Shown piece after piece: positions 1 through 64,000 of a DNA stretch of 64,000 nucleotides; the stretch's first letter is position 1; every line of letters begins with the position of its first letter. Source of the DNA: Coffea arabica (lineage: Eukaryota; Streptophyta; Magnoliopsida; Gentianales; Rubiaceae); the NCBI RefSeq assembly GCF_036785885.1, contig NC_092324.1:33593001-33657000 (forward strand), in the 5' to 3' direction. The notes beneath the pieces are model-generated. The model was not told the DNA's origin. It worked only from the letters and a program-made list of their open reading frames with translations, and made no database searches. A program made the translations under genes and the position numbers.

Positions 1-1201
1 TGAGGGGGAGTTTTTCAAAATTTTTGCTCTATGATCCACAAAGTAAGGGGGAGTTCTTGTCAATTGAGAAAGGGGGAGCTTATGTTGCAATCATCAAATC
101 TCATTTCAAACCTTTGTTTTGTCATCATCAAAAAGGGGGAGAATGTTATTCTTGGTTTTGATGATCACAAAGTACTTTGAAATGTTTATCTAACTCTCTT
201 TAAATATAAGTGTTTTTTGCCTATCAAAGAATCAGGTACGAATATGTCAAGAAATGAAAATCAACCAAAAGAAGAATAAAAAACAGGACACTCATGTCGG
301 ACGTCCGAAAGGATAAAGAACATCAAGAAGGAAGCACTGTCGGACATTCATAAGGAAGTGTTGGACGTCCGAAAGGATCGGACGCACGCCTCGGACGCAC
401 ATCGACCACGTCGGACGTCCGAAAAATTCCAAGATGACTTGCCAACTCTCTGACGACGATCGGACGCATTGCTGTCGGACGATGATACACCATCGGACGT
501 CTGAACAATAACTAGGCTGATTTTCGGACGATGGGATCGGACGATGACTAATCCGTCGGACGTCCGACAGCCCCAACGGCTACTTGACTCTTCATCTGCC
601 TTCTATCCGTTGGAAGCATTAATGAAGCTCATTTTTTGTTCCTTTTAAATACAATAGATCCTAAACCTGCAGAAGACTTTTGCACACTTTGTTTACAAGA
701 TCTCAAGAGATATTTTAGTTAGAAAATAGTCTCCAAAGCTAGATTTGTTCTCCAAGTGGTGTGAATTTCTTGTGAGCATTTCTTTTGTGGTTGAAAGTTT
801 CATTAGTGTAGCTTTGTTGAGGGTTATCTGAGTGATTGTAAAACTTCTTAACTTGACTAAGTGAGGCTTAGGGCAAGGAGGAAGTGCTCCCTCCATTGTA
901 CATCTAGTTGATCATCTTTCATCAAAGAGAAGTTGCTCAACCTAGTGATTGGTCTTCAAGTTTGAGGAAATCTTAGTAGACAATCGGTTTGATATTCTAT
1001 CTTATTCTTTTTGTTTAATAAAATTTTCATTGCTTATCTATACTTGTTTTTCTAATCAACATTGATCTCTTCTTCTAATCTACTTGGTTGATCATTACTA
1101 GAAAAGAAGGTAAATTTTTATTAAAGAAAAAGTGCATAAATTTGATTAAGATTTTAATCAACTTAATTCACCCCCCTCTTAGGTTGTCTTTGGACCTTAC
1201 A
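1..1201 (+). mobile_element. 3' end of a SIRE/Maximus-type Copia LTR retrotransposon
   Basis: Fossil LTR element cut by the window edge. Positions 1-143 carry the repeated AGGGGGAG purine tracts typical just upstream of the 3' LTR in SIRE-type Copia elements. The 3' LTR runs about 144-1201, starts with TG, ends with CA, and is about 1.06 kb. Inside it (about 296-570) are several copies of a palindromic TCGGACGTCCGA motif. No coding domain is visible in the window part. Intactness cannot be judged because the rest lies outside. Family assignment rests on the purine tracts, the LTR length and the CACCCCCCTCTTAGG-like 3' end. Confidence 0.75.
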
Positions 1202-1398
1202 AAATAAAAAATATTATATATAAATAAATAAATATTAATATATATATAATAAAACGAAATTGAAATCGAAAAATCTGATTTCTATTTCCGATTTCAAAAA
1301 ATCTATTACTGAATTCGAACCAAATTCTCATAATTCGAAATCAAAAATTCCGAATAAATATGTATATTTAGAGTTATTTTTGATATATTATTTGGATA
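1202..1398. other. AT-rich spacer with no gene
   Basis: AT-rich sequence between the LTR element and the start of the duplicated unit. A 66-codon frame at 1260-1460 begins with TTG and shows no recognisable domain, so I treat it as chance. Similarity to the other units starts at about 1399. Confidence 0.5.
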
Positions 1399-1859
1399 TA
1401 GTCACTCCCCTTACATCAAGAATGACTCTAGAAAATGCAGCAAAAACAAGAAAAGGTTAGGAGCAATTGCTTTTAGGTTTCTCATAACCAGGAAAAGCAA
1501 AATTGAAAACGGAAGCAGATTTATTGACTTTCTGGTTTTTTTTTCCAGAAGTAGAAATAAACACGCACACATACAAATTAGATTAACAGGCAGGAGTTAC
1601 CGGTTAAATCGGCTCGAAAGCAATTTAAAGAGACTCATAAAGAATCAACGTTCAATCAATGGGTTACAGAACGAAGCCGCGTGAACCTTAAACTCATAGT
1701 GAAAATCCCACAATCTTCCGACGTGGGTATTGACTTTCTGGCTCATTTCATTGAACTTTCTACTCTACCCCACATCCACAGTCCATTGCTGTACTGCATA
1801 CCGCGTAAAAAGAAGTGGTAAACATTGGCCTTTTTTTCTTCTTCTTCTTCCACTCTTAA
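1399..1859 (+). promoter_or_regulatory. Upstream region of TNL-a, unit A (repeated in all three units)
   Basis: This stretch matches about 26838-27042 in unit B and about 58923-59134 in unit C, each time directly upstream of a TNL-a TIR exon, so it is probably the native promoter and 5' leader. Shared landmarks are GTCACTCCCCTTACAT, a TTATTGACTTTCTGGTTCA block, and GCGTAAAAAGAAG close to the start codon. The leader ends in a pyrimidine-rich TTCTTCTTC run. Here it is uninterrupted, while units B and C each have a transposon just after GTAAAAAGAA. I did not fix a TATA box. Confidence 0.5.
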
Positions 1860-2396
1860 ATGGACTTGCGAAGTTTTGTTGAGCACGAAATGAGAAACAT
1901 TGCCTCTTCTTCTTCTTCTTCTGCTTCCACTCCTAAATGGACTTATGATGTTTTCTTGAGCTTTAGGGGTGAAGATGTCCGAAAGAGCTTTGTCGACTTC
2001 CTTTACAGTGCTCTGCAACAAAAGGGAATTTACACCTTCAAAGACGATGAAAAGCTTGAAAGAGGAAGATCCATTTCACCTGCACTACTCCAAGCTATTA
2101 AAGAGTCAAGAATTGCAGTTATAATATTCTCAGAAAACTATGCCACTTCTTCATGGTGTTTAGATGAGCTCGCAGAGATCATTGACTGCAAGCATGTGTT
2201 GGGACAAACTGTTCTGCCGGTTTTTTATTACGTGGATCCATCTGTGGTACGGAGACAGAAAGGCAGCTTTGATCGACCTTTTGTCAAACATGAAGACGAA
2301 ATAGAGGACAAGGAAATGATTCAAAAGTGGAGAGCAGCTCTTACTGAAGCTGCTTCTATCTCTGGCTGGGATGTTCGCAACACTGCTGATGGGTAA
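1860..2396 (+). CDS. TIR-only ORF of TNL-a, unit A
   Basis: Open frame of 178 aa from ATG to TAA, matching exon 1 of the intact TNL at 28670. A Ser-rich leader is followed by a TIR domain from about residue 27 (WTYDVFLSFRGEDVRKSF). The glutamate of SSWCLDELAEI, about residue 103, is the expected TIR NADase catalytic residue. In an intact TNL, translation would leave this frame through the donor at 2393. Here the intron and NB-ARC exon are deleted, so the frame ends three codons past the TIR-terminal GWDV block. The product could be a short TIR-only protein of the kind known in plant immunity, or simply the relic of a broken gene. Expression is unknown. Confidence 0.6.
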   Translation: MDLRSFVEHEMRNIASSSSSSASTPKWTYDVFLSFRGEDVRKSFVDFLYSALQQKGIYTFKDDEKLERGRSISPALLQAIKESRIAVIIFSENYATSSWCLDELAEIIDCKHVLGQTVLPVFYYVDPSVVRRQKGSFDRPFVKHEDEIEDKEMIQKWRAALTEAASISGWDVRNTADG

Positions 2397-4299
2397 ATTA
2401 CTGACTCTGATCTTTAATTGGCAGGCGACAGAAAATATTGTGGGCATGTGGCTGGACTTGTCTACCCCAAAAGATGTTGTAATTAAGAATGAAGCCTTTG
2501 AAAAGATGAAGAAACTAAGGCTACTCAAAATCAATAATGCTTGTGTTTCTCTCTGCCCGAATTGCATACCGAATGAGATACGCTGGCTTGACTGGCATGG
2601 ATACCCTTCAAAATTCCTTCCAGAGAGTTTCCAAGCTGAAAAACTCGTAGGACTCAAGCTACAATATAGCCGCATCATACAACTGTGGAAAGGGATAAAG
2701 GTACCATCTTGAACTCCGATTTATTGTTGTTTCCTAATGAATCTTGCTTGAACCTATATGATGTCTTTTTCTTCCCCTTTCTTTCTGTCATTTTGCCAAA
2801 AAAACTTTTGACAGTCGCTGGACAAATTGAAATACATCGACCTGAGCTATTCCCAGAAATTAATAAGGATGCCAGACTTCACGGGACACCAAATCTTGAG
2901 AGATTGATCCTTGAAGGCTGTTCAAGTCTTGCTGAGATACACCCTTCAATTGAGCACCTTACAAGCCTTGTTTTGTTGAATCTAAGGGGCTGTGAAAGTC
3001 TCGCAAGTCTGCCAAGTGGCCTCTGCAGATTGAAATGTCTTGAAACTCTTATTCTTTCTGGCTGCAGATTGTGGGCATGTACTGAGCTTAGAAGAGCTTT
3101 ATGTTGATGGAACTGCCATCTCCAAGCCACCATCCTCAATCGTACTTTTGAAAAACCTAAAAACATTGTCTTTCAAAGGACGTAAAGCAATGGCATCTCG
3201 TAAATGTAGAGCATTCTCGCCCTCTTGGTTGCTGGGTCGAAAAAGTCAAGATTCAACTGGCTTGGTTTTTCCATCTGTTGCAGGATTAAATTCCCTAGCA
3301 AGACTAGATCTTAGTGATTGCAATCTGTCAGACGAAGGATTACCTAGCGATTTAAGGAGCTTATCCTCCCTAGTAGAATTAAATCTTGGCAAGAACAACT
3401 TTACTAGTATCTCTGCTGCAGGTATCAAGAACCTCAGTCACCTTCGAATCCTTGAATTAGTTGGCCGCAAGAGACTTGAGAAACTTCCAGAGCTTCCACT
3501 TTGTATAGAACAAGTGTATGCAGATGATTGTACATCATTGCAGAGTGCAACTGATCTGACAAACCATGGGAAGTTACGCTGGGTTTCATTCTATAATTGT
3601 TTCAAGCTGCTTCAGGATGAACAAACTTCCAGCATGGTATATGCAACCTGGAATCACATGCTGAAGGTATTTTCTTTTTTGCAATATACATACCAACTCT
3701 CGGCGTCCACAAAAAACTTTTTGAGACAGAGGGACTACTAGTTTAGATGTGCTTCACAAACTAAAACTTTTTGTTATGTTACTGAGAAAGAGGCCTAATT
3801 TCTTGCTGTGTAGGAATTTTCACCTGTAGATGATAGCCTGATAGGTGGTAGCTTTAGCATCTGTCTTCCTGGAGGGAGCATTCCATCCTGGTTCACCTAC
3901 CAGAATTCAGGGCCTTCAATAACAGTTAAACTTCCTCCAAATTGGTACAACGATGAGTTCATGGGATTCGCAGTTTGTGTTGTTTCTGATTTGATAATGA
4001 CCCCAGTTCCGAGAAACATAGGGTGTGATCTTCTACAGAAAGGTATAGGTTTTGGTCTCTGGTTTACTCCCGTAGATCAGGAGATGAAGCGCTATCCCAA
4101 CATAGTCATACTAGGTTATTTGGAAACTGAAAACATGGATTCAGAACATACTTGGCTAGGATATATTCCACTTGATATTAATATTTGGTCTTCGAATGGA
4201 GATTGGGTACGCAGTTGGACTTCCATTGAAGTGTGTGGTTTTATTAGTATTTTCAAAGCATGGGGAATCAGTCTTGTATACGAGAACGATGTTAGGTAG
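1860..4299 (+). pseudogene. TNL-a, unit A: TNL without NB-ARC, broken LRR
   Basis: Collinear with the intact TNL of unit B but missing the NB-ARC exon. After the TIR exon, the first bases of intron 1 run straight into the last bases of intron 2 (fused segment about 2393-2424, only 32 bp), then exon 3 (2425-2700). Exon 1 ends in phase 2 and exon 3 starts in phase 0, so even splicing of the fused segment shifts the frame. The LRR exon (about 2814-3666) has lost two blocks relative to unit B, one near 2948 and one near 3067, and changes frame. The C-JID exon starts near 3814 and carries GGSIPSWFT and GFAVCVV. It stops at 4297 with TAG where unit B has CAG. Decayed similarity continues to about 4560. 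Confidence 0.8.
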
Positions 4300-4862
4300 A
4301 ATTCCGAACTTTTGATGATCCCCCAAAGCTCTGAGTTGTGATTGTCAGGGGATTGAAATCCAGCAGAAGGAGAAGACGAGATCTTGAAGATTTTCCATCA
4401 AAATTTTTATGGATCGAGAAACCCGCAGTTCGGACACACGTCTTCGCTCTCCGTGTATATCCCACAGAAGTGTGTATTCTTGACAGAATACACGTCGTCG
4501 ATGCTGATCTTTCTGTCGTCGCAGGTTCTTGGTCGGTCCCCTTTAAATTGCTTTACAGCCAATCTTAAATTAGGTGGGTGTGTGTGGGTCATTTATCGAT
4601 TTCGATAAAAAAGAATTAGGAGCTAAACTAATCGAAATGTAATTGGAGCCAAAACGATGTAGTTTTAGTAGTAGCTTTAGTTGGGATGGTTAAGTCGGTT
4701 AATGACCAGCTACGAGAACTGTTATGGTTTGTTAGAAACAGTGGTAGGACCCACATTTGACAATAACAGATTTTCTTCATTACACTCTCTCTCTATATTT
4801 CCTCACTCTAATCTCTCTCCTTCCCTTCCTTCTCTCTTTCTCTCTAAATTCTCTTCTATATT

Positions 4863-5881
4863 TTATAAAATAAACTCTCTTCTATCTTGGGAAGTGTTCG
4901 GAGCCCAAACAGCGTAAGCAGCACAAATTTCCATTATTGCTGCACTCTTCAGCCTGCAGGCCCTGCACTTTACTTTACTACAGTTACTATTACAGCTACT
5001 ACCATTCGGGTGCCCACTATGAATCCCCCTCTTAAACGACACCGCACTGCTACTATTCTCCACGTGAGTAGCCGACGACATCTCCATTTGACAAATCCTC
5101 ACCGCCCTGAACAGCTTCTCCGGCAGCTCATCTTCCGACTGTGCCTCCACCAAAAACCCCATGTCAATCGTGACCACCGTGACGTACCCCAATGCCAAGT
5201 GCAAAATCGCGCTTGCGATCGCCGAGCTTCCGGTATCCACGTCGATTTGGAGGTAATTATCGCCCACAAAATAATTGCACTTGAGCGCTTTTCCCAGTAA
5301 ACAGGCGGCATAATTCCCGACGGCGGCTTTCACAATCCATGGGCCCTTGACTATCCGATTCACGATCTTGAACCGGCTGTTCCGGAAATAATCGTCACCG
5401 TGGACGAACCCGTAGAGGAGAGAGCCCGGTTGGAGGCCTTCGTCTTCCTTAGTGGCGAAGTAGAATATTGCGCTGTGGTGGTCCCGGCCGGGGACTTGGA
5501 GATTGACAGCTACAAGGAAAGTTTTCAGACTCTTTCCTTGAAGATTGGGGGATTTGAGTAAGTTCATGATTGGGTTATCCTGTCGGGCGAGGACATGGTC
5601 CAGCTTGGCGTTGGATCGGAGCCAATCGACGCTGGCAGGTTGGAGAAGCCACGGTCCGGAGGGAAATTTTGTCCTTTTAGTCACGTAGTTGGGTCCACGG
5701 AGAGAGAATAAATCACCTGGAGGTGAAGCCCAGCCGTTGGATCCAGTGTGGAGATCTACGTGGTTTAAGGATCCGCGGTTGATGGATTCTTGTGCGGCGG
5801 CAACGGTGGTGGAGCTTCGGTGGCTATGGTGGTGATGGGTGGTGTTTTTGCTTCTGTTGGATAGGAGATTATTTAAAATAA
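4863..5881 (-). CDS. EDR2-like DUF1336 fragment, unit A (open frame)
   Basis: On the minus strand an uninterrupted frame covers a nearly whole DUF1336 (EDR2 C-terminal) domain, about 225 aa at 5732-5058. Recognisable blocks in order are WASPPGDLFSLRGPNYVTK, DWLRSNAKLDHVLAR, GKSLKTFLVAVNLQVPGRDH, KIVNRIVKGPWIVKAAVGNY, LGKALKCNYF and ILHLALGYVTVVTIDMGFLV. EDR2-type proteins are linked to defence and cell-death control, usually with START or PH domains; none is seen here. No credible native ATG is visible. The frame runs on into a MULE inserted at 5882, which supplies an artificial ATG at 5927. Lack of introns across the domain suggests a processed or captured copy. A decayed sister lies at 38690-39665. 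Whether it is expressed is unknown. Confidence 0.65.
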
Positions 5882-7833
5882 GGGATAATTGCAGAAACCT
5901 CCTCAAGGAAGTTTCTAACATTTGCACTGACCTCCCCTGTGATTTGAAAAATTACACTGACCTCCCATGAGGTTACTAATCCTTTGCAAATTTAATCCAA
6001 GTGATTAAAATATTATTTTAAGGAGTGAAATTAGAATTTTGTATCAGATTTGTCCTTTGTACTATATATCCAATGAATGACAAAGTATTATAAATTAATT
6101 AATAATTAATAAATTTTAATGAGTATAATTTATGGACAAACACGTATTACTCATTTAAAATATCTGTGATTTGAAAAATTACACTGACCTCCCATGAGGT
6201 TACTAATCCTTTGCAAATTTAATCCAAGTGATTAAAATATTATTTTAAGGAGTGAAATTAGAATTTTGTATCAGATTTGTCCTTTGTGCTATATATCCAA
6301 TGAATGACAAAGTATTATAAATTAATTAATAATTAATAAATTTTAATGAGTATAATTTATGGACAAACACGTATTACTCATTTAAAATATCTGTGATTTG
6401 AAAAATTACACTGACCTCCCATGAGGTTACTAATCCTTTGCAAATTTAATCCAAGTGATTAAAATATTATTTTAAGGAGTGAAATTAGAATTTTGTATCA
6501 GATTTGTCCTTTGTGCTATATATCCAATGAATGACAAAGTATTATAAATTAATTAATAATTAATAAATTTTAATGAGTATAATTTATGGACAAACACGTA
6601 TTACTCATTTAAAATATCAACTTTTTACGAGCATTTTATTTTTAAATATTTAATTTATGATAAATATATCAATATTTGTGAGTAAAATTCAAAAATTGTT
6701 ATAGTAATATTCTCGTAAAAAGGAAATCGATAGGTTATTTATTTAATATAAATTAAAATTTTTTTAAAAAAATAAATGGCCCATAAAGTATTAATTTTTT
6801 ATGGCTTTCATCCATTACACGAGTAAAGTATTCGCTCTTTATGTGCATTTTATTCTGAATAATTTAATTTATGTTAAATACATAAATGTTTGTAACTAAA
6901 ATTGAAAAAGTGTTATATTAATATTTTTACGGAAGAAAGATTGGTAGTTTTGTATTTAACAAAAATTAAATATTTGAAAATAAATACGAATCTATATTTG
7001 AGCGTAAATATTTGTATTAAATTAAATGTTTGAAAGCAAAATACCCTTAAAGAACCGGTACTTTAAATAGTTACCGGTTCTTTATAGGCAAACACGCATT
7101 ACTCATTTAAAATAACTGCTTTTTACGGATATTTTACTTTCAAACATTTAATTTATGATAAATATATCAATGTTTGTTAGTAAAATTCAAAAAGTGTTAC
7201 AGTAATATTCTTGCAAAAAGGAAATTGGTAGGTTATTTATTTAATATAAATCAAATATATTTTTTTTAAAAAATGACCCATAAAGTATTAATTCTTTATG
7301 GTTTTCATCCATTACATGAGTAAAGTATTAGTTTTTTATGGGTATTTTATTATGAATCATTTAATTTATATTAAATACATAAATGTTTGTAACTAAAATT
7401 GAAAAATTATTATATTAATATTTTTACGGAAGAGAGATTGGTAGTTTTTATATTTAATAAAAATTAAATATTTGAAAGTAAATACAAATATGTATTTGAG
7501 CGTAAATATTTGTATTAAATTAAATGTTTGAAAGTAAAATACCCATAAAGAGCCGGTACTTTAAATAGGTAATGCATATTTGCCTATAAACTATACTCCT
7601 TAAAGTTTATTAATTGTTAATTGATTTGTAGTATTTTGTTATGCATTGGACATGTAGTACAAAGGACAAATTTGATAAAAAATTCTAATTTCACTCCCTA
7701 AAACAATATTTTAGTCATTTGGACTAAATTTGTAAAGGATTAGTAACTCAGGAAAGGTCAGTGTAATTTTTCAAATCACAGGGAAAGTCAGTGCAAATGT
7801 CAGAAACCTCAGGGAGGTTTCTCCAATTATCCC
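5882..7833. mobile_element. Non-autonomous MULE with a 227-bp tandem array
   Basis: Terminal inverted repeats start GGGATAATT and end AATTATCCC and extend through the AAACCTC/GAGGTTT blocks. The flanks are a perfect 9-bp duplication TTAAAATAA (5873-5881 and 7834-7842), the Mutator hallmark. The interior is AT-rich with no coding potential. It holds three near-identical 227-bp copies and, further in, two diverged blocks containing AAAGAACCGGTACTTTAAAT-like sequence. Unit B at about 39690 keeps the unfilled site, so the insertion followed the duplication. It belongs to the same terminal family as 34926-37100. Confidence 0.85.
5937..6617. repeat. Tandem repeat, 227 bp x 3
   Basis: Copies start at 5937, 6164 and 6391, each with CTGTGATTTGAAAAATTACA. 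They are nearly identical; one visible difference is GTACTATA in the first against GTGCTATA in the others. The array is part of the subterminal region of the MULE. The high identity suggests recent expansion inside the element. Confidence 0.9.
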
Positions 7834-8861
7834 TTAAAATAATTATGATAGTATTTTTTGTAATACAACGTATATAAGATAAAAAATAATAAAAAAATTA
7901 AAAAAATACGTTAGAATTTGTGTTTATAATGTATTTGTGTGTATAATGTAAGTAAATTATTTTTTTTTCAAATCATTCCTATCCAAACAACTTCGAACAC
8001 TCCTAAATGGACTTTCCTAGATGGACTTGGGAAGTTTTCTTGAGCAAGAAATGAGAAACATTAATTGCCTCCTCTTCTTCTTCTTCTCCTTCCGCTCCTA
8101 AATGGACTTATCATGCTTTCTTGTGCTTTAGGGGTGAAGATGTCCGAAAGAGCTTTGTCTACTTCCTCTACAGTGCTCTGCAACAAAAGGGAATTATTAC
8201 ACCTTCAAAGACGATGAAAAGCTTGAAAGAGGAAGACCCATTTCACCTGCATTAGGCCAACCTATTAAAGAGTCAAGAATTGCAGTTGTCATTTACGCCA
8301 ACCTACTTCTTCATGGTGTCTGGATGAGCTTGCAGAGATCATTGACTGCAACCACAAGTTAGGACAAATTATTCCGCCGGTATTTTACTATGTGGATCCA
8401 TTTGTAGCGAGAAAACAGAAAGGCAGTTTTGGTAAAGGTTTTGTCAAACATGAAGATGAAGCAGAGGACAAGGAAAGGGTTCAAAAGTGGAGGGCAGCTC
8501 TTGCTGAAGCTTCTTCTACTTCTGGCTGGGATGTTCCCAAAACTGCCAATGGGTAAAGTCACTAGCTTTGTTCTTTAAAAATTTGAACTAGCATCCCTTC
8601 TTTTTGGGCCAATAGTTGGCTATTTGGTTATGATTTTTTAATTGCAATAAGGCGTTAGATTTTTTTTTTGTTTGGTATTTTTTTCCTCTAGGTCATCAAT
8701 CCTTTTGTTGGTGAACTTTTCCTGGTTCACTCCTCTCTCAATTTGGTGGTTTTAGGTGAAGTGTTAATGGTCTTGGTTAAAAGAAATTAGATCTGAGTTT
8801 GACTTGACCAATCCCATGATTCCGATACTGCTACTGATCCATAAATCATGCACCGCAGAGG

Positions 8862-8863
<2 letters not shown>

Positions 8864-8902
<39 letters not shown>
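8864..8902. repeat. (TA)n microsatellite
   Basis: About 18 TA units in a TNL-b intron. A shorter run, about TATATATATATA, is present at the matching place in unit B near 40645. Confidence 0.9.
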
Positions 8903-8905
<3 letters not shown>

Positions 8906-9102
8906 TCGCACATACACACATTTTTCCTCCAAGTATTCAATTTTCTCAGTGTGGTTGGGAAAGCAGAGAAAAAAAAACGTTCTGTACCATTAACTGATAA
9001 ATAATTACATCGATTTTTCTATGAAACCAATAATGTGTGTCTCAGAAAAAAGACAAAATTGTACACAGGGTTCAGCAATAAAGAATAGTGACAACCACAA
9101 AA

Positions 9103-9212
9103 ATGTTAACCAGTGGGCCAATGGCTCAGTGGCCACCAGGGAGGGACTTAAGTCTCTCCTTGGGCTGTTGGCGAGGGTTCAAACCTTACCAGCAGCGAAA
9201 AAAATCTAAGGG
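9103..9212 (+). mobile_element. tRNA-derived SINE relic
   Basis: Contains a good A-box, TGGCTCAGTGG (near 9122), and a B-box, GGTTCAAACC (near 9177), spaced as in tRNA-derived SINEs, followed by a short A-rich stretch. The paralogous introns lack the segment, so it is an insertion. No full-length tail or clear target duplication was found. Confidence 0.55.
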
Positions 9213-9315
9213 TTGTGAGCTCAGAGGCGTGGATAATTGTGCTAGTTTTTGTCAAAAGTATAATCTATTAACATGAAGTGTCTAACGCCTGAAATTTTCC
9301 CAAAGCAGCTGAAAG

Positions 9316-9453
9316 TGTTTGGACAGGAGTTTATTTGGATGATTTATTTGAAATAATTACTATAACTTATGATGTGATGTATATGAGATAAAAAGATAAT
9401 TGAAATTTGTGAAGTAAATTATTTTATTTCAAATCTTCTCAATCCAAACACTT
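9316..9453. mobile_element. Small MITE with AGTGTTTGGA ends
   Basis: Inverted termini AGTGTTTGGA and TCCAAACACT enclose an AT-rich core resembling the MITE at 5857-7999. The matching intron in unit B (about 29876) lacks it. It has no coding content. Confidence 0.55.
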
Positions 9454-12195
9454 TTTTTTTTGTTTTTGGTTGAATTTTTGTTACATGCATTAGCACGTTT
9501 TCATAGAACATACTCTATACTTGCTTGTCACACCTGAATTTCTGTAGCACATCATTTTGTGTGAAAGAGGGGCAGGAACGGTTCCTGGCAATTCACGGCC
9601 AAGATTTGGCCAAAAAAATTGTACGGTCTAGATTTCATCTAATATATCGATTCTAATAACATGTGTGGAACCCGCAAAATTTTGTTCTAAAGTTAGACGT
9701 TATTGAAAGTAAGTCACACCATATGCAAACAAAGTTACGCCGTGTGCAAAATATACATAACTACTAGGAATGGTTGCAACACCTACAATCGTTCCTATCC
9801 CTGTTCCATTGCAACCGTTCCTGCCCCTGGTCCATTTTGTGTTTTGTGGGATGTATGTCAATAAAATTGCCATCAGTTTTAACATTCTCAATGAACCGAG
9901 CAAAATTATTGTTTTATCATCATTTTTTAAAAAAAATTAAATGTATCTCTGTTTTAGCTTGTATCTCTGTTTTAGCTTGCATTTTAAGCTGACATGTTGT
10001 TCCAAGCTTTAGCTCTGCATATAATCAAAATTAGTATCATGTGAATATATTCATGCTTTCACTCTGGCAGAATTTGGCTAGTGTTCTTTTCAACATTTCA
10101 TTTTAGTTTTAGAAGGATCCTTGCCTTCATTCTCGAGTTTATTCTAAGAAGAATCCTTCATTTCATGCTTTAAATCGAATTATTGACTCATGTCATTTCT
10201 ATCTAATTAGATGCGTATAAGGTTATGAAACAGAAATGAAGAAATAACTTATTCCAACCTAAACATTTTCTGTACTTTCATTGATGCCTGCATTCCTATT
10301 AGGAGTTAATTAATTGTACACAAAAGAAGATAAGTAGCAACCAGGTGACTCAAGTCCGATTGTCATATCATGTCAAACTTAGGATGCCAAAAAATCGAAT
10401 CCTTCTCATTTTACTACGTGAAATTGTTTTAAGAACTTAGTAAGTCACGCGTAATGAGCAATAAAACCATATTTGACCCCTAAACCAGTCCATAATGAGT
10501 AAGTCAAAAACTATTCTTCTGTATTCTTCAACAGGTCAAACACGATCATCTTCTGTATTCTTCTCATTTTACCTATTTATAACCCATTTATTTTAACTTT
10601 TTGTAAACTCATTTAAATTCACTTTTGCAAACTAAGTTATCAATTTGTACCGCTCTTTGTACCCATCATTAGCTTTAAATATTTACTTATAATGTTCAAT
10701 AAGCCTAATTATCAATTTTTTTCCATTTATACTCTATGTCACAAAATTACCTATTATTTAATAATTGAATAATAAAAATATAAAAATTTGAACTAAGTAC
10801 TATAAAAATTAATATAAAAACTTAATCCAAAAATTTTGAACCCCTAACATTTTTTTATATATAAATTTAAAATTTCATTTTAGAAAGATAAGAAAATAGG
10901 CTAAAATTTATTATAAATTGGTAATGCTGAAATATGAGCAAGTTAACAAACTAAGAGAAAATAAAATAATAAGATAAAATCAACAAATAATAATAATAAT
11001 AATAAAACAAAAGTAGTTAACACCATGACAAAATGAAAATTTTGAAAAAAAAATTGGTAGGGGAAAAGAAGAGACTTGGGGGGAAGAGAATTCTAAATGG
11101 GTTAATTGGGTTTTATGGGTTACCCAATAATACCCATTTATTAAATGGGTATTATTGGTAACCCATTTATACCCATATATAAAAATTTAAGATACTCATA
11201 CTCATCTATTTATGGACGGGTATGGATAAATTTAATTAAGTGGGTATTATTGGTAACCCATTTATACCCATAAATAAAAATTTAAGATACTCATACCCAT
11301 CTATTCATGGACGGATAATTTAATTAAGTGGGTTGATTTGCCAGCTCTAATGATGACAAACAATGATGTTGCTTGGTACTCCATAATACATTACATTGAA
11401 GTATCTATCTATCATATTGGGGCATCTGCTCTGTAGGAGCATTTATTAGTGTTTCTTCCAAATTAGCATTTGTTAGATCTATCTATTTTGAGAATATGGT
11501 TAATAAATGCAACTCCTCTTGCATGATTTTTAATCACCTTTTATTTTCCTTTTTCATGCATAAGCATGAGTCTAAATGCACCCAAGAAATTCTCGAAGAT
11601 GTGATGGCTAAATTGGGAAGAATCGTAGCAATTGAAGAAAAAAACCAAGTCGGTATTGATTCTCGAGTTCAGAAAGTAATGCATTGCTGAATTTGATGGG
11701 GTACACTTTCTGGGGATTTGGGGAATGAGTGGAGTAGGTAAAACAACCATAGCAAGGGCTGTTTTTGACCGAATATCCATACATTTTGAAGGTGCCATCT
11801 TTCTCCATGAAGTTAGAGAACAATCAAAAAGTCTGGAAAATTTGCAAGAGAAGATTCTTTCAAAAATTCTTTGCTTAAAAGATTTGAGAACCAGCAGTGT
11901 TTCTGAAGGTTCAAATATGATTCAGAGATGACTGTGCTGTAGAAAAGTCCTTATTGTTCTTGATGACGTTGACCACCTAGACCAATTAGATGCTTTAGTT
12001 GGAAAGCATCAGTGGTTCGGTGATGGTAGTAGAATCATCATAACCACAAAAAATAAGCATTTGCTTGTCACACGTGAAGTAGATAGAATTTACAAGGTGG
12101 ACGTGTTGAATGAATACGAAGCCATTCAGCTGTTTAGTTGGCACCCTTTTAAGGAGGACTATCCTGCAAAAGATTATGAGGAGCTTTCGATTGGA

Positions 12196-13027
12196 TAATG
12201 CGATATCCACCACTAACTCCGTCACTGCCGTCAATCCGGCTCCACTCCCCTCATTCCAATAAGACAGCGTGGGAGGTAGAAGCAGCAAGAAAAGCCCGCC
12301 TTAGGCGCAGAGGCTTTTCTGCTTTTGTTGTATCATGTATGGGTTATTAATTAGGACTCTATTTCCAACTTAGTTAACTAACAGTTCGGTTAAGCTAGAG
12401 TTGAAGGGTGCATGAAAATTTTAATTTCTGTCCTTCTAACAGCCCTAATGATATCTACGGATCCAGCAAACTAGCACTACTTGATTAATATTCTTGTATC
12501 CCATTTTACTAGTACTACTTATTATGGTCAAATTTGTACCTGGTTTACCGCATTTGATCTTTGATCACCCAACAAATAACTCTTTTTGTCCCTTAATTCC
12601 GTCCAAGATGTAAATCTCAAAACCCGGACAAATGTTCACCAAACGTTCTTTGGGCGGCGGACCAAATTTCGCAAACAAATGTGCAAGTTAGCATTGTTTG
12701 GAAAGTCATTTTTTATTCAAAATTTTTTTATATTTTTTGCGAACACAGTTTTTAATCACTGTTTCGTCTCAGATACTATATCATATTGCTATAATATATT
12801 TTTTTACAAAAATTTCAGAAAATTACAATTCAAAGAGGACCTTAATTCGGGAAAATTCCAACCGAAAACTACCAGATTAGCTACACTTATTTAAGAGCTG
12901 GTTGATGGTGCTGGAGAATTCGTGCTGATGACTGATGACTGAAACACGTAAGTCACTCGCGCAAGGGAGGGGGCATTTGTTGAAAGAGAAGCAAAAGCAA
13001 ATCAAATGTGTGCGATCGCCGATGTGT

Positions 13028-13060
<33 letters not shown>

Positions 13061-13452
13061 GAACATTAAAAAGAAAGAGCCATGAGAAAATGAGATTTTG
13101 TAAGAAAAATGGAAAAAAGAAATATGAGTGTTTGTTTTATATAAATAAGTTATAAAAAAAATTAATAAGATGTGATAGTGCAACGATTATTATATTGGTC
13201 TTCTATTACAAAGGTCATGAGTTCGAATCTTGAAAGCTATATTTTGCAAAACGTAAATAAAAAAAAAAAAGAAGAGGAAACTCGAAAACCGGAAAAAACC
13301 TGTTCAATTCGGTTTCGACGGTTTCACGATTGGACCGGTTTTTGACCGATTTTCTAGCATGATCAACCCTAACATAGAACTGGACCGATGCCATGGCCGG
13401 TTTGTGGTTCAATCGGTCGAACCGGCCGGTCCGGTCCGGTTTTCAAAACATT
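12196..13452. mobile_element. Composite insertion in the NB-ARC exon of TNL-b, unit A
   Basis: The TNL reading is interrupted after GAGGAGCTTTCGATTG and resumes at CCCTTAGCTCTAAAAG, with loss of a few codons. The insertion holds a short open stretch at its left edge, an (AG)n run (about 13028-13059) and a right end rich in CCGGTCCGGTTTT-type repeats ending near TTTTCAAAACATTG, a motif common in plant MITE-like repeats. I could not define inverted termini or a target duplication, so family and exact borders are open. Confidence 0.45.
13028..13059. repeat. (AG)n microsatellite
   Basis: About 15 AG units inside the insertion that breaks TNL-b of unit A. Confidence 0.9.
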
Positions 13453-15420
13453 GCCCTTAGCTCTAAAAGTTTTAGGTAGCTTTCTGTGTGGCAGAGGCTA
13501 AATGGAGAAGTGAAATTATGGAAAAGCTCAAAGTAAGTTTTAATGGACTCAAAGAAGTTGAAAAAGAAATTTTCTTGGATATTGCATGTTTCTTTAAAGG
13601 GAAGAAGAAAGACCACATCAGAAGAGTACTTAATAGTTTCAATTTCTATCCTGATATAGGCATAAAGGCTCTCATCGACAAATCTCTGGTAACTGTTTCT
13701 GGAGGAAGGATTCTGATGCATTGTCTAATACAAGATATGGGTTGGCATATTGTTCACTAAAAGGCTCCAGAAGAGCCAGGAAAACACAGCAGGCTATGGG
13801 CAGCATAGGAAATTTGTGACGCTTTGGCTAGAAACAAGGTAAGTGATCTCATTCCACCTAGAAAAATATTTCAATTATATTTCTCGAATATGTTGTTTAT
13901 GCAATCTCTCCTTTTCTTCTCCTGCTAACCTGTTTCCTGGCCGGCGGCAGAAAATGTTGGACTTGTCTACCCCAAAAGACGTTGTAATTAAGAATGAAGC
14001 CTTTGAAAAGACGAAGAAACTAAGGCTAATCAAAATCAATAATGCTTCTATTTCTCACTGCCCAAATTGCATACCGAATGAGATACAGTGGCTTAACTGG
14101 CATGGATACCCTTCAAAATCCCTTCCAGAGAGTTTCCAACCTGAAAAACTTGTAGGACTCAAGCTACAATATAGCCACGTCATACAATTACGGAAGGGGA
14201 TAAAGGTACCATCTTAAACTTGTATTTATTGTTGTTTCCTAATGAATCTTGCTTGAACCCATATGATGTCTTTTCTTTTTCCCTTTTTCCTGTCATTTCT
14301 TCATTTTGCCAAAAACCTTTTGACAGTTGCTGGACAAATTAAAATACATCAACCTTAGCCATTCCCAAGAGTTAATAAGGACCCCAGATTTCATAGGGAT
14401 ACCTAATCTTGAGAGATTGATCCTCGAAGATTGTTGAAGTCTTACTGAGATACATCCTGCTCTTGGGTATCTAAAAAGGCTCCAACTATTCAATCCGAGG
14501 AACTGCACAAATCTTGGGAGCCTTCCAAAACAAATTATCTTAGAAAGTCTCGAAGTGATGATTCTCTCAGGATGTTCAAAAGTTGGGAAATTTTCAGAAA
14601 TCTTGCGTACTATGGATCACTTAAAAGCGGTGTATTTGGAAGCTACTGCAATAAAAGAACTACCACCATCAATTGAGCACCTTACAAGCCTTGTTTTGTT
14701 GAATCTAAGCTATTGTAAAAGTCTCACAAGTCTGCCAAGTAGCCTTTGCAGATTGAAATGTCTTAAAGCTCTTATTCTTTCTGGCTCCTCAAAACTTGAC
14801 AAGTTACCAGAAGAGCTAGGACATGTACTAAGCTTAGAAGAGCTTTATGTTGATGAAACTGCCATCTCCAAGCCACCATCCTCTGTCGCACTTATGAAAA
14901 ACCTAAAAACTTTATCTTTCAGAGGATGTAAAGCAATGGCATCTCGTACATGGAGAGCATTCTCATCTTCTTGGTTGCTAGGTCAAAAAATTCAAGATTC
15001 AATGGTCTTGGTTCTTCCATCTGTTTCAGGATTAAATTGCCTGGCAAAACTAGGTCTTAGTGATTGCAATCTGTTAGATGGAGGATTCCCTTGCAATTTG
15101 GGGAGCTTATGCTCCCTGATAGAATTAAATCTTGGCTAAAACAACTTTATCAGTATCTGTGCCGCAAGTATCAAGAGCCTCAGCCTCAGTCGCCTTCAAA
15201 TCCTTGAATTAGTTGGATGCAAGAGACTTGAGATACTTCCACAGCTTCCACCGAGTATAGGAGAGTGTATGCAGATAATTGTACATCATTGCAGAGTACA
15301 ACTGATTTATTGACAAAGTATGGGAAGTTACACAGGGCTTCATTTAGTAGTTGTTTCCGGATTCTTCAGGACAAACAAACTTCTAGCATGATATGTGCAA
15401 CTTGGCATCATCTACTAAAG

Positions 15421-15690
15421 GTTATTGAATTGTTAAGTACTAAATCTGACACATTTAAATGTATAGGTTATTGAATTGTTAAGTACTAAATCTAACACAT
15501 TTAAATGTACATGACACTTAATGATAAATGAATAGGTCACTTATTTTTAAGAACAAGTTTTGTCTCGAAAATTTAGTACCACTTAATTAATTCAAATGTT
15601 CAATTTTTAGTTATCAAATACGTCTGAACATGTTAAGATTTGAGCCCATTAACTTTAAGTGCTAAATTGAGTTATCAAACAAGACCTTTG
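15421..15690. mobile_element. MITE at the LRR exon end of TNL-b, unit A
   Basis: AT-rich element beginning with a duplicated GGTTATTGAATTGTTAAG block (two copies about 46 bp apart) and ending near GTTATCAAACAAGACC. The same element sits at the same junction in unit B (about 43384-43610). It therefore inserted, and the C-JID exon was lost, before the unit duplicated. It looks hAT-like by its ends; no target duplication was defined. Confidence 0.5.
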
Positions 15691-18196
15691 TGCATATTGT
15701 GATGGGCAAAAATAAATGCACTAAAGTAGCATTCATGAGAAAAGTCTTAAATAATATTAGCTGTTTTAAATAGAGCTTTCAAAATGGATGACTTGGAGGG
15801 GTTTGAACGGGTTATAATTGGATAATGAATATAATTAAGTCAATCCATTTATACCCATTACGTCTTTTTTCAGTTTTGTACGGTAAGCGAGAGTGCTAAG
15901 CATATAGATCATGAATGGGAGGTCTTACTGCAGGTAGCAATTATGCAGAGGCAATATAGTAGATGCAAGTACTCCAACAGTTTGCATAAGAGAGCAAAAA
16001 TTTTTGTCTTCCCTCTAAATAGCAACAAAGTAGTTGCCCCCAATTTGATATCTTAAATCAAAATTCTCTGCGGAATTGCTCATTAGTAGAGGAACCATTA
16101 TATTGGACACTAATTCTTCGATGCACTACATATAAGAATAAACTTTCCTTCTTTCCCGATTTTCAACATATTCAGACGGCACACAAGAAAGAAATTGCAA
16201 CAACACTATTTTTGTGAGAGACAAAAGAATAAGCTATTAGTTAACCACCACCATAACCTCATGAAATAATGGATCATAGCTATTAGTCTTAGCATTAGAC
16301 TCCATTTTTTCTTTTTATCTTCACCCAAATTCTGTCTAATACTAACCCATACTCAAAACACCAGAGCAAGTGAAAGAGAAGTCATGGAAATATAAAGTCA
16401 CAGCAGTAATATGCAACAACTACTGAGCAGAGAAGAGAAAGACAAAACCCAAAGTTCTTTTTCCTATTGTTTATGCTAAAAGGCAAGCCAAGCAATATTC
16501 CTAACGAGATCTACATTATATCATGTGGATAAACTTTTTCAGTCTACATTACTTCAAATGGTCCATGAATAAAGATATAGATGAGAAAACTAAGATAATG
16601 CTAAAGATATTTTTACAAGCAATCCATTCAATACAAAGCAAAATTCACTGGAAAAAGATGATCACACACCTGAAACAAGAGATGCTTACTTTGCTTTTTG
16701 CTGACATTTCCAACATTTGAGCATCAAAACCCACAAAAAAAAAAAACAAATATTGTTAAAAGATGATTCTGAAAAAGAATGGCAAACTGAGAGGAAAAAA
16801 GCAAATACTTACCAAAAAGACTTATCATAGAGATAAGCCTTCCTTTTCCTTTTTGCAGGGAAGCTAGGAAGCCATAGAAAGAGGTAGGATAGGGGAAGGA
16901 GGAGACAACTACTTTCTCATTCTTATTTAAAACAAAAAAAAAAAGAAAGAAAATAAACATACAAAAGCTGCCATCAAGTCCCATCATTTTTCTCTAGTCT
17001 AATAAAATCATTCTTTTGTAAATGAATCAAGTGGTAGAGAAATTTGCAAGTATAATTGTCCGCTTGGCACTGACACACAACTATAATCTAATTTGAAGGT
17101 TAAGATGTATTCACAGGCAAATGATCAAGCAGAAAGCAAGCAACTTTTGCAAAAATTAATGGGTGACCTTAAAACAGAGATACTTGAACTACGTTTCCTT
17201 TTCAGTTGATTCTCCAACCCTATAAAGCCATGTAGACAAACAAGAAATAGCTATCTTTGTTAGAGAATGGTTCTGCATAAGGAAAAGGAATAGAAAAAGT
17301 AAAAAATTTGAAAACTAAATTCTTAACAAAGTAGCTGAAAATAGAGAGAAAGCCTCTACTTGTGTTTTGTTTTTCTAGAGAAACCAGACAACAGGGTGGG
17401 AGGAATCTATATGTTTCCTCCCTGGATCTCTTATCCTTAAAATTATTCATTAAGGGGAAAAATTCATTAAGAAATGATGATCAACTCCAATCTTCATCCC
17501 CAAATCACATTCGCAATAATTAATAAATAAAATAGCAAGCAAGAATTTCACATACGTTCCAAGTTTAAACCCAACCCAAAATCACTTAGTTGGCAGAAAA
17601 CAAAATAATAACTAGAAAAAATGGCCTTATTGACATCTGGATGCCTTAGAACACTGGAGACCACCACTGAAAGTTGCAGTTAATACTAAGAAACATCACC
17701 AATAGTTTATCATAAAAAGTAGAGAAAACTATAGACACCTGAGGCTAAGAAATTAAAATTTTGAATCTCCTCTAATACATAATACCAAAGTTCTAGCACA
17801 TTAATGATCCAGAGCAAGAAAAACTAACCTCCAGGGAAATTCCTTTCTTAAAGCTTTTCTCCTTCGGTAAGAAGCTCTGTATCTATGTTTCTCCTCTTTT
17901 GTTTGGTCATATGTGAACCTCTATTTTACAGATATACTGGACAAAATGAAAAAAAGAAAAGATGGTAAGAATTTCTCAACAAACAGGAGGAAAGGAAGAG
18001 TGAAAGAACTGCTCATCAAATCAAATCCTGCAAACCAAAATTTTCAATGATGGGTTTTCTGCAAAAATCTGATGGTTACAACTCCAATAAGTCAAACGGC
18101 CAAACATTTTTTTGGGTAAAAAAATCCCTGAGTTTTGGGTAATACCTAATCTCTGTACAATTATGTGGGTTTCATCCCCGCAAGTACAATCACTAA
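15691..18196. other. Spacer, no gene recognised (unit A)
   Basis: AT-rich sequence that matches unit B at about 44200-47042 almost base for base. Both strands are full of stops and short frames without known domains. An intron-rich gene with very short exons cannot be excluded, but nothing supports one. The unit B copy carries a SINE and a MITE that are absent here, so this copy gives both empty sites (near 15975 and 17945). Confidence 0.5.
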
Positions 18197-20713
18197 GGCC
18201 CTATTTGGTTCTAGGAAACCAGTGAGGAAAGTAAAGTGAGCAAATGGAAGGTAAATTCCTTGTGAAAACCTAATCCTTTCTCTTGTTTGGGAAACAAAAT
18301 AAAGTAGTAGGGAAATGGCAAAAAATTGCACAGAAATTCTTTTCTTTGAATCATGGATTTTGTGAAAGAAATGGGATTGGAAAACATGAAAAGAAAAGAA
18401 AATTCATCTTAAATCAATCATAATCAATTTTGTTGAACCTGCACTTGGATGAACGATGATTCTCACTCTTAAACTTGCCTAACAATTGTATCGTACTTTA
18501 ATTTACTTTAAGTAAAGTGGACAACCATGGTTAAGTTCTAAATGGTGGACAACATTGAGAATTCATTTGATTCTATAAACAATTCTATTGTGACTAAGCT
18601 AGTAAGAGAATTGTATTGTTACAAAACTAAGTTCAAAAGCAAGCTTGAATCCCCAAAACTCCATAAAATTGAAACGAGTAATGTATTCATAAAACTGAAA
18701 AACAACCAATATTTTAATCCAAAGAATTCAAAAGAAATAAAAAAAATTGTAAAATTCACCTAAAAAAATCGCTCTCTTTATTCCCAAAAAAAGGCCTAAT
18801 AATCTAAAATTACATCAAAATCCACTACCTCATATATTTATGGTAAAATATCAACCGAATAATGGTCTATTTGCTTTTTGGAGAAACAAAAGAATGAAAA
18901 GTAAACTTTGTAGTTGCAACTACTGCATATAAGGCAGTTTATATGAAGTATTTCAAAGTTAAAAGGTTGAAAAAAGATAAAGGGTACAACTTTTCTATGC
19001 ATAATAGTAATGCTTTTCATTACTGAGTCATTTGCTATTGCAGATCTATAACCATATCCTAGTCTGAAGCAGCAACGCCACAAAAGACATTTTATTAATA
19101 CATTGGCTGCTCAATTATGCCTCTAACATTTAAACAGATACATTTTGTCATTATGGCATAGGAGTACACTTCAGAGCCTCTATCTGCGACTAGTATATCT
19201 TCTTAGCACATTCGATTATCTTAGGACAGAAGATTCTACTAAGGGAAAAGAACCATGTCTTCCATTATGATTCTGTCACATACCTATCTTCTTGGAACAT
19301 TGCTTCACTTTCAATTTTTTGCACATGCTCTAGAAACTCATCATTGGCATTTGATCAACAATAGCATGTACAACCACATTTTAACAAAGAAATCTCATTT
19401 TGCAGTAACATTGCTGAATTTTTGTTGAAACTCAAATACCTTACACTAGCCATGTCGAAATTACATAAAATGAGATTGAGTCAAGGCAAATTCAGGAGTC
19501 CACTGGACAGAATTCAACCATGAATATCTTATAGAAATCCAACCTGCAATACCCTTATAAACAATAAATAATTGTCAGTTTGGTTATTTAACATCACAAA
19601 TATCTTAACTTTATTGATGTCATGAGTTAGTTAGAGGTTTCACGAATTTCACATACCATTCCTTGTAGATTACACAATATGATGACATGTCACATATGGT
19701 TGGTTCCTATTTCTGGGCTAAACTGATGAAGTTCAGTTCTTTTCTGTATCTTAGTGATAATGACAAATATTTTCCTAAGGTCAAACTGCTAATTTAATAA
19801 TATTCTAAAAGGATTCTGATCATCCTGGTTTTACTTCTGATGGCCATGTATTATTAAGAATCTCTAACTTGCCTGCAAGGTTGTGATTCAGAAAATTCAA
19901 AGAATATATCAATTAAATGTTGGTAAGATCAAGATTAGCTGTGACTTTAGTGCTTATTTGTAGGTAACTTAAGTTAGTTTGAACAGATACAGAACAAGTT
20001 AAAATTCATCTCTTGATACAACCAATGCATGTATCATTTAATAGACATAAAAATTTATGCAGACTCATAGACAAATTCCTAATGCCATGAATCAGGAATA
20101 CTATACATGCCAACCTACATTACGGGTATTGCCACGGAAATCATCATCGTCGAACGGTTTGAGGGATTGAATAGTTTGGAATGGTACTAACATAGTCTAC
20201 TCACAACACCAATGCGAAAAAATAAAAATCAGTTAACCTTAATACAAATATATAATAGGTACAAAATCTCCTGAATGAACAGAAAAACCAGTTTCTATGT
20301 GAATCAAAACAGAAGAAAAGCAACAGAATTAAAAGAAAAAAGGGCTCAAAGTCTCCAAGGGGCAAACCTATGGCAAAATAGAGAAATTCGAGGTGATTTT
20401 GCACTTTCCCAGAGCCTTTCATCACCCTTGCTCTAAAATTGGCAACGACGACTGCCGGAAGCCATGTCGGAGAAGATTTAATTTGACCCGATTTCTCTTA
20501 TAGCCCAGTTTGGATCTACATTTTGTCCGGTCCTTTGATATTTTTACCCAAATAAAGTCTGTTACGTTGATCCGGTTTTCAGTGATTTCTTCCATTTCCT
20601 CATATTTTAGTAAGGAAATGTGTTGTAATTGAGTGAAGATGAACAACAATTTCCCCGCTACTTTCCCGAAATTGCTTTCCTTTGTGGTTCCTTTTGAAGA
20701 ACCAAACAGGGCC
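18197..20713. mobile_element. PIF/Harbinger-type element, unit A (non-autonomous)
   Basis: Ends are GGCCCTATTTGGTTCT and AGAACCAAACAGGGCC, flanked by TAA on both sides (18194-18196 and 20714-20716). The terminal motif and 3-bp TAA duplication fit PIF/Harbinger. The ends stay partly inverted for about 60 bp (AGGAAAG-type blocks). No transposase is recognisable in the 2.5-kb interior. The orthologous copy in unit B spans 47043-56708 with further insertions, so this element was already in the ancestral unit. Confidence 0.75.
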
Positions 20714-20716
20714 TAA

Positions 20717-21090
20717 GTAAAGCAAGAATTCTATAGTCGAAATGGGAAGCAAATTTCTCGGATTGTCAGCCAAAAATGAGGAAGACCTCTCTGTCTCTTT
20801 TGATTTCTTTTGTTTTCTTTTGATAATAAAATAGAATAATTTTATTAACCATGAGATCAAATTATTCGCACCAAGTGCAGAACTAATAAAAAGATTGAGA
20901 AAAGTTTTTCCTTCTACAAGAATCTAAAAAATTAATAGCATACTAAACAAGGTTATGAGCAGAAACATTAAACAATTTAAGAATTCATGAAACTTTCCAA
21001 CACATGAAATCTTGACATAAGATAATGGCATTTTCAATCAACAAACCACGTGATGAATCATCAGATGAATTTTGTGCAATTTAGAAACAC
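20717..21090. other. Spacer, nothing recognised
   Basis: AT-rich and non-coding. It matches unit B near 56712-56820 and then diverges where unit B received a LINE. Confidence 0.5.
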
Positions 21091-21260
21091 ATTTAGTTAT
21101 AGTTATAATCCAAAAAGATCCTTCGGTCCTAAATTAACCAAAGATCCAAGCATTTAGTTATAGTTATAATTTAAAAAGATCCTTCGGTCCGAAATTAACC
21201 AAAGATCCAAGCATTTAGTTATAGTTATAATTTAAAAAGATCCTTCGGTCTCGAATAATT
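21091..21260. repeat. 61-bp tandem repeat
   Basis: Copies start at 21091, 21152 and 21213 with ATTTAGTTATAGTTATAAT and continue through AAAGATCCTTCGGTC; the third diverges at its end. Unit B has a two-copy version with a 75-bp period at about 57920 and 57995. Plain tandem duplication with no palindromic repeat structure. Confidence 0.85.
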
Positions 21261-21319
21261 GATCCTAAGTTCACCGAAATCCAAGAACAAAAAATGTGAC
21301 ACACAAACTCCATCCGCAC

Positions 21320-21560
21320 TAAAACAATTCAGCCATCAAAACAAAATTTCTCTCATGAGCAGGAACTATTTAATCACTTTGATTGTAAATTGGAGGTTCG
21401 AACCATATCTGTAATGAAAAAAATTTGAAAGAGATATCAGAATACCTTTTTAGTTTAGTCGAATCTGTATAGCTGTTAATTTTTTATACATGCTCTTTAG
21501 ACTTCCCTCCTAGTAATAAGATAGATTATGTCACGGTAACGTTATCGTTGCGACAGGAAA
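21320..21560 (+). mobile_element. Possible tRNA-derived SINE relic
   Basis: Contains a perfect B-box, GGTTCGAACC (near 21393), and ends in an A-rich run after GTTATCGTTGCGACAGG. A matching copy lies at about 58130-58360 in unit B. The A-box is weak and no duplication was found, so this is tentative. Confidence 0.3.
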
Positions 21561-21829
21561 AAAAAAGAGAGTAAGGAATTGTTTGGACCTTTTTTTAACG
21601 CTTAGGGGCTAAATACAAACCTAGCAGTGCTAAAGACAAAAATACCTCTCAACAATTACTTACTATTTGGAACAAGAGTGCAAACCTGAAGGACTTAATT
21701 GACAATATGTACATTTTTAGCATAGCTCCTCCCTTCTCCTTTTGACGTGGCGCAATGTGAGTTAAGAGGGTTGTATTTTTATCTATTTGGTAGTTATTGG
21801 GACACACTTCTAAGAAAAGTTTCTCATGA

Positions 21830-21996
21830 GTTTGTTTGGATTGAGCATTATTTACCCAATTTTATTTGTTTACATCATTATTACAATTTCCAATACACCT
21901 TTTTATCTTTCCAATTACCTTTTTATCTCACATACATCACATCACAAAAAGTGCTACAGTAAAAATATCCCAAATAATCTCAAATAACTTACATTA
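21830..21996. mobile_element. 167-bp MITE, unit A only
   Basis: Flanked by an 8-bp duplication TCTCATGA (21822-21829 and 21997-22004). Unit B near 58595 has the unfilled version, going directly from TTTCTAATTATCTCATGG. The 8-bp duplication suggests hAT, but the ends are only weakly inverted. Non-coding. Confidence 0.6.
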
Positions 21997-23149
21997 TCTC
22001 ATGAAAAAATTGGTTATAAATTACAAACATTCAAGGAAAAACTAGGGCAAGTGACATAAAATTTTGAATCAAAAGCAGAGTTTGACGGTTGAATCAATAA
22101 TCTCACCATTATGAATAGGCAAGTAATATAAGATTTACTGCAAGTTCCAAATTTCTCCAATAAAAAAAAAAGGAAAATAAACTTGAAGATATTGAAAGGA
22201 ATTAGAGAAAAATGCAGTTTTGGTACCTAAACTATGACGCATGAGTGGTTTTAGTCCCCAAATTTTAAACGAAAACAAATGTGGTACCCGATCTTTCAAA
22301 TTTTGAGCACATTAAGTACCCTTGACGATTTTTTCTCAAATTGCTACCGGAAAAAATCATGTGACAGTCACATGTCCGGCCACAATTGTATAAAAAAACG
22401 GCCAAAAAAATGTCAAATGTCACCATTCTAATACTAAATATTAAATTTAAGGACTAATAGCGTAATAAACAAAAAATCCAAGGACCCAAGGACTAAATAA
22501 CATCATGAGTCAATTAAAAAATAAAAGAAGAAAACAACATCACATAGTATCTATTTCGTTCCTCTTGCTTCGCTTTCAAATAAAAAACCCAAGAACCGAA
22601 CTTCAACAAAAATTCAAGTTGGCTCCAAAAATTCGAAAAAACTTGGCAAATTTTGGGGAGCATCAAACAATTGTGAACCGATGTGTCAATCAGAAGCGAA
22701 GAATTGAATAATGAGCCACCCCCAAATGATGGTAAGTAAATACAGCTGTCCTCGTGTAATTTTTACAGCAATATTGAGTTTAGGGTGAAATTAGAAGTAA
22801 CAAAATATCATTTATCATCTGAAAAAACTAATCTTTGGGAGTGTTAAAGCAAATGGACAATGGATTCTCCTAGAAATTACAAAAATAGTTTTAATCCAGA
22901 GTATAATCTACTGTATATCCCATTTTTATGTTTCAATATTTGTTAGTTGTAGCTAAAATATCAAATTTTTTTTGCATTGCAATCGGCATTTTATAAGTGG
23001 TTTTGTTGGAGTATTAAACCCTTAGTATTAATTTGAATGTTGATCAATATGTCTTAAATTTCTTACATACATAATAGTGATATGTGCTCTCGTTTAACTG
23101 TTTGAACTATTCTTCTTAAAATATAGGAAATGGTAGCACTAAAATCACC

Positions 23150-25354
23150 ATGAGATGCTATATTTGGGGAAAATGTATAAATGGGCCTGATACACATTAT
23201 GAAGGAGGGCAAATATGTGTGTTTGATTATGTAGAAGTGACTGGGATTAGTTTGTTTGAGATGGATAGAATGCTTGAAAATGAAGCAAGGGTCTACGGCG
23301 ATAAAAGGTACCATATTCTTGTAGAAGAGTATGGATTTCGCAGGCTTTGGCATGATAAGGAATTATATGCTTATTGTGCAGATTATCTAGATTATGGTAG
23401 GCGTGTTGACTTGTACATTGAGGTTTCTTTTGCTGAAATTTTGAGGTTACAAATGGGGTATGATTATGAGGAGGATGATCATGATGATGATTATGTTTTA
23501 GAGGGAGGTATAAATGGTGAATCTGAAGAACACAATGGTTGCAATTCAGATGCTAGCTCAGGGGTATTTTCTGGTAAGGACTCGGACTATGAGATGGAGG
23601 AAGAGGATGATGATGATTATGAAGATAATGTAGATCAGAATGTAGAATGGTTGGGGATTGAGAATCAAGTAGAAGAGGAAAGAAAAATGATTGCTAAAGG
23701 CAAAATGATTGCTGCAGCTCAGAGGGATATAGGAAGTGATTCTGAGAGTGATGTTGATAATTCTGATGTAGATGCTGCGCCAGATTCTGAATCTGATTTT
23801 GAAAGTCTACATGGAAGTGGTGATGAACAATGTAGGAAACAACCAATGTTTAATCCCAAGGACATGCATAATCCTAAAATTAAGCTTAAACAATATTTTA
23901 GCAACTTCAAGGAGTTTAAGGAAGCGGTCAGAACCTGGAATATAAAGAGAGGAAGGCCATTTAAGTTTGTTAAACATGACAAAGTTAAAGTGACGGCCAA
24001 GTGTCCTAGAGAAGGTTGTGATTGGTACATCTATGCTAGAAAGTTGAGTGGGAAGGCAGTGTGCAAGTTAGAACCTTTCAAAAGAAACACAAGTGTGGGT
24101 TCTCTTACCATAATGAAAGTGTAAGATCAAGTTGGATGGCAAAAAATTACTGTGAGACAGTTAGAGAAAATCCGAGGCTAGATCTTAAGAGCTTTACAAA
24201 TAAGGTAATGAAGGAAAATAAATGTTTTTTAAGTAAGTATCAAGGCTATAGAGCAAAAAGAGCTGCCACAAAAATTGTGCAAGGGGATGAGACTGATCAC
24301 TATAAGAAACTGCCTGATTATATCAATGAAATAAAGAGGAGTAACCTTGGAACTACTGTGATTATGAAAGTAGTAGATGGGTATTGTGATGCTGTCACAA
24401 GACAACAAAGTTTCAAAGATTGTACATGTGTTTTGTTGGGGTTAAATAAGGATTCTTAGCTGCTTGTAGACATATTTTTGGCTTGGATGGGACCTTCTTA
24501 AAGGGTCCAGCAGGAGGGTATTGCTAACTGCTGTGGGAGTTGATCCTAACAATGGATTTTATCCCATTGTTTATGCTGCAACTGAGGGGGAAACCAAAGA
24601 TTCGTGGATGTGGTTTCTAACATTGTTGAGAGAGGATCTTCAAATGGAGAGAGACTATGAATGGACTATAATGAGTAACAAACAAAAAGGCATCATACAA
24701 GCATGTGAGGCAGTGTTTCCAAATTGTGACCATAGATTTTGTGTTAAACATCTACACAGTAATTTTTCAGTTGCTGGATTTAAAGGAACAACTTTGAGAC
24801 GTGCACTATGGAAAACTGCTAAGGCAACCACACTTGCAAAATTCAGTACAAAAACGAGGGAACTAGCAGAAATTGACATTGAGGCTGCGAAATGGTTGGG
24901 TACAAAGCAGCCTATTGAGTGGACTAGATCACACTTTAGAACCTTTTCCAAGTGTGACATGTTGCTAAACAACATATGTGAGTCATTTAACAGCAAGATT
25001 CTACATGCTAGAGAGGAGCATATTGTGGGGCTGATGGAATCTTTGAGGCACTACGTAATGACCAGATTGCAACAAAACAGAGATATGGCTAAGAGCAAGT
25101 AGAAGAAATTGAAATTCTGCCCAAGAATCATGAAAAGAGTGAAGAAAAACATGGATATGGCTACTCAATGTTTTCCTATTAAATCAAATGATGATGATTA
25201 TGAGGTTGGCTGCCCTTATGTAGAAACATATTGTGTTAATATTAAAGAGGGAATGTGCACTGCATCATATTTGGTACCTTATGTAGCATCACCGTGTTAC
25301 TGGAAAGTCATCTTTTGTTGGATTAACCAGTTGGATTGGACATATATTTTGTAG
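23150..25354 (+). pseudogene. MuDR-like MULE transposase, frameshifted
   Basis: The first frame (23150-24124, ATG start) gives an acidic N-terminal region with Asp/Glu runs and then the MuDR zinc-ribbon-like region (KVTAKCPREGCDWYIYARK). One frame change near 24060 continues as QVRTFQKKHKC to 24459; two more lie around the first catalytic aspartate (FGLDGTFLKGPAGG, about 24478-24520). The DDE core follows (24521-25102) with VYAATEGETKDSWMWFL and FPNCDHRFCVKHL. The expected SD-x-QKG motif reads MSNKQKG, so the second catalytic aspartate appears changed to asparagine. A stop at 25102 and loss of the C-terminal SWIM zinc finger complete the damage. It is probably inactive. Confidence 0.85.
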
Positions 25355-25431
25355 TGGTTTTGACTCTGTGCAATTGTTTGTAAGATTTTAGTTCACTGGA
25401 ACTTGATGAGTTTACTTATTGTGGTAACTTT

Positions 25432-25725
25432 GTGAGTCCTACTGGAGTTGAACTTGCTGCAGAAATTGCTGTTGATTTTCCAGAAAAAAAGGTTGTTTTG
25501 GTGCATGATGGACCTAGGTTGCTAGAGTTTATTGGACCCAAAGCTTCCAACAAGACTTTAGGCTGGTTGAAAAACAAAAATGTAGAAGTGAAATTGCAGC
25601 AATCTGTTCAGTTGGTTAGAAGTTCAGATGGAAGCAACGCTTACATCTCTTCATCTCGCGAAACAATTAAAGCAGGCTGCCATTTTCTGTGCACTGGAAA
25701 ACCAGTGGGTTGCGTTTTCTCTTAG
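25432..25725 (+). pseudogene. Captured AIF/FSP1-like oxidoreductase fragment
   Basis: About 95 codons resembling the NADH-binding half of plant apoptosis-inducing-factor homologue A-type FAD/NAD oxidoreductases: PTGVELAAEIAVDFPEKKV, VHDGPRLLEFIGPKASNKT and CHFLCTGKPVG. The glycine-rich GGG that should precede PTG is absent, so the capture starts at or near an exon edge. It lies between the transposase and the second fragment, on the same strand as the transposase. It cannot encode a working enzyme. Confidence 0.7.
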
Positions 25726-26056
25726 TATAAAACCATGTTAAAACAGGGCATGGTCTTTTGTTTAGCATAATCACATAATATCCATGCATGAACAAGGCAT
25801 GTACTGGACTAATTCCAGTACATAATCAAGTCACAAATGAGCTCCAATTCCAGTACATTAATCCCAAAGAATTCTTTTTTTTTCCCATCCATAATGCAGA
25901 AATTAATCTGCTGAATAACATTAAAAACATCCATAAAAAGGGTCCAATAACATTCATTTCATAACAACAAAATTAAAGGGGTAAATCCAAAAAAGTGCCA
26001 AATTATAATACTACTAATAGAACCTCAGACTTAGTAAATCCAAGAAACAAAACAAC

Positions 26057-26364
26057 CTAAGCAGTGAGAACAACAGCCCCACCAGCTTCCTTAATCTTCT
26101 TATCACCAGTCTTGGAAACCAGCTTAACCTTAATAACAACAGGTTGATTTTCAGGCAAAACTCCCTTACCCATAACCTTAAAATATCCGAACTGGGTGAC
26201 ATCAATCAAAGGGATGTTGTCCTTGGTAGCTTTGTCCTTAGCTTCTTGAGGAACCAAAGACCAGAGCTTATCGATGTTGACAATGAGGCAATGGAATTTG
26301 TTACGGAGCTTGTGGAAGTACCTCATACCAACTTTCCCAAAGTAACCCGAATGGTACTTGTCAA
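26057..26364 (-). pseudogene. Captured ribosomal protein L27a (uL15) C-terminal fragment
   Basis: On the minus strand the frame reads [20 protein letters not shown], then [40 protein letters not shown] and ends [11 protein letters not shown] followed by TAG, the natural end of RPL27A. About 102 of the usual roughly 146 aa are present; the basic N-terminal part is missing. It is intronless and opposite to the transposase. Probable 3' UTR sequence extends leftward to about 25880. The left codon edge abuts the right inverted repeat of the MULE. Confidence 0.8.
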
Positions 26365-26837
26365 AGAGGTTCTTGGGTTTTCTATTGGAGAGCGAAGCAA
26401 GAGGAACGGAACAGATACTATGTGATGTTGTCTTCTTCTTTTATTTTTTAATTGACTCATGATGTTATTTAGTCCTTGGGTCCTTGGATTTTTTATTTAT
26501 TATGCTATTAGTCCTTAAATTTAATATTTAGTATTAGAATGGCATTTGACATTTTTTTGGCCGTTTTTTATACAATTGTGGCCGGACATGTGACTGTCAC
26601 ATGACTTTTTCCGGTAGCAATTTGAGAAAAAATCGTCAAAGGTACTTAATGTGCTCAAAATTTAAAAGATCGGGTACCACATTTGTTTTCGTCCAAAATT
26701 TGGGGACTAAAACTGCTCCTGCGTCATAGTTTAGGCACTAAAACTGCATTTTTCTCAAGGAATTAAAATTTAGGGCGATCTACACTTGATAAGTAGAGGT
26801 ATCCGTGTTGGCAAAAGTTGACATTGACAGGTTACTT

Positions 26838-27042
26838 TAGTCACTCCCCTTACATTAAGAAAGACTCCAAAAAATGCAACAAAGACAAGAAAAGGTTACG
26901 AGCAACTGATTTTAGGATACAGCAAAATTGCAAACGGAAGAAGATTTATTGACTTTCTGGTTCATTTCATTGAACTATCTAGTTTCTACCCCACATCTAC
27001 AGTCCATTGTTGTACCGCATAGTGCATACTGCGTAAAAAGAA
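26838..27042 (+). promoter_or_regulatory. Native TNL-a upstream region, unit B (separated by a Pack-MULE)
   Basis: Matches 1399-1820 of unit A and 58923-59134 of unit C in part. In unit A it is continuous with the leader and start codon; here the Pack-MULE at 27043-28585 lies between it and the coding region. The intact TNL therefore no longer has its ancestral proximal promoter next to it. Confidence 0.5.
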
Positions 27043-27367
27043 GGGAAAATCGCCAATTTAGTCCCTAAATTTTTTTTTCTGTCGATTTAGTCCCTATACA
27101 TTATTTATAGCCAATTTAATCCTTAAACTTATATTTCGATTCCAATCAAGGAGTTTAGCGGCGGCGCCACCGCATAATTTCCATCGGCTTCCCAATCGAG
27201 CAACCCATAAGGGGTATTTTAGGGACTTCCATTGTGGAGCCTTAACCAAAATTAAAAAAAAGGTGCAATCTTGCCGTTTCAGTGGGTAATGGTGGTTACT
27301 CCACCAATCTCCCACCGGACGGGTGACACAACATCCTTTTGCCTCTCATTTTCCTTTTTTGGCAGCT

Positions 27368-27890
27368 ATGGTTTTAACACAGGCTATGAAGAATTTTCCG
27401 ACTTATATTCCTCATCTGGAAGCACCCACCTTGAGAACCCACTCCATTTCTTTATTCGCTTCATCTCCTAATGCAGCAGTTTCCTCCAAATTCTGTTCAG
27501 CTTCCCTCCTCAAAACTGAGAGAGAGGACAATTTTCTTGATGGGGTAAACATCGCCCCTACTGCTAACGCAGCTTTACCAACCATGGCTGACATCATTGA
27601 AGCATCAAAAAGGCAAAATCTGGACCTCCACCTCCAAAGTTTAGGACCCTTTTTTAGAATAACTGCTAAAACCTTGAAAACTGGCAATGAGCTTGGCAGG
27701 GCAGAAGGACTTGTGAGGCTGTGGCTAGGAGGAAAGATTCTTCATTTGGACTCCATCAAACTGCGCCGGGAGACCTTGGAGATGGAAAAATCTATTTTTG
27801 GGATTGGTTTGTATATCGGAGCAGTTGCAATTAGATATGGATACAATTGTGGCTGTAAGAAAGCTGAGTTACTTGCCATCAATGACACTG
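27368..27890 (+). pseudogene. Captured fragment resembling a plastid GNAT-type protein
   Basis: Open from an ATG at 27368 through the capture junction, but out of context. It has a Ser/Thr-rich N-terminal part resembling a plastid transit peptide, then LGPFFRITAKTLKTGNELGR, IFGIGLYIGAVAIRYGYNCG and CKKAELLAINDTDLYHS. From memory this resembles a plant plastid GNAT-fold acetyltransferase-like protein; I am not certain of the family. The frame continues into the next captured fragment in the wrong phase, giving a chimeric open stretch of 223 codons from 27323. Translation is unproven. Confidence 0.5.
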
Positions 27891-27894
27891 ATTT

Positions 27895-28310
27895 ATATCA
27901 TTCACCTCTCGTCCTCGTGAGGAGTCCATTGCTGCCGCCAATCCTTCATTCACTGACGGAGTTGCCACCAAGGACATCCACATCGACCCCATGACCTCTC
28001 TCGCCCTTCGAATCTTTCTTCCTGACTCCTGCCACGATTCCGCTTTCAAGTCCCAATCCATCAAATCAAGGGCCAAGGATATTCGACCATTCGATTATTC
28101 TGATCCCAAATCCGATCCGAACCATCTTCTTCTCCGGCGGAACAGCTATGGCTCTGCCAATGGAGTCACTACCACGACGCCGATCGTGACCATCCGGAAT
28201 CAGAATCAACGGAGAAATAACTATGGCAGTGACGATGTCAATTTGAAATCGAATAGTGGAGTTTACGGAGGATATAATCCTAGAAACAAAAATTGGTGGA
28301 GTAACCTGTC
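27895..28310 (+). pseudogene. Captured carboxylesterase (CXE) N-terminal fragment
   Basis: Plus-strand reading gives EESIAAANPSFTDGVATKDI, then HIDPMTSLALRIFLPDS, RPFDYSDPKSDPNHLLLRR and NSGVYGGYNP. This is typical of the N-terminal region of the plant carboxylesterase group including CXE11 and CXE16 (alpha/beta hydrolases). The HGGG oxyanion-hole motif and catalytic residues are absent. The fragment runs into the right inverted repeat of the Pack-MULE. Confidence 0.65.
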
Positions 28311-28669
28311 CGGCGGGAGATTGGTGGAGTAACCACCATTACCCACTGAAACGGCAAGATTGCACATTTTTTTTTTAATTTTGGTAAGGCTCCACAATGG
28401 AAGTCCCTAAAATACCCTTATGGGTTGCTCAATTGGGAAGCCGATGGAAATTATGCGGTGGCGCCGCCGCTAAGCTCCTTGATTGAAACCGAAATATAAG
28501 TTTAAGGATTAAATTGGCTATAAATAATATATAGGAACTAAATCGACAAAAAAAAAAATTTAGGAATTAAATTTACGATTTTCCCTAAAAAAAAATGGTA
28601 AAAATCGCCCTCTTTTTCTTCTTCTACGTCCACTCCTAAGTGGACTTGCGAAGTTTTTTTGGGCATGAA

Positions 28670-29282
28670 ATGAGAAACATTGCCTCTTCTTCTTCTTTTT
28701 CTGCTTCCACTCCTAAATGGACTTATGATGTTTTCTTGAGCTTTAGGGGTGAAGATGTCCGAAAGAGCTTTGTCGACTTCCTCTACAGTGCTCTGCAAAA
28801 AAAGGGAATTTACACCTTCAAAGACGATGAAAAGCTTGAAAGAGGAAGATCCATTTCACCTGCACTACTCCAAGCTATTAAAGAGTCAAGAATTGCAGTT
28901 ATAATATTCTCCGAAAACTATGCCACTTCTTCATGGTGTTTAGATGAGCTCGCAGAGATCATTGACTGCAAGCATGTGTTGGGACAAACTGTTCTGCCGG
29001 TTTTTTATTACGTGGATCCATCTGTGGTACGGAGACAGAAAGGCAGCTTTGATCGAGCTTTTGTCAAACATGAAGACGAAATAGAGGACAAGGAAAGGAT
29101 TCAAAAGTGGAGAGCACCTCTTACTGAAGCTGCTTCTATCTCTGGCTGGGATGTTCCCAACACTGCTGATGGGTAAATTCACCGACTCTGATCTTTAAAA
29201 ATATGAACTAGCATCCCTTCTTTTTGGGCAAATAGTTGGCTATTCGGTTAAGTATCATTTTTGAATTGTAATAAGCTGTCAG

Positions 29283-29323
<41 letters not shown>

Positions 29324-32300
29324 TTTCCTAGGGGTTATCGATCCTTTTCTTGGTGCGCTACTCTAACAATTTGGCGGTTTTAGGAGGATTGTTAATGATC
29401 TTGGCTAAAAGAAATTAGATCTGAGGTTGACTTGACCAATCCCATGACACCAATCCTGATACTGAAGTACCAATCAAGCACCTCTGAGGTTATTTGTAAT
29501 TTATTTCTTGACTGTTTTCCTCTAGTACTCAGTTTTATTGGAGGGGCTGGGGAAGGGCAGAAAAAAGGATTCTGAACCATTAACCGATAAATAACTACAT
29601 CGATTTCTCTATCAAAGCAATGTGTTATTCAAAGAAAGACAAAATTATACAGAGAATTCAGTAATAAAGAATAGTGACGACCACACAAAAATGTTTGGTA
29701 GCTTGTCTTTTCAATTGTTGCTAGATCAATTTTGAGGGTTCAACTTGAAATTGATCACCTGTTTTTATGCAAACTACTGGTAATGGAGCTCAGAGGCTTG
29801 GATGATTGTTTATGGTTTTCGTCATAAGTATAATCTATTACCCTGAATCGTCTAACGCCTGAAATTTTGCCAAAGCTGTGTTTTTTTTGGTTGAATTTTT
29901 GGTACATGCATTAGCACGTTTTCAGAGAACGTACTCTATACTTGCTTGTCACACCTGAATTTCTGCAGCACGTCATTTTGTATTTTGTGGGATGTGTGTC
30001 AATAAAATTGCCATCAGTTTAACATTCTCAATGAACGGAGCAAAATTATTGTTTTATTATCATTTTTTAAAAAAAATTAAATGTATCCCTTTTTTAGCTT
30101 GCATTTTAAGCTGACATGTTGTTCCAAGCTTTAGCTTTGCATATAATCAAAATTAGATATGTATCATGTGAATATATTCATGCTTTCACTCCGGCAGAAT
30201 TTGGCTAGTGTTCTTTTCAACTTTTCAGTTTAGTTTTAGAAGGATCCTTCCCATTGATTCTTGAGTTTATTCTAAGAAGGATCCTTCATTACATGCTTGC
30301 AATCCAATTATTGACTTCATGTCATTTCTTTCTGATTAGATGCGTATAAGATTATGAAACAGAAATGAAGAAATAACAAATTCCGACCTTAACTTTTTCT
30401 GTACTTTCATTGATGTCTGCATTCCTATGAGGAGTTGATAGTACACAAAAGAAGCTAAGTAGCAACCAGGTGACTCAAGTCCTGTTATCATATCATGTCA
30501 AACTTAGGATTCAAATAAATCGAATCCTTCTCATTTAACTACATGAAATTGTTTTTAAGAACTTAGTAAGTCACCCATAGTGAATAACAAGAGCATATTT
30601 GACCACTAAACCAGTCCATAATGAATAAGTAAAAAACTATTGGTTTCTATCAGTACATATATGTTGTCTTTGTGAATGTTTCTTTCCCATGAGTTCTCAC
30701 TTTTGGAAAGGTTTTATCCATGCTATCATTTCTTCTGCATTTGACATGTTTCCCACACATTTTTTTGATTAGTCTTCCTTTCTGAAATTTCGTCTTGTCA
30801 CCTCTTCTCATTTGGCAGTTGCAGTTCTGTTACTTTAATACCACCCTTAGTAGTCTTTGTCTCGATGATATGTGTCCATATGTTTATCAATTTCCCAAGG
30901 AACATATTTTTCTGCTTTCCATGTACTGCTATTTTACTAGTAACATCCTCAATACTTGTGGTTCCGAGGCCAACATATTGTATCAAAAATCCAATATTGA
31001 GAACATAGAGGTGAAGACAGACAATGATGTTGTTCAATACTGCAGCATATATCCCATTGAAGTATCTAACTATCATATTGAGGCATCTGTTTTGTAGAAG
31101 CATTTATTAGTGTTTTTTTCAAAATTAGCATTTGTTAGATCTATCTATTTTGAGAATATGGTTAACAAATGCATCTCCTCGTGCATGATTTTTTCTTACC
31201 TTTTATTTTTCTTTTTTCATGGATAGGCATGAGTCTAAATGCATCCAAGAAATTGTTGAATATGTTGTGGCTAAATTGGAGAGAGTTGTCGCAATTGAAG
31301 CAAAAAACCAAGTTGGTATTGATTCTCGAGTTCAGAGAGTAAATGCATTGCTGAATTTGGGGTCTGGTAAGGTTCAGTTTATAGGGATTTGGGGAATGAG
31401 TGGAATAGGTAAAACAACCATAGCATGGGCTGTTTTTAACCGAATATCCACTCATTTTGAAGGTGCTATCTTTCTCGAAGATGTCAGAAAACAATCAGAA
31501 AGTCTGAAAAATTTGCAAGAGGAGATTCTTTTAAAAATCCTTTGCTTGAAAGATTTGAGAATCAGCAGTGTTCTTGAAGGGTCAAAGATGATTCAGACAA
31601 GACTATGCTGTAAAAAAGTCCTTATTGTTCTTGATGATGTTGACCACCTAAGTCAATTAGATGCTTTAGCTGGAATGCATGAATGGTTCGGTGATGGTAG
31701 TAGAATTATCATAACCACAAAAAATAAGCATTTGCTTGTTACACATGGAGTAGATAAAATGCACAAAATGGAGGTGTTGAATGAATATGAAGCTAATCAG
31801 CTGTTTAGTTGGCATGCTTTTAAGAAGGACTATCCTGCAAAAGATTATGAGGAGCTTTCGATTGAAATAGTGCATTATGCAGGTTGCCTTCCCTTAGCTC
31901 TAAAAGTTTTAGGTAGCTTTCTGTATGGTAGAGAGATGGCTGAATGGAGAAGTGAAGTGGAAAGGTTAAAAAGAATTCCAGAAGATGAAATTATGGAAAA
32001 GCTCAAAGTAAGTTTTAATGGACTCAAAGAAGTTGAAAAAGAAATTTTCTTGGATATTGCATGTTTCTTTGAAGGGAAGAAGAAAGACTACATCAGAAGA
32101 GTACTTGATAGTTTCAATTTCTGTCCTGATATACACATAAATGTTCTCATCCAGAAATCTCTGATAACTCTTTCCAGAGGAAGGATTCTGATGCATTGTT
32201 TAATACAAGAAATGGGTTGGAATATTGTTCGTGAAAAGGCTCCAGATGAGCCAGGAAAGCACAGCAGGCTCTGGGTAGCAGAGGAAATTTGTGACGTTTT

Positions 32301-35003
32301 GGCTAGAGACAAGGTTAGCAATCTTCCACCTCTAAGTTAATTTCATTCCACCTTGAAGAATATTTCAATTATATTTCTCGAATATGTGTTTATGCAATTT
32401 CTCCTTTTCTTCTTCTCCTTGTAACCTGTTTCCTGGCAGGCGACAGAAAATATTGTGGGCATGTGGCTGGACTTGCCTACCCCGCAAGATGTTGTAATTA
32501 AGAATGAAGCGTTTGAAAAGATGAAGAAACTAAGGCTACTCAAAATCAATAATGCTTGTGTTTCTTATTGCCCAAATTGCATACCAAATGAGATACGGTG
32601 GCTTAACTGGCATGGATACCCTTCAAAATCCCTTCCAGAGAGTTTCCAACCTGAAAAACTCATAGGACTCAAGCTGCAATATAGCCGTGTCATACAACTA
32701 TGGAAGGGGATAAAGGTACCACCTTGAACTCTGATTTATTGTTGTTTCCTGATGAATCTTTGTTGAACCTATATGATGTCTCCCCCCCCTTCTTTTTGTG
32801 TCATTTTCTTCATTTTGCCAAAAACCTTTGACAGTTGCTGGACAAATTGAAATACATCAACCTGAGCTATTCCCAGAAGTTTATAAGGACGCCAGATTTC
32901 ACAGGGATACGTAATCTTGAGAGATTGATCCTTGAAGGCTGTTCAAGTCTTACTGAGATACATCCATCAGCTGGGTATCTGAAAAGGCTCCAAAAATTCA
33001 ATCTGAGGAATTGCACAAATCTTAGGAGCCTTCCAAAAAAAATTATCTTGGAAAGTCTCGAAGTAATGATTCTCTCAGGATGTTCAAAAGTTGGAGAATT
33101 TCCAGAAATCTTGGGTACTATGGATCATTTAAAAGCGGTGTATTTGGAAGCTACTGCCATAAAAGAACTACCACCATCAATTGAGCACCTAACAAGCCTT
33201 GTTTTGTTGAATCTAAGCTACTGTGAAAGTCTCACAAGTCTGCCAAGTGGCCTCTGCAGATTGAAATGTCTTGAAGCTCTTATTCTTTCTGGCTGCTCAA
33301 AACTTGACAGGTTACCAGAAGAGCTAGGACATGTACTGAGCTTAGAAGAGCTTTATGTTGATGAAACTGCCATCTCTGAGCCACCATCCTCTATCGTACT
33401 TTTGAAAAACCTAAAAACATTGTCTTCCAGAGGATGTAAAGCAATGGCATCTCATAAATGTAGAGCATCCTTGCCCTCTTGGTTGCTGGGTCAAAAAAGT
33501 CAAGATTCAACTGGCTTGGTTTTTCCATCTGTTTCAGGATTAAATTCCCTAGCAAAACTAGATCTTAGTGATTGCAATCTGTCAGACAAAGGATTACCTT
33601 GCGATTTAGGGAGCTTATCCTCCCTAGTAGAATTAAATCTTGGCAAGAACAACTTTACTAGTATCTCTGCCGCAAGTATCAAGAACCTCAGTCGCCTTCG
33701 AATCCTTGAATTAGTTGGCTGCAAGAGACTTGAGATACTTCCAGAGCTTCCACCTTGTATAGAAGAAGTGTATGCAGATAATTGTACATCATTGCAGAGT
33801 GCAACTGATTTGACAAAGCATGGGTTGTTACACAGGGTTTCATTCAGTAATTGTTTTAAGCTGCTTCAGGATGAACGAACTTCCAGCATGATATATGCAA
33901 CTTGGAACCACATGCTAAAGGTATTTTCTTTTTTACAATATACATACAACTCCTGGCGCCCAAAAAACATTTTGAGACGGAGGGACTACTAGTTTAGATG
34001 TGCTTCACAAACTAAAACTTCTTGTTTTGTGACTGAGAGAGAGGCCTAATTTCTTGCTGTGTAGAAATTTTCACTTATAGGTGGTAGCTTTAGCGTCTGT
34101 CTTCCTGGAGGGAGCATTCCATCCTGGTTCACCAACCGGAATTCAGGGCCTTCAATAACAGTTAAACTTCCTCCAAATTGGTACAACGATGAGTTCATGG
34201 GATTCGCAGTTTGTGTTGTTTCTGATTTGATAAGGACCCCATTTTTGTTGGAATTACAATGGCGTGAGCTTCTACAGAAAATTCCAGGTTTTCCTGTCCA
34301 GTTTACTCTCATAGATAAGGAGATGAATCGCTTTTGCTACGTATTCACCATGGCTTTTGTGGGGGCCGACAACAACATTGATTCAGAACATACTTGTCTA
34401 GGATATCTTCCATTTGAAAATATTTTGGATGCGCATGCGTTGGCAACACGAGGGTATGATAGGTCTTTGCTATCTTTGTGGTCAAATAGGTTACGCAGCC
34501 CAAATGATTGGACTTGCATTGAGGCGTCTGCTCATGCTGATGTTAAGGAATGTTTGGTTTTCAAAGAATGGGGAATCAGTCTTGTATACGAGAACGATGT
34601 TAGGCAGAATTCCGAACTTTTGATGATCCCACAAAGCTCTGAGTTGGGAGAAGGGAGATTCTCATCCAATGTGATTGTGAATGTCAATAGACTGAAATCC
34701 AACAGGAGGAGAAGAAGAGGTCTTGAAGCTTTGCCAAGTTTTCCATCAGAATTGACTCAGATTGGGGACCCCTCAGTTTGGAGACCCGTCCGTGTTAACG
34801 CTGTCCATCTATATCCCACGGTGGCGACTGATCTTCCCAACCTAATGGCTAATGTACAATGCGTACGTGGAAGCAGAGGAGGATGCGATACTATAATGAC
34901 ATCACCACCTGAGTTATTAGTTTTAGGGATAATTTCACAAACCTCCCCTGAGGTTTCTGACACTTGCACTGAGGCCCCTCCAAGTTTTAAAAATTTCACT
35001 TAG
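28670..35003 (+). CDS. TNL-a, unit B: apparently intact TIR-NB-LRR receptor
   Basis: Predicted exons 28670-29172, 31227-32313, 32440-32715, 32835-33920 and 34065-35003 join in phase with GT-AG introns and give about 1296 aa. TIR is at about residues 17-160 with the expected catalytic Glu in SSWCLDELAEI. NB-ARC (about 168-530) has GMSGIGKTTIA, VLIVLDDVDHL and GSRIIITT; GLPLA reads CLPLA and the MHD motif reads MHC (Cys codon 32197). Exons 3-4 form the LRR. Exon 5 holds the post-LRR C-JID (PGGSIPSWFT, GFAVCVV), a basic KSNRRRRRGLE stretch and 25 codons from a MULE end. TNLs are cytoplasmic or nuclear immune receptors that signal through TIR NADase activity and EDS1. The paralogues start at ATG; here that codon is GTG (28640), so I use the next in-frame ATG, which lies before the TIR. 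Confidence 0.8.
29173..31226 (+). other. Intron 1 of the intact TNL
   Basis: A 2.05-kb intron with a (CT)n run at about 29286-29315. It is similar in blocks to intron 1 of TNL-b unit A. No coding region is recognised; frames at 30795-31103 on both strands are without known domains. Confidence 0.6.
29286..29315. repeat. (CT)n microsatellite
   Basis: About 14 CT units in intron 1 of the intact TNL; absent from TNL-b intron 1 at the matching place. Confidence 0.9.
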
Positions 35004-35085
35004 CTCCCTTGGCAGAGTATTGGGTTCCATGGCTGACATGCAGAGCGCTAAAATGACCTATTGGTCCTCAGAGGATGGTTTAGAT

Positions 35086-35791
35086 TAGGGGTGGTAATTC
35101 GGGTCCAAATCAGGTTGGCGGGTCGGGTTCGGGTCAACCCGTCAGAAAATCTGTTGACCCGAACCCGACCCGCCAACCCGTGACGGGTCAGGTATGCTGA
35201 CCCGAACCCGAAAATTTCAGGTTGACGGGTTGGCGGGTCGACCCGAAATGACCCGAAACTTAATTTTAATTTATTAATTTATCACTGTAATTTCTAATAA
35301 AATCAATTTCTCACAAAACTAATTACATAATCAAGTAATAAAAATTTAAATAAATAATTTCAAACCAAATCTAAAATAAATTAAACACCGTAAAAGTGTT
35401 TTATCCCAAACAAAATATAAAATAAATTAAAACAGTATAAAAGTAAAAAATAATATAATATATTATTTATCCAAATATAATAATTTCAACTTCACACAAA
35501 TTAAATAAATTCATTTATGATTAAGTAATTAATGCCTTTGAAAAAAGAATAACTTAGTTTAGTTAGATAAAATTATTTTTATGTTTATTAAATTATTTTT
35601 AATTCGTAAACGGGTCATATCGGGTCATATCAGGTTATCACGGGTTGACCCGAAATCGACCTGTTTTCTTTTCGGGTTCATCGGGTCCAACCCGATTCTG
35701 ACCCGAATTCCCGAAACCTCAACCCAAACCCACTAATTTCGTGTTAGATTCGTGTCGTGTTTTCAGGTCGTGTCGAAAATTGCCACCCCTA
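35086..35791. mobile_element. Non-autonomous hAT element nested in the MULE
   Basis: Ends TAGGGGTGGTAATT and AATTGCCACCCCTA with a perfect 8-bp duplication GTTTAGAT (35078-35085 and 35792-35799), as in hAT. The subterminal regions are rich in GGGTC/GACCC blocks and the core is AT-rich and non-coding (706 bp). Confidence 0.85.
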
Positions 35792-35929
35792 GTTTAGATG
35801 ACTGACGTTAACTAAATTGACAAAAGCATCTGGAGGTTGGTAATTACATTTAACTAGAATAATCGAAATTTAATGTCTAATAAAGGTGATTAAAAAACCA
35901 TTACTCCTAGGCAAAACATATGACAATAC

Positions 35930-36870
35930 CTGCCAGTTTCCTATAAAGAGTTGGTATGTTATGGACAATTTATTTTTTTTTAACTTTCACATATTTAATT
36001 TATGTTAAATACAAAATATAATAGTTTTCCTTTGGTCGCTATTTAACCAATTTTTTTCATAAAGAGCTGGTATGTTTCTCATAAAGAGTTGGTACAAAAC
36101 ATACTACAAAACCTGTCAATTTTCCATAAAGACCTGGTATGTTATGGGCAATTTCTTTTTTTTTTTTAAACTTTCACATATTTAATATATGTTAAATACA
36201 AAACATACTAGTTTTCCTTTAAGCGGTATTTAATCAATTTTTTTCATAAAAAACTGGTATATTTCCCATAAAGAGTTGGTACAAAACATACTACAAAACT
36301 TGCCAGTTTTCCATAACGAGCTGGCATGTTATGGGCAATTTCTTTTCTTTTTTTTTTTTTAACTTTCACATATTTAATTTATGTTAAATACAAAACATAC
36401 TAATTTTCCTTTTGGCGCTATTTAACTAATTTTTCCCATAAAGAGCTGGTATGTTTCCTATAATGAGCTGGTACAACGCATACTATAAAACCTGTCAGTT
36501 TCTCATATAGAGTTGGTATGTTATGGGTAATTTCTTTTTTTTTTTTTTAACTTTCACATATTTAATTTATGTTAAATACAAAACATACTAGTTTTCTTTT
36601 GAGCTGTATTTAACCAATTTTTTTCATAAAGAGCTGGTATGTTTTCCAAAAAGAGCTGGTACAAAACATATTATAAAACCTGCCAGTTTTCCATAAAGAG
36701 CTGGTACATTATGGGCAATTTCTTTTCTTTTTTTTTAAACTTTCACATATTTAATTTATGTTAAATACAAAACATACTAGTTTTCCTTTAGGTGCTATTT
36801 AACCAATTTTTTCCATAAAGAATTGGTATGTTTCCTATAAAGAACTGGTACAAAACATACTACAACTTTG
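35930..36870. repeat. Tandem array of about 185-bp units in the MULE
   Basis: About five units, recognised by GTTATGGGCAATTTC-like sequence near 35957, 36142, 36327, 36513 and 36709. Each is followed by a poly-T run, ACTTTCACATATTTAAT and CATAAAGAGCTGGTA blocks. The units differ by several substitutions and T-run lengths, so they are older than the 227-bp array at 5937. Confidence 0.8.
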
Positions 36871-37110
36871 ATAATCATCTCTAGCTTTTTATTAACAAGC
36901 AATCTTGTACTAATATAGGGAGGAAGAGGGTATTCATAGAATACAAATGTCATCTCTATCATGATAGTAATATTTTAATCCTAATTGGACTGAATTGTTA
37001 CCAAAATTTGAAAACAAGGGAGCTAGGTGAAATTTTTAAAATCTGGAGGGGTCTCAGTACAAGTGTCAGAAACCTCAGGGGAGGTTTGTGAAATTATCCC
37101 TTAGTATTAA

Positions 37111-38537
37111 GAGCAAATTATCCGGTTGGTCACTAAACTTTTATGATCGTTGAGTTTTGGTCACTCAACTATTAAAAGTTTGGTTTTGGCCACTAAAATG
37201 TATAAAGTTAAGACATGAGGCCATTCTGTTAGATTTAGCCGTTAAGTTCTCTGATCTGTCTGTCTACGCGATTTCCAAGACAAAAGAAAGGGTCAATTTA
37301 GGAATAATTTAGTCCAAGCACCGTACTACACCACTTTGTTAGGGATAATTTAGTAGTAGTTGCTACAACGACAACAACAAAGCAGTGAAAGGCAATGGAT
37401 TGGTCTTCTAATTGAATTAATTTCAATAGAATTGGGCAATAGCGATGTGTCACAGGGTCGACTGCTGAGTCATTATCACCACCTAATTTTCAACCATAAC
37501 CTACACAGGGAGTGCAGATGAACCACCGGCACTCCAAAAACCAAAAACTAAAAAAAAAAGGAAGAAGAGGGACGATCGATAATAGTGAGATATCCAGTTT
37601 TCAATCTACTATCTATGCTAGCCCAAATTTAATTATTAAGGAACAAAAAAAAAAAGGAGCAAGATCGGCGAATTTGTTCATGAGCAAGATTCATGAATTT
37701 GTTCATGGACTGCTTATCCATTTACGCCCTTACCACCCACCTCTCCCGGATCCTCTTCGGCAACCGCCCGTTTCATCTGAAGTCCCAGCTCCCAAACGAG
37801 GACCTCGATTCACTCATGTCCGTCACCACTGATGACGACCTCCAGAATATGCTGGAAGAGCACGACTGCATCTCCGCCGTTACGTCCCCTACACCATCCT
37901 GCATCAGATTATTTCTCTTCCCCATAAAGCCAGAGTCTTCAAGTTCAACGCTTCTTGATCCGAAAGCTGACTCGTGGTTTTCTGATGCTCTAAATAACAC
38001 GAAGATTGTTCAGAGGGGTCAGTCTGCTGATGCTGCTGGTTTGGGTCAGGGACTAATGGGTTTGGATATTTTGGGTAGATCGGATTGTAATGTAGCCTTG
38101 GAGAATCCAGCTAAAAGCATGAGTAATAATGATGCTGAGGCTAAGGAAATCAGTGGGGCTGTGCCGGAATCGTTGGTATTAGAGAGTAGCTCGTCCTTTG
38201 GGTCAACTAGTTCTTTAGTTTTAATGTCAAATGAAGGCCAGCTGTTGGGTCCATTGTGAGGATGAGAGCTTCAGTTTGTTCGAGAGAAAGCTCAGAGTTC
38301 CTAAACTTTTTGTTTTTCAAGAGGTGCAAGTGCTATTTTCAACTTCCCATATTGACCCTTTCTTTTGTCTTGAAAATCGCGCGGACAGACAGATCAGAGA
38401 ACTTAACGGCTAAATCTAACAGAATGGCCTCGTGTCTTAACTTTATACATTTTAGTGGCTAAAATGGGACTTTTAATAGTTGAGTGACCAAAACTCAACG
38501 ATCGTAAAAGTTTAGTGGCCAACCAGATAATTTACTC
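37111..38537. mobile_element. Pack-MULE carrying a PB1-domain gene fragment
   Basis: Inverted repeats of about 200 bp begin GAGCAAATTATCCGGTTGG and end with the approximate reverse complement. The flanks are a perfect 9-bp duplication TAGTATTAA (37102-37110 and 38538-38546). It inserted one base beyond the neighbouring MULE, using that MULE's right-hand duplication as target. The captured gene fragment lies at 37660-38259. Confidence 0.85.
37660..38259 (+). pseudogene. Captured PB1-domain protein fragment
   Basis: The frame open at 37693-38259 reads THLSRILFGNRPFHLKSQLP, NEDLDSLMSVTTDDDLQNML and CIRLFLFPIKPESSSS, followed by LDPKADSWFSDALNN. This is the octicosapeptide/Phox/Bem1p (PB1) domain and linker of a plant PB1 protein family. 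The N-terminal beta strand of PB1 is incomplete and the protein ends at the element's inverted repeat. PB1 domains mediate protein-protein contacts; a product here would be partial. Confidence 0.7.
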
Positions 38538-38689
38538 TAGTATTAATTATGTCAAAAAGATCATCATTGTGTCTAGAAACATAGTTGAGTTTGTTTAGAA
38601 GTTTGCAATGTTATTTGTTTCCATTTTAGTTTAAACTTTTGTAGTGTATAAATATGCATATCATTAGGGCTATTGTCGCTATCAAACTA

Positions 38690-39665
38690 TTATTTTATAA
38701 AAATAAACTCGCTTCTGTCTCTGGAAGTGTTCGGAGCCCAAATAGCGTACGTAGCCCAAATTTCAATTATTACTGCCCTGGTTAGCTTGCACTTTACTTT
38801 TACTCCACTTATTATTACTATTACGACCATTCGGGTGCCCACTGTGGAGCCCCCTCTTAAACGACTTCGCATTGCTAATATTCTCCTAGTAAGTAGCTGA
38901 TGACATCTCCATTACCCCGAACAACTTCTTCGGCAACTTATCTTCCGAATGTGCCTCCACCAAAAACCCCATGTCAATCGTGACCGTCGTGACGTACCCC
39001 AATGCCAAGTGCAAAATCGCGCTCACGATCGCTGAGCTTCCGGTATCCACGTCTTTTTGGAGGTCATTATCACTGACAAAATAATTGCACTTGAGCACTT
39101 TTCCCAGTAAACAAGCGGCGTAATTCCCGACGGCGGCTTTTCACAATCCACAGCCCCTTGACTATCCGATTCAAGAACTTCAACAGGCTGTTCCGGAAGT
39201 TATTGTCGCCGTGGACGAATCGGTAGAGGAGAGAGCCCGGTTGGAGGCCTTCGTCTTCCTTAGTGGCGAAGTAAAATACTGCGTTGTGGTGGGTCCCTTC
39301 CGGGGACTTGGAGATTGACAACTACGAGGAAAGTTTTCAGACTCTTTCCTTGAAGATTGGAGCTTGGAGGATTTGAGTAAGTTCATGACTGGTTATCGGG
39401 TTCGGGCGAGGACATGGTCCAGCTTGGCGTTGGATCGGAGCCAATCGACGCTGGCAGGTTAGAGAAGCCAGGGGCCGAAGGGTACTTTTGTCCTTTTAGT
39501 CAAGTAGCTGGGTCCACGGAGAGAGAATAAATCACCTAGAGGTGAAGCCCAGCTGTTGGATCCGGTGTGGAGATATACGTGCTTTAAGGATCCACCGTTG
39601 ATGGCTTCTTGTGCGGCGGCAACGGTGGTAGAGCTCTAATGACTGTGTTGGTGATAATGGTGCTT
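38690..39665 (-). pseudogene. EDR2-like DUF1336 fragment, unit B (decayed)
   Basis: Sister of 4863-5881. The same blocks are visible on the minus strand in three frames: EGLQPGSLLYRFVHGD (39070-39321), MLKCNYFVSDNDLQKDVDTG and ILHLALGYVTTVTIDMGFLV (38886-39098), with small insertions, deletions and stops between. The unit A copy stays open, so the two differ in constraint or in luck since the duplication. The lower flank matches 4863-4950 of unit A. Confidence 0.75.
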
Positions 39666-39674
39666 TTGCTTCTC

Positions 39675-39819
39675 CTTTGCACAGGAGATTATTTAAAATA
39701 TTTATTTAAAATAATTATAATAATTTTATATGATGTAAAAAAAAGATAAAAAAGTATATTGAAATTTATGTTTACAATTAAAACAAATTATTTTTTTTCA
39801 AATCATTCCTCTCCAAACA
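39675..39819. mobile_element. Small MITE, unit B (unsplit copy)
   Basis: Matches the two halves of the split MITE at 5857-7999. It has GGAGATTATTTAAAATA on the left and AAATCATTCCTCTCCAAACA on the right, without the MULE. It serves as the empty site for the unit A insertion. Confidence 0.5.
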
Positions 39820-40740
39820 ACTTCGAGCACTCCTAAATGGAATTTCAAAGTTTTCTTGAGCAAGAAATGAGAAACATTATTGTTGCCTCCTCTTCTTCTT
39901 CTGCTTCCACTCCTAAATGGACTTTTGATGTTTTCTTGAGCTTTAGGGGTGAAGATGTCCGAAAGAGCTTTGTCGACCTCCTCTACAGTGCTCTGCAACA
40001 AAAGGGAATTTACACCTTCAAAGACGATGAAAAGCTTGAAAGAGGAAGACCTATTTCACCTGCATTATGCCAAGCTATTAGAGAGTCAAGAATTGCAGTT
40101 ACCATTTTCTCAGAAAGCTATGCTACTTCTTCATGGTGTCTGGATGAGCTTGCAGAGATCATTGACTGCTGGTATTTTACTATGTGGATCCATCTGTACC
40201 GATAAAAAAAGAAAGGCAGTTTTGGTAAAGCTTTTGTTAGACATGAAGATGAAACAGAGGACAAGGAAAGGGTTCAAAAGTGGAGGGCAACTCTTGCTGA
40301 AGCTTCTTCTATCTCTGGCTGGGATGTTCCCAAAACTGCCAATGGGTAAAGTCACTAGCTTTGTTCTTCAAAAATTTGAACTAGCATCCTTTCTTTTTAG
40401 GCCAGTGGTTGGCTATTTGGTTATGATTTTTTAATTGTAATAAGGCATTAGATTTTGTTTTTTGTTTGGTACGTTTTTCCTCTAGGACATCGATCCTTTT
40501 GTTGGCGAACTTTTTCTGGTCCACTCCTCTCTCAATTTGGTGGTTTTAGGTGAAGTGTTAATGATCTTGGCTAAAAGAAATTAGATCTGAGTTTGACTTG
40601 ACCAATCCCATGATTCTGATCCACAAATCAAGCACCGCAGACTATATATATATATAGATACAGACACACTTTTTTCCTCCAAGTATTCAATTTTCTTAGT
40701 GTGGTTGGGAAAGCGGAGAAAAAAAAAAGGTTCTGAACCA

Positions 40741-42022
40741 GCCGGCTAATTTCTTAGAATATACGTAAAAAAAAAAAAAACATCCGCCAAATGAAGCTCT
40801 GACCAGATGTAGTTCTCAAACTATACCTGAAATTTCCCTGCCCACCAGATGCTGTCAGCTGGTCAGAAGAGCTGCACAAATTTCAGTGCCAGTCAGAATT
40901 TTGTAGGCCGTTGCCCTGCACAGTCAGCACGGCAACGGCTGACACTCCCAGATATGGCAGCAGTTGTGCAGGCCATTGCCATGTACAGTCAGCACAGTAG
41001 CGACTGACTTTAGCAAAAAAAAAAAAAGTGTTTTTACGGAAATTGGTTTTTAAAGTTAGGGTTAAGGATTTTTGGGTTAGGGTTTTTGCGTTAAGATTTT
41101 AGAGTTAGGGTTTTAGGGTTTAGGATTTTAGGGTTTAGGATTTTAGGATTTTAGGGTTTTAGGGTTAGGGTTTAGTGTTTTAGGGTTTAGTATTTCAAAT
41201 TAACAATAGGGCCAACGCTAATTTTTGTCTAGTTTTATCTGTCAATAAGTAAACCATTATCAAATTACAACTAGGGATTTTCCTTTCTTTTGTTTTGTGT
41301 ATACTTGTTTAGTTTTTAAATTTAATTACTTTAGTTTTGAGTTGGACTTACTCGTATATTTCATTTGGGCTTACATTCATTGTATTAGACTCACGTAGGT
41401 AATTTCTGTTTGGATCAGATGCCTCAGCCAAATGTCCAAATTTGTTATGGAACTCGGTTGGATTAAAGAATATAGACCAAGCTTTTGTTTTTATCTTTCC
41501 TTTGTATTTCTTTTAATATGTAATTTTAGATATTTTATGCCGCTTGAGGCATTCTTTAATTTTTCAAAAATTTGATTGTGTTCTTATGTTCACTGATTTT
41601 CATCTAAGTCCATAAAATAATTTGTCCCCTAACTTTTGCATAATTATGCCAGGGCCTCAACATTTGCAAAAAATGGATATAATTTCTCATTTTTGGAGTC
41701 CTGGCCTTTCTTTATGATTTTAATGTGTATTTTGGTGAATTAATTCTAACTTTTCAAGTATAATTAGCGGTTGAAGTAAATTTATTATAATTTAACAACT
41801 TTAGAAACTAGTATGAATAATCTTTTGTTTGTAGATTTGTAAATCACTTTGGTAGTCAAATTAGCCTAAATTTGAGTAGCAAATGAATAAAAGGTTAGTA
41901 AAAAAAAAGTGTTTTTTGCGAGAATTTGCATTTGGGCCCTTAGATTTTAAAATTTATATGTTTACCCACAATTTTTTATTTTTTAACTTTAGCCCCCCAT
42001 GAATCTTTGTTGCCTTTTAGTT
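40741..42022. other. Unassigned sequence replacing the TNL-b NB-ARC exon
   Basis: No match elsewhere in the window. It contains an inverted repeat GCCGTTGCC/GGCAACGGC at 40907-40939 with a second, diverged copy of that block near 40970-41010, telomere-like repeats at about 41054-41186, and AT-rich sequence to 42022. No frame with a recognisable domain. Origin is unknown. Confidence 0.5.
41054..41186. repeat. Degenerate TTTAGGG-type telomere-like repeats
   Basis: Many TTAGGG and TTTAGGG units, often as GGGTTTTAGGG or AGGATTTTAGGG, over about 130 bp. The unit is that of most plant telomeres, but it is degenerate and interstitial. It lies inside the sequence that replaced the TNL-b NB-ARC exon. 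Confidence 0.75.
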
Positions 42023-43383
42023 TAAGAAACTAAGGCTACTCAAAATAAATAATGCCTGTGTTTCGCGCTACCCAAATTGCATACCGAATGAGATATAGTG
42101 GCTTAACCAGTTTGGATACCCTTCAAAATCCCTTCCAGAGAGTTTCCAACCTGAAAAACTTGTAGGACTCAATCTACAGTATAGCCACGTCATTCAATTA
42201 TGGAAGGGGATTTATTGTTGTTTCCTAATGAATCTTGCTTGAAACCATATGATGTCTTTTCTTTTTCCCTTTTTCCTGCCATTTCTTCATTTTGCCAAAA
42301 ACCTTCTGACAGTTGCTGGACAAATTGAAATACATCAACCTTAGCTATTCCCAGAAGTTAATAAGGACCCCAGATTTCACAGGGATACCTAATCTTGAGA
42401 GATTGATCCTTGAAGATTGTTCAAGTCTTACTGAGATACATCCTTCAGCTGGCTATCTGAAAAGTCTCCAACTATTCAATCTGAGGAACTGCACAAGTCT
42501 TAGGAGCCTTCCAAAACAAATTATCTTAGAAAGTCTCGAAGTAATGATTCTCTCAGGATGTTCAAAAGTTGGGGAATTTCCAAAAATCTTAGGTGCTATG
42601 GATCATTGAAAAGCTGTGTATTTGGAAGCTACTGCCATAAAAGAACTACCACCATCAATTGAGCACCTTACAAGCCTTGTTTTGTTGAATCTAAGCTACT
42701 GTAAAACTCTCACAAGTCTGCCAAGTAGCCTTTGCAGATTGAAATGTCTTAAATCTTGTATTCTTTCTGGCTGCTCAAAACTTGACGAGTTACCAGAAGA
42801 GCTAGGGCATGTACTAAGCTTAGAAGAGCTTTATGTTGATGAAACTGCCATCTCCAAGCCACCATCCTCTGTCGTACTTTTGAAAAACCTAAAAACTTTA
42901 TCTTTCAGAGGATGTAGAGCAATGGCATCTCATACATGGAGAGCATTCTCATCTTCTTGGTTGCTAGGTCAAAAAAGTCAACATTCAAGGGGCTTGATTC
43001 TTCCATCTGTTTCAGGATTCAATTGCCTAGCAAAACTAGATCTAAGTGATTGCAATCTGTTAGACGGATGATTCCCTAGCGATTTGGGGAGCTTATGCTC
43101 CCTGATAGAATTAAATCTTGGCAAAAACAACTTTATCAGTATTTGTGCCGCAAGTATCAAAAGCCTCAGTCACCTTCAAATCCTTGAATTAGTTGGATGC
43201 AAGAGACTTGAGATGCTTCCAGAACTTCCACAGAGTATAGAGGTATTATACGCAGATAATTGTACATCATTGCAGAGTGCAACTGATTTATTGACAAAGT
43301 ATGGGAAGTTATACAGGGTTTCATTCAGTAATTGTTTCCAGATGAACAAACTTCCAGCATGATATGTGCAACGTGGAATCATC

Positions 43384-43610
43384 GGTTATTGAATTATTAA
43401 GTACTAAATCTAAGACATTTAATTGTATATCACATTAAATGATAAATGAATTGGTTATCGCTTATTTTTAAGAAAAAGTTTTGTCGTGAAAATTCAGTAC
43501 CACTTAATTAATTCAAATGTTTAATTTTTGATTATCAAATGCATCTGAACATGTTAAGATTTGAATCCATTAACTTTAAGTGTTAAATTGAATTATCAAA
43601 TAAGGCCTAT
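43384..43610. mobile_element. MITE at the LRR exon end of TNL-b, unit B
   Basis: Counterpart of 15421-15690, with one rather than two copies of the leading GGTTATTGAATT block. It sits at the same TNL junction. Confidence 0.5.
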
Positions 43611-44349
43611 GTGCATATTGTGTTGGGCAAAAATAAATGCACTAAAGTAGCATTCATGAGAAAAGTTTTAAATAATACTAGCAAAACCAATGTTTTAAAT
43701 AGAGATGTCAAAATGGGTAACTTGGAGGGATTTAAATGGGTTATAATTGGATAATGGGTATAATTAGGTCAATTTATTTATACCCATTTATTTAAATGGG
43801 TAAATAAATAGACATATATATATACCCATTTAATAAATGGGTATGAATATACCTAATTACCCATTTATGAGTCACTTAAAATTCTACTTATTTTTTCGCA
43901 TGTTGTTTGACAAGAAATAATGGTATTTTATTATTATTAAATTAGTAAGAAATTCAAATTAATTTGCTTAACACTCACTAAAAATTGAGTTTAAATGTAT
44001 AATTATTTTTAATTAAATGGTTATAAATGGGTGAACCGAATAAACCCACTATCCACTAATTAAATGAGTTTAATAAGGTACCCATTTAGACTCACTCAAA
44101 ATTAATGGGCAGGTTTGGGCTGGTTATTGGTGGTCGGATTTCGGCGAATTAACATAATTGGGTTGTGATTGACAATTTTGGTTTTGAAGACCAGATGTCG
44201 ATGTCACCATAATACATCAGTTGTAAGATGTTATTTTCCAGTTTCGTACTATAAGCGTGAGTCCTAAGCATATAGATCATCAATGGAGGTATTACTGCAG
44301 GTAGCAATTATGGAGAGGCAATATAGTAGATGCAAGTACTCCCACAGTT
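43611..44349. other. Spacer with hAT-like repeat, no gene
   Basis: AT-rich. About 43690-44120 is built of AAATGGGTA/TACCCATTT inverted blocks like those at 11101-11340. Unit A has a shorter version near 15780-15870. No gene is seen. Confidence 0.45.
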
Positions 44350-44566
44350 AACCACCAGCTCTTGGGCTGGTGGCCACCACCAAACCCTTAAGGCTTTGGT
44401 GCCTCCCACCATTATGCCACTCTTGTGGCTTGCTTCAAATCCAGACGGGTGTGTGGTGCACCCGTCTGGTCCGGTGGTGGTTCTGTCCCCATCGGTCCCC
44501 ATAGGCTCAGTTGAGCCTCCCCGTAGATAAAGTAGGGGTAAGGTTGACAATTGACAAAAAAAAAAA
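44350..44566 (+). mobile_element. SINE, unit B only
   Basis: A 217-bp insertion ending in a poly(A) run. It is flanked by a 16-bp duplication AAGTACTCCCACAGTT (44334-44349 and 44567-44582). Unit A near 15966-15982 has the single unfilled site. The 5' part is rich in GGCTGGTGGCCACC-like sequence. The long duplication plus tail fits LINE-mediated retroposition. I did not find convincing A and B boxes. Confidence 0.8.
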
Positions 44567-44582
44567 AAGTACTCCCACAGTT

Positions 44583-46389
44583 TGCATAAGGGAGCAAAAA
44601 TTTTTGTTTTTGCCGATTTTCTTTCTTTCCCAATTTTCAACACATTCAGACGGCACATAAGAAAGAAATTGCAACAACACTACTTTTGCGAGAGACAAAT
44701 GAATAAGCTATTAGTTAGCCACCACCACAAGCTCATGAAATAATTGATCATAGCTATTAGTTTTAGCATTAGACTCATTTTTTTCTTTTTATCTTCGCCC
44801 AAATGCTGTCTAATACTAACCCATACTCAAAATACCAGAGTAACTGAAAGAGAAGTCATGCAAATTATAAAAGTCACAGCACTAACATGCAACAACTACT
44901 GAGCAGAGAAGAGAAAGACAAAACCCAAAGTTCTTTTTCCTTTTGTTTTTGCTAAAAGGAAAGGGCAAGCTATATTCCTTCAGTCTACATTACTTCAAAT
45001 GGTCCATGAATAAGGATATAGATAAGAAAACTAAGATAATGCTAAAGATATTTTTAGAAGCAATCCATTCAATACAAGCCAAAAATTTACTGGAAAAAGA
45101 TGATCACACACTCGAAACAGGAGATGCTTACTTTGCTTTTTGCTGACATTTCCAACATTTGAGCATCAAAACCCACAAAAAAAACAATATTGTTAAAAGA
45201 TGATTCTGAAAAAGAATGGCAAACTGAGAGGAAAAACTGAAAAGCAAATACTTACCAAAAAGACTTATCATAGAGATAAGCCTTCCTTTTCCTTTTTGCA
45301 GGGAAGCTAGGAAGCCATAGAAAGAGGTAGGATAGGGGAAGGAGGAGACAACTACTTTCTCATTCTTATTTAAAACAAAAAAAAAGAAAGAAAATAAACA
45401 TACAAAAGCTGCCATCAAGTCCCATCATTTTTCTCTAATCTAATAAAATCATTCTTTGTAAATGAATCAAGTGGTAGAGAAATTTTGCAAGTATAATTGT
45501 CCGCTTGGCACTGACACACAACTATAATCTAATTTCAAGGTTAAGATGTATTCACAGGCAAATGATCAAGCAGAAAGCAAGCAACTTTTGCAAAAATTAA
45601 TGGCTGACCTTAACACAGAAATACTCGAGCTACTTTCCCTTTTCAGTTGATTCTCCAGCCCTATAAAGCCATGTAGACGAACAAGAAATAGCTATCTTTG
45701 TCAGAGAATGGTTCTGCAGAAGGAAAAGGAATAGAAAAAGTAAAAATTTTGAAAACTAAATTCTTAACAAAGTAGCTGAAAATAGAGAGAAAGCCTCTAC
45801 TTGTGTTTTGTTTTTCTAGAGAAACCAGACAACAGGGTGGGAGGAATCTATATGTTTCCTCCCTGGATCTCTTATCCTTAAAATTATTCGTTAAGGGGAA
45901 AAATTCATTAAGAAATGATGATCAACTCCAATCTTCATCCCCAAATCACGTTCGCGATAATTAGTAAATAAAATAGCAAGCAAGAAGTTCACATACATAC
46001 CAAGTTTAAACCCAACCCAAAATCACTTAGTTGGCAGAAAACAAAATAATAACTAGAAAAAATGGCCTTATTGACATCTGGATGCCTTGGAACACTGGAG
46101 ACCACCACTGAAAGTTGCAGTTAATACTAAGAAACATCACCAATAGTTTATCATAAAAAGTAGAGAAAATTATAGACACATGAGGCTAAGAAACGGAAAT
46201 TTTGAATCTCCTCTAATACATAATACCAAAGATCTAGCACATTAATGATCCAGAGCAAGAAAAACTAACCTCCAGGCAAAATCCTTTCTAAAAGCTTTTC
46301 TCCTTCGGTAAGAAGCTCTGTTTCTATGTTTCTCCTCTTTTGTTTGGTCATATGTGAACCTCTATTTATACAGATACACTGGACAAAAT
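44583..46389. other. Spacer, no gene recognised (unit B)
   Basis: Near-identical to 15976-17947 of unit A. Both strands lack domains. Differences are mostly single bases and homopolymer lengths, which suggests a fairly recent duplication. Confidence 0.5.
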
Positions 46390-46784
46390 CGCAATGGATC
46401 TTCTATCCCACATCCGATGTTACTATATGTCCTATTTTTTATTATATTACTATTTCTCCCACATAAACATCATATTTTAGTTCTTTTTTATTTCCTTAAA
46501 ATTCAATAACTATTAATTGAGTAAAAGATAAATACAGTTGCTTCAAAAAAGCAATATATAATAGAAAATTAAAAAATACAGCAGAAAATTCATAAAAAAT
46601 CTCATTTTTTTATGCATTTTGGTTTTTTGAGTTTGTTAAATTTTGTGTATTACTCAATTAATAGTTATTAGATCTTAAGAAAATAAAAAAAAACTAAAAT
46701 GTGATGTTTATATAGGAGAAATAGCAATATAATAAAAAGTAGGACAGAGAGTGACACAGAGTGTGGGATAGAAGATCCATTGCG
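46390..46784. mobile_element. 395-bp MITE with 23-bp inverted ends
   Basis: Ends CGCAATGGATCTTCTATCCC and the reverse complement GGGATAGAAGATCCATTGCG, with a perfect 9-bp duplication GGACAAAAT (46381-46389 and 46785-46793). The unfilled site is in unit A at about 17939-17949. The core is AT-rich with inverted arms (AATAACTATTAATTGAGTAA and its reverse complement) and is non-coding. The 9-bp duplication suggests a Mutator-related MITE. Confidence 0.85.
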
Positions 46785-47305
46785 GGACAAAATGAAAAAA
46801 AGAAAAGATGCTAAGAATTTCTCAACAAACAGTAGGAAAGAAAGAGTGAAAGAACTGCTCATCAAATCAAATCCTGCAAACCAAAATTTTCAATGATGGG
46901 TTTTCTGCAAAAATCTGATGGTTACAACTCCAATAAGTCAAACGGCCAAACATTTTTTTGGGTAAAAAAATCCCTGAGTTTTGGATAATACCTAATCTCT
47001 GTACAATCATGTGGGTTTCATCCCCGCAAATACAATCACGAAGGCCCTATTTGGTTCTAGGAAACCAGTGAGGAAAGTAAAGCGAGCAAATGGAAGGTAA
47101 TTTCCTTGTGAAAACCTATTCCTTTCTCTTGTTTGGTAAACAAAATAAAGTAGTAGGGAAATGAAAAAAAATTCCACAGAAATTCTTTTCTTTGAATCAT
47201 GGATTTTGTGAAAGAAATGGGATTGGAAAACATAAAAAGAAAAGAAAATTCATCTTAAATCAATCATAATCAATTTTGTTGAACCTGCACTTGGATGAAC
47301 GATGA

Positions 47306-48189
47306 TTTTTTTTTTTCAAAACGATAGAAATTGAGCAAGGGCTCCTATCTTTACAAAAGTGCATTTAGCACTATGGAGTGGTGTAGTTCCATTCCATGTC
47401 ACAAAAATTCAAAAGAGCAATTTTGCTCAAACTGTAGCATAGGCTATCAGTATCCTCATTCAAACTCACAAAAGAGCACTTTCGAAACCATAAGGTCATT
47501 TTCTGGATATCCTCCATAATAGTAGCTATCTCTATGCTACCACCTTTCCCGGTTTGAAATTGGTTCATCATCTTCTTGTTCTCAAACCGTATATTGATTT
47601 TCTCCCATCCTTTCCATGCTGCCTTGATCATGCATAATCTCACTATCTCTGCCATGTCTTGGTCTTTGTTTCTTGTCTGTCTCTCTCTTAATGACCAAGC
47701 TACCATCCCTTGGTTTGCAGCATTCAGTGTTGTGATGCCAATACCAAAAGATTTGGCTTCCTTCTGGTGTTGGACTGCAAGCTTCAGAATTACAGTCTCA
47801 GCATCTATTTGTTCCATTTGTTCATTTCTAGATTGCCTTCTTGTTTCTACTGTGCTCTTTCTTTGTTTGTGTTGATTTGCTTCCATGTGTTCCTTCCATT
47901 CCTCAGTTGCTTTTTCACTCACTTTAAACTGCTCCTGTTGTGAGGAGTTGAAAATTCTTGCGTTTCTTGCTTTCCAAATCTGCCATAGCACATGAACTGT
48001 TAAGGTTATATGGTCTTCACCTTCATTCCTAGTTCTTGCATTCATCATCATATTCCACCATTGTTTAAAGCATCCAGATTGGTCTTGTAATCCATCCCAT
48101 TGTACCAAAGCAAATTTCCAGATTTCCTTTGCTTTCTTGCATTGCAATAGTACGTGCTCAATTGTCTCCACACTCTCTCCACACCCGAA
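47306..48189 (-). mobile_element. 5'-truncated LINE with zf-RVT and RNase H-like region
   Basis: Minus-strand insertion with its poly(A) seen as a T-run at 47306-47316. It is flanked by a duplication GATGAACGATGA (47294-47305 and 48190-48201). One open frame of 266 codons (48171-47371) starts in the zf-RVT zinc-binding region (CGESVETIEHVLLQCKKAKE) and continues into an RNase H-like C-terminal part (WQIWKARNARIFN, AETVILKLAV). Reverse transcriptase is absent through 5' truncation. Unit A has the unfilled site near 18450-18463. The open frame suggests a recent insertion. Confidence 0.85.
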
Positions 48190-48201
48190 GATGAACGATG
48201 A

Positions 48202-49249
48202 TTCTCACTCTCAAACTTGCCTAACAATTGTATTGTACTTTAATTAAAGTGGAAAACCATGGTTAAGTTCTAAATGGTGGACAACATTGACAATTCATTT
48301 GATTCTATAAACAATTCTATTGTGACTAAGCTAGTAAGAGAATTTTATTGTTATAAAACTAAGTTCAAAAGCAAGTTTGAATCCCCAAAAGTCCATAAAA
48401 TTGAAACGAGTAATGTATTCATAAAACTGAAAAACAACCAATATTTTAATGCAAAGAATTCAAAAGAAATAAAAAAAATTGTAAAATTCACCTAAAAAAA
48501 TAGCTCTCTTTATTCCTAAAAAAAGGCCTAATAATCTAAAATTACATCAAAATCCACTACCTCATATATTTATGGTAAAATATCAACCAAATAATGGTTT
48601 ATTTGCTTTTTGGAGAAACAAAAGAATGAAAAGTAAACTTTGTAGTTGCAACTACTACATACAAGGCAGTCTATAGGAACTACTTCAAAGTTAAAAGGTT
48701 GAAAAAAGATAAAGGGTACAACCTTTCTATGCATAATAGTAATGTTTTTTATTGCTGAGTCATTTGCTATTGCAGATCTATAACCATATCCTAGTCTAAA
48801 GCAGCAAGGCCACAAAAGGCATTTTATTAATACATTGGCTGCTCATTTATGCCTCTAACATTTAAACTGATACATTCTGTCATTATGGCATGGGAGTACA
48901 CTTCAGAGCCTCTATCTGCGACTAGTATATCTTCGTAGCACATTCGATTATCCTAGGACAGAAGATTCTACCAAGGGAAAAGAACCATGTCTTCCATTAT
49001 GATTCTGTCACATACATATCTTCTTGGAACATTGCTTCACTTTCAATTTTTTACACATGCTCTAGAAACTCATCATTGGCATTTGATCAACAATAGCATG
49101 TACAACCACATTTTAACAAAGAAATCTCATTTTGCAGTAACATTGCTGAATTTTTGTTGAAACTCAAATACCTTACACTAGCCATGTCGAAATTACATAA
49201 AATGAGATTGAGTCAAGGCAAATTCAGGAGTCCACTGGCTAGAATTCAA
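48202..49249. other. Harbinger interior, no gene recognised
   Basis: Matches 18464-19515 of unit A closely. Short frames on both strands lack domains. Confidence 0.5.
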
Positions 49250-50946
49250 TGACAGGTGCCGAACCTGTGCAATAATAAATATTAAAAAGTCCTAATTACC
49301 ACCACAATTAATTATAGAACAAATCCAAGTATTGGAGCAGGGACCCTAGGTGTGCAATGGGTTACTTGATTCACCCTGTTCCCGAAGAGTTTGCTTGATC
49401 CGATATACCAGATTTGTCTATAAAAATATTAATTTTGCGTACAATGGCAAGTAGGGTGGAGTCCACAGGGAGCAGGTAGGAAATTATTTCTTTCCAAGTC
49501 AATAGAATGAAATCGGGGGATAATTAACGGGATGAAAATAAAAATGAAATAAATAAAATTCAAGAGCTAACTCAACAAGTACAGTTTCCTAAAAATAGCA
49601 ATTAATAAAATTCTACCCAAAGGATCAACTACTCAGGCACGGTCCAATTAAATGATCATCGATGCATAGATATTTCATCTACTCATCACTAGGTTGGTTA
49701 TAATTATCAACAAACTCTGACAACCAGTTCTTCCTTACTTTTTCGACGGTCAAGGTACGACCATTAACCGCTTCTCTAACCAGATAACAACCCTAAGTAC
49801 GACTGTAGGAATTTAATTACCCAATTGCATTAAAGCTAGAAGAACCCAACCCTAACCAATAAACACGCTAAGAGGGTTTATTTAAATTAGATCTTGCGTT
49901 TCCCCAACATAAAACCAATTATGGTGGTTGCCACTAGTCGTCAACTAAATGAACAATTACGGATTCAATTTAATTAACGTGGCAGTAGGCTATTATATTA
50001 AATTAAATATCCGGCCGTTAATACCCAATTAATACAATACCCATGAACAATTAATTCAGGACACACATGAATAGTAACGAATTGAAAGAAATAATAAAGA
50101 TTCGGTTAGATCTCACAGATGTTATGGACCGCGCCCTCGCGTCGACCTTTGGATAGAGAAGAAAATTAGCCGCTCCTCATCATGTCAATCCCGCGTAATT
50201 TAATTGAATTCATTCAATTATTTGCCGAAGAATTGGGGAAGGGGAATTAATTGCAGTAACAATAGAGAAGGCCCTGCCTTCGCCTTTGTTTTGGAGCCGC
50301 GAGTGCAAGAACAAAAACTAATGAAAATTGTTTAGAGCCAAAGTCGAGCGAAAGGAGTCTCGTTCATACAAAGCCCAAAAAGCAATGGAGAAATCTTCCT
50401 CTTCTGACCGATAGGCAAAGGGAAATTGAAGCTTAGCTAATTGATTAGACATCAATCCCACTTTTTCTAATTGCGGCTAAAGAGAAAAGACCAAAAGCGT
50501 CTGACAAAAAGGAGAAAAAGAAAACTAAAACTAATGTCTTCGTGAACAGGGAAGAAACTCCCAAAAAAGAACTCTCCCAATCCGCGTGTAAATTGCCCTT
50601 TTTGTAGTGCGCCGCCAGGAGAAAAGAAAGGAAACGTTTTGTGCAAAGCTTCCTCTTTTGGGGCTTTAATCCTATGCTCCGAGCTCACGTGGACCCGATT
50701 CATTAGTTAGTCTTACTGCCAGAGATCGCAGGTCCGGCTTTTCGGCAACATCTACCTTTTCTGGCGTGGGCACGCCCTGAGATGAAGGGTCTTCTGGAAA
50801 TTTGCCTCAAGAGACTACTTTTGACGCCAATCACCTATAATTCATACAAATATGAAATATGAGTAAAACCTCAATACTTAGCACAGTAAGTAGCCAAAGT
50901 TAGGACAAAATAAAAGTGCAAAATGTGCCAAATAACCGCTCTATCA
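49250..50946. mobile_element. Solo LTR, probably Ty3/Gypsy (Tat/Ogre-like)
   Basis: Fossil. A 1697-bp insertion starting TGACAGGTGCC and ending CTCTATCA, flanked by a perfect 5-bp duplication TTCAA (49245-49249 and 50947-50951). No internal gag or pol is present, so it fits a solo LTR left by recombination between LTRs. The unfilled site is in unit A near 19514-19520. The family guess rests on LTR size and its TGACAGGTGCCGAACCTGTG end. Confidence 0.75.
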
Positions 50947-50951
50947 TTCAA

Positions 50952-52026
50952 CCATGAATATCTTATAGAAATCCAACCTGCAATACCATTATAAACAATA
51001 AATAATTGTCAGTTTGGTTATTTAAAATCACAAATATCTTAACTTTATTGATGTCATGAGTTAGTTAGAGGTTTCACGAATTTCACATACCATTCCTTGT
51101 AGATTACACAATATGATGACATATCACATATGGTTGGTTCCTACTTTTGGGCTAAACTGAGGAAGGTCAGTTCTTTTCTATATCTTAGTCATAATGACAA
51201 ATATCTCCCTAAGGTTAAACTGCTAATTTATAATATTCTAACAGGATTCTGATCATCCCCGTTTTACTCCTGATGGCCATGTATTATTAAGAATCTTTAA
51301 CTTGCTTGCAAGGTTGTAATTCAGAAAATTCAAAGAATATATCGATTAGATGTTGGTAAGATGAAGACTAGCTATGACTTGAGTGCTTATTTGTCGGTAA
51401 CCTAAGTTAGTTTGAACAGATACAGAACCAATGCACGTATCATTTAATAGAAATAAAAATCAATGCAGGCCCATATACAAATTCCTAATTCCATGAATCA
51501 GGAATACTATACATACCAATCTACATTACGGGTATAGGCACGAAAATCATCACCATCAAACTGTTTGAGAGATTGAATAGTTTGGAATGGTACTAACATA
51601 GTCTACTCGCAACACCAATGACAAAACATTTTTGAAAAAATCAGTTAACCTTAATACAAACGTATAATAGTTATAAAATCTCCTGAATGAACAGAAAAAA
51701 CAGTTTCTATGCGAATCGAAACAGAAGAAAAGCGACAGAATTAAAAGGAAAAAGGGCTAAAAGTCTTCAAGGGAGCAAACCTATGCCAAAATAGAGAAAT
51801 TTGTATTGATTTTGCACTTCCTCAAAGCCATTCATCAGCCTCGCTCTAAAATTGGCAACGATGACTGCCGAAAACTATGTTGGAGAAGATTTAATTTGAC
51901 CCAATTTCTCTTATAACCCAGTTTGGATCCACATTTGGTCCGGCCCTTTGATGTTTTTACCTAAATCAAGTCCGCTATGTTGACCCCTGTTTTCAGTGAT
52001 TTCTTCCATTTCCTTGTATTTTCATA
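50952..52026. other. Harbinger interior, no gene recognised
   Basis: Matches about 19521-20610 of unit A. It carries the unit B version of the possible short exon discussed in the findings (about 51510-51605). Confidence 0.45.
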
Positions 52027-55000
52027 AGATTCTATCTATTGACTACATGCAGGACTTTGTTTGATGTAGGTTCCTTTTTCTGGTGTAACTCTCTTATTTT
52101 TATGCTCCTGTACATGTATATATTGGGCCACCATGAATGATACCAGGCGTAATTCTCTTTGCAACACCTCTCTGTTACAACTTCATCATGGTATCAAATC
52201 ATTATCGGGCTCTTTAAACTTTTGGTCACACTCCTTCATCTCAAGCAAATTCTTCCTCTCCTTTACTTTTCAATGGCTTCAGAAAATACTCAATCAAAAT
52301 CCTTAACTCAAGTTGTTATTCCAAATACTCAAGAACCCACAAATTCCTTAACCATGATCACCATCCACAACTCAATTAAACTTATCCCCACCAACTATTT
52401 GTCATGGAAAACACAAATGGAAGCAATTCTTATTAGATATGATCCGCAGAAATTCATTGATGGATCCTATCCTCCTTCTCCTCCCACTATCACTACTAAT
52501 GATATAGTTTCATCCAATCCAGCATACCAAATTGGCTACGTCAGGACAAGTTATTGCTTGGTGCACTCGTAGGCACTCTTTCACCTACTCTTATCCCCCT
52601 TATCACTCAATCCAAATCCTCTCATGAAGCGTAGTAGATTCTAGCCAATACATATGCTCGCCCATCCCGTGGTCATAGCAAGCAACTCAAAGACAAACTA
52701 AACATATCACCAAAGGCATTCAATCCATCACAGAATATATGCAATCTATCAAAACCCAAGCTAATGAACTTGCTGCACTTGGGAAGCCACTTGATCATGA
52801 AGATTCGATTGAAAAAGTGCTAGATGGACTTGATGAAAACTATCAGTCCATTATTGATGCTATCAATGTCGAGACTCCACTATTTCATTCGATGAACTTC
52901 ATGAAAAACGCATAAATAAGGAGCTGTCTTTGCGTAGTCTGTCAAGCTCATCACTACCAGCATCCACTCATGCTACCATAGTTCGTTCCACCCCGTGGCC
53001 TATTAACAAACGACCTTCATGGTTAGCTAACAATCAGCCTTCTCAACTTCCTATAACTATACCTGCCTAGTCTTGAGGCACAACAAATTCTCGGACCAGC
53101 CGTGCTACTCGTCCATTTCTTGGCCAATGCCAGTGCTGCAGTACCCAAGGCCATGTTGTCTCCCGCTACCCTATTTATCACCAACAGTTTCCTCATGCAC
53201 AACCACATCCTCGTCACACTGCTTCATCCTTCTCTTTCATATCTCCTCCTTGGCGGGCACAAGCACATATGGCAACCAATCCCACATCCGACACTCTTAA
53301 CATCCCGTGGTTGCTTGACAGTAGAGCCACTCATCACGTCACCACTGACCTTTGCAATCTCGCTCTCCATAGTCCTTATCATGGAACTGATGAAATTATG
53401 ATCAGAGATGGCTCTGGACTTCCCACATCTCATACGGGTTCCATTTCTTTCAACACTCCCTCTTCCTCCTTTACTCTCTCTAATGTCTTATGCATTCCAA
53501 CCATGAAACACAACTTAATTTCTATTTCCCAATTCTGCAAATCCAACAATACTTCCATTGAATTCTTACCCTCTTCCTTTTGTGTGAAGGATCGTCACAC
53601 GAGGGCACTCCTTTTGCAAGGCCAGACTAGGAATGGGGTCTATGAATAGCCGACCTCTATTTTGAAGTTACCATTACTTGCCTTTTCTAGTGTCAAGACT
53701 TCCTTGCCTGCATGGCATCATCGGCTCGGCCATCCATCTTTGTCAATGTTCAAGCATATTTTATCAATGTTTAATTTGGATGTCTTCTTTCCATCTGATC
53801 TCAATTTTAATTGTAATTCCTATCAGTGCAATAAAAGTCATAAATTACTGTTCTTCTCTTCTTCACTCTCTACTTCCTCACCTCTTGAAGTTGTATTCAC
53901 TAACATTTGGACATCACCCATTCATTCATTTTGTCAATAAATCCAAATATTACATCATATTTGTTGATCACTTCACCAAATATATCTGGTTGTATCCCTC
54001 AAAACAAAAATCTGATATGCATGATGTCTTTATTAGATTTAAGGCCCTCATTGAAAAATTCTTTGCTCAACTGGTCATAACTCTTTACTCAGACAATAAG
54101 GGAGGCATATCAAGCACTTTCTTCATTTTTAACCATAAATGGGGTGTCTCGACTTACAACTCCACCTCACACACCTGAACAAAATGGGTACTTAGAACGA
54201 CGTCATTGCCATATTGTCAAAACATGTCTCTCTCTTTTTTCTCATGCATCTATGCCTCTTTCATATAGGCCATTTGCCTTTTCCACAATAGTCTATCTCA
54301 TCAATCGCCTTGCTACACCTACTTTAAATAACATCTCCCCATTTCTTAAACTCTTTAACACTTCTCTTAACTACACTAAACTTTGCAGTTTTGGATGTCT
54401 TTGCTATCCTTAACTTCGACCATAAACCTCCCAAAAACTTGAGTCACGATTTGTTCCATGTGCCGTTGTGGGGTATCCTCCCACTCAAAGTGCCTATCTC
54501 TGTCTTTGACACATTCACTCATTGTATATATACTATTCGTCATGTGCATTTTGTTGAGACTATTTTATCCTTTGCATCATCTCACTCTTCCCTACCTCGT
54601 GGCTCTTCCTCGACCATATCCGAGTGGTGCTCTATAACACTATCCATTGGTAACTCTGTTTCCTCTTCAGGACTAGATCCTCGGATTAACACTTCTACCA
54701 CACCTCTACCTAACTCAACAATCAAAATTTCTTTCATCAGCACCACATCTCTTACACAACCCATTCCCTCTTTACCAGCTATCCATCCATCCTCCTCCCG
54801 TGTCATAGTTACCCGTTCCAAACATAATATTCATAAATCAGTTCAAAAACTTAATCTCTTAGCTGAACGCCAATCCACCACTATCACTCAAGCTTTGAAG
54901 GAACCTAAGTGGGAATAGGCTATGTCTACGGAATTTGATGCTCTACCTTGTAATGGAACATAGCAACTCATCCCATCCCATCCTGCTCAAAGTGTGGTTG

Positions 55001-56631
55001 GCTACAAATGGATTTTTCGCACTAAATATAAACCTAATGATTCTATGGACAGGTACAAAGTTCGGTTGGTCGCCAAAGGCTTTCACCAATGTCCTGGTGT
55101 TGACTACTTTGAAACCTTTAGTCTTGTCATTAAGCCAACTACTGTTCATCTAGTTCTTAGTCTTGCGATTAGCCAAGGATGGTTGCTCAAACAACTTGAT
55201 GTCAACAATGCCTTCCTTCAAGGCACTCTCATAGAGGATGTGTTCATGTCTCAATCTCCAGGCTTCATTGATCGTGATCATCCTCATCATGTTTGCAAGC
55301 TACGCAAGGCCATATATGGTCTTAAACAGGTACCCTGTGCCTGGTATCATGAGCTGTGCACCTTTCTTCTATCCTTTGGCTTTACTAACTCTGCAGCTGA
55401 TAACTCCTTGTTCATCTTCTCCAATCATGGAATTGTCCTTTATCTTCTGGTCTATGTTGATGACATCATTATCACTGGGAATAACACTCAGGCTGCACAA
55501 ATTTTTATTGAGCAGCCGTCTTAACGTTTCTCTCTCAAGGACCTCGATCCCTTAACATACCTCATTGGCCTTCAAGTTATGTCTCATTCAGGTGGTCTCT
55601 TCCTCAGTCAACGTAAATACATTTTTTATCTACTCCACCTCACTCATATGAACGAAGCAAAGCCTGCCTCTACACCTATGGGCAAAAACACCTATGGCAA
55701 CAAGTTTGCCCCTTACTCTACACTCTATAACTATCCTATCTGATCCTACCGAGTATCGCAAAGTTATTGGCAGTCTTCAATATCTCTCTCTCACTCACCT
55801 AGACATTGCTTATACGGTGAACAAGCTCTCTCAATTTCTACACCAACCAACAACTGATCACTGGACTACTCTCAAACTTCTTTTTTGGTATCTATGGGCC
55901 ACCTTGGACCACAACATCACACTTTGTTGCGCTTTTTCACTTGCACTACATGGCTTCTCTGATGCTGACTGGGCAAGTAACAAAGATGACTTCACCTCTA
56001 TAAGTGCCTATATCATTTATCTCGGTCATAATCCTATCTCTTGGAGCTTCAAGAATCAACGAACTGTAGTGCGCTCCTCCACTTAGGCATAATACTGATC
56101 AGTGGCCTCTACTGCTGGCGAACTTCATTGGATTTGCTCTCTACTTAGCGAACTCGGTGTCAATCTTCTGCAACAACTAGTCATTTTTTGTGATAATGTT
56201 GGTGCCATGACTCTATGTTCCAATCCGATCTTTCACTCATGCATGAAACAAGTGGCCATTGACTATCATTTCATTCGAGATAAAGTTCAATATGGTCTGC
56301 AACGTGTGTCCCACATCTCTGTCTCTGATCAACTAGCTGATGTTCTCACCAAACCTCTTGCTCACTCTCAATTTGATTTAATGAAGTTCAAGATAGGACT
56401 TGCTTCACCGCCATCCATCTTGCGGGGACATGATAAGAATAATCAACTAACTGATAAAAGATAGAAGATATGATTCTATCTGTTGACTCCATATAGGACT
56501 TTGTTTGATGTAGGTTCCTTTTTCTGGTGTAACTCTCTTATTTTTATGCTCTTGTACATGTATATATTGGGCCATCATGAATGATACCAGGTGCAATTCT
56601 CTCTGCAACACCTCTTTATACAACTTCATCA
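52027..56631 (+). mobile_element. Ty1/Copia LTR retrotransposon, broken
   Basis: Fossil. Short LTRs of about 161 bp lie at 52027-52188 and 56471-56631, with a primer-binding-like TGGTATCAAATC after the left one and a purine tract before the right one. Parts follow Copia order: gag from about 52273, protease (about 53305), GAG-pre-integrase and integrase (about 53700-54200), reverse transcriptase (about 54990-55500) and RNase H (about 55950-56400). It carries roughly ten or more breaks and cannot be active. The two LTRs differ at around a dozen sites by eye, so it is fairly old. No matching target duplication was found; the flank shows a small loss relative to unit A. It is absent from unit A. 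Confidence 0.9.
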
Positions 56632-56862
56632 TGATGAACCGTAATTTGCTCGCTACTTTCCTGGAATTGCTTTCCTTTGTGGTTCCTTTTATAGAACCAA
56701 ACAGGGCCTAAGTAAAGCAAGAATTCTAAAGTAGAAATGAGAAGCAAATTTCTCGAATTGTCAGCCAAAAAGGAGGAAGACCTCTTTGCCTCTTTTCATT
56801 TCTTTTATTTTCTTTGTATGGGAGAGAGAAGAGAAAAGCTAACCATATACACAAAAATGTCT

Positions 56863-57877
56863 TTTTTTTGGGTCGAAATGATAACTTCATTTATATAGCT
56901 ATAAACTATACAGTTTTTGAACAAAGGTTCAATCAAAAAGGACAACTATTCTACGAGCTATTTTGGTGCACTAGTACCGAAGATTGGGATTCACACATTC
57001 CTCATCCAACCAAAGGTCTAGAGCATAATTGCTCAATGTATAATACTATCAGTCTTACTTATGTTAGCAAAAGAGAAAGCGTAGCTAGAAAACAACCAAG
57101 GAACTCTATATCATCTATTAGAGTTGCAATTCGACTACTCCTATGGCTTTATTTTTGGATGTAGTCTAGCAATTTTTTATTGTCCACACCAATCTGGGCG
57201 TGTCTCCATCGTTGGTTAACTGCTTTTTATCATGGCCAACTTCACTGCTTTTGCCTAATCTTGGAGTGAATCTCCTGACATCCTTTCCCTGCACATCCAA
57301 GCTACTTGATGATGTCCTGAGCTGTCAGTTGCCGAGTTTCCTATCCCAGTAGTTAGTTGATCTTTATTTTGCTGGGTATGGATTTTGAGCTGCATTATCC
57401 TTTGTGCATCTTGATGACTTTGATTAGTCCTAATCTGTGCTGAATGCTCTTCCTTGTTATTGTCTTCATGTTAGCTTCATTATACTCAACCCATCCTCGT
57501 TGTGCTTTCTCAACAGTTTTGTGAGGTTTTTTTTTTTTTTTCCTTTTGATTGAATTCCCAGTCATTTTTGGCCTTCCAAGATTGCCAGAGAATGTTGATG
57601 GTCAAGGACACATGATTCTCAGTTGCTCTGATTTCTTGAGATTCAAAAACTGCTGTCCACCATTTTAACAGTTTGTTAATTGCTCGATTCCATCCTAGTG
57701 AATTGGTGCCATCTACTAGATGTCCTTAGCTTTTTTACACTGTAAAAGCACGTGTTCAATTGTTTCTTTAGTCTCTCCACATCCCGAGCAAATAGGACTC
57801 CCTTGTTTAGTTCTCTTGTATATGAGTTCCCTTACTGGTAAAACATTATGTAGGCATTTCCAAATGAATGTCTCTCC
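56863..57877 (-). mobile_element. Second 5'-truncated LINE fragment
   Basis: Minus strand, T-run at its left edge. It is flanked by ACAAAAATGTCT (56851-56862) and ACAAAAAATGTCT (57878-57890). Near the right edge the minus strand reads IWKCLHNVLPVRELIYKR and CGETKETIEHVLLQCKKAK, the zf-RVT region of the same LINE family as 47306-48189. The remainder is more decayed, with stops, so it is older than that copy. Confidence 0.7.
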
Positions 57878-57919
57878 ACAAAAAATGTCTATTCAGAGTT
57901 TTGTGCAATTTAGAAACAC

Positions 57920-58075
57920 ATTTAGTTATAGTTATAATCTAAAAAGATCCTTCTGTCTTGAGTAATTGGTCCTAAATTAACCAAAGATCCAAGCATTTAG
58001 TTATAGTTATAATCTAAAAAGATCCATCTGTCTAGAGTAATTGGTCCTAAGTTAACCGAAGATCCAAGGACAAAA
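57920..58075. repeat. 75-bp tandem repeat, two copies
   Basis: Unit B counterpart of the 61-bp array at 21091. Copies start at about 57920 and 57995 with ATTTAGTTATAGTTATAAT. Each unit has an extra AGTAATTGGTCCTAA stretch. Confidence 0.75.
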
Positions 58076-58865
58076 AATGTGACACACAAACTCCATCCAC
58101 ACTAAAACAATTCAACTGTCAAAACAAAATATCCCTCATGTGTAAGGAACTATTTAACCACTAAACTTTAGTTGTAGATCGGAGGTTCGAACCATAGCTG
58201 CAGTAAAAAAAATTTAAATGAGGTGTTAGAATACCGTTTTAGTTTAGTCGAATCTGTATACTTGTTAGTTCCTTATACAATCTCTTTAGACTCCCTGTCA
58301 TGTAACAAGATATATTAGATTACAGGAACGTTATCTTTGTAACAAAAAAAAAAGTAAGGAACTATTTGGACCTATTGTTAATGCTTAAGGGCTGAATATG
58401 AACTTAGCAGTTCTAAAGACAAAAATACTCCTCAGCAATTACTTATTTGGAACAACAGTGCAAACCTGAAGGGCCTAATTGGCAATCAATTCATTTTTTG
58501 CACAGCTTCTCCCTTTTCCTCACAATGTGAGTTAAGAGGGTTGTATTTTTATCTATTTGGTAGATTTTGGGACACACTTCTAAGAAAAATTTCTAATTAT
58601 CTCATGGAAAAATTGGTTTTAAATTTCAAACATTCAAGGGAAAAAAAAGGGCAAGTGGTATAAAATTTTGAATCAAGAGCAGAGTTTGATGGTTGAATCA
58701 AGAATCTCACCATCATGAATAAGTAAGTAATATAAGATTTACTGCAAGTTCCAACTTTCTCCAATAAAAAAAAGAGGAAAGTAAACACAAAAAGATTGAA
58801 AGAAATTAAAATCTAGGAAGATCTATACTTTTTTTTTGTTGCAAATATTTTTATAACCTACTGTT
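58076..58865. other. Spacer at the unit B/C border, no gene
   Basis: Matches 21280-22204 of unit A minus its MITE and MULE. A SINE-like relic with GGTTCGAACC lies near 58184. The unfilled MULE site is at about 58797-58810. Confidence 0.5.
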
Positions 58866-59134
58866 ACGACCTACACTTGACAAGTAGAGGCATCCATGTT
58901 GGCAAAAGTTGACAGGGCACTTTAGTCACCCCCCTTGCATCAAGAAAGACTCTAAAAAATTGCAGCAAAAACAAGAAAGGGTTAGGAGCAACTTCTTTTA
59001 GGATGCTCATAACAGGAAAAGCAAAATTGCAAATGGAAAAAGATTTATTGACTTTCTGGTTCATTTCATTGAACTTTCTAGTTTCTACCCCACATCTACA
59101 GTCCATTTTGTACTGCATACCCCGTAAAAAGAAG
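58866..59134 (+). promoter_or_regulatory. TNL-a upstream region, unit C
   Basis: Third copy of the TNL-a upstream block, with CTACACTTGACAAGTAGAGG, GTCACCCCCCTTGCATCAAG and CCCGTAAAAAGAAG. It is separated from its TNL by the CACTA element at 59135-63563. Confidence 0.5.
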
Positions 59135-59883
59135 CACTACAAGAAAATTTCCCTATTATGGCATACTTGTTAGGGCACTATTCAGTAAATGCCTCAAATA
59201 AACACTTATTAAGGCATTAGGTAGTTTCTGCCATATTAGCACCTATTAATTAAATTAAAAAAAAAACAATGTATAAGGGACAAACCTTGTAAGAAAAACT
59301 GAAAATAAAAAAATATAAAGAAAATATTTGTAAGGGCATTTTAGAGATGTGCCTCAACAACTATTAGAAGGAAAAACAATTGTTTCATGAAAAAATAAAA
59401 AAAATGCTTAAAATTGGCGTCTAAAAGAAGCGGCAAAATTGTCCCAAATCCCAAATTTTGCAAGATACCTTAACGATTCATTGACCCATCTTTCTCCCTC
59501 ACTCTCCCTCTCGGCCCTCTACCAATCTACCCCCAAATTCTAATCTAACACTTTTATTTTTCATTTACCCATCTCTTTCCCTGACTCTCTCCCTCTCGGT
59601 AGTCTACCCTCAAATTGTTTCTCTCTGTCCTCTGTTCTCCCAATCTCTTTTCTCAGAATTTTCCTAAAACTCAATGCCGGCTCTCACTAACTCTCATCCT
59701 CCCAATCTCTTTTCTTTTGATTTCTCAAATTTATGTTGATTATGGTGGATCCTAACTCAATATCATGAAGTTGCTCCGAATTCTGTTGATTGCATGTTGG
59801 TCGATTGAAGGATTTTAGGACAATCATCACTCACTCTATTGTGCTTGAAATTAGAGGTATGTTTATATACTCATTAATTCCTA

Positions 59884-60193
59884 TTAATTAGATGTATATT
59901 CCTCCATTTTGAATGTCGACTTTATCAAATCCAAAGGAACAAGGAGCAAAAGAGGCTTGATTTTTGTTGGGCATTTTGCTGCAATCATTATTAGCTTGTA
60001 CCCCTTTACCGTTTTGATCATCAAAATTCCATAGCCACCTGATAAACCATCCATGAGAATATTGGCGTCCGACCATGAATCCGCTTCTTGATATAGCACT
60101 GGCAATTGTGGATTTTCCATTACTAGATGTAGCGGTACCGCTGGAATTTCTTGCTGGGTTTGTATCTGGGGAGAAAAAAGGGATTATGGGCAA
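59884..60193 (-). other. Unrecognised short open stretch in the CACTA element
   Basis: Minus-strand frames of 78 and 101 codons overlap here. The longer contains GFMVGRQYSHGWFIRWLWNF. I do not recognise the family. It could be a piece of a captured gene or chance. Confidence 0.2.
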
Positions 60194-62050
60194 TCGAATA
60201 TGTTAATAAGTTAGTTAATTAACATAATAACATTTATATGGTTGAGTCAGACTGTAGAGAAAAATGATGAAGCAACAAATGACATACCACCAAATCTTTA
60301 AGGTGTTCTTTACCGAAAGAAATTATAAAAGAAATAGCAAACCAAGTCTTTGAGGTGTGTAGGCTTCTGAACAACGAACAGCTTTATCTAATTTTCCTTT
60401 CTTGTCTTTGCTTTTCTTTTTTTTTTTTTTTTCACAGAACAGCTTTGATTCCGAATGGTGCACGAATTTTATTGTTTTGGCTTCATGCAGTTTAGTCATT
60501 AGTGAACTTCTTTGAGAAAATACAGCGGCAATCTTTGTTTTTGGTACGATATATATAGTGGCAATCATTGGTATGGATCTTAGATTCCTTGTCTGGGAAT
60601 CTTATGTCCCGCAAAGTTAACAATATGTGTTAGTTTCAGAATAATATATAATCTAGAATAGTATCTTATTTACATGATTAATGTTGGTTATGGTTTCAGG
60701 TACTCCTCTTAATCTCACTTCAAGTGAGTTAATTATTCTCGATTAGGTATATAGTTTTACTCAAATGGGAGCCTTTCAATCTTTTCTTGCAATGTTTCAA
60801 GGAATGGGCTTTTAGGTTCAGAGCAGAGCTCATGTTGATAGAGGCAAGTTGCTCTATGTGATGAAATCAGAGAGAATTTGAGATGAAAATGAGGATTATT
60901 GTGGGCTCATATAGGGATTCAAAGTGTTGAAAGTTTGGTGCTCTGATATGTGTTTTCTTCTCTTTTTTTTTCTTTTTTTTTTAAAAAAAGATACATGATA
61001 TAATTTAAACAAATAAAACATTTTGAAACTAGCGTCCAAATACATAAGATATAATTTAGAAACTTTATATTTGAATGTAAGTTCTTAAGACTGGGTGAAT
61101 AATTATCTAAGACCAGAATTTGTTTGTCCGAGAACATATAGTCTAAGTTTCAACAAAATAATACTCTACTCTAAACTTATCCCTTTTCATAATTGGTTCT
61201 TTTTCATGAGCCTTCATATAACAAGCCCCGTCAATTAGGGAGTCATTATTGTTTAAAAAAATCAATATCTATTTGACTATCTGTCCAGATTGGACTTTCT
61301 TTCTTCAGTCCTTGTTTTCTGTTTCTCCCAGGTTCAATAATTTGCATTTACTATATTATACTGAAGTTGCATTTGGTGCCCTTAGCAGTGACGACAAAAG
61401 TGAGAGTTAACACATCATCTTTCAATCATCAAAAGTCAAAACAAGTCCGGTTCAATTTGCTACGAATAATAGTAATAACCAAATACTAATTCGGAAACAT
61501 CCAGCTCCCTCCATGGCTTCCTCGACCTCTAACTCTATATATATATATAGCTGCTTGGGATCTTCTTTCTCCCAATCATTTCTAGCAGTAGCAGTTGCAA
61601 CTTCAGAGTGAATTTACTCAAGGTAGTTGCTTTTACTTTATTTTGGACAGGTTTATATTTGCTGGTAAGTATTTGACGGAGGAAAAGTGTTAGACTTTGG
61701 TATTCTTGAGCAGGTACATTACTTTATTGGTCTGGTTTTATACGTTCACATGTCTGATCAGTCTTGTTCTAATTTGCTTTTGAATATAGCAGTTGGTTAT
61801 TTTAGTTTTTATCTCATATAAAATGCATTATCTCATATAAAATTATCTCTGGCTATGCCTAATGTAGATGTACCATGTTATAATTTTGGAACAATTTGCA
61901 TCTTATGTTAGCTAGTGATGTTGTTTAAAAATTTATTTAGTTCTTCTTAATTGCTGAAGTTTCATTTTTACATTAAATGTGCTGAATTTTAGTTGTAGAT
62001 TATAACTTTATTAAATTGATTAAATGTTACATGAATTGAGTTTGTTGTTC

Positions 62051-62480
62051 AGGCATAGCTAGGACTAAGAAAGGAAGAAATTCCAGCACCAATCGACTTA
62101 TTGATGAACCAATTGATAAGCATATGGAAAATCAGTCTATAAGAGTGGAAGAGCTTCATAACACAGGTATTAAGAGTATTTGATATTTTTAAATATATTA
62201 TTTAGAGCAAAAAATGGTCATAACTTATTGAATCAATCAAGAATCACTTCAACATCATCTAATCATATGTCAACCTCAAGTTCCAGTCTTAGACCTCTTA
62301 AAGTAAGTTTTTTAATGCATTTGTTTAGTATTGGCAGTCCTCTTTGCTTGATACTGATATGATATTTAGGCATGTTTTGCTATTACAATTTGAACGTGAT
62401 GAGCATTTGATTAGGCCTTATGTGCCTTTGCAGACAATTGCTGATTCAATTGGTACTCCTATAGCTTGGCCAACAAAACT
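62051..62480 (+). pseudogene. Exon-like remnants of a CACTA-encoded protein
   Basis: Three stretches with plausible splice borders: 62051-62164 (ARTKKGRNSSTNRLIDEPI), 62205-62303 (GHNLLNQSRITSTSSNHMST) and 62370-62480 (PLQTIADSIGTPIAWPTKL). The last resembles the VGTxIAWP motif found in proteins encoded by plant CACTA elements. No complete transposase (TNPD/TNP2) is visible. Confidence 0.4.
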
Positions 62481-63604
62481 AGTATGTTTTTCCTTTTCTA
62501 GCTTACAAATTAGGTTAACTATTAATATCTCATATGTTTGTCTCATTCGATAATTACAATAGATTTTAATACATAATATACTTATGCTATAGGTAAAAAT
62601 TTGCGAAGATTGATGTGCTGAAATTCAAAAGTGGACAAGGTGTTGCAGCATATGGATACTTATCCATTTATAGGGAAGTGCTCTAACTGTAAAAGGACAA
62701 AGTGTTGCTGCATATATTACAAGAAGTTGGTCTACTAGCGGTTTAGTTGATTTTAATTTATCTGGTACTATTTAGGTGAAATCGTGGCCAACAATCAATA
62801 GGACATTCTAGCTGTTTCATGAATGTTAAATCAAATATTATGTTTTTTTTGCAAGGATGAAAGTTTAATTGGTTGGTTGGAAAACTACTAGTAGTTATGA
62901 GTACTTTAATTGTAATCATTGATTATGGTGATAATTTGAAAGTGATTTTTCAATCAAATATTGTTGGTTTTTGTCATTGAATGTGAGATGTCCAACATGA
63001 ATGTATGATTATATTGATATAATAGGGATGTTATATTCACAGCAGTACTGTGGCTGGGCATAAAAAGGAAAAAAAAAATACAGTCTATTGAGGCACTTGT
63101 AATTGTTGTGATAAGGGTTTTTCGTAGTAGAAATTTTCTTGTTACACAGCAGGTTTTTGAGGTATTTTAAAACACCTTTAAAGGTTAATATAGAGGCATT
63201 TGCATGCCTCAATAACAGCCATTTCTTGACAAATACTACTATCTCAAAAAACGGACTGTTAAGGCATTTTTAAGCGTCAACTTAAAGTTAAGATGGCATT
63301 ATTTTGTGCCTCTAAAAAGTTGAGATTTTGAAAGTTGAATCCCAATTAAGGCATTTTTTGGTGTAAGCATTATAACCTTGTTTTGGCACTTCTAAATGTC
63401 TCAATTGTTTTCTATGTCGTGGCACTTAATTGTGCCTTAAGGAGCTTTTGTGACATAGGTTTTACATGGCACACTAAGTATGTGCCTCAAAAAATTAAGT
63501 GCCTCAACAAAGTGTGACTTGTGACATTTTGATGCGCCTCTATAAGCGGCTTTTCTTGTAGAGGGGTAAAGATTGCCCTCATTTTCTTTTTCTTCCACTC
63601 CTAA

Positions 63605-64000
63605 ATGGACTTGCGAAGTTTTGTTGAGCAAGAAATGAGAAACATTGCCTCTTCTTCTTCTTCTGCTTCCACTCCTAAATGGACTTATGATGTTTTCTTG
63701 AGCTTTAAGGGTGAAGATGTCCGAAAGAGCTTTGTCGACTTCCTCTACAGTGCTCTGCAACAAAAGGGAATTTACACCTTCAAAGACGACGAAAAGCTTG
63801 AAAGAGGAAGATCCATTTCACCCGCACTAATCCAAGCCATTAAAGAGTCAAGAATTGCAGTTATAATATTCTCAGAAAATTATGCCACTTCTTCATGGTG
63901 TTTAGAGGAGCTCGCAGAAATCGTTGACAGCAACCATGTGTTGGGACAAACTGTTCTGCCGGTTTTTTATTACGTGGATCCAACTGTGGTACGGAGACAG
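63605..64000 (+). CDS. TNL-a, unit C: TIR exon, cut by the window end
   Basis: ATG start and 132 open codons to the window edge. The Ser-rich leader leads into WTYDVFLSFKGEDVRKSF and SSWCLEELAEI. Compared with units A and B, SFRGED reads SFKGED and CLDEL reads CLEEL, both in conserved TIR positions; the presumed catalytic Glu is kept. The promoter is separated by a CACTA element. Whether the rest of the receptor is intact lies outside the window. Confidence 0.8.
   Translation, partial: MDLRSFVEQEMRNIASSSSSASTPKWTYDVFLSFKGEDVRKSFVDFLYSALQQKGIYTFKDDEKLERGRSISPALIQAIKESRIAVIIFSENYATSSWCLEELAEIVDSNHVLGQTVLPVFYYVDPTVVRRQ

Follow-up and report, generated by a model that had tools for sequence, protein, structure and literature searches.

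The window, a 64,000-nucleotide stretch of Coffea arabica contig C15, belongs to a long tandem array of TNL-type resistance genes, most of them broken, that spans about 33.49-33.68 Mb of the contig. In keeping with a coffee genome, the best PDB matches of an N-methyltransferase exon on C17 are methyltransferases of xanthosine and 3,7-dimethylxanthine (2eg5, 2efj). Within it lie two units in forward orientation, unit A (1399-26775) and unit B (26776-58865), and the start of a third, unit C (58866-64000), which comprises an upstream block, a CACTA-like insertion and a TNL-a TIR exon from 63605. Upstream of the window we found a spacer (U1), a TNL-a with a TNL-b remnant (U2), a full unit (U3) and a partial one (U4). 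A ~12-kb LTR retrotransposon occupies the junction between U4 and unit A and interrupts the unit A upstream block; its 3′ LTR, a repeat dispersed genome-wide, forms positions 1-1202 (forward strand), and the partner LTR lies at C15:33582213-33583295 (95.9%). The right flank of the array is repeat DNA and cannot serve as an anchor for background divergence.

The sole uninterrupted TNL lying wholly in the window is TNL-a of unit B (28670-35003, forward strand), with exons at about 28670-29172, 31227-32313, 32440-32715, 32835-33920 and 34065-35003. Pfam domains for TIR, NB-ARC, winged helix, LRR and C-JID were identified, with TIR, NB-ARC and LRR following one another in one open gene with consistent splice sites and the C-JID domain after the LRR (PF20160, E 3.3e-24); the final codons extend into the adjoining element. 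The MHD motif is usual in such receptors, if not indispensable. MHC takes its place in eight of the nine tblastn alignments extending across the motif (a-type and b-type copies together with one from C16), and the inverted TNL described below has MHP there. Roq1 (PDB 7jlv) aligns with the product of the unit B NB-ARC exon (residues 1-334 of 357, E 6e-85), and unit B TNL-a shares its TIR and C-JID domains, although the aligned Roq1 has MHD rather than MHC. Unit B TNL-a should be an ordinary TIR-domain immune receptor with a predicted role in immunity. TNL-a of unit A (1860-4299, forward strand) is an incomplete TNL: the TIR exon is open and the C-JID exon present, the NB-ARC exon is deleted (junction about 2417/2419), and the LRR exon has an internal deletion and a frame break. 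Unit C has a complete, uninterrupted TNL-a that continues past the window (C15:33656605-33662913), the LRR of which differs by 6.9% from TNL-b and by 7.8% from TNL-a of unit B; because a single clade of all TNL-a LRRs is not rejected (p 0.51), we do not claim that this gene is chimeric.

Between the two TNL genes lies a DUF1336 (EDR2_C) copy on the opposite strand. The sequence-only reading that preceded this work had called it a fragment, which does not describe unit A, where a 362-codon stop-to-stop frame (4863-5951, reverse strand) holds the full EDR2_C domain (PF07059, E 2.1e-70); the unit B copy (38691-39700, reverse strand) is a pseudogene with 8 stops, and that of U4 is reduced to a 51-bp remnant. 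An origin as a retrocopy is unsupported, as a stand-alone relative (L036, C16:31211.2k) likewise lacks introns across the region of similarity.

The TNL-b copies are relics. TNL-b of unit A (8015-15422, forward strand) is a pseudogene with frame breaks in TIR, NB-ARC and LRR and no C-JID exon, and in that of unit B (39828-43381, forward strand), also a pseudogene, the NB-ARC exon has given way to ~1.28 kb of unrelated sequence (40740-42024) that includes a degenerate TTTAGGG-like array. Each of the four C15 TNL-b genes that have an LRR exon is broken by frame breaks, stops or missing exons, as are both of those read on C16, one of which has exon matches from exon 3 onward alone. The C-JID exon is missing after each of the four C15 copies, which bears out the earlier suggestion that its loss came before duplication. 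The same four are followed by a TNL-b-specific repeat block at the exon 4 end (15422-15860, forward strand, in unit A), an inverted copy of which occurs at C15:33665.6k. In paired NLRs, sensor and executor genes stand head-to-head in divergent orientation and both are intact; TNL-a and TNL-b are arranged head to tail and TNL-b is broken, and we therefore rejected such a pair.

Transposable elements are found throughout the units. The spacer of unit A contains a PIF/Harbinger-like element (18197-20713) with a pair of 21-nt terminal inverted repeats (I6, 90% complementary) and a TWA-type target site duplication (TSD), TAA, flanking both ends; no frame of 120 or more codons was found within it. 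Its unit B counterpart (47043-56708, ends placed by offset from unit A) is interrupted by part of a LINE (47307-48190), by a solo LTR (49250-50945, with TTCAA as its TSD) and, at about 52024-56633, by a Copia element with several separate frames. A candidate second array on C19/C20 was discarded, as the main match begins 5 bases left of the Harbinger, is otherwise confined to the element, and is read as another insertion of it. Downstream in unit A, the element at 22205-26756 (forward strand) has the long terminal inverted repeats (~390 bp), 9-bp TSD (AAGGAATTA) and MULE transposase domain of a Mutator-like element; its site is empty in unit B and it is present on C16. At 5868-7843 lies an AT-rich element whose terminal inverted repeats are ~295 bp long (GGGATAATT...) and which is not at this site in U3 or unit B; an element at 34925-37101 has related terminal repeats and ~188-bp tandem repeats and hosts a 706-bp hAT-like insertion (35086-35791, TSD GTTTAGAT). 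Unit B also has a MITE (46390-46784; terminal inverted repeats of ~143 nt, 9-bp TSD GGACAAAAT) that is absent from unit A, and the CACTA-like insertion of unit C (about 59135-63562) has no clear target duplication. Pack-MULEs are characterized by long terminal inverted repeats and captured gene fragments. Two candidates in the window resemble them in both respects and in having further copies elsewhere, although their target duplications are only partly clean (7 bp; imperfect 9 bp): one at 27043-28586, with terminal repeats of ~288 bp, an interior that matches two other sources and four more copies spanning 934 of the 946 bases inside it, and one at 37110-38538, which carries a PB1-domain gene fragment and is common to C16 at 99%.

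We then compared the order of these features between units. Aligned against each other, units A and B give a single collinear chain (17 blocks, 12,792 aligned columns, 80-97% identity, score 16,459) that runs from the TNL-a upstream block through DUF1336 and TNL-b to the Harbinger-bearing spacer and takes in non-coding landmarks, namely the upstream block, the spacer and the repeat block where TNL-b exon 4 ends. When unit B was cut into 1-kb blocks and placed in random order, the best chain scored 5,412-7,968 in all ten trials; the spacers thus match collinearly, beyond scattered TNL similarity, as had been proposed. The proposal of three tandem copies of the four-part unit held for A and B and failed for C. 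Inside the window unit C consists of the upstream block and first TIR exon alone (A-C and B-C chains of 675 and 724 columns), and on extending past 64000 we found no match to DUF1336, TNL-b or spacer up to C15:33690000; the intact TNL-a is instead followed by a divergent TNL in inverted orientation. The repeat is genuine, yet it is no simple triplication.

Phylogenetic analysis pointed the same way. A copy entered the divergence and tree sets if it spanned at least 60% of a module and was less than 1.6 times as long as that module, a filter that left out U4 TNL-a (TIR, LRR), U3 TNL-a (TIR) and C15 unit B (second spacer) and gave a DUF1336 set of only three rows. A sister relationship of A and B was rejected for both TNL-a (p-AU 3.7e-5) and TNL-b (5e-4); the closest C15 relatives of A were U3 and U2 in the TNL-a LRR and U4 in the TNL-b LRR. 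TIR exons fell into two clades by gene type across units (TNL-a clade 100/97), and a clade of the two unit A genes was rejected (p 1e-66), indicating that TNL-a and TNL-b were both in the unit before it multiplied. By module, A-B divergence was lowest in the TNL-a TIR (2.9%) and highest at the unit end (12.9%). One may postulate that A, B and C arose recently through two successive tandem copies, all their differences being later insertions, and the adjoining collinear units and the TNL-a TIR exons, 2.9-5.6% apart among the three, would suit this. It is very improbable, however, given the rejected A-B sister relationship in both genes, the additional partial or full units to the left, the end of unit C after TNL-a and the spread of module divergences. 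A later duplication is marked by a deletion junction common to U2 and U4 (4909/8501) and by blocks at 96.6-99.2% between U1-U3 and U4. With tandem copies, pseudogenes and module relationships that differ, the array has the features of a birth-and-death R-gene cluster.

The array is also found on the homoeologous chromosome. We read C16:30090001-30150000, five 3.6-kb loci (one inside that range) and one 2.3-kb stretch; the rest of the C16 array was assessed from match tables that score best candidates only. C16:30097349-30150000 repeats the order and junctions of the window from 13756 to beyond 64000, including the Copia element, the PB1 Pack-MULE, and the inverted TNL that comes after unit C. 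This argues against an assembly artefact from 13756 on; to the left of that point the match tables alone lend support, placing TNL-a, DUF1336 and TNL-b in order at C16:30062677-30074029. Just left of 13756 the best match of C16 is U3, and C16:30090001-30095124 had no match among those listed. Outside the near-identical tract described below, homoeologous copies differ by 0.7-3.3% by module, and by 6.1% at the unit-B end. A-B divergence is generally greater than homoeologue divergence, although the ranges overlap (2.9% for the A-B TNL-a TIR against 3.3% for spacer 1 of B).

These comparisons bear on the timing of the insertions. The earlier reading had proposed a tandem duplication of the TNL-a/DUF1336/TNL-b/Harbinger unit with insertions ordered before and after it. 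The duplicated unit and most of the order stand: the Harbinger is in every spacer seen (U1 in part, U3, U4, A and B), consistent with its insertion before duplication, and the MULE, LINE and solo LTR have empty sites, consistent with a later arrival. A single duplication does not stand, and because the sister relationship of A and B was rejected the insertions cannot be dated against one. The later class is moreover split by presence on C16: the Copia element, the PB1 Pack-MULE and the MULE and Pack-MULE of the near-identical tract are common to both chromosomes, and the LINE, MITE, solo LTR, hAT-like and CACTA-like insertions are on C15 and not C16. Among the insertions characterized none was identified as a SINE, an element the earlier reading had placed in this class; the 706-bp insertion at 35086-35791 has hAT features. 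Comparison with C16 thus dates insertions better than "the duplication" taken as one event.

The transposons in spacers and near unit edges would also suit a route other than crossing-over, in which they dispersed the entire unit, or a large Harbinger or MULE captured it. We regard this as highly unlikely. No terminal repeat pair or TSD was seen enclosing a unit, the spacer continues straight into the next TNL-a upstream block, and the genome matches listed sit in one array per chromosome, with no dispersed whole-unit copy with flanking TSD among them.

The comparison of C15 with C16 revealed a tract of near identity with sharp edges at 21900-34133, which contains the MULE, the Pack-MULE at 27043-28586 and TNL-a of unit B. 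Substitutions were counted in collinear alignments of more than 92% identity and more than 200 bases. We counted 13 in 12,210 sites (one listing gives 14 mismatch positions, one of them where two alignments overlap), with 0 in 6,519 sites of the left part and 13 in 5,691 of the right; gaps were uncounted, including ~55 unaligned C16 bases near 30820. Outside the tract there were 725 per 29,018 sites (2.5%), a lower bound given these thresholds. The lowest 12-kb stretch held 13 substitutions, and in 5,000 shuffles of 250-site bins this number never fell below 91. The absence of substitutions over 6.5 kb of repeat-rich DNA is what would be expected if reads of one homoeologue had been placed in both chromosomes. 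This is unlikely, since the small indels (22228, 22420-22422, 22479, 29285-29296 and 33945-33950) show two separate sequences, the 13 right-half substitutions also distinguish them, and the published assembly draws on HiFi and Hi-C data from a di-haploid accession (PMC11018527). An old common segment held similar by strong purifying selection on its intact TNL-a is barely credible: the half with zero substitutions is mostly MULE, Pack-MULE and upstream DNA rather than gene, and the C-JID exon directly right of the tract edge has many C15-C16 differences. The best reading is a recent homoeologous exchange or conversion that moved the MULE, the Pack-MULE and the TNL; the exchange, its direction and its date are inferred.

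From the unit order, broken frames, trees, insertion sites and tract, the history we favor, with a probability of roughly 80%, is that a TNL array now on both homoeologues was built by head-to-tail multiplication before the subgenomes split, underwent birth and death, and later experienced an exchange or conversion of ~12 kb. The ancestral segment would have comprised TNL-a, an opposite-strand DUF1336 gene, TNL-b and a Harbinger-bearing spacer, and would have multiplied before the split of the two coffee subgenomes, most likely via unequal crossing-over. Loss, truncation, shuffling and transposon insertion would then have altered the copies. At a more recent date, a ~12-kb block comprising the MULE, the Pack-MULE and the unit B TNL-a may have moved between the homoeologous chromosomes by exchange or gene conversion, such that both carry nearly the same intact receptor gene. 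Some observations sit uneasily with this history: C16 resembles U3 most just left of 13756, the module ranges of A-B and homoeologue divergence overlap, part of the C16 array is in opposite orientation by match tables, which unequal crossing-over alone does not produce, and the unit-B end, 6.1% apart between supposed homoeologues, is 3.8% from another C16 copy.

A comparable coffee resistance-gene cluster is SH3, a CNL locus with 3-5 copies per genome in C. arabica (Ribas et al. 2011, PMC3113787). In the parts of that report available to us, tandem duplication, deletions and gene conversion are described, along with copies older than the divergence between C. canephora and C. eugenioides and a subgenome exchange of ~50 kb given as unpublished data (PMC3113787); the array studied here would share these features. 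The present array differs in its TNL class, composite four-part unit, more numerous copies and heavy transposon load, transposons being said to have no role at SH3 (PMC3113787). A coffee NLR inventory, in the sections available, reports NLR clusters with pseudogenes and counts just 17 TNL genes for C. arabica, located on chromosomes 8, 10 and 11 (PMC9301388); contig pairs 15/16, 19/20 and 21/22 would fit if contigs are numbered in pairs. Some of our TIR matches, strong on C13/C14 and weaker on C3/C4 and C9/C10, fall outside these chromosomes; the inventory counted complete NB-ARC loci, and its available text mentions neither the unit of this array, nor the array's pseudogene state, nor the tract common to the homoeologues (PMC9301388). 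Judged by titles and abstract openings, we found no paper about this array.

Of 42 TIR-domain matches in the 1.198-Gb genome, counted as exon pieces with three loci counted twice, 25 lie in this array when both chromosomes are taken together, and it is thus probably the crop's main TNL reservoir. We lean slightly towards the view that, in this allotetraploid, conversion or exchange replaced one subgenome's intact TNL with its MULE and Pack-MULE, and that within units A and B only the uninterrupted receptor was carried while its neighbors decayed; polyploidy would then have let a receptor be copied between subgenomes, in a family with MHC for MHD in the a- and b-type copies that cover the motif. 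The insertions with empty sites and the tract edges are ready markers for dating these steps in the diploid parents, and the array is a clear case for asking whether subgenome exchange preserves working receptors while tandem copies decay.

Self-comparison of the window joined unit A (1399-26775) and unit B (26776-58865) in a collinear chain of 17 blocks with a score of 16,459, against 5,412-7,968 in ten trials in which the 1-kb blocks of unit B were placed in random order, and all landmarks named in the sequence-only reading (the TNL-a upstream block, DUF1336, TNL-b with the repeat at its exon 4 end, and the Harbinger-type element) were present in both units. That reading had proposed three tandem copies; the collinearity of A and B stands, but extension past 64000 showed that the order is not repeated, as unit C (from 58866) has a complete TNL-a, which runs past the window edge, while the other unit parts are absent, and a divergent inverted TNL follows on C15, the contig that holds the window at positions 33593001-33657000. 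Further units, some of them partial, lie left of the window in the 200-kb stretch of C15 examined: U1, a spacer; U2, a TNL-a plus the remnant of a TNL-b; U3, a full unit with an insertion that splits its DUF1336; and U4, in which DUF1336 is a 51-bp remnant only. The count of three was thus bounded by the window edge, because units continue to the left and unit C ends after TNL-a. An approximately 12-kb LTR retrotransposon (C15:33582213-33594202; LTRs 95.9% alike) occupies the U4/A junction, its 3' LTR forming positions 1-1202.

Divergences and trees were estimated only from copies covering at least 60% of a module and less than 1.6 times its length, a filter by which U4 TNL-a is absent from the TIR and LRR sets and U3 TNL-a from the TIR set; the DUF1336 divergence set comprised three rows. 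TIR exons formed a TNL-a clade and a TNL-b clade across units, and a grouping of A's two genes was rejected (p 1e-66). In the LRR tree, TNL-a of A grouped with U3 (91/92), nested with U2 in a clade (100/99), and TNL-b of A and its C16 counterpart grouped with U4 (100/99); an A+B grouping was rejected for both TNL-a (p 3.7e-5) and TNL-b (p 5e-4). Between A and B, divergence was 2.9% for TNL-a TIR, 4.3% for spacer 1, 7.9% for TNL-a LRR, 7.2-8.5% for TNL-b, 12.0% for DUF1336 and 12.9% for the unit end. These trees and module divergences of 2.9-12.9% mark the unit as old, with a mosaic make-up, and show that A and B are not sisters. Because U2 and U4 have a common deletion junction (window 4909/8501) and U1-U3 share blocks with U4 at 96.6-99.2% identity, copying among these units postdates the A-B separation.

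Gene state was scored with the five exons of unit B TNL-a as queries. TNL-a of B and of C are open through all exons. The inverted TNL likewise reads through all of its exons apart from one stop where the first exon was aligned, although the TIR match in that gene is open. TNL-a of A lacks NB-ARC, U2 TNL-a has one stop in NB-ARC and gave no TIR exon match to these queries, and U3 and U4 carry frame breaks; all four C15 TNL-b copies with an LRR exon are broken. A C-JID exon follows six of six TNL-a and none of four TNL-b on C15 (Pfam confirmed the domain itself for TNL-a of A and B), and the exon 4 end repeat was found at all four C15 TNL-b. Unrelated DNA with degenerate TTTAGGG-like repeats replaces the NB-ARC exon in unit B TNL-b, and likewise on C16; the telomere-like array at 41056-41188 may be a break-repair scar. 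The DUF1336 copy of unit A (4863-5951, minus strand, between A's two TNLs) spans 362 codons stop-to-stop with a whole EDR2_C domain and could be a working stand-alone gene; that of unit B has eight stops.

TNL-a of B is predicted to encode an ordinary TIR-NB-ARC-LRR-C-JID receptor. In the PDB its NB-ARC exon matches Roq1 best, and its TIR keeps the WCLDELAE segment, which contains the catalytic glutamate. At the end of the NB-ARC exon (about 32191-32217), MHC stands in place of MHD; among the copies examined, MHC occurs in eight of nine covering alignments, a-type and b-type, and MHP in the inverted gene, a non-canonical motif across the family. Changes at MHD can alter activity, any effect of the MHC variant being hypothetical. 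The open frame of TNL-a of B ends inside the terminal inverted repeat of the neighbouring element (final codons within 34925-35003), and a transposon may therefore encode the C-terminus of the protein.

An exon of a methyltransferase cluster on C17 gave the coffee enzymes xanthosine methyltransferase and 3,7-dimethylxanthine methyltransferase as its best PDB matches (2eg5, E 9.8e-72; 2efj, E 5e-70), in keeping with Coffea arabica as the species. We took C15 and contig C16 as a homoeologous pair, inferred to be chromosome 8 from contig numbering and from PMC9301388, which reports TNLs on chromosomes 8, 10 and 11; TIR matches on C13/C14, C3/C4 and C9/C10 do not agree with this list. Listed C16 matches to the family extend over about 29.87-30.16 Mb in both orientations, and in the match tables the array ends as on C15. 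At C16:29929816-30050509 many of the listed TNL, DUF1336 and spacer matches have the reverse orientation; the array on C16 therefore contains either a large inverted segment or copies in inverted orientation, unlike the C15 stretch examined. Unit order recurs from 13756 rightward on C16:30097349-30150000, and the match tables place TNL-a, DUF1336 and TNL-b pieces in unit order at C16:30062677-30074029, where the TNL-a could correspond to either A or B, its TIR exon diverging by 2.5% from that of A and by 2.4% from that of B.

The relative dating in the sequence-only reading holds in part: the Harbinger-type element (2,517 bp, TAA target duplication), the exon 4 end block and C-JID loss in TNL-b precede unit multiplication, but A and B are not the sister units it assumed. 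Among the insertions it placed afterwards, the LINE piece (47307-48190, target duplication GATGAACGATGATT) and solo LTR (49250-50945, TTCAA) are confined to C15 with empty C16 sites, where C16 has a small change of its own at the LINE site; the MULE is common to C16. Also C15-only, with empty C16 sites, are a hAT-like element (35086-35791, GTTTAGAT), a MITE (46390-46784, GGACAAAAT) and a CACTA-like element (about 59135-63562) whose target duplication is not clear-cut. Post-multiplication insertions common to C16 are a Copia, the 34925-37101 element and a Pack-MULE-like element (37110-38538) that carries part of a PB1-domain gene. Five other copies of this element match the full query, at 90-94%, on C14, C12, C6, C3 and C21, and its source may be marked by partial matches on the C13/C14 pair. 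Another Pack-MULE-like element (27043-28586) has an interior that joins two sources, query 1-559 matching the C3/C4 pair at 97% and 558-946 many other places.

Positions 21900-34133 form a tract of near-identity between C15 and C16, containing the MULE, the Pack-MULE at 27043-28586 and unit B TNL-a as far as the C-JID exon start. Its left part (21900-28423) has 0 substitutions in 6,519 sites and its right part (28424-34133) 13 in 5,691; outside it, 725 of 29,018 sites differ (2.5%; 1.66% at 13756-21899, 1.56% at 34134-44853, 4.21% at 51186-59134), a lower bound in counts from collinear alignments above 92% identity and 200 bases. Against the 13 substitutions observed, no 12-kb stretch in 5,000 shuffles of 250-site bins held fewer than 91. 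The two contigs carry different indels inside the tract. The tract is best read as a recent exchange or conversion between homoeologues, and its MULE and Pack-MULE, also present on C16, may be on both chromosomes through the tract itself. Equating 2.5% with the parental split of 4-6 million years given in PMC11018527 yields, crudely, a tract age of roughly 0.2 million years. This kind of event is already known, since PMC3113787 reports an exchange between coffee subgenomes, of about 50 kb, at the SH3 CNL cluster.

The array is real and mostly as first described, and it is of an ordinary kind, a TNL array evolving by birth and death. Overall confidence is 0.80, tempered by the overlap of homoeologous and between-unit divergences. 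TIR-domain matches, which are exon pieces with three loci counted twice, number 42 genome-wide, of which the C15 array holds 10 and the C16 array 15. The added value lies in the homoeologous tract and in a single array, across both chromosomes, that holds 25 of the 42 matches in a crop poor in TNLs.
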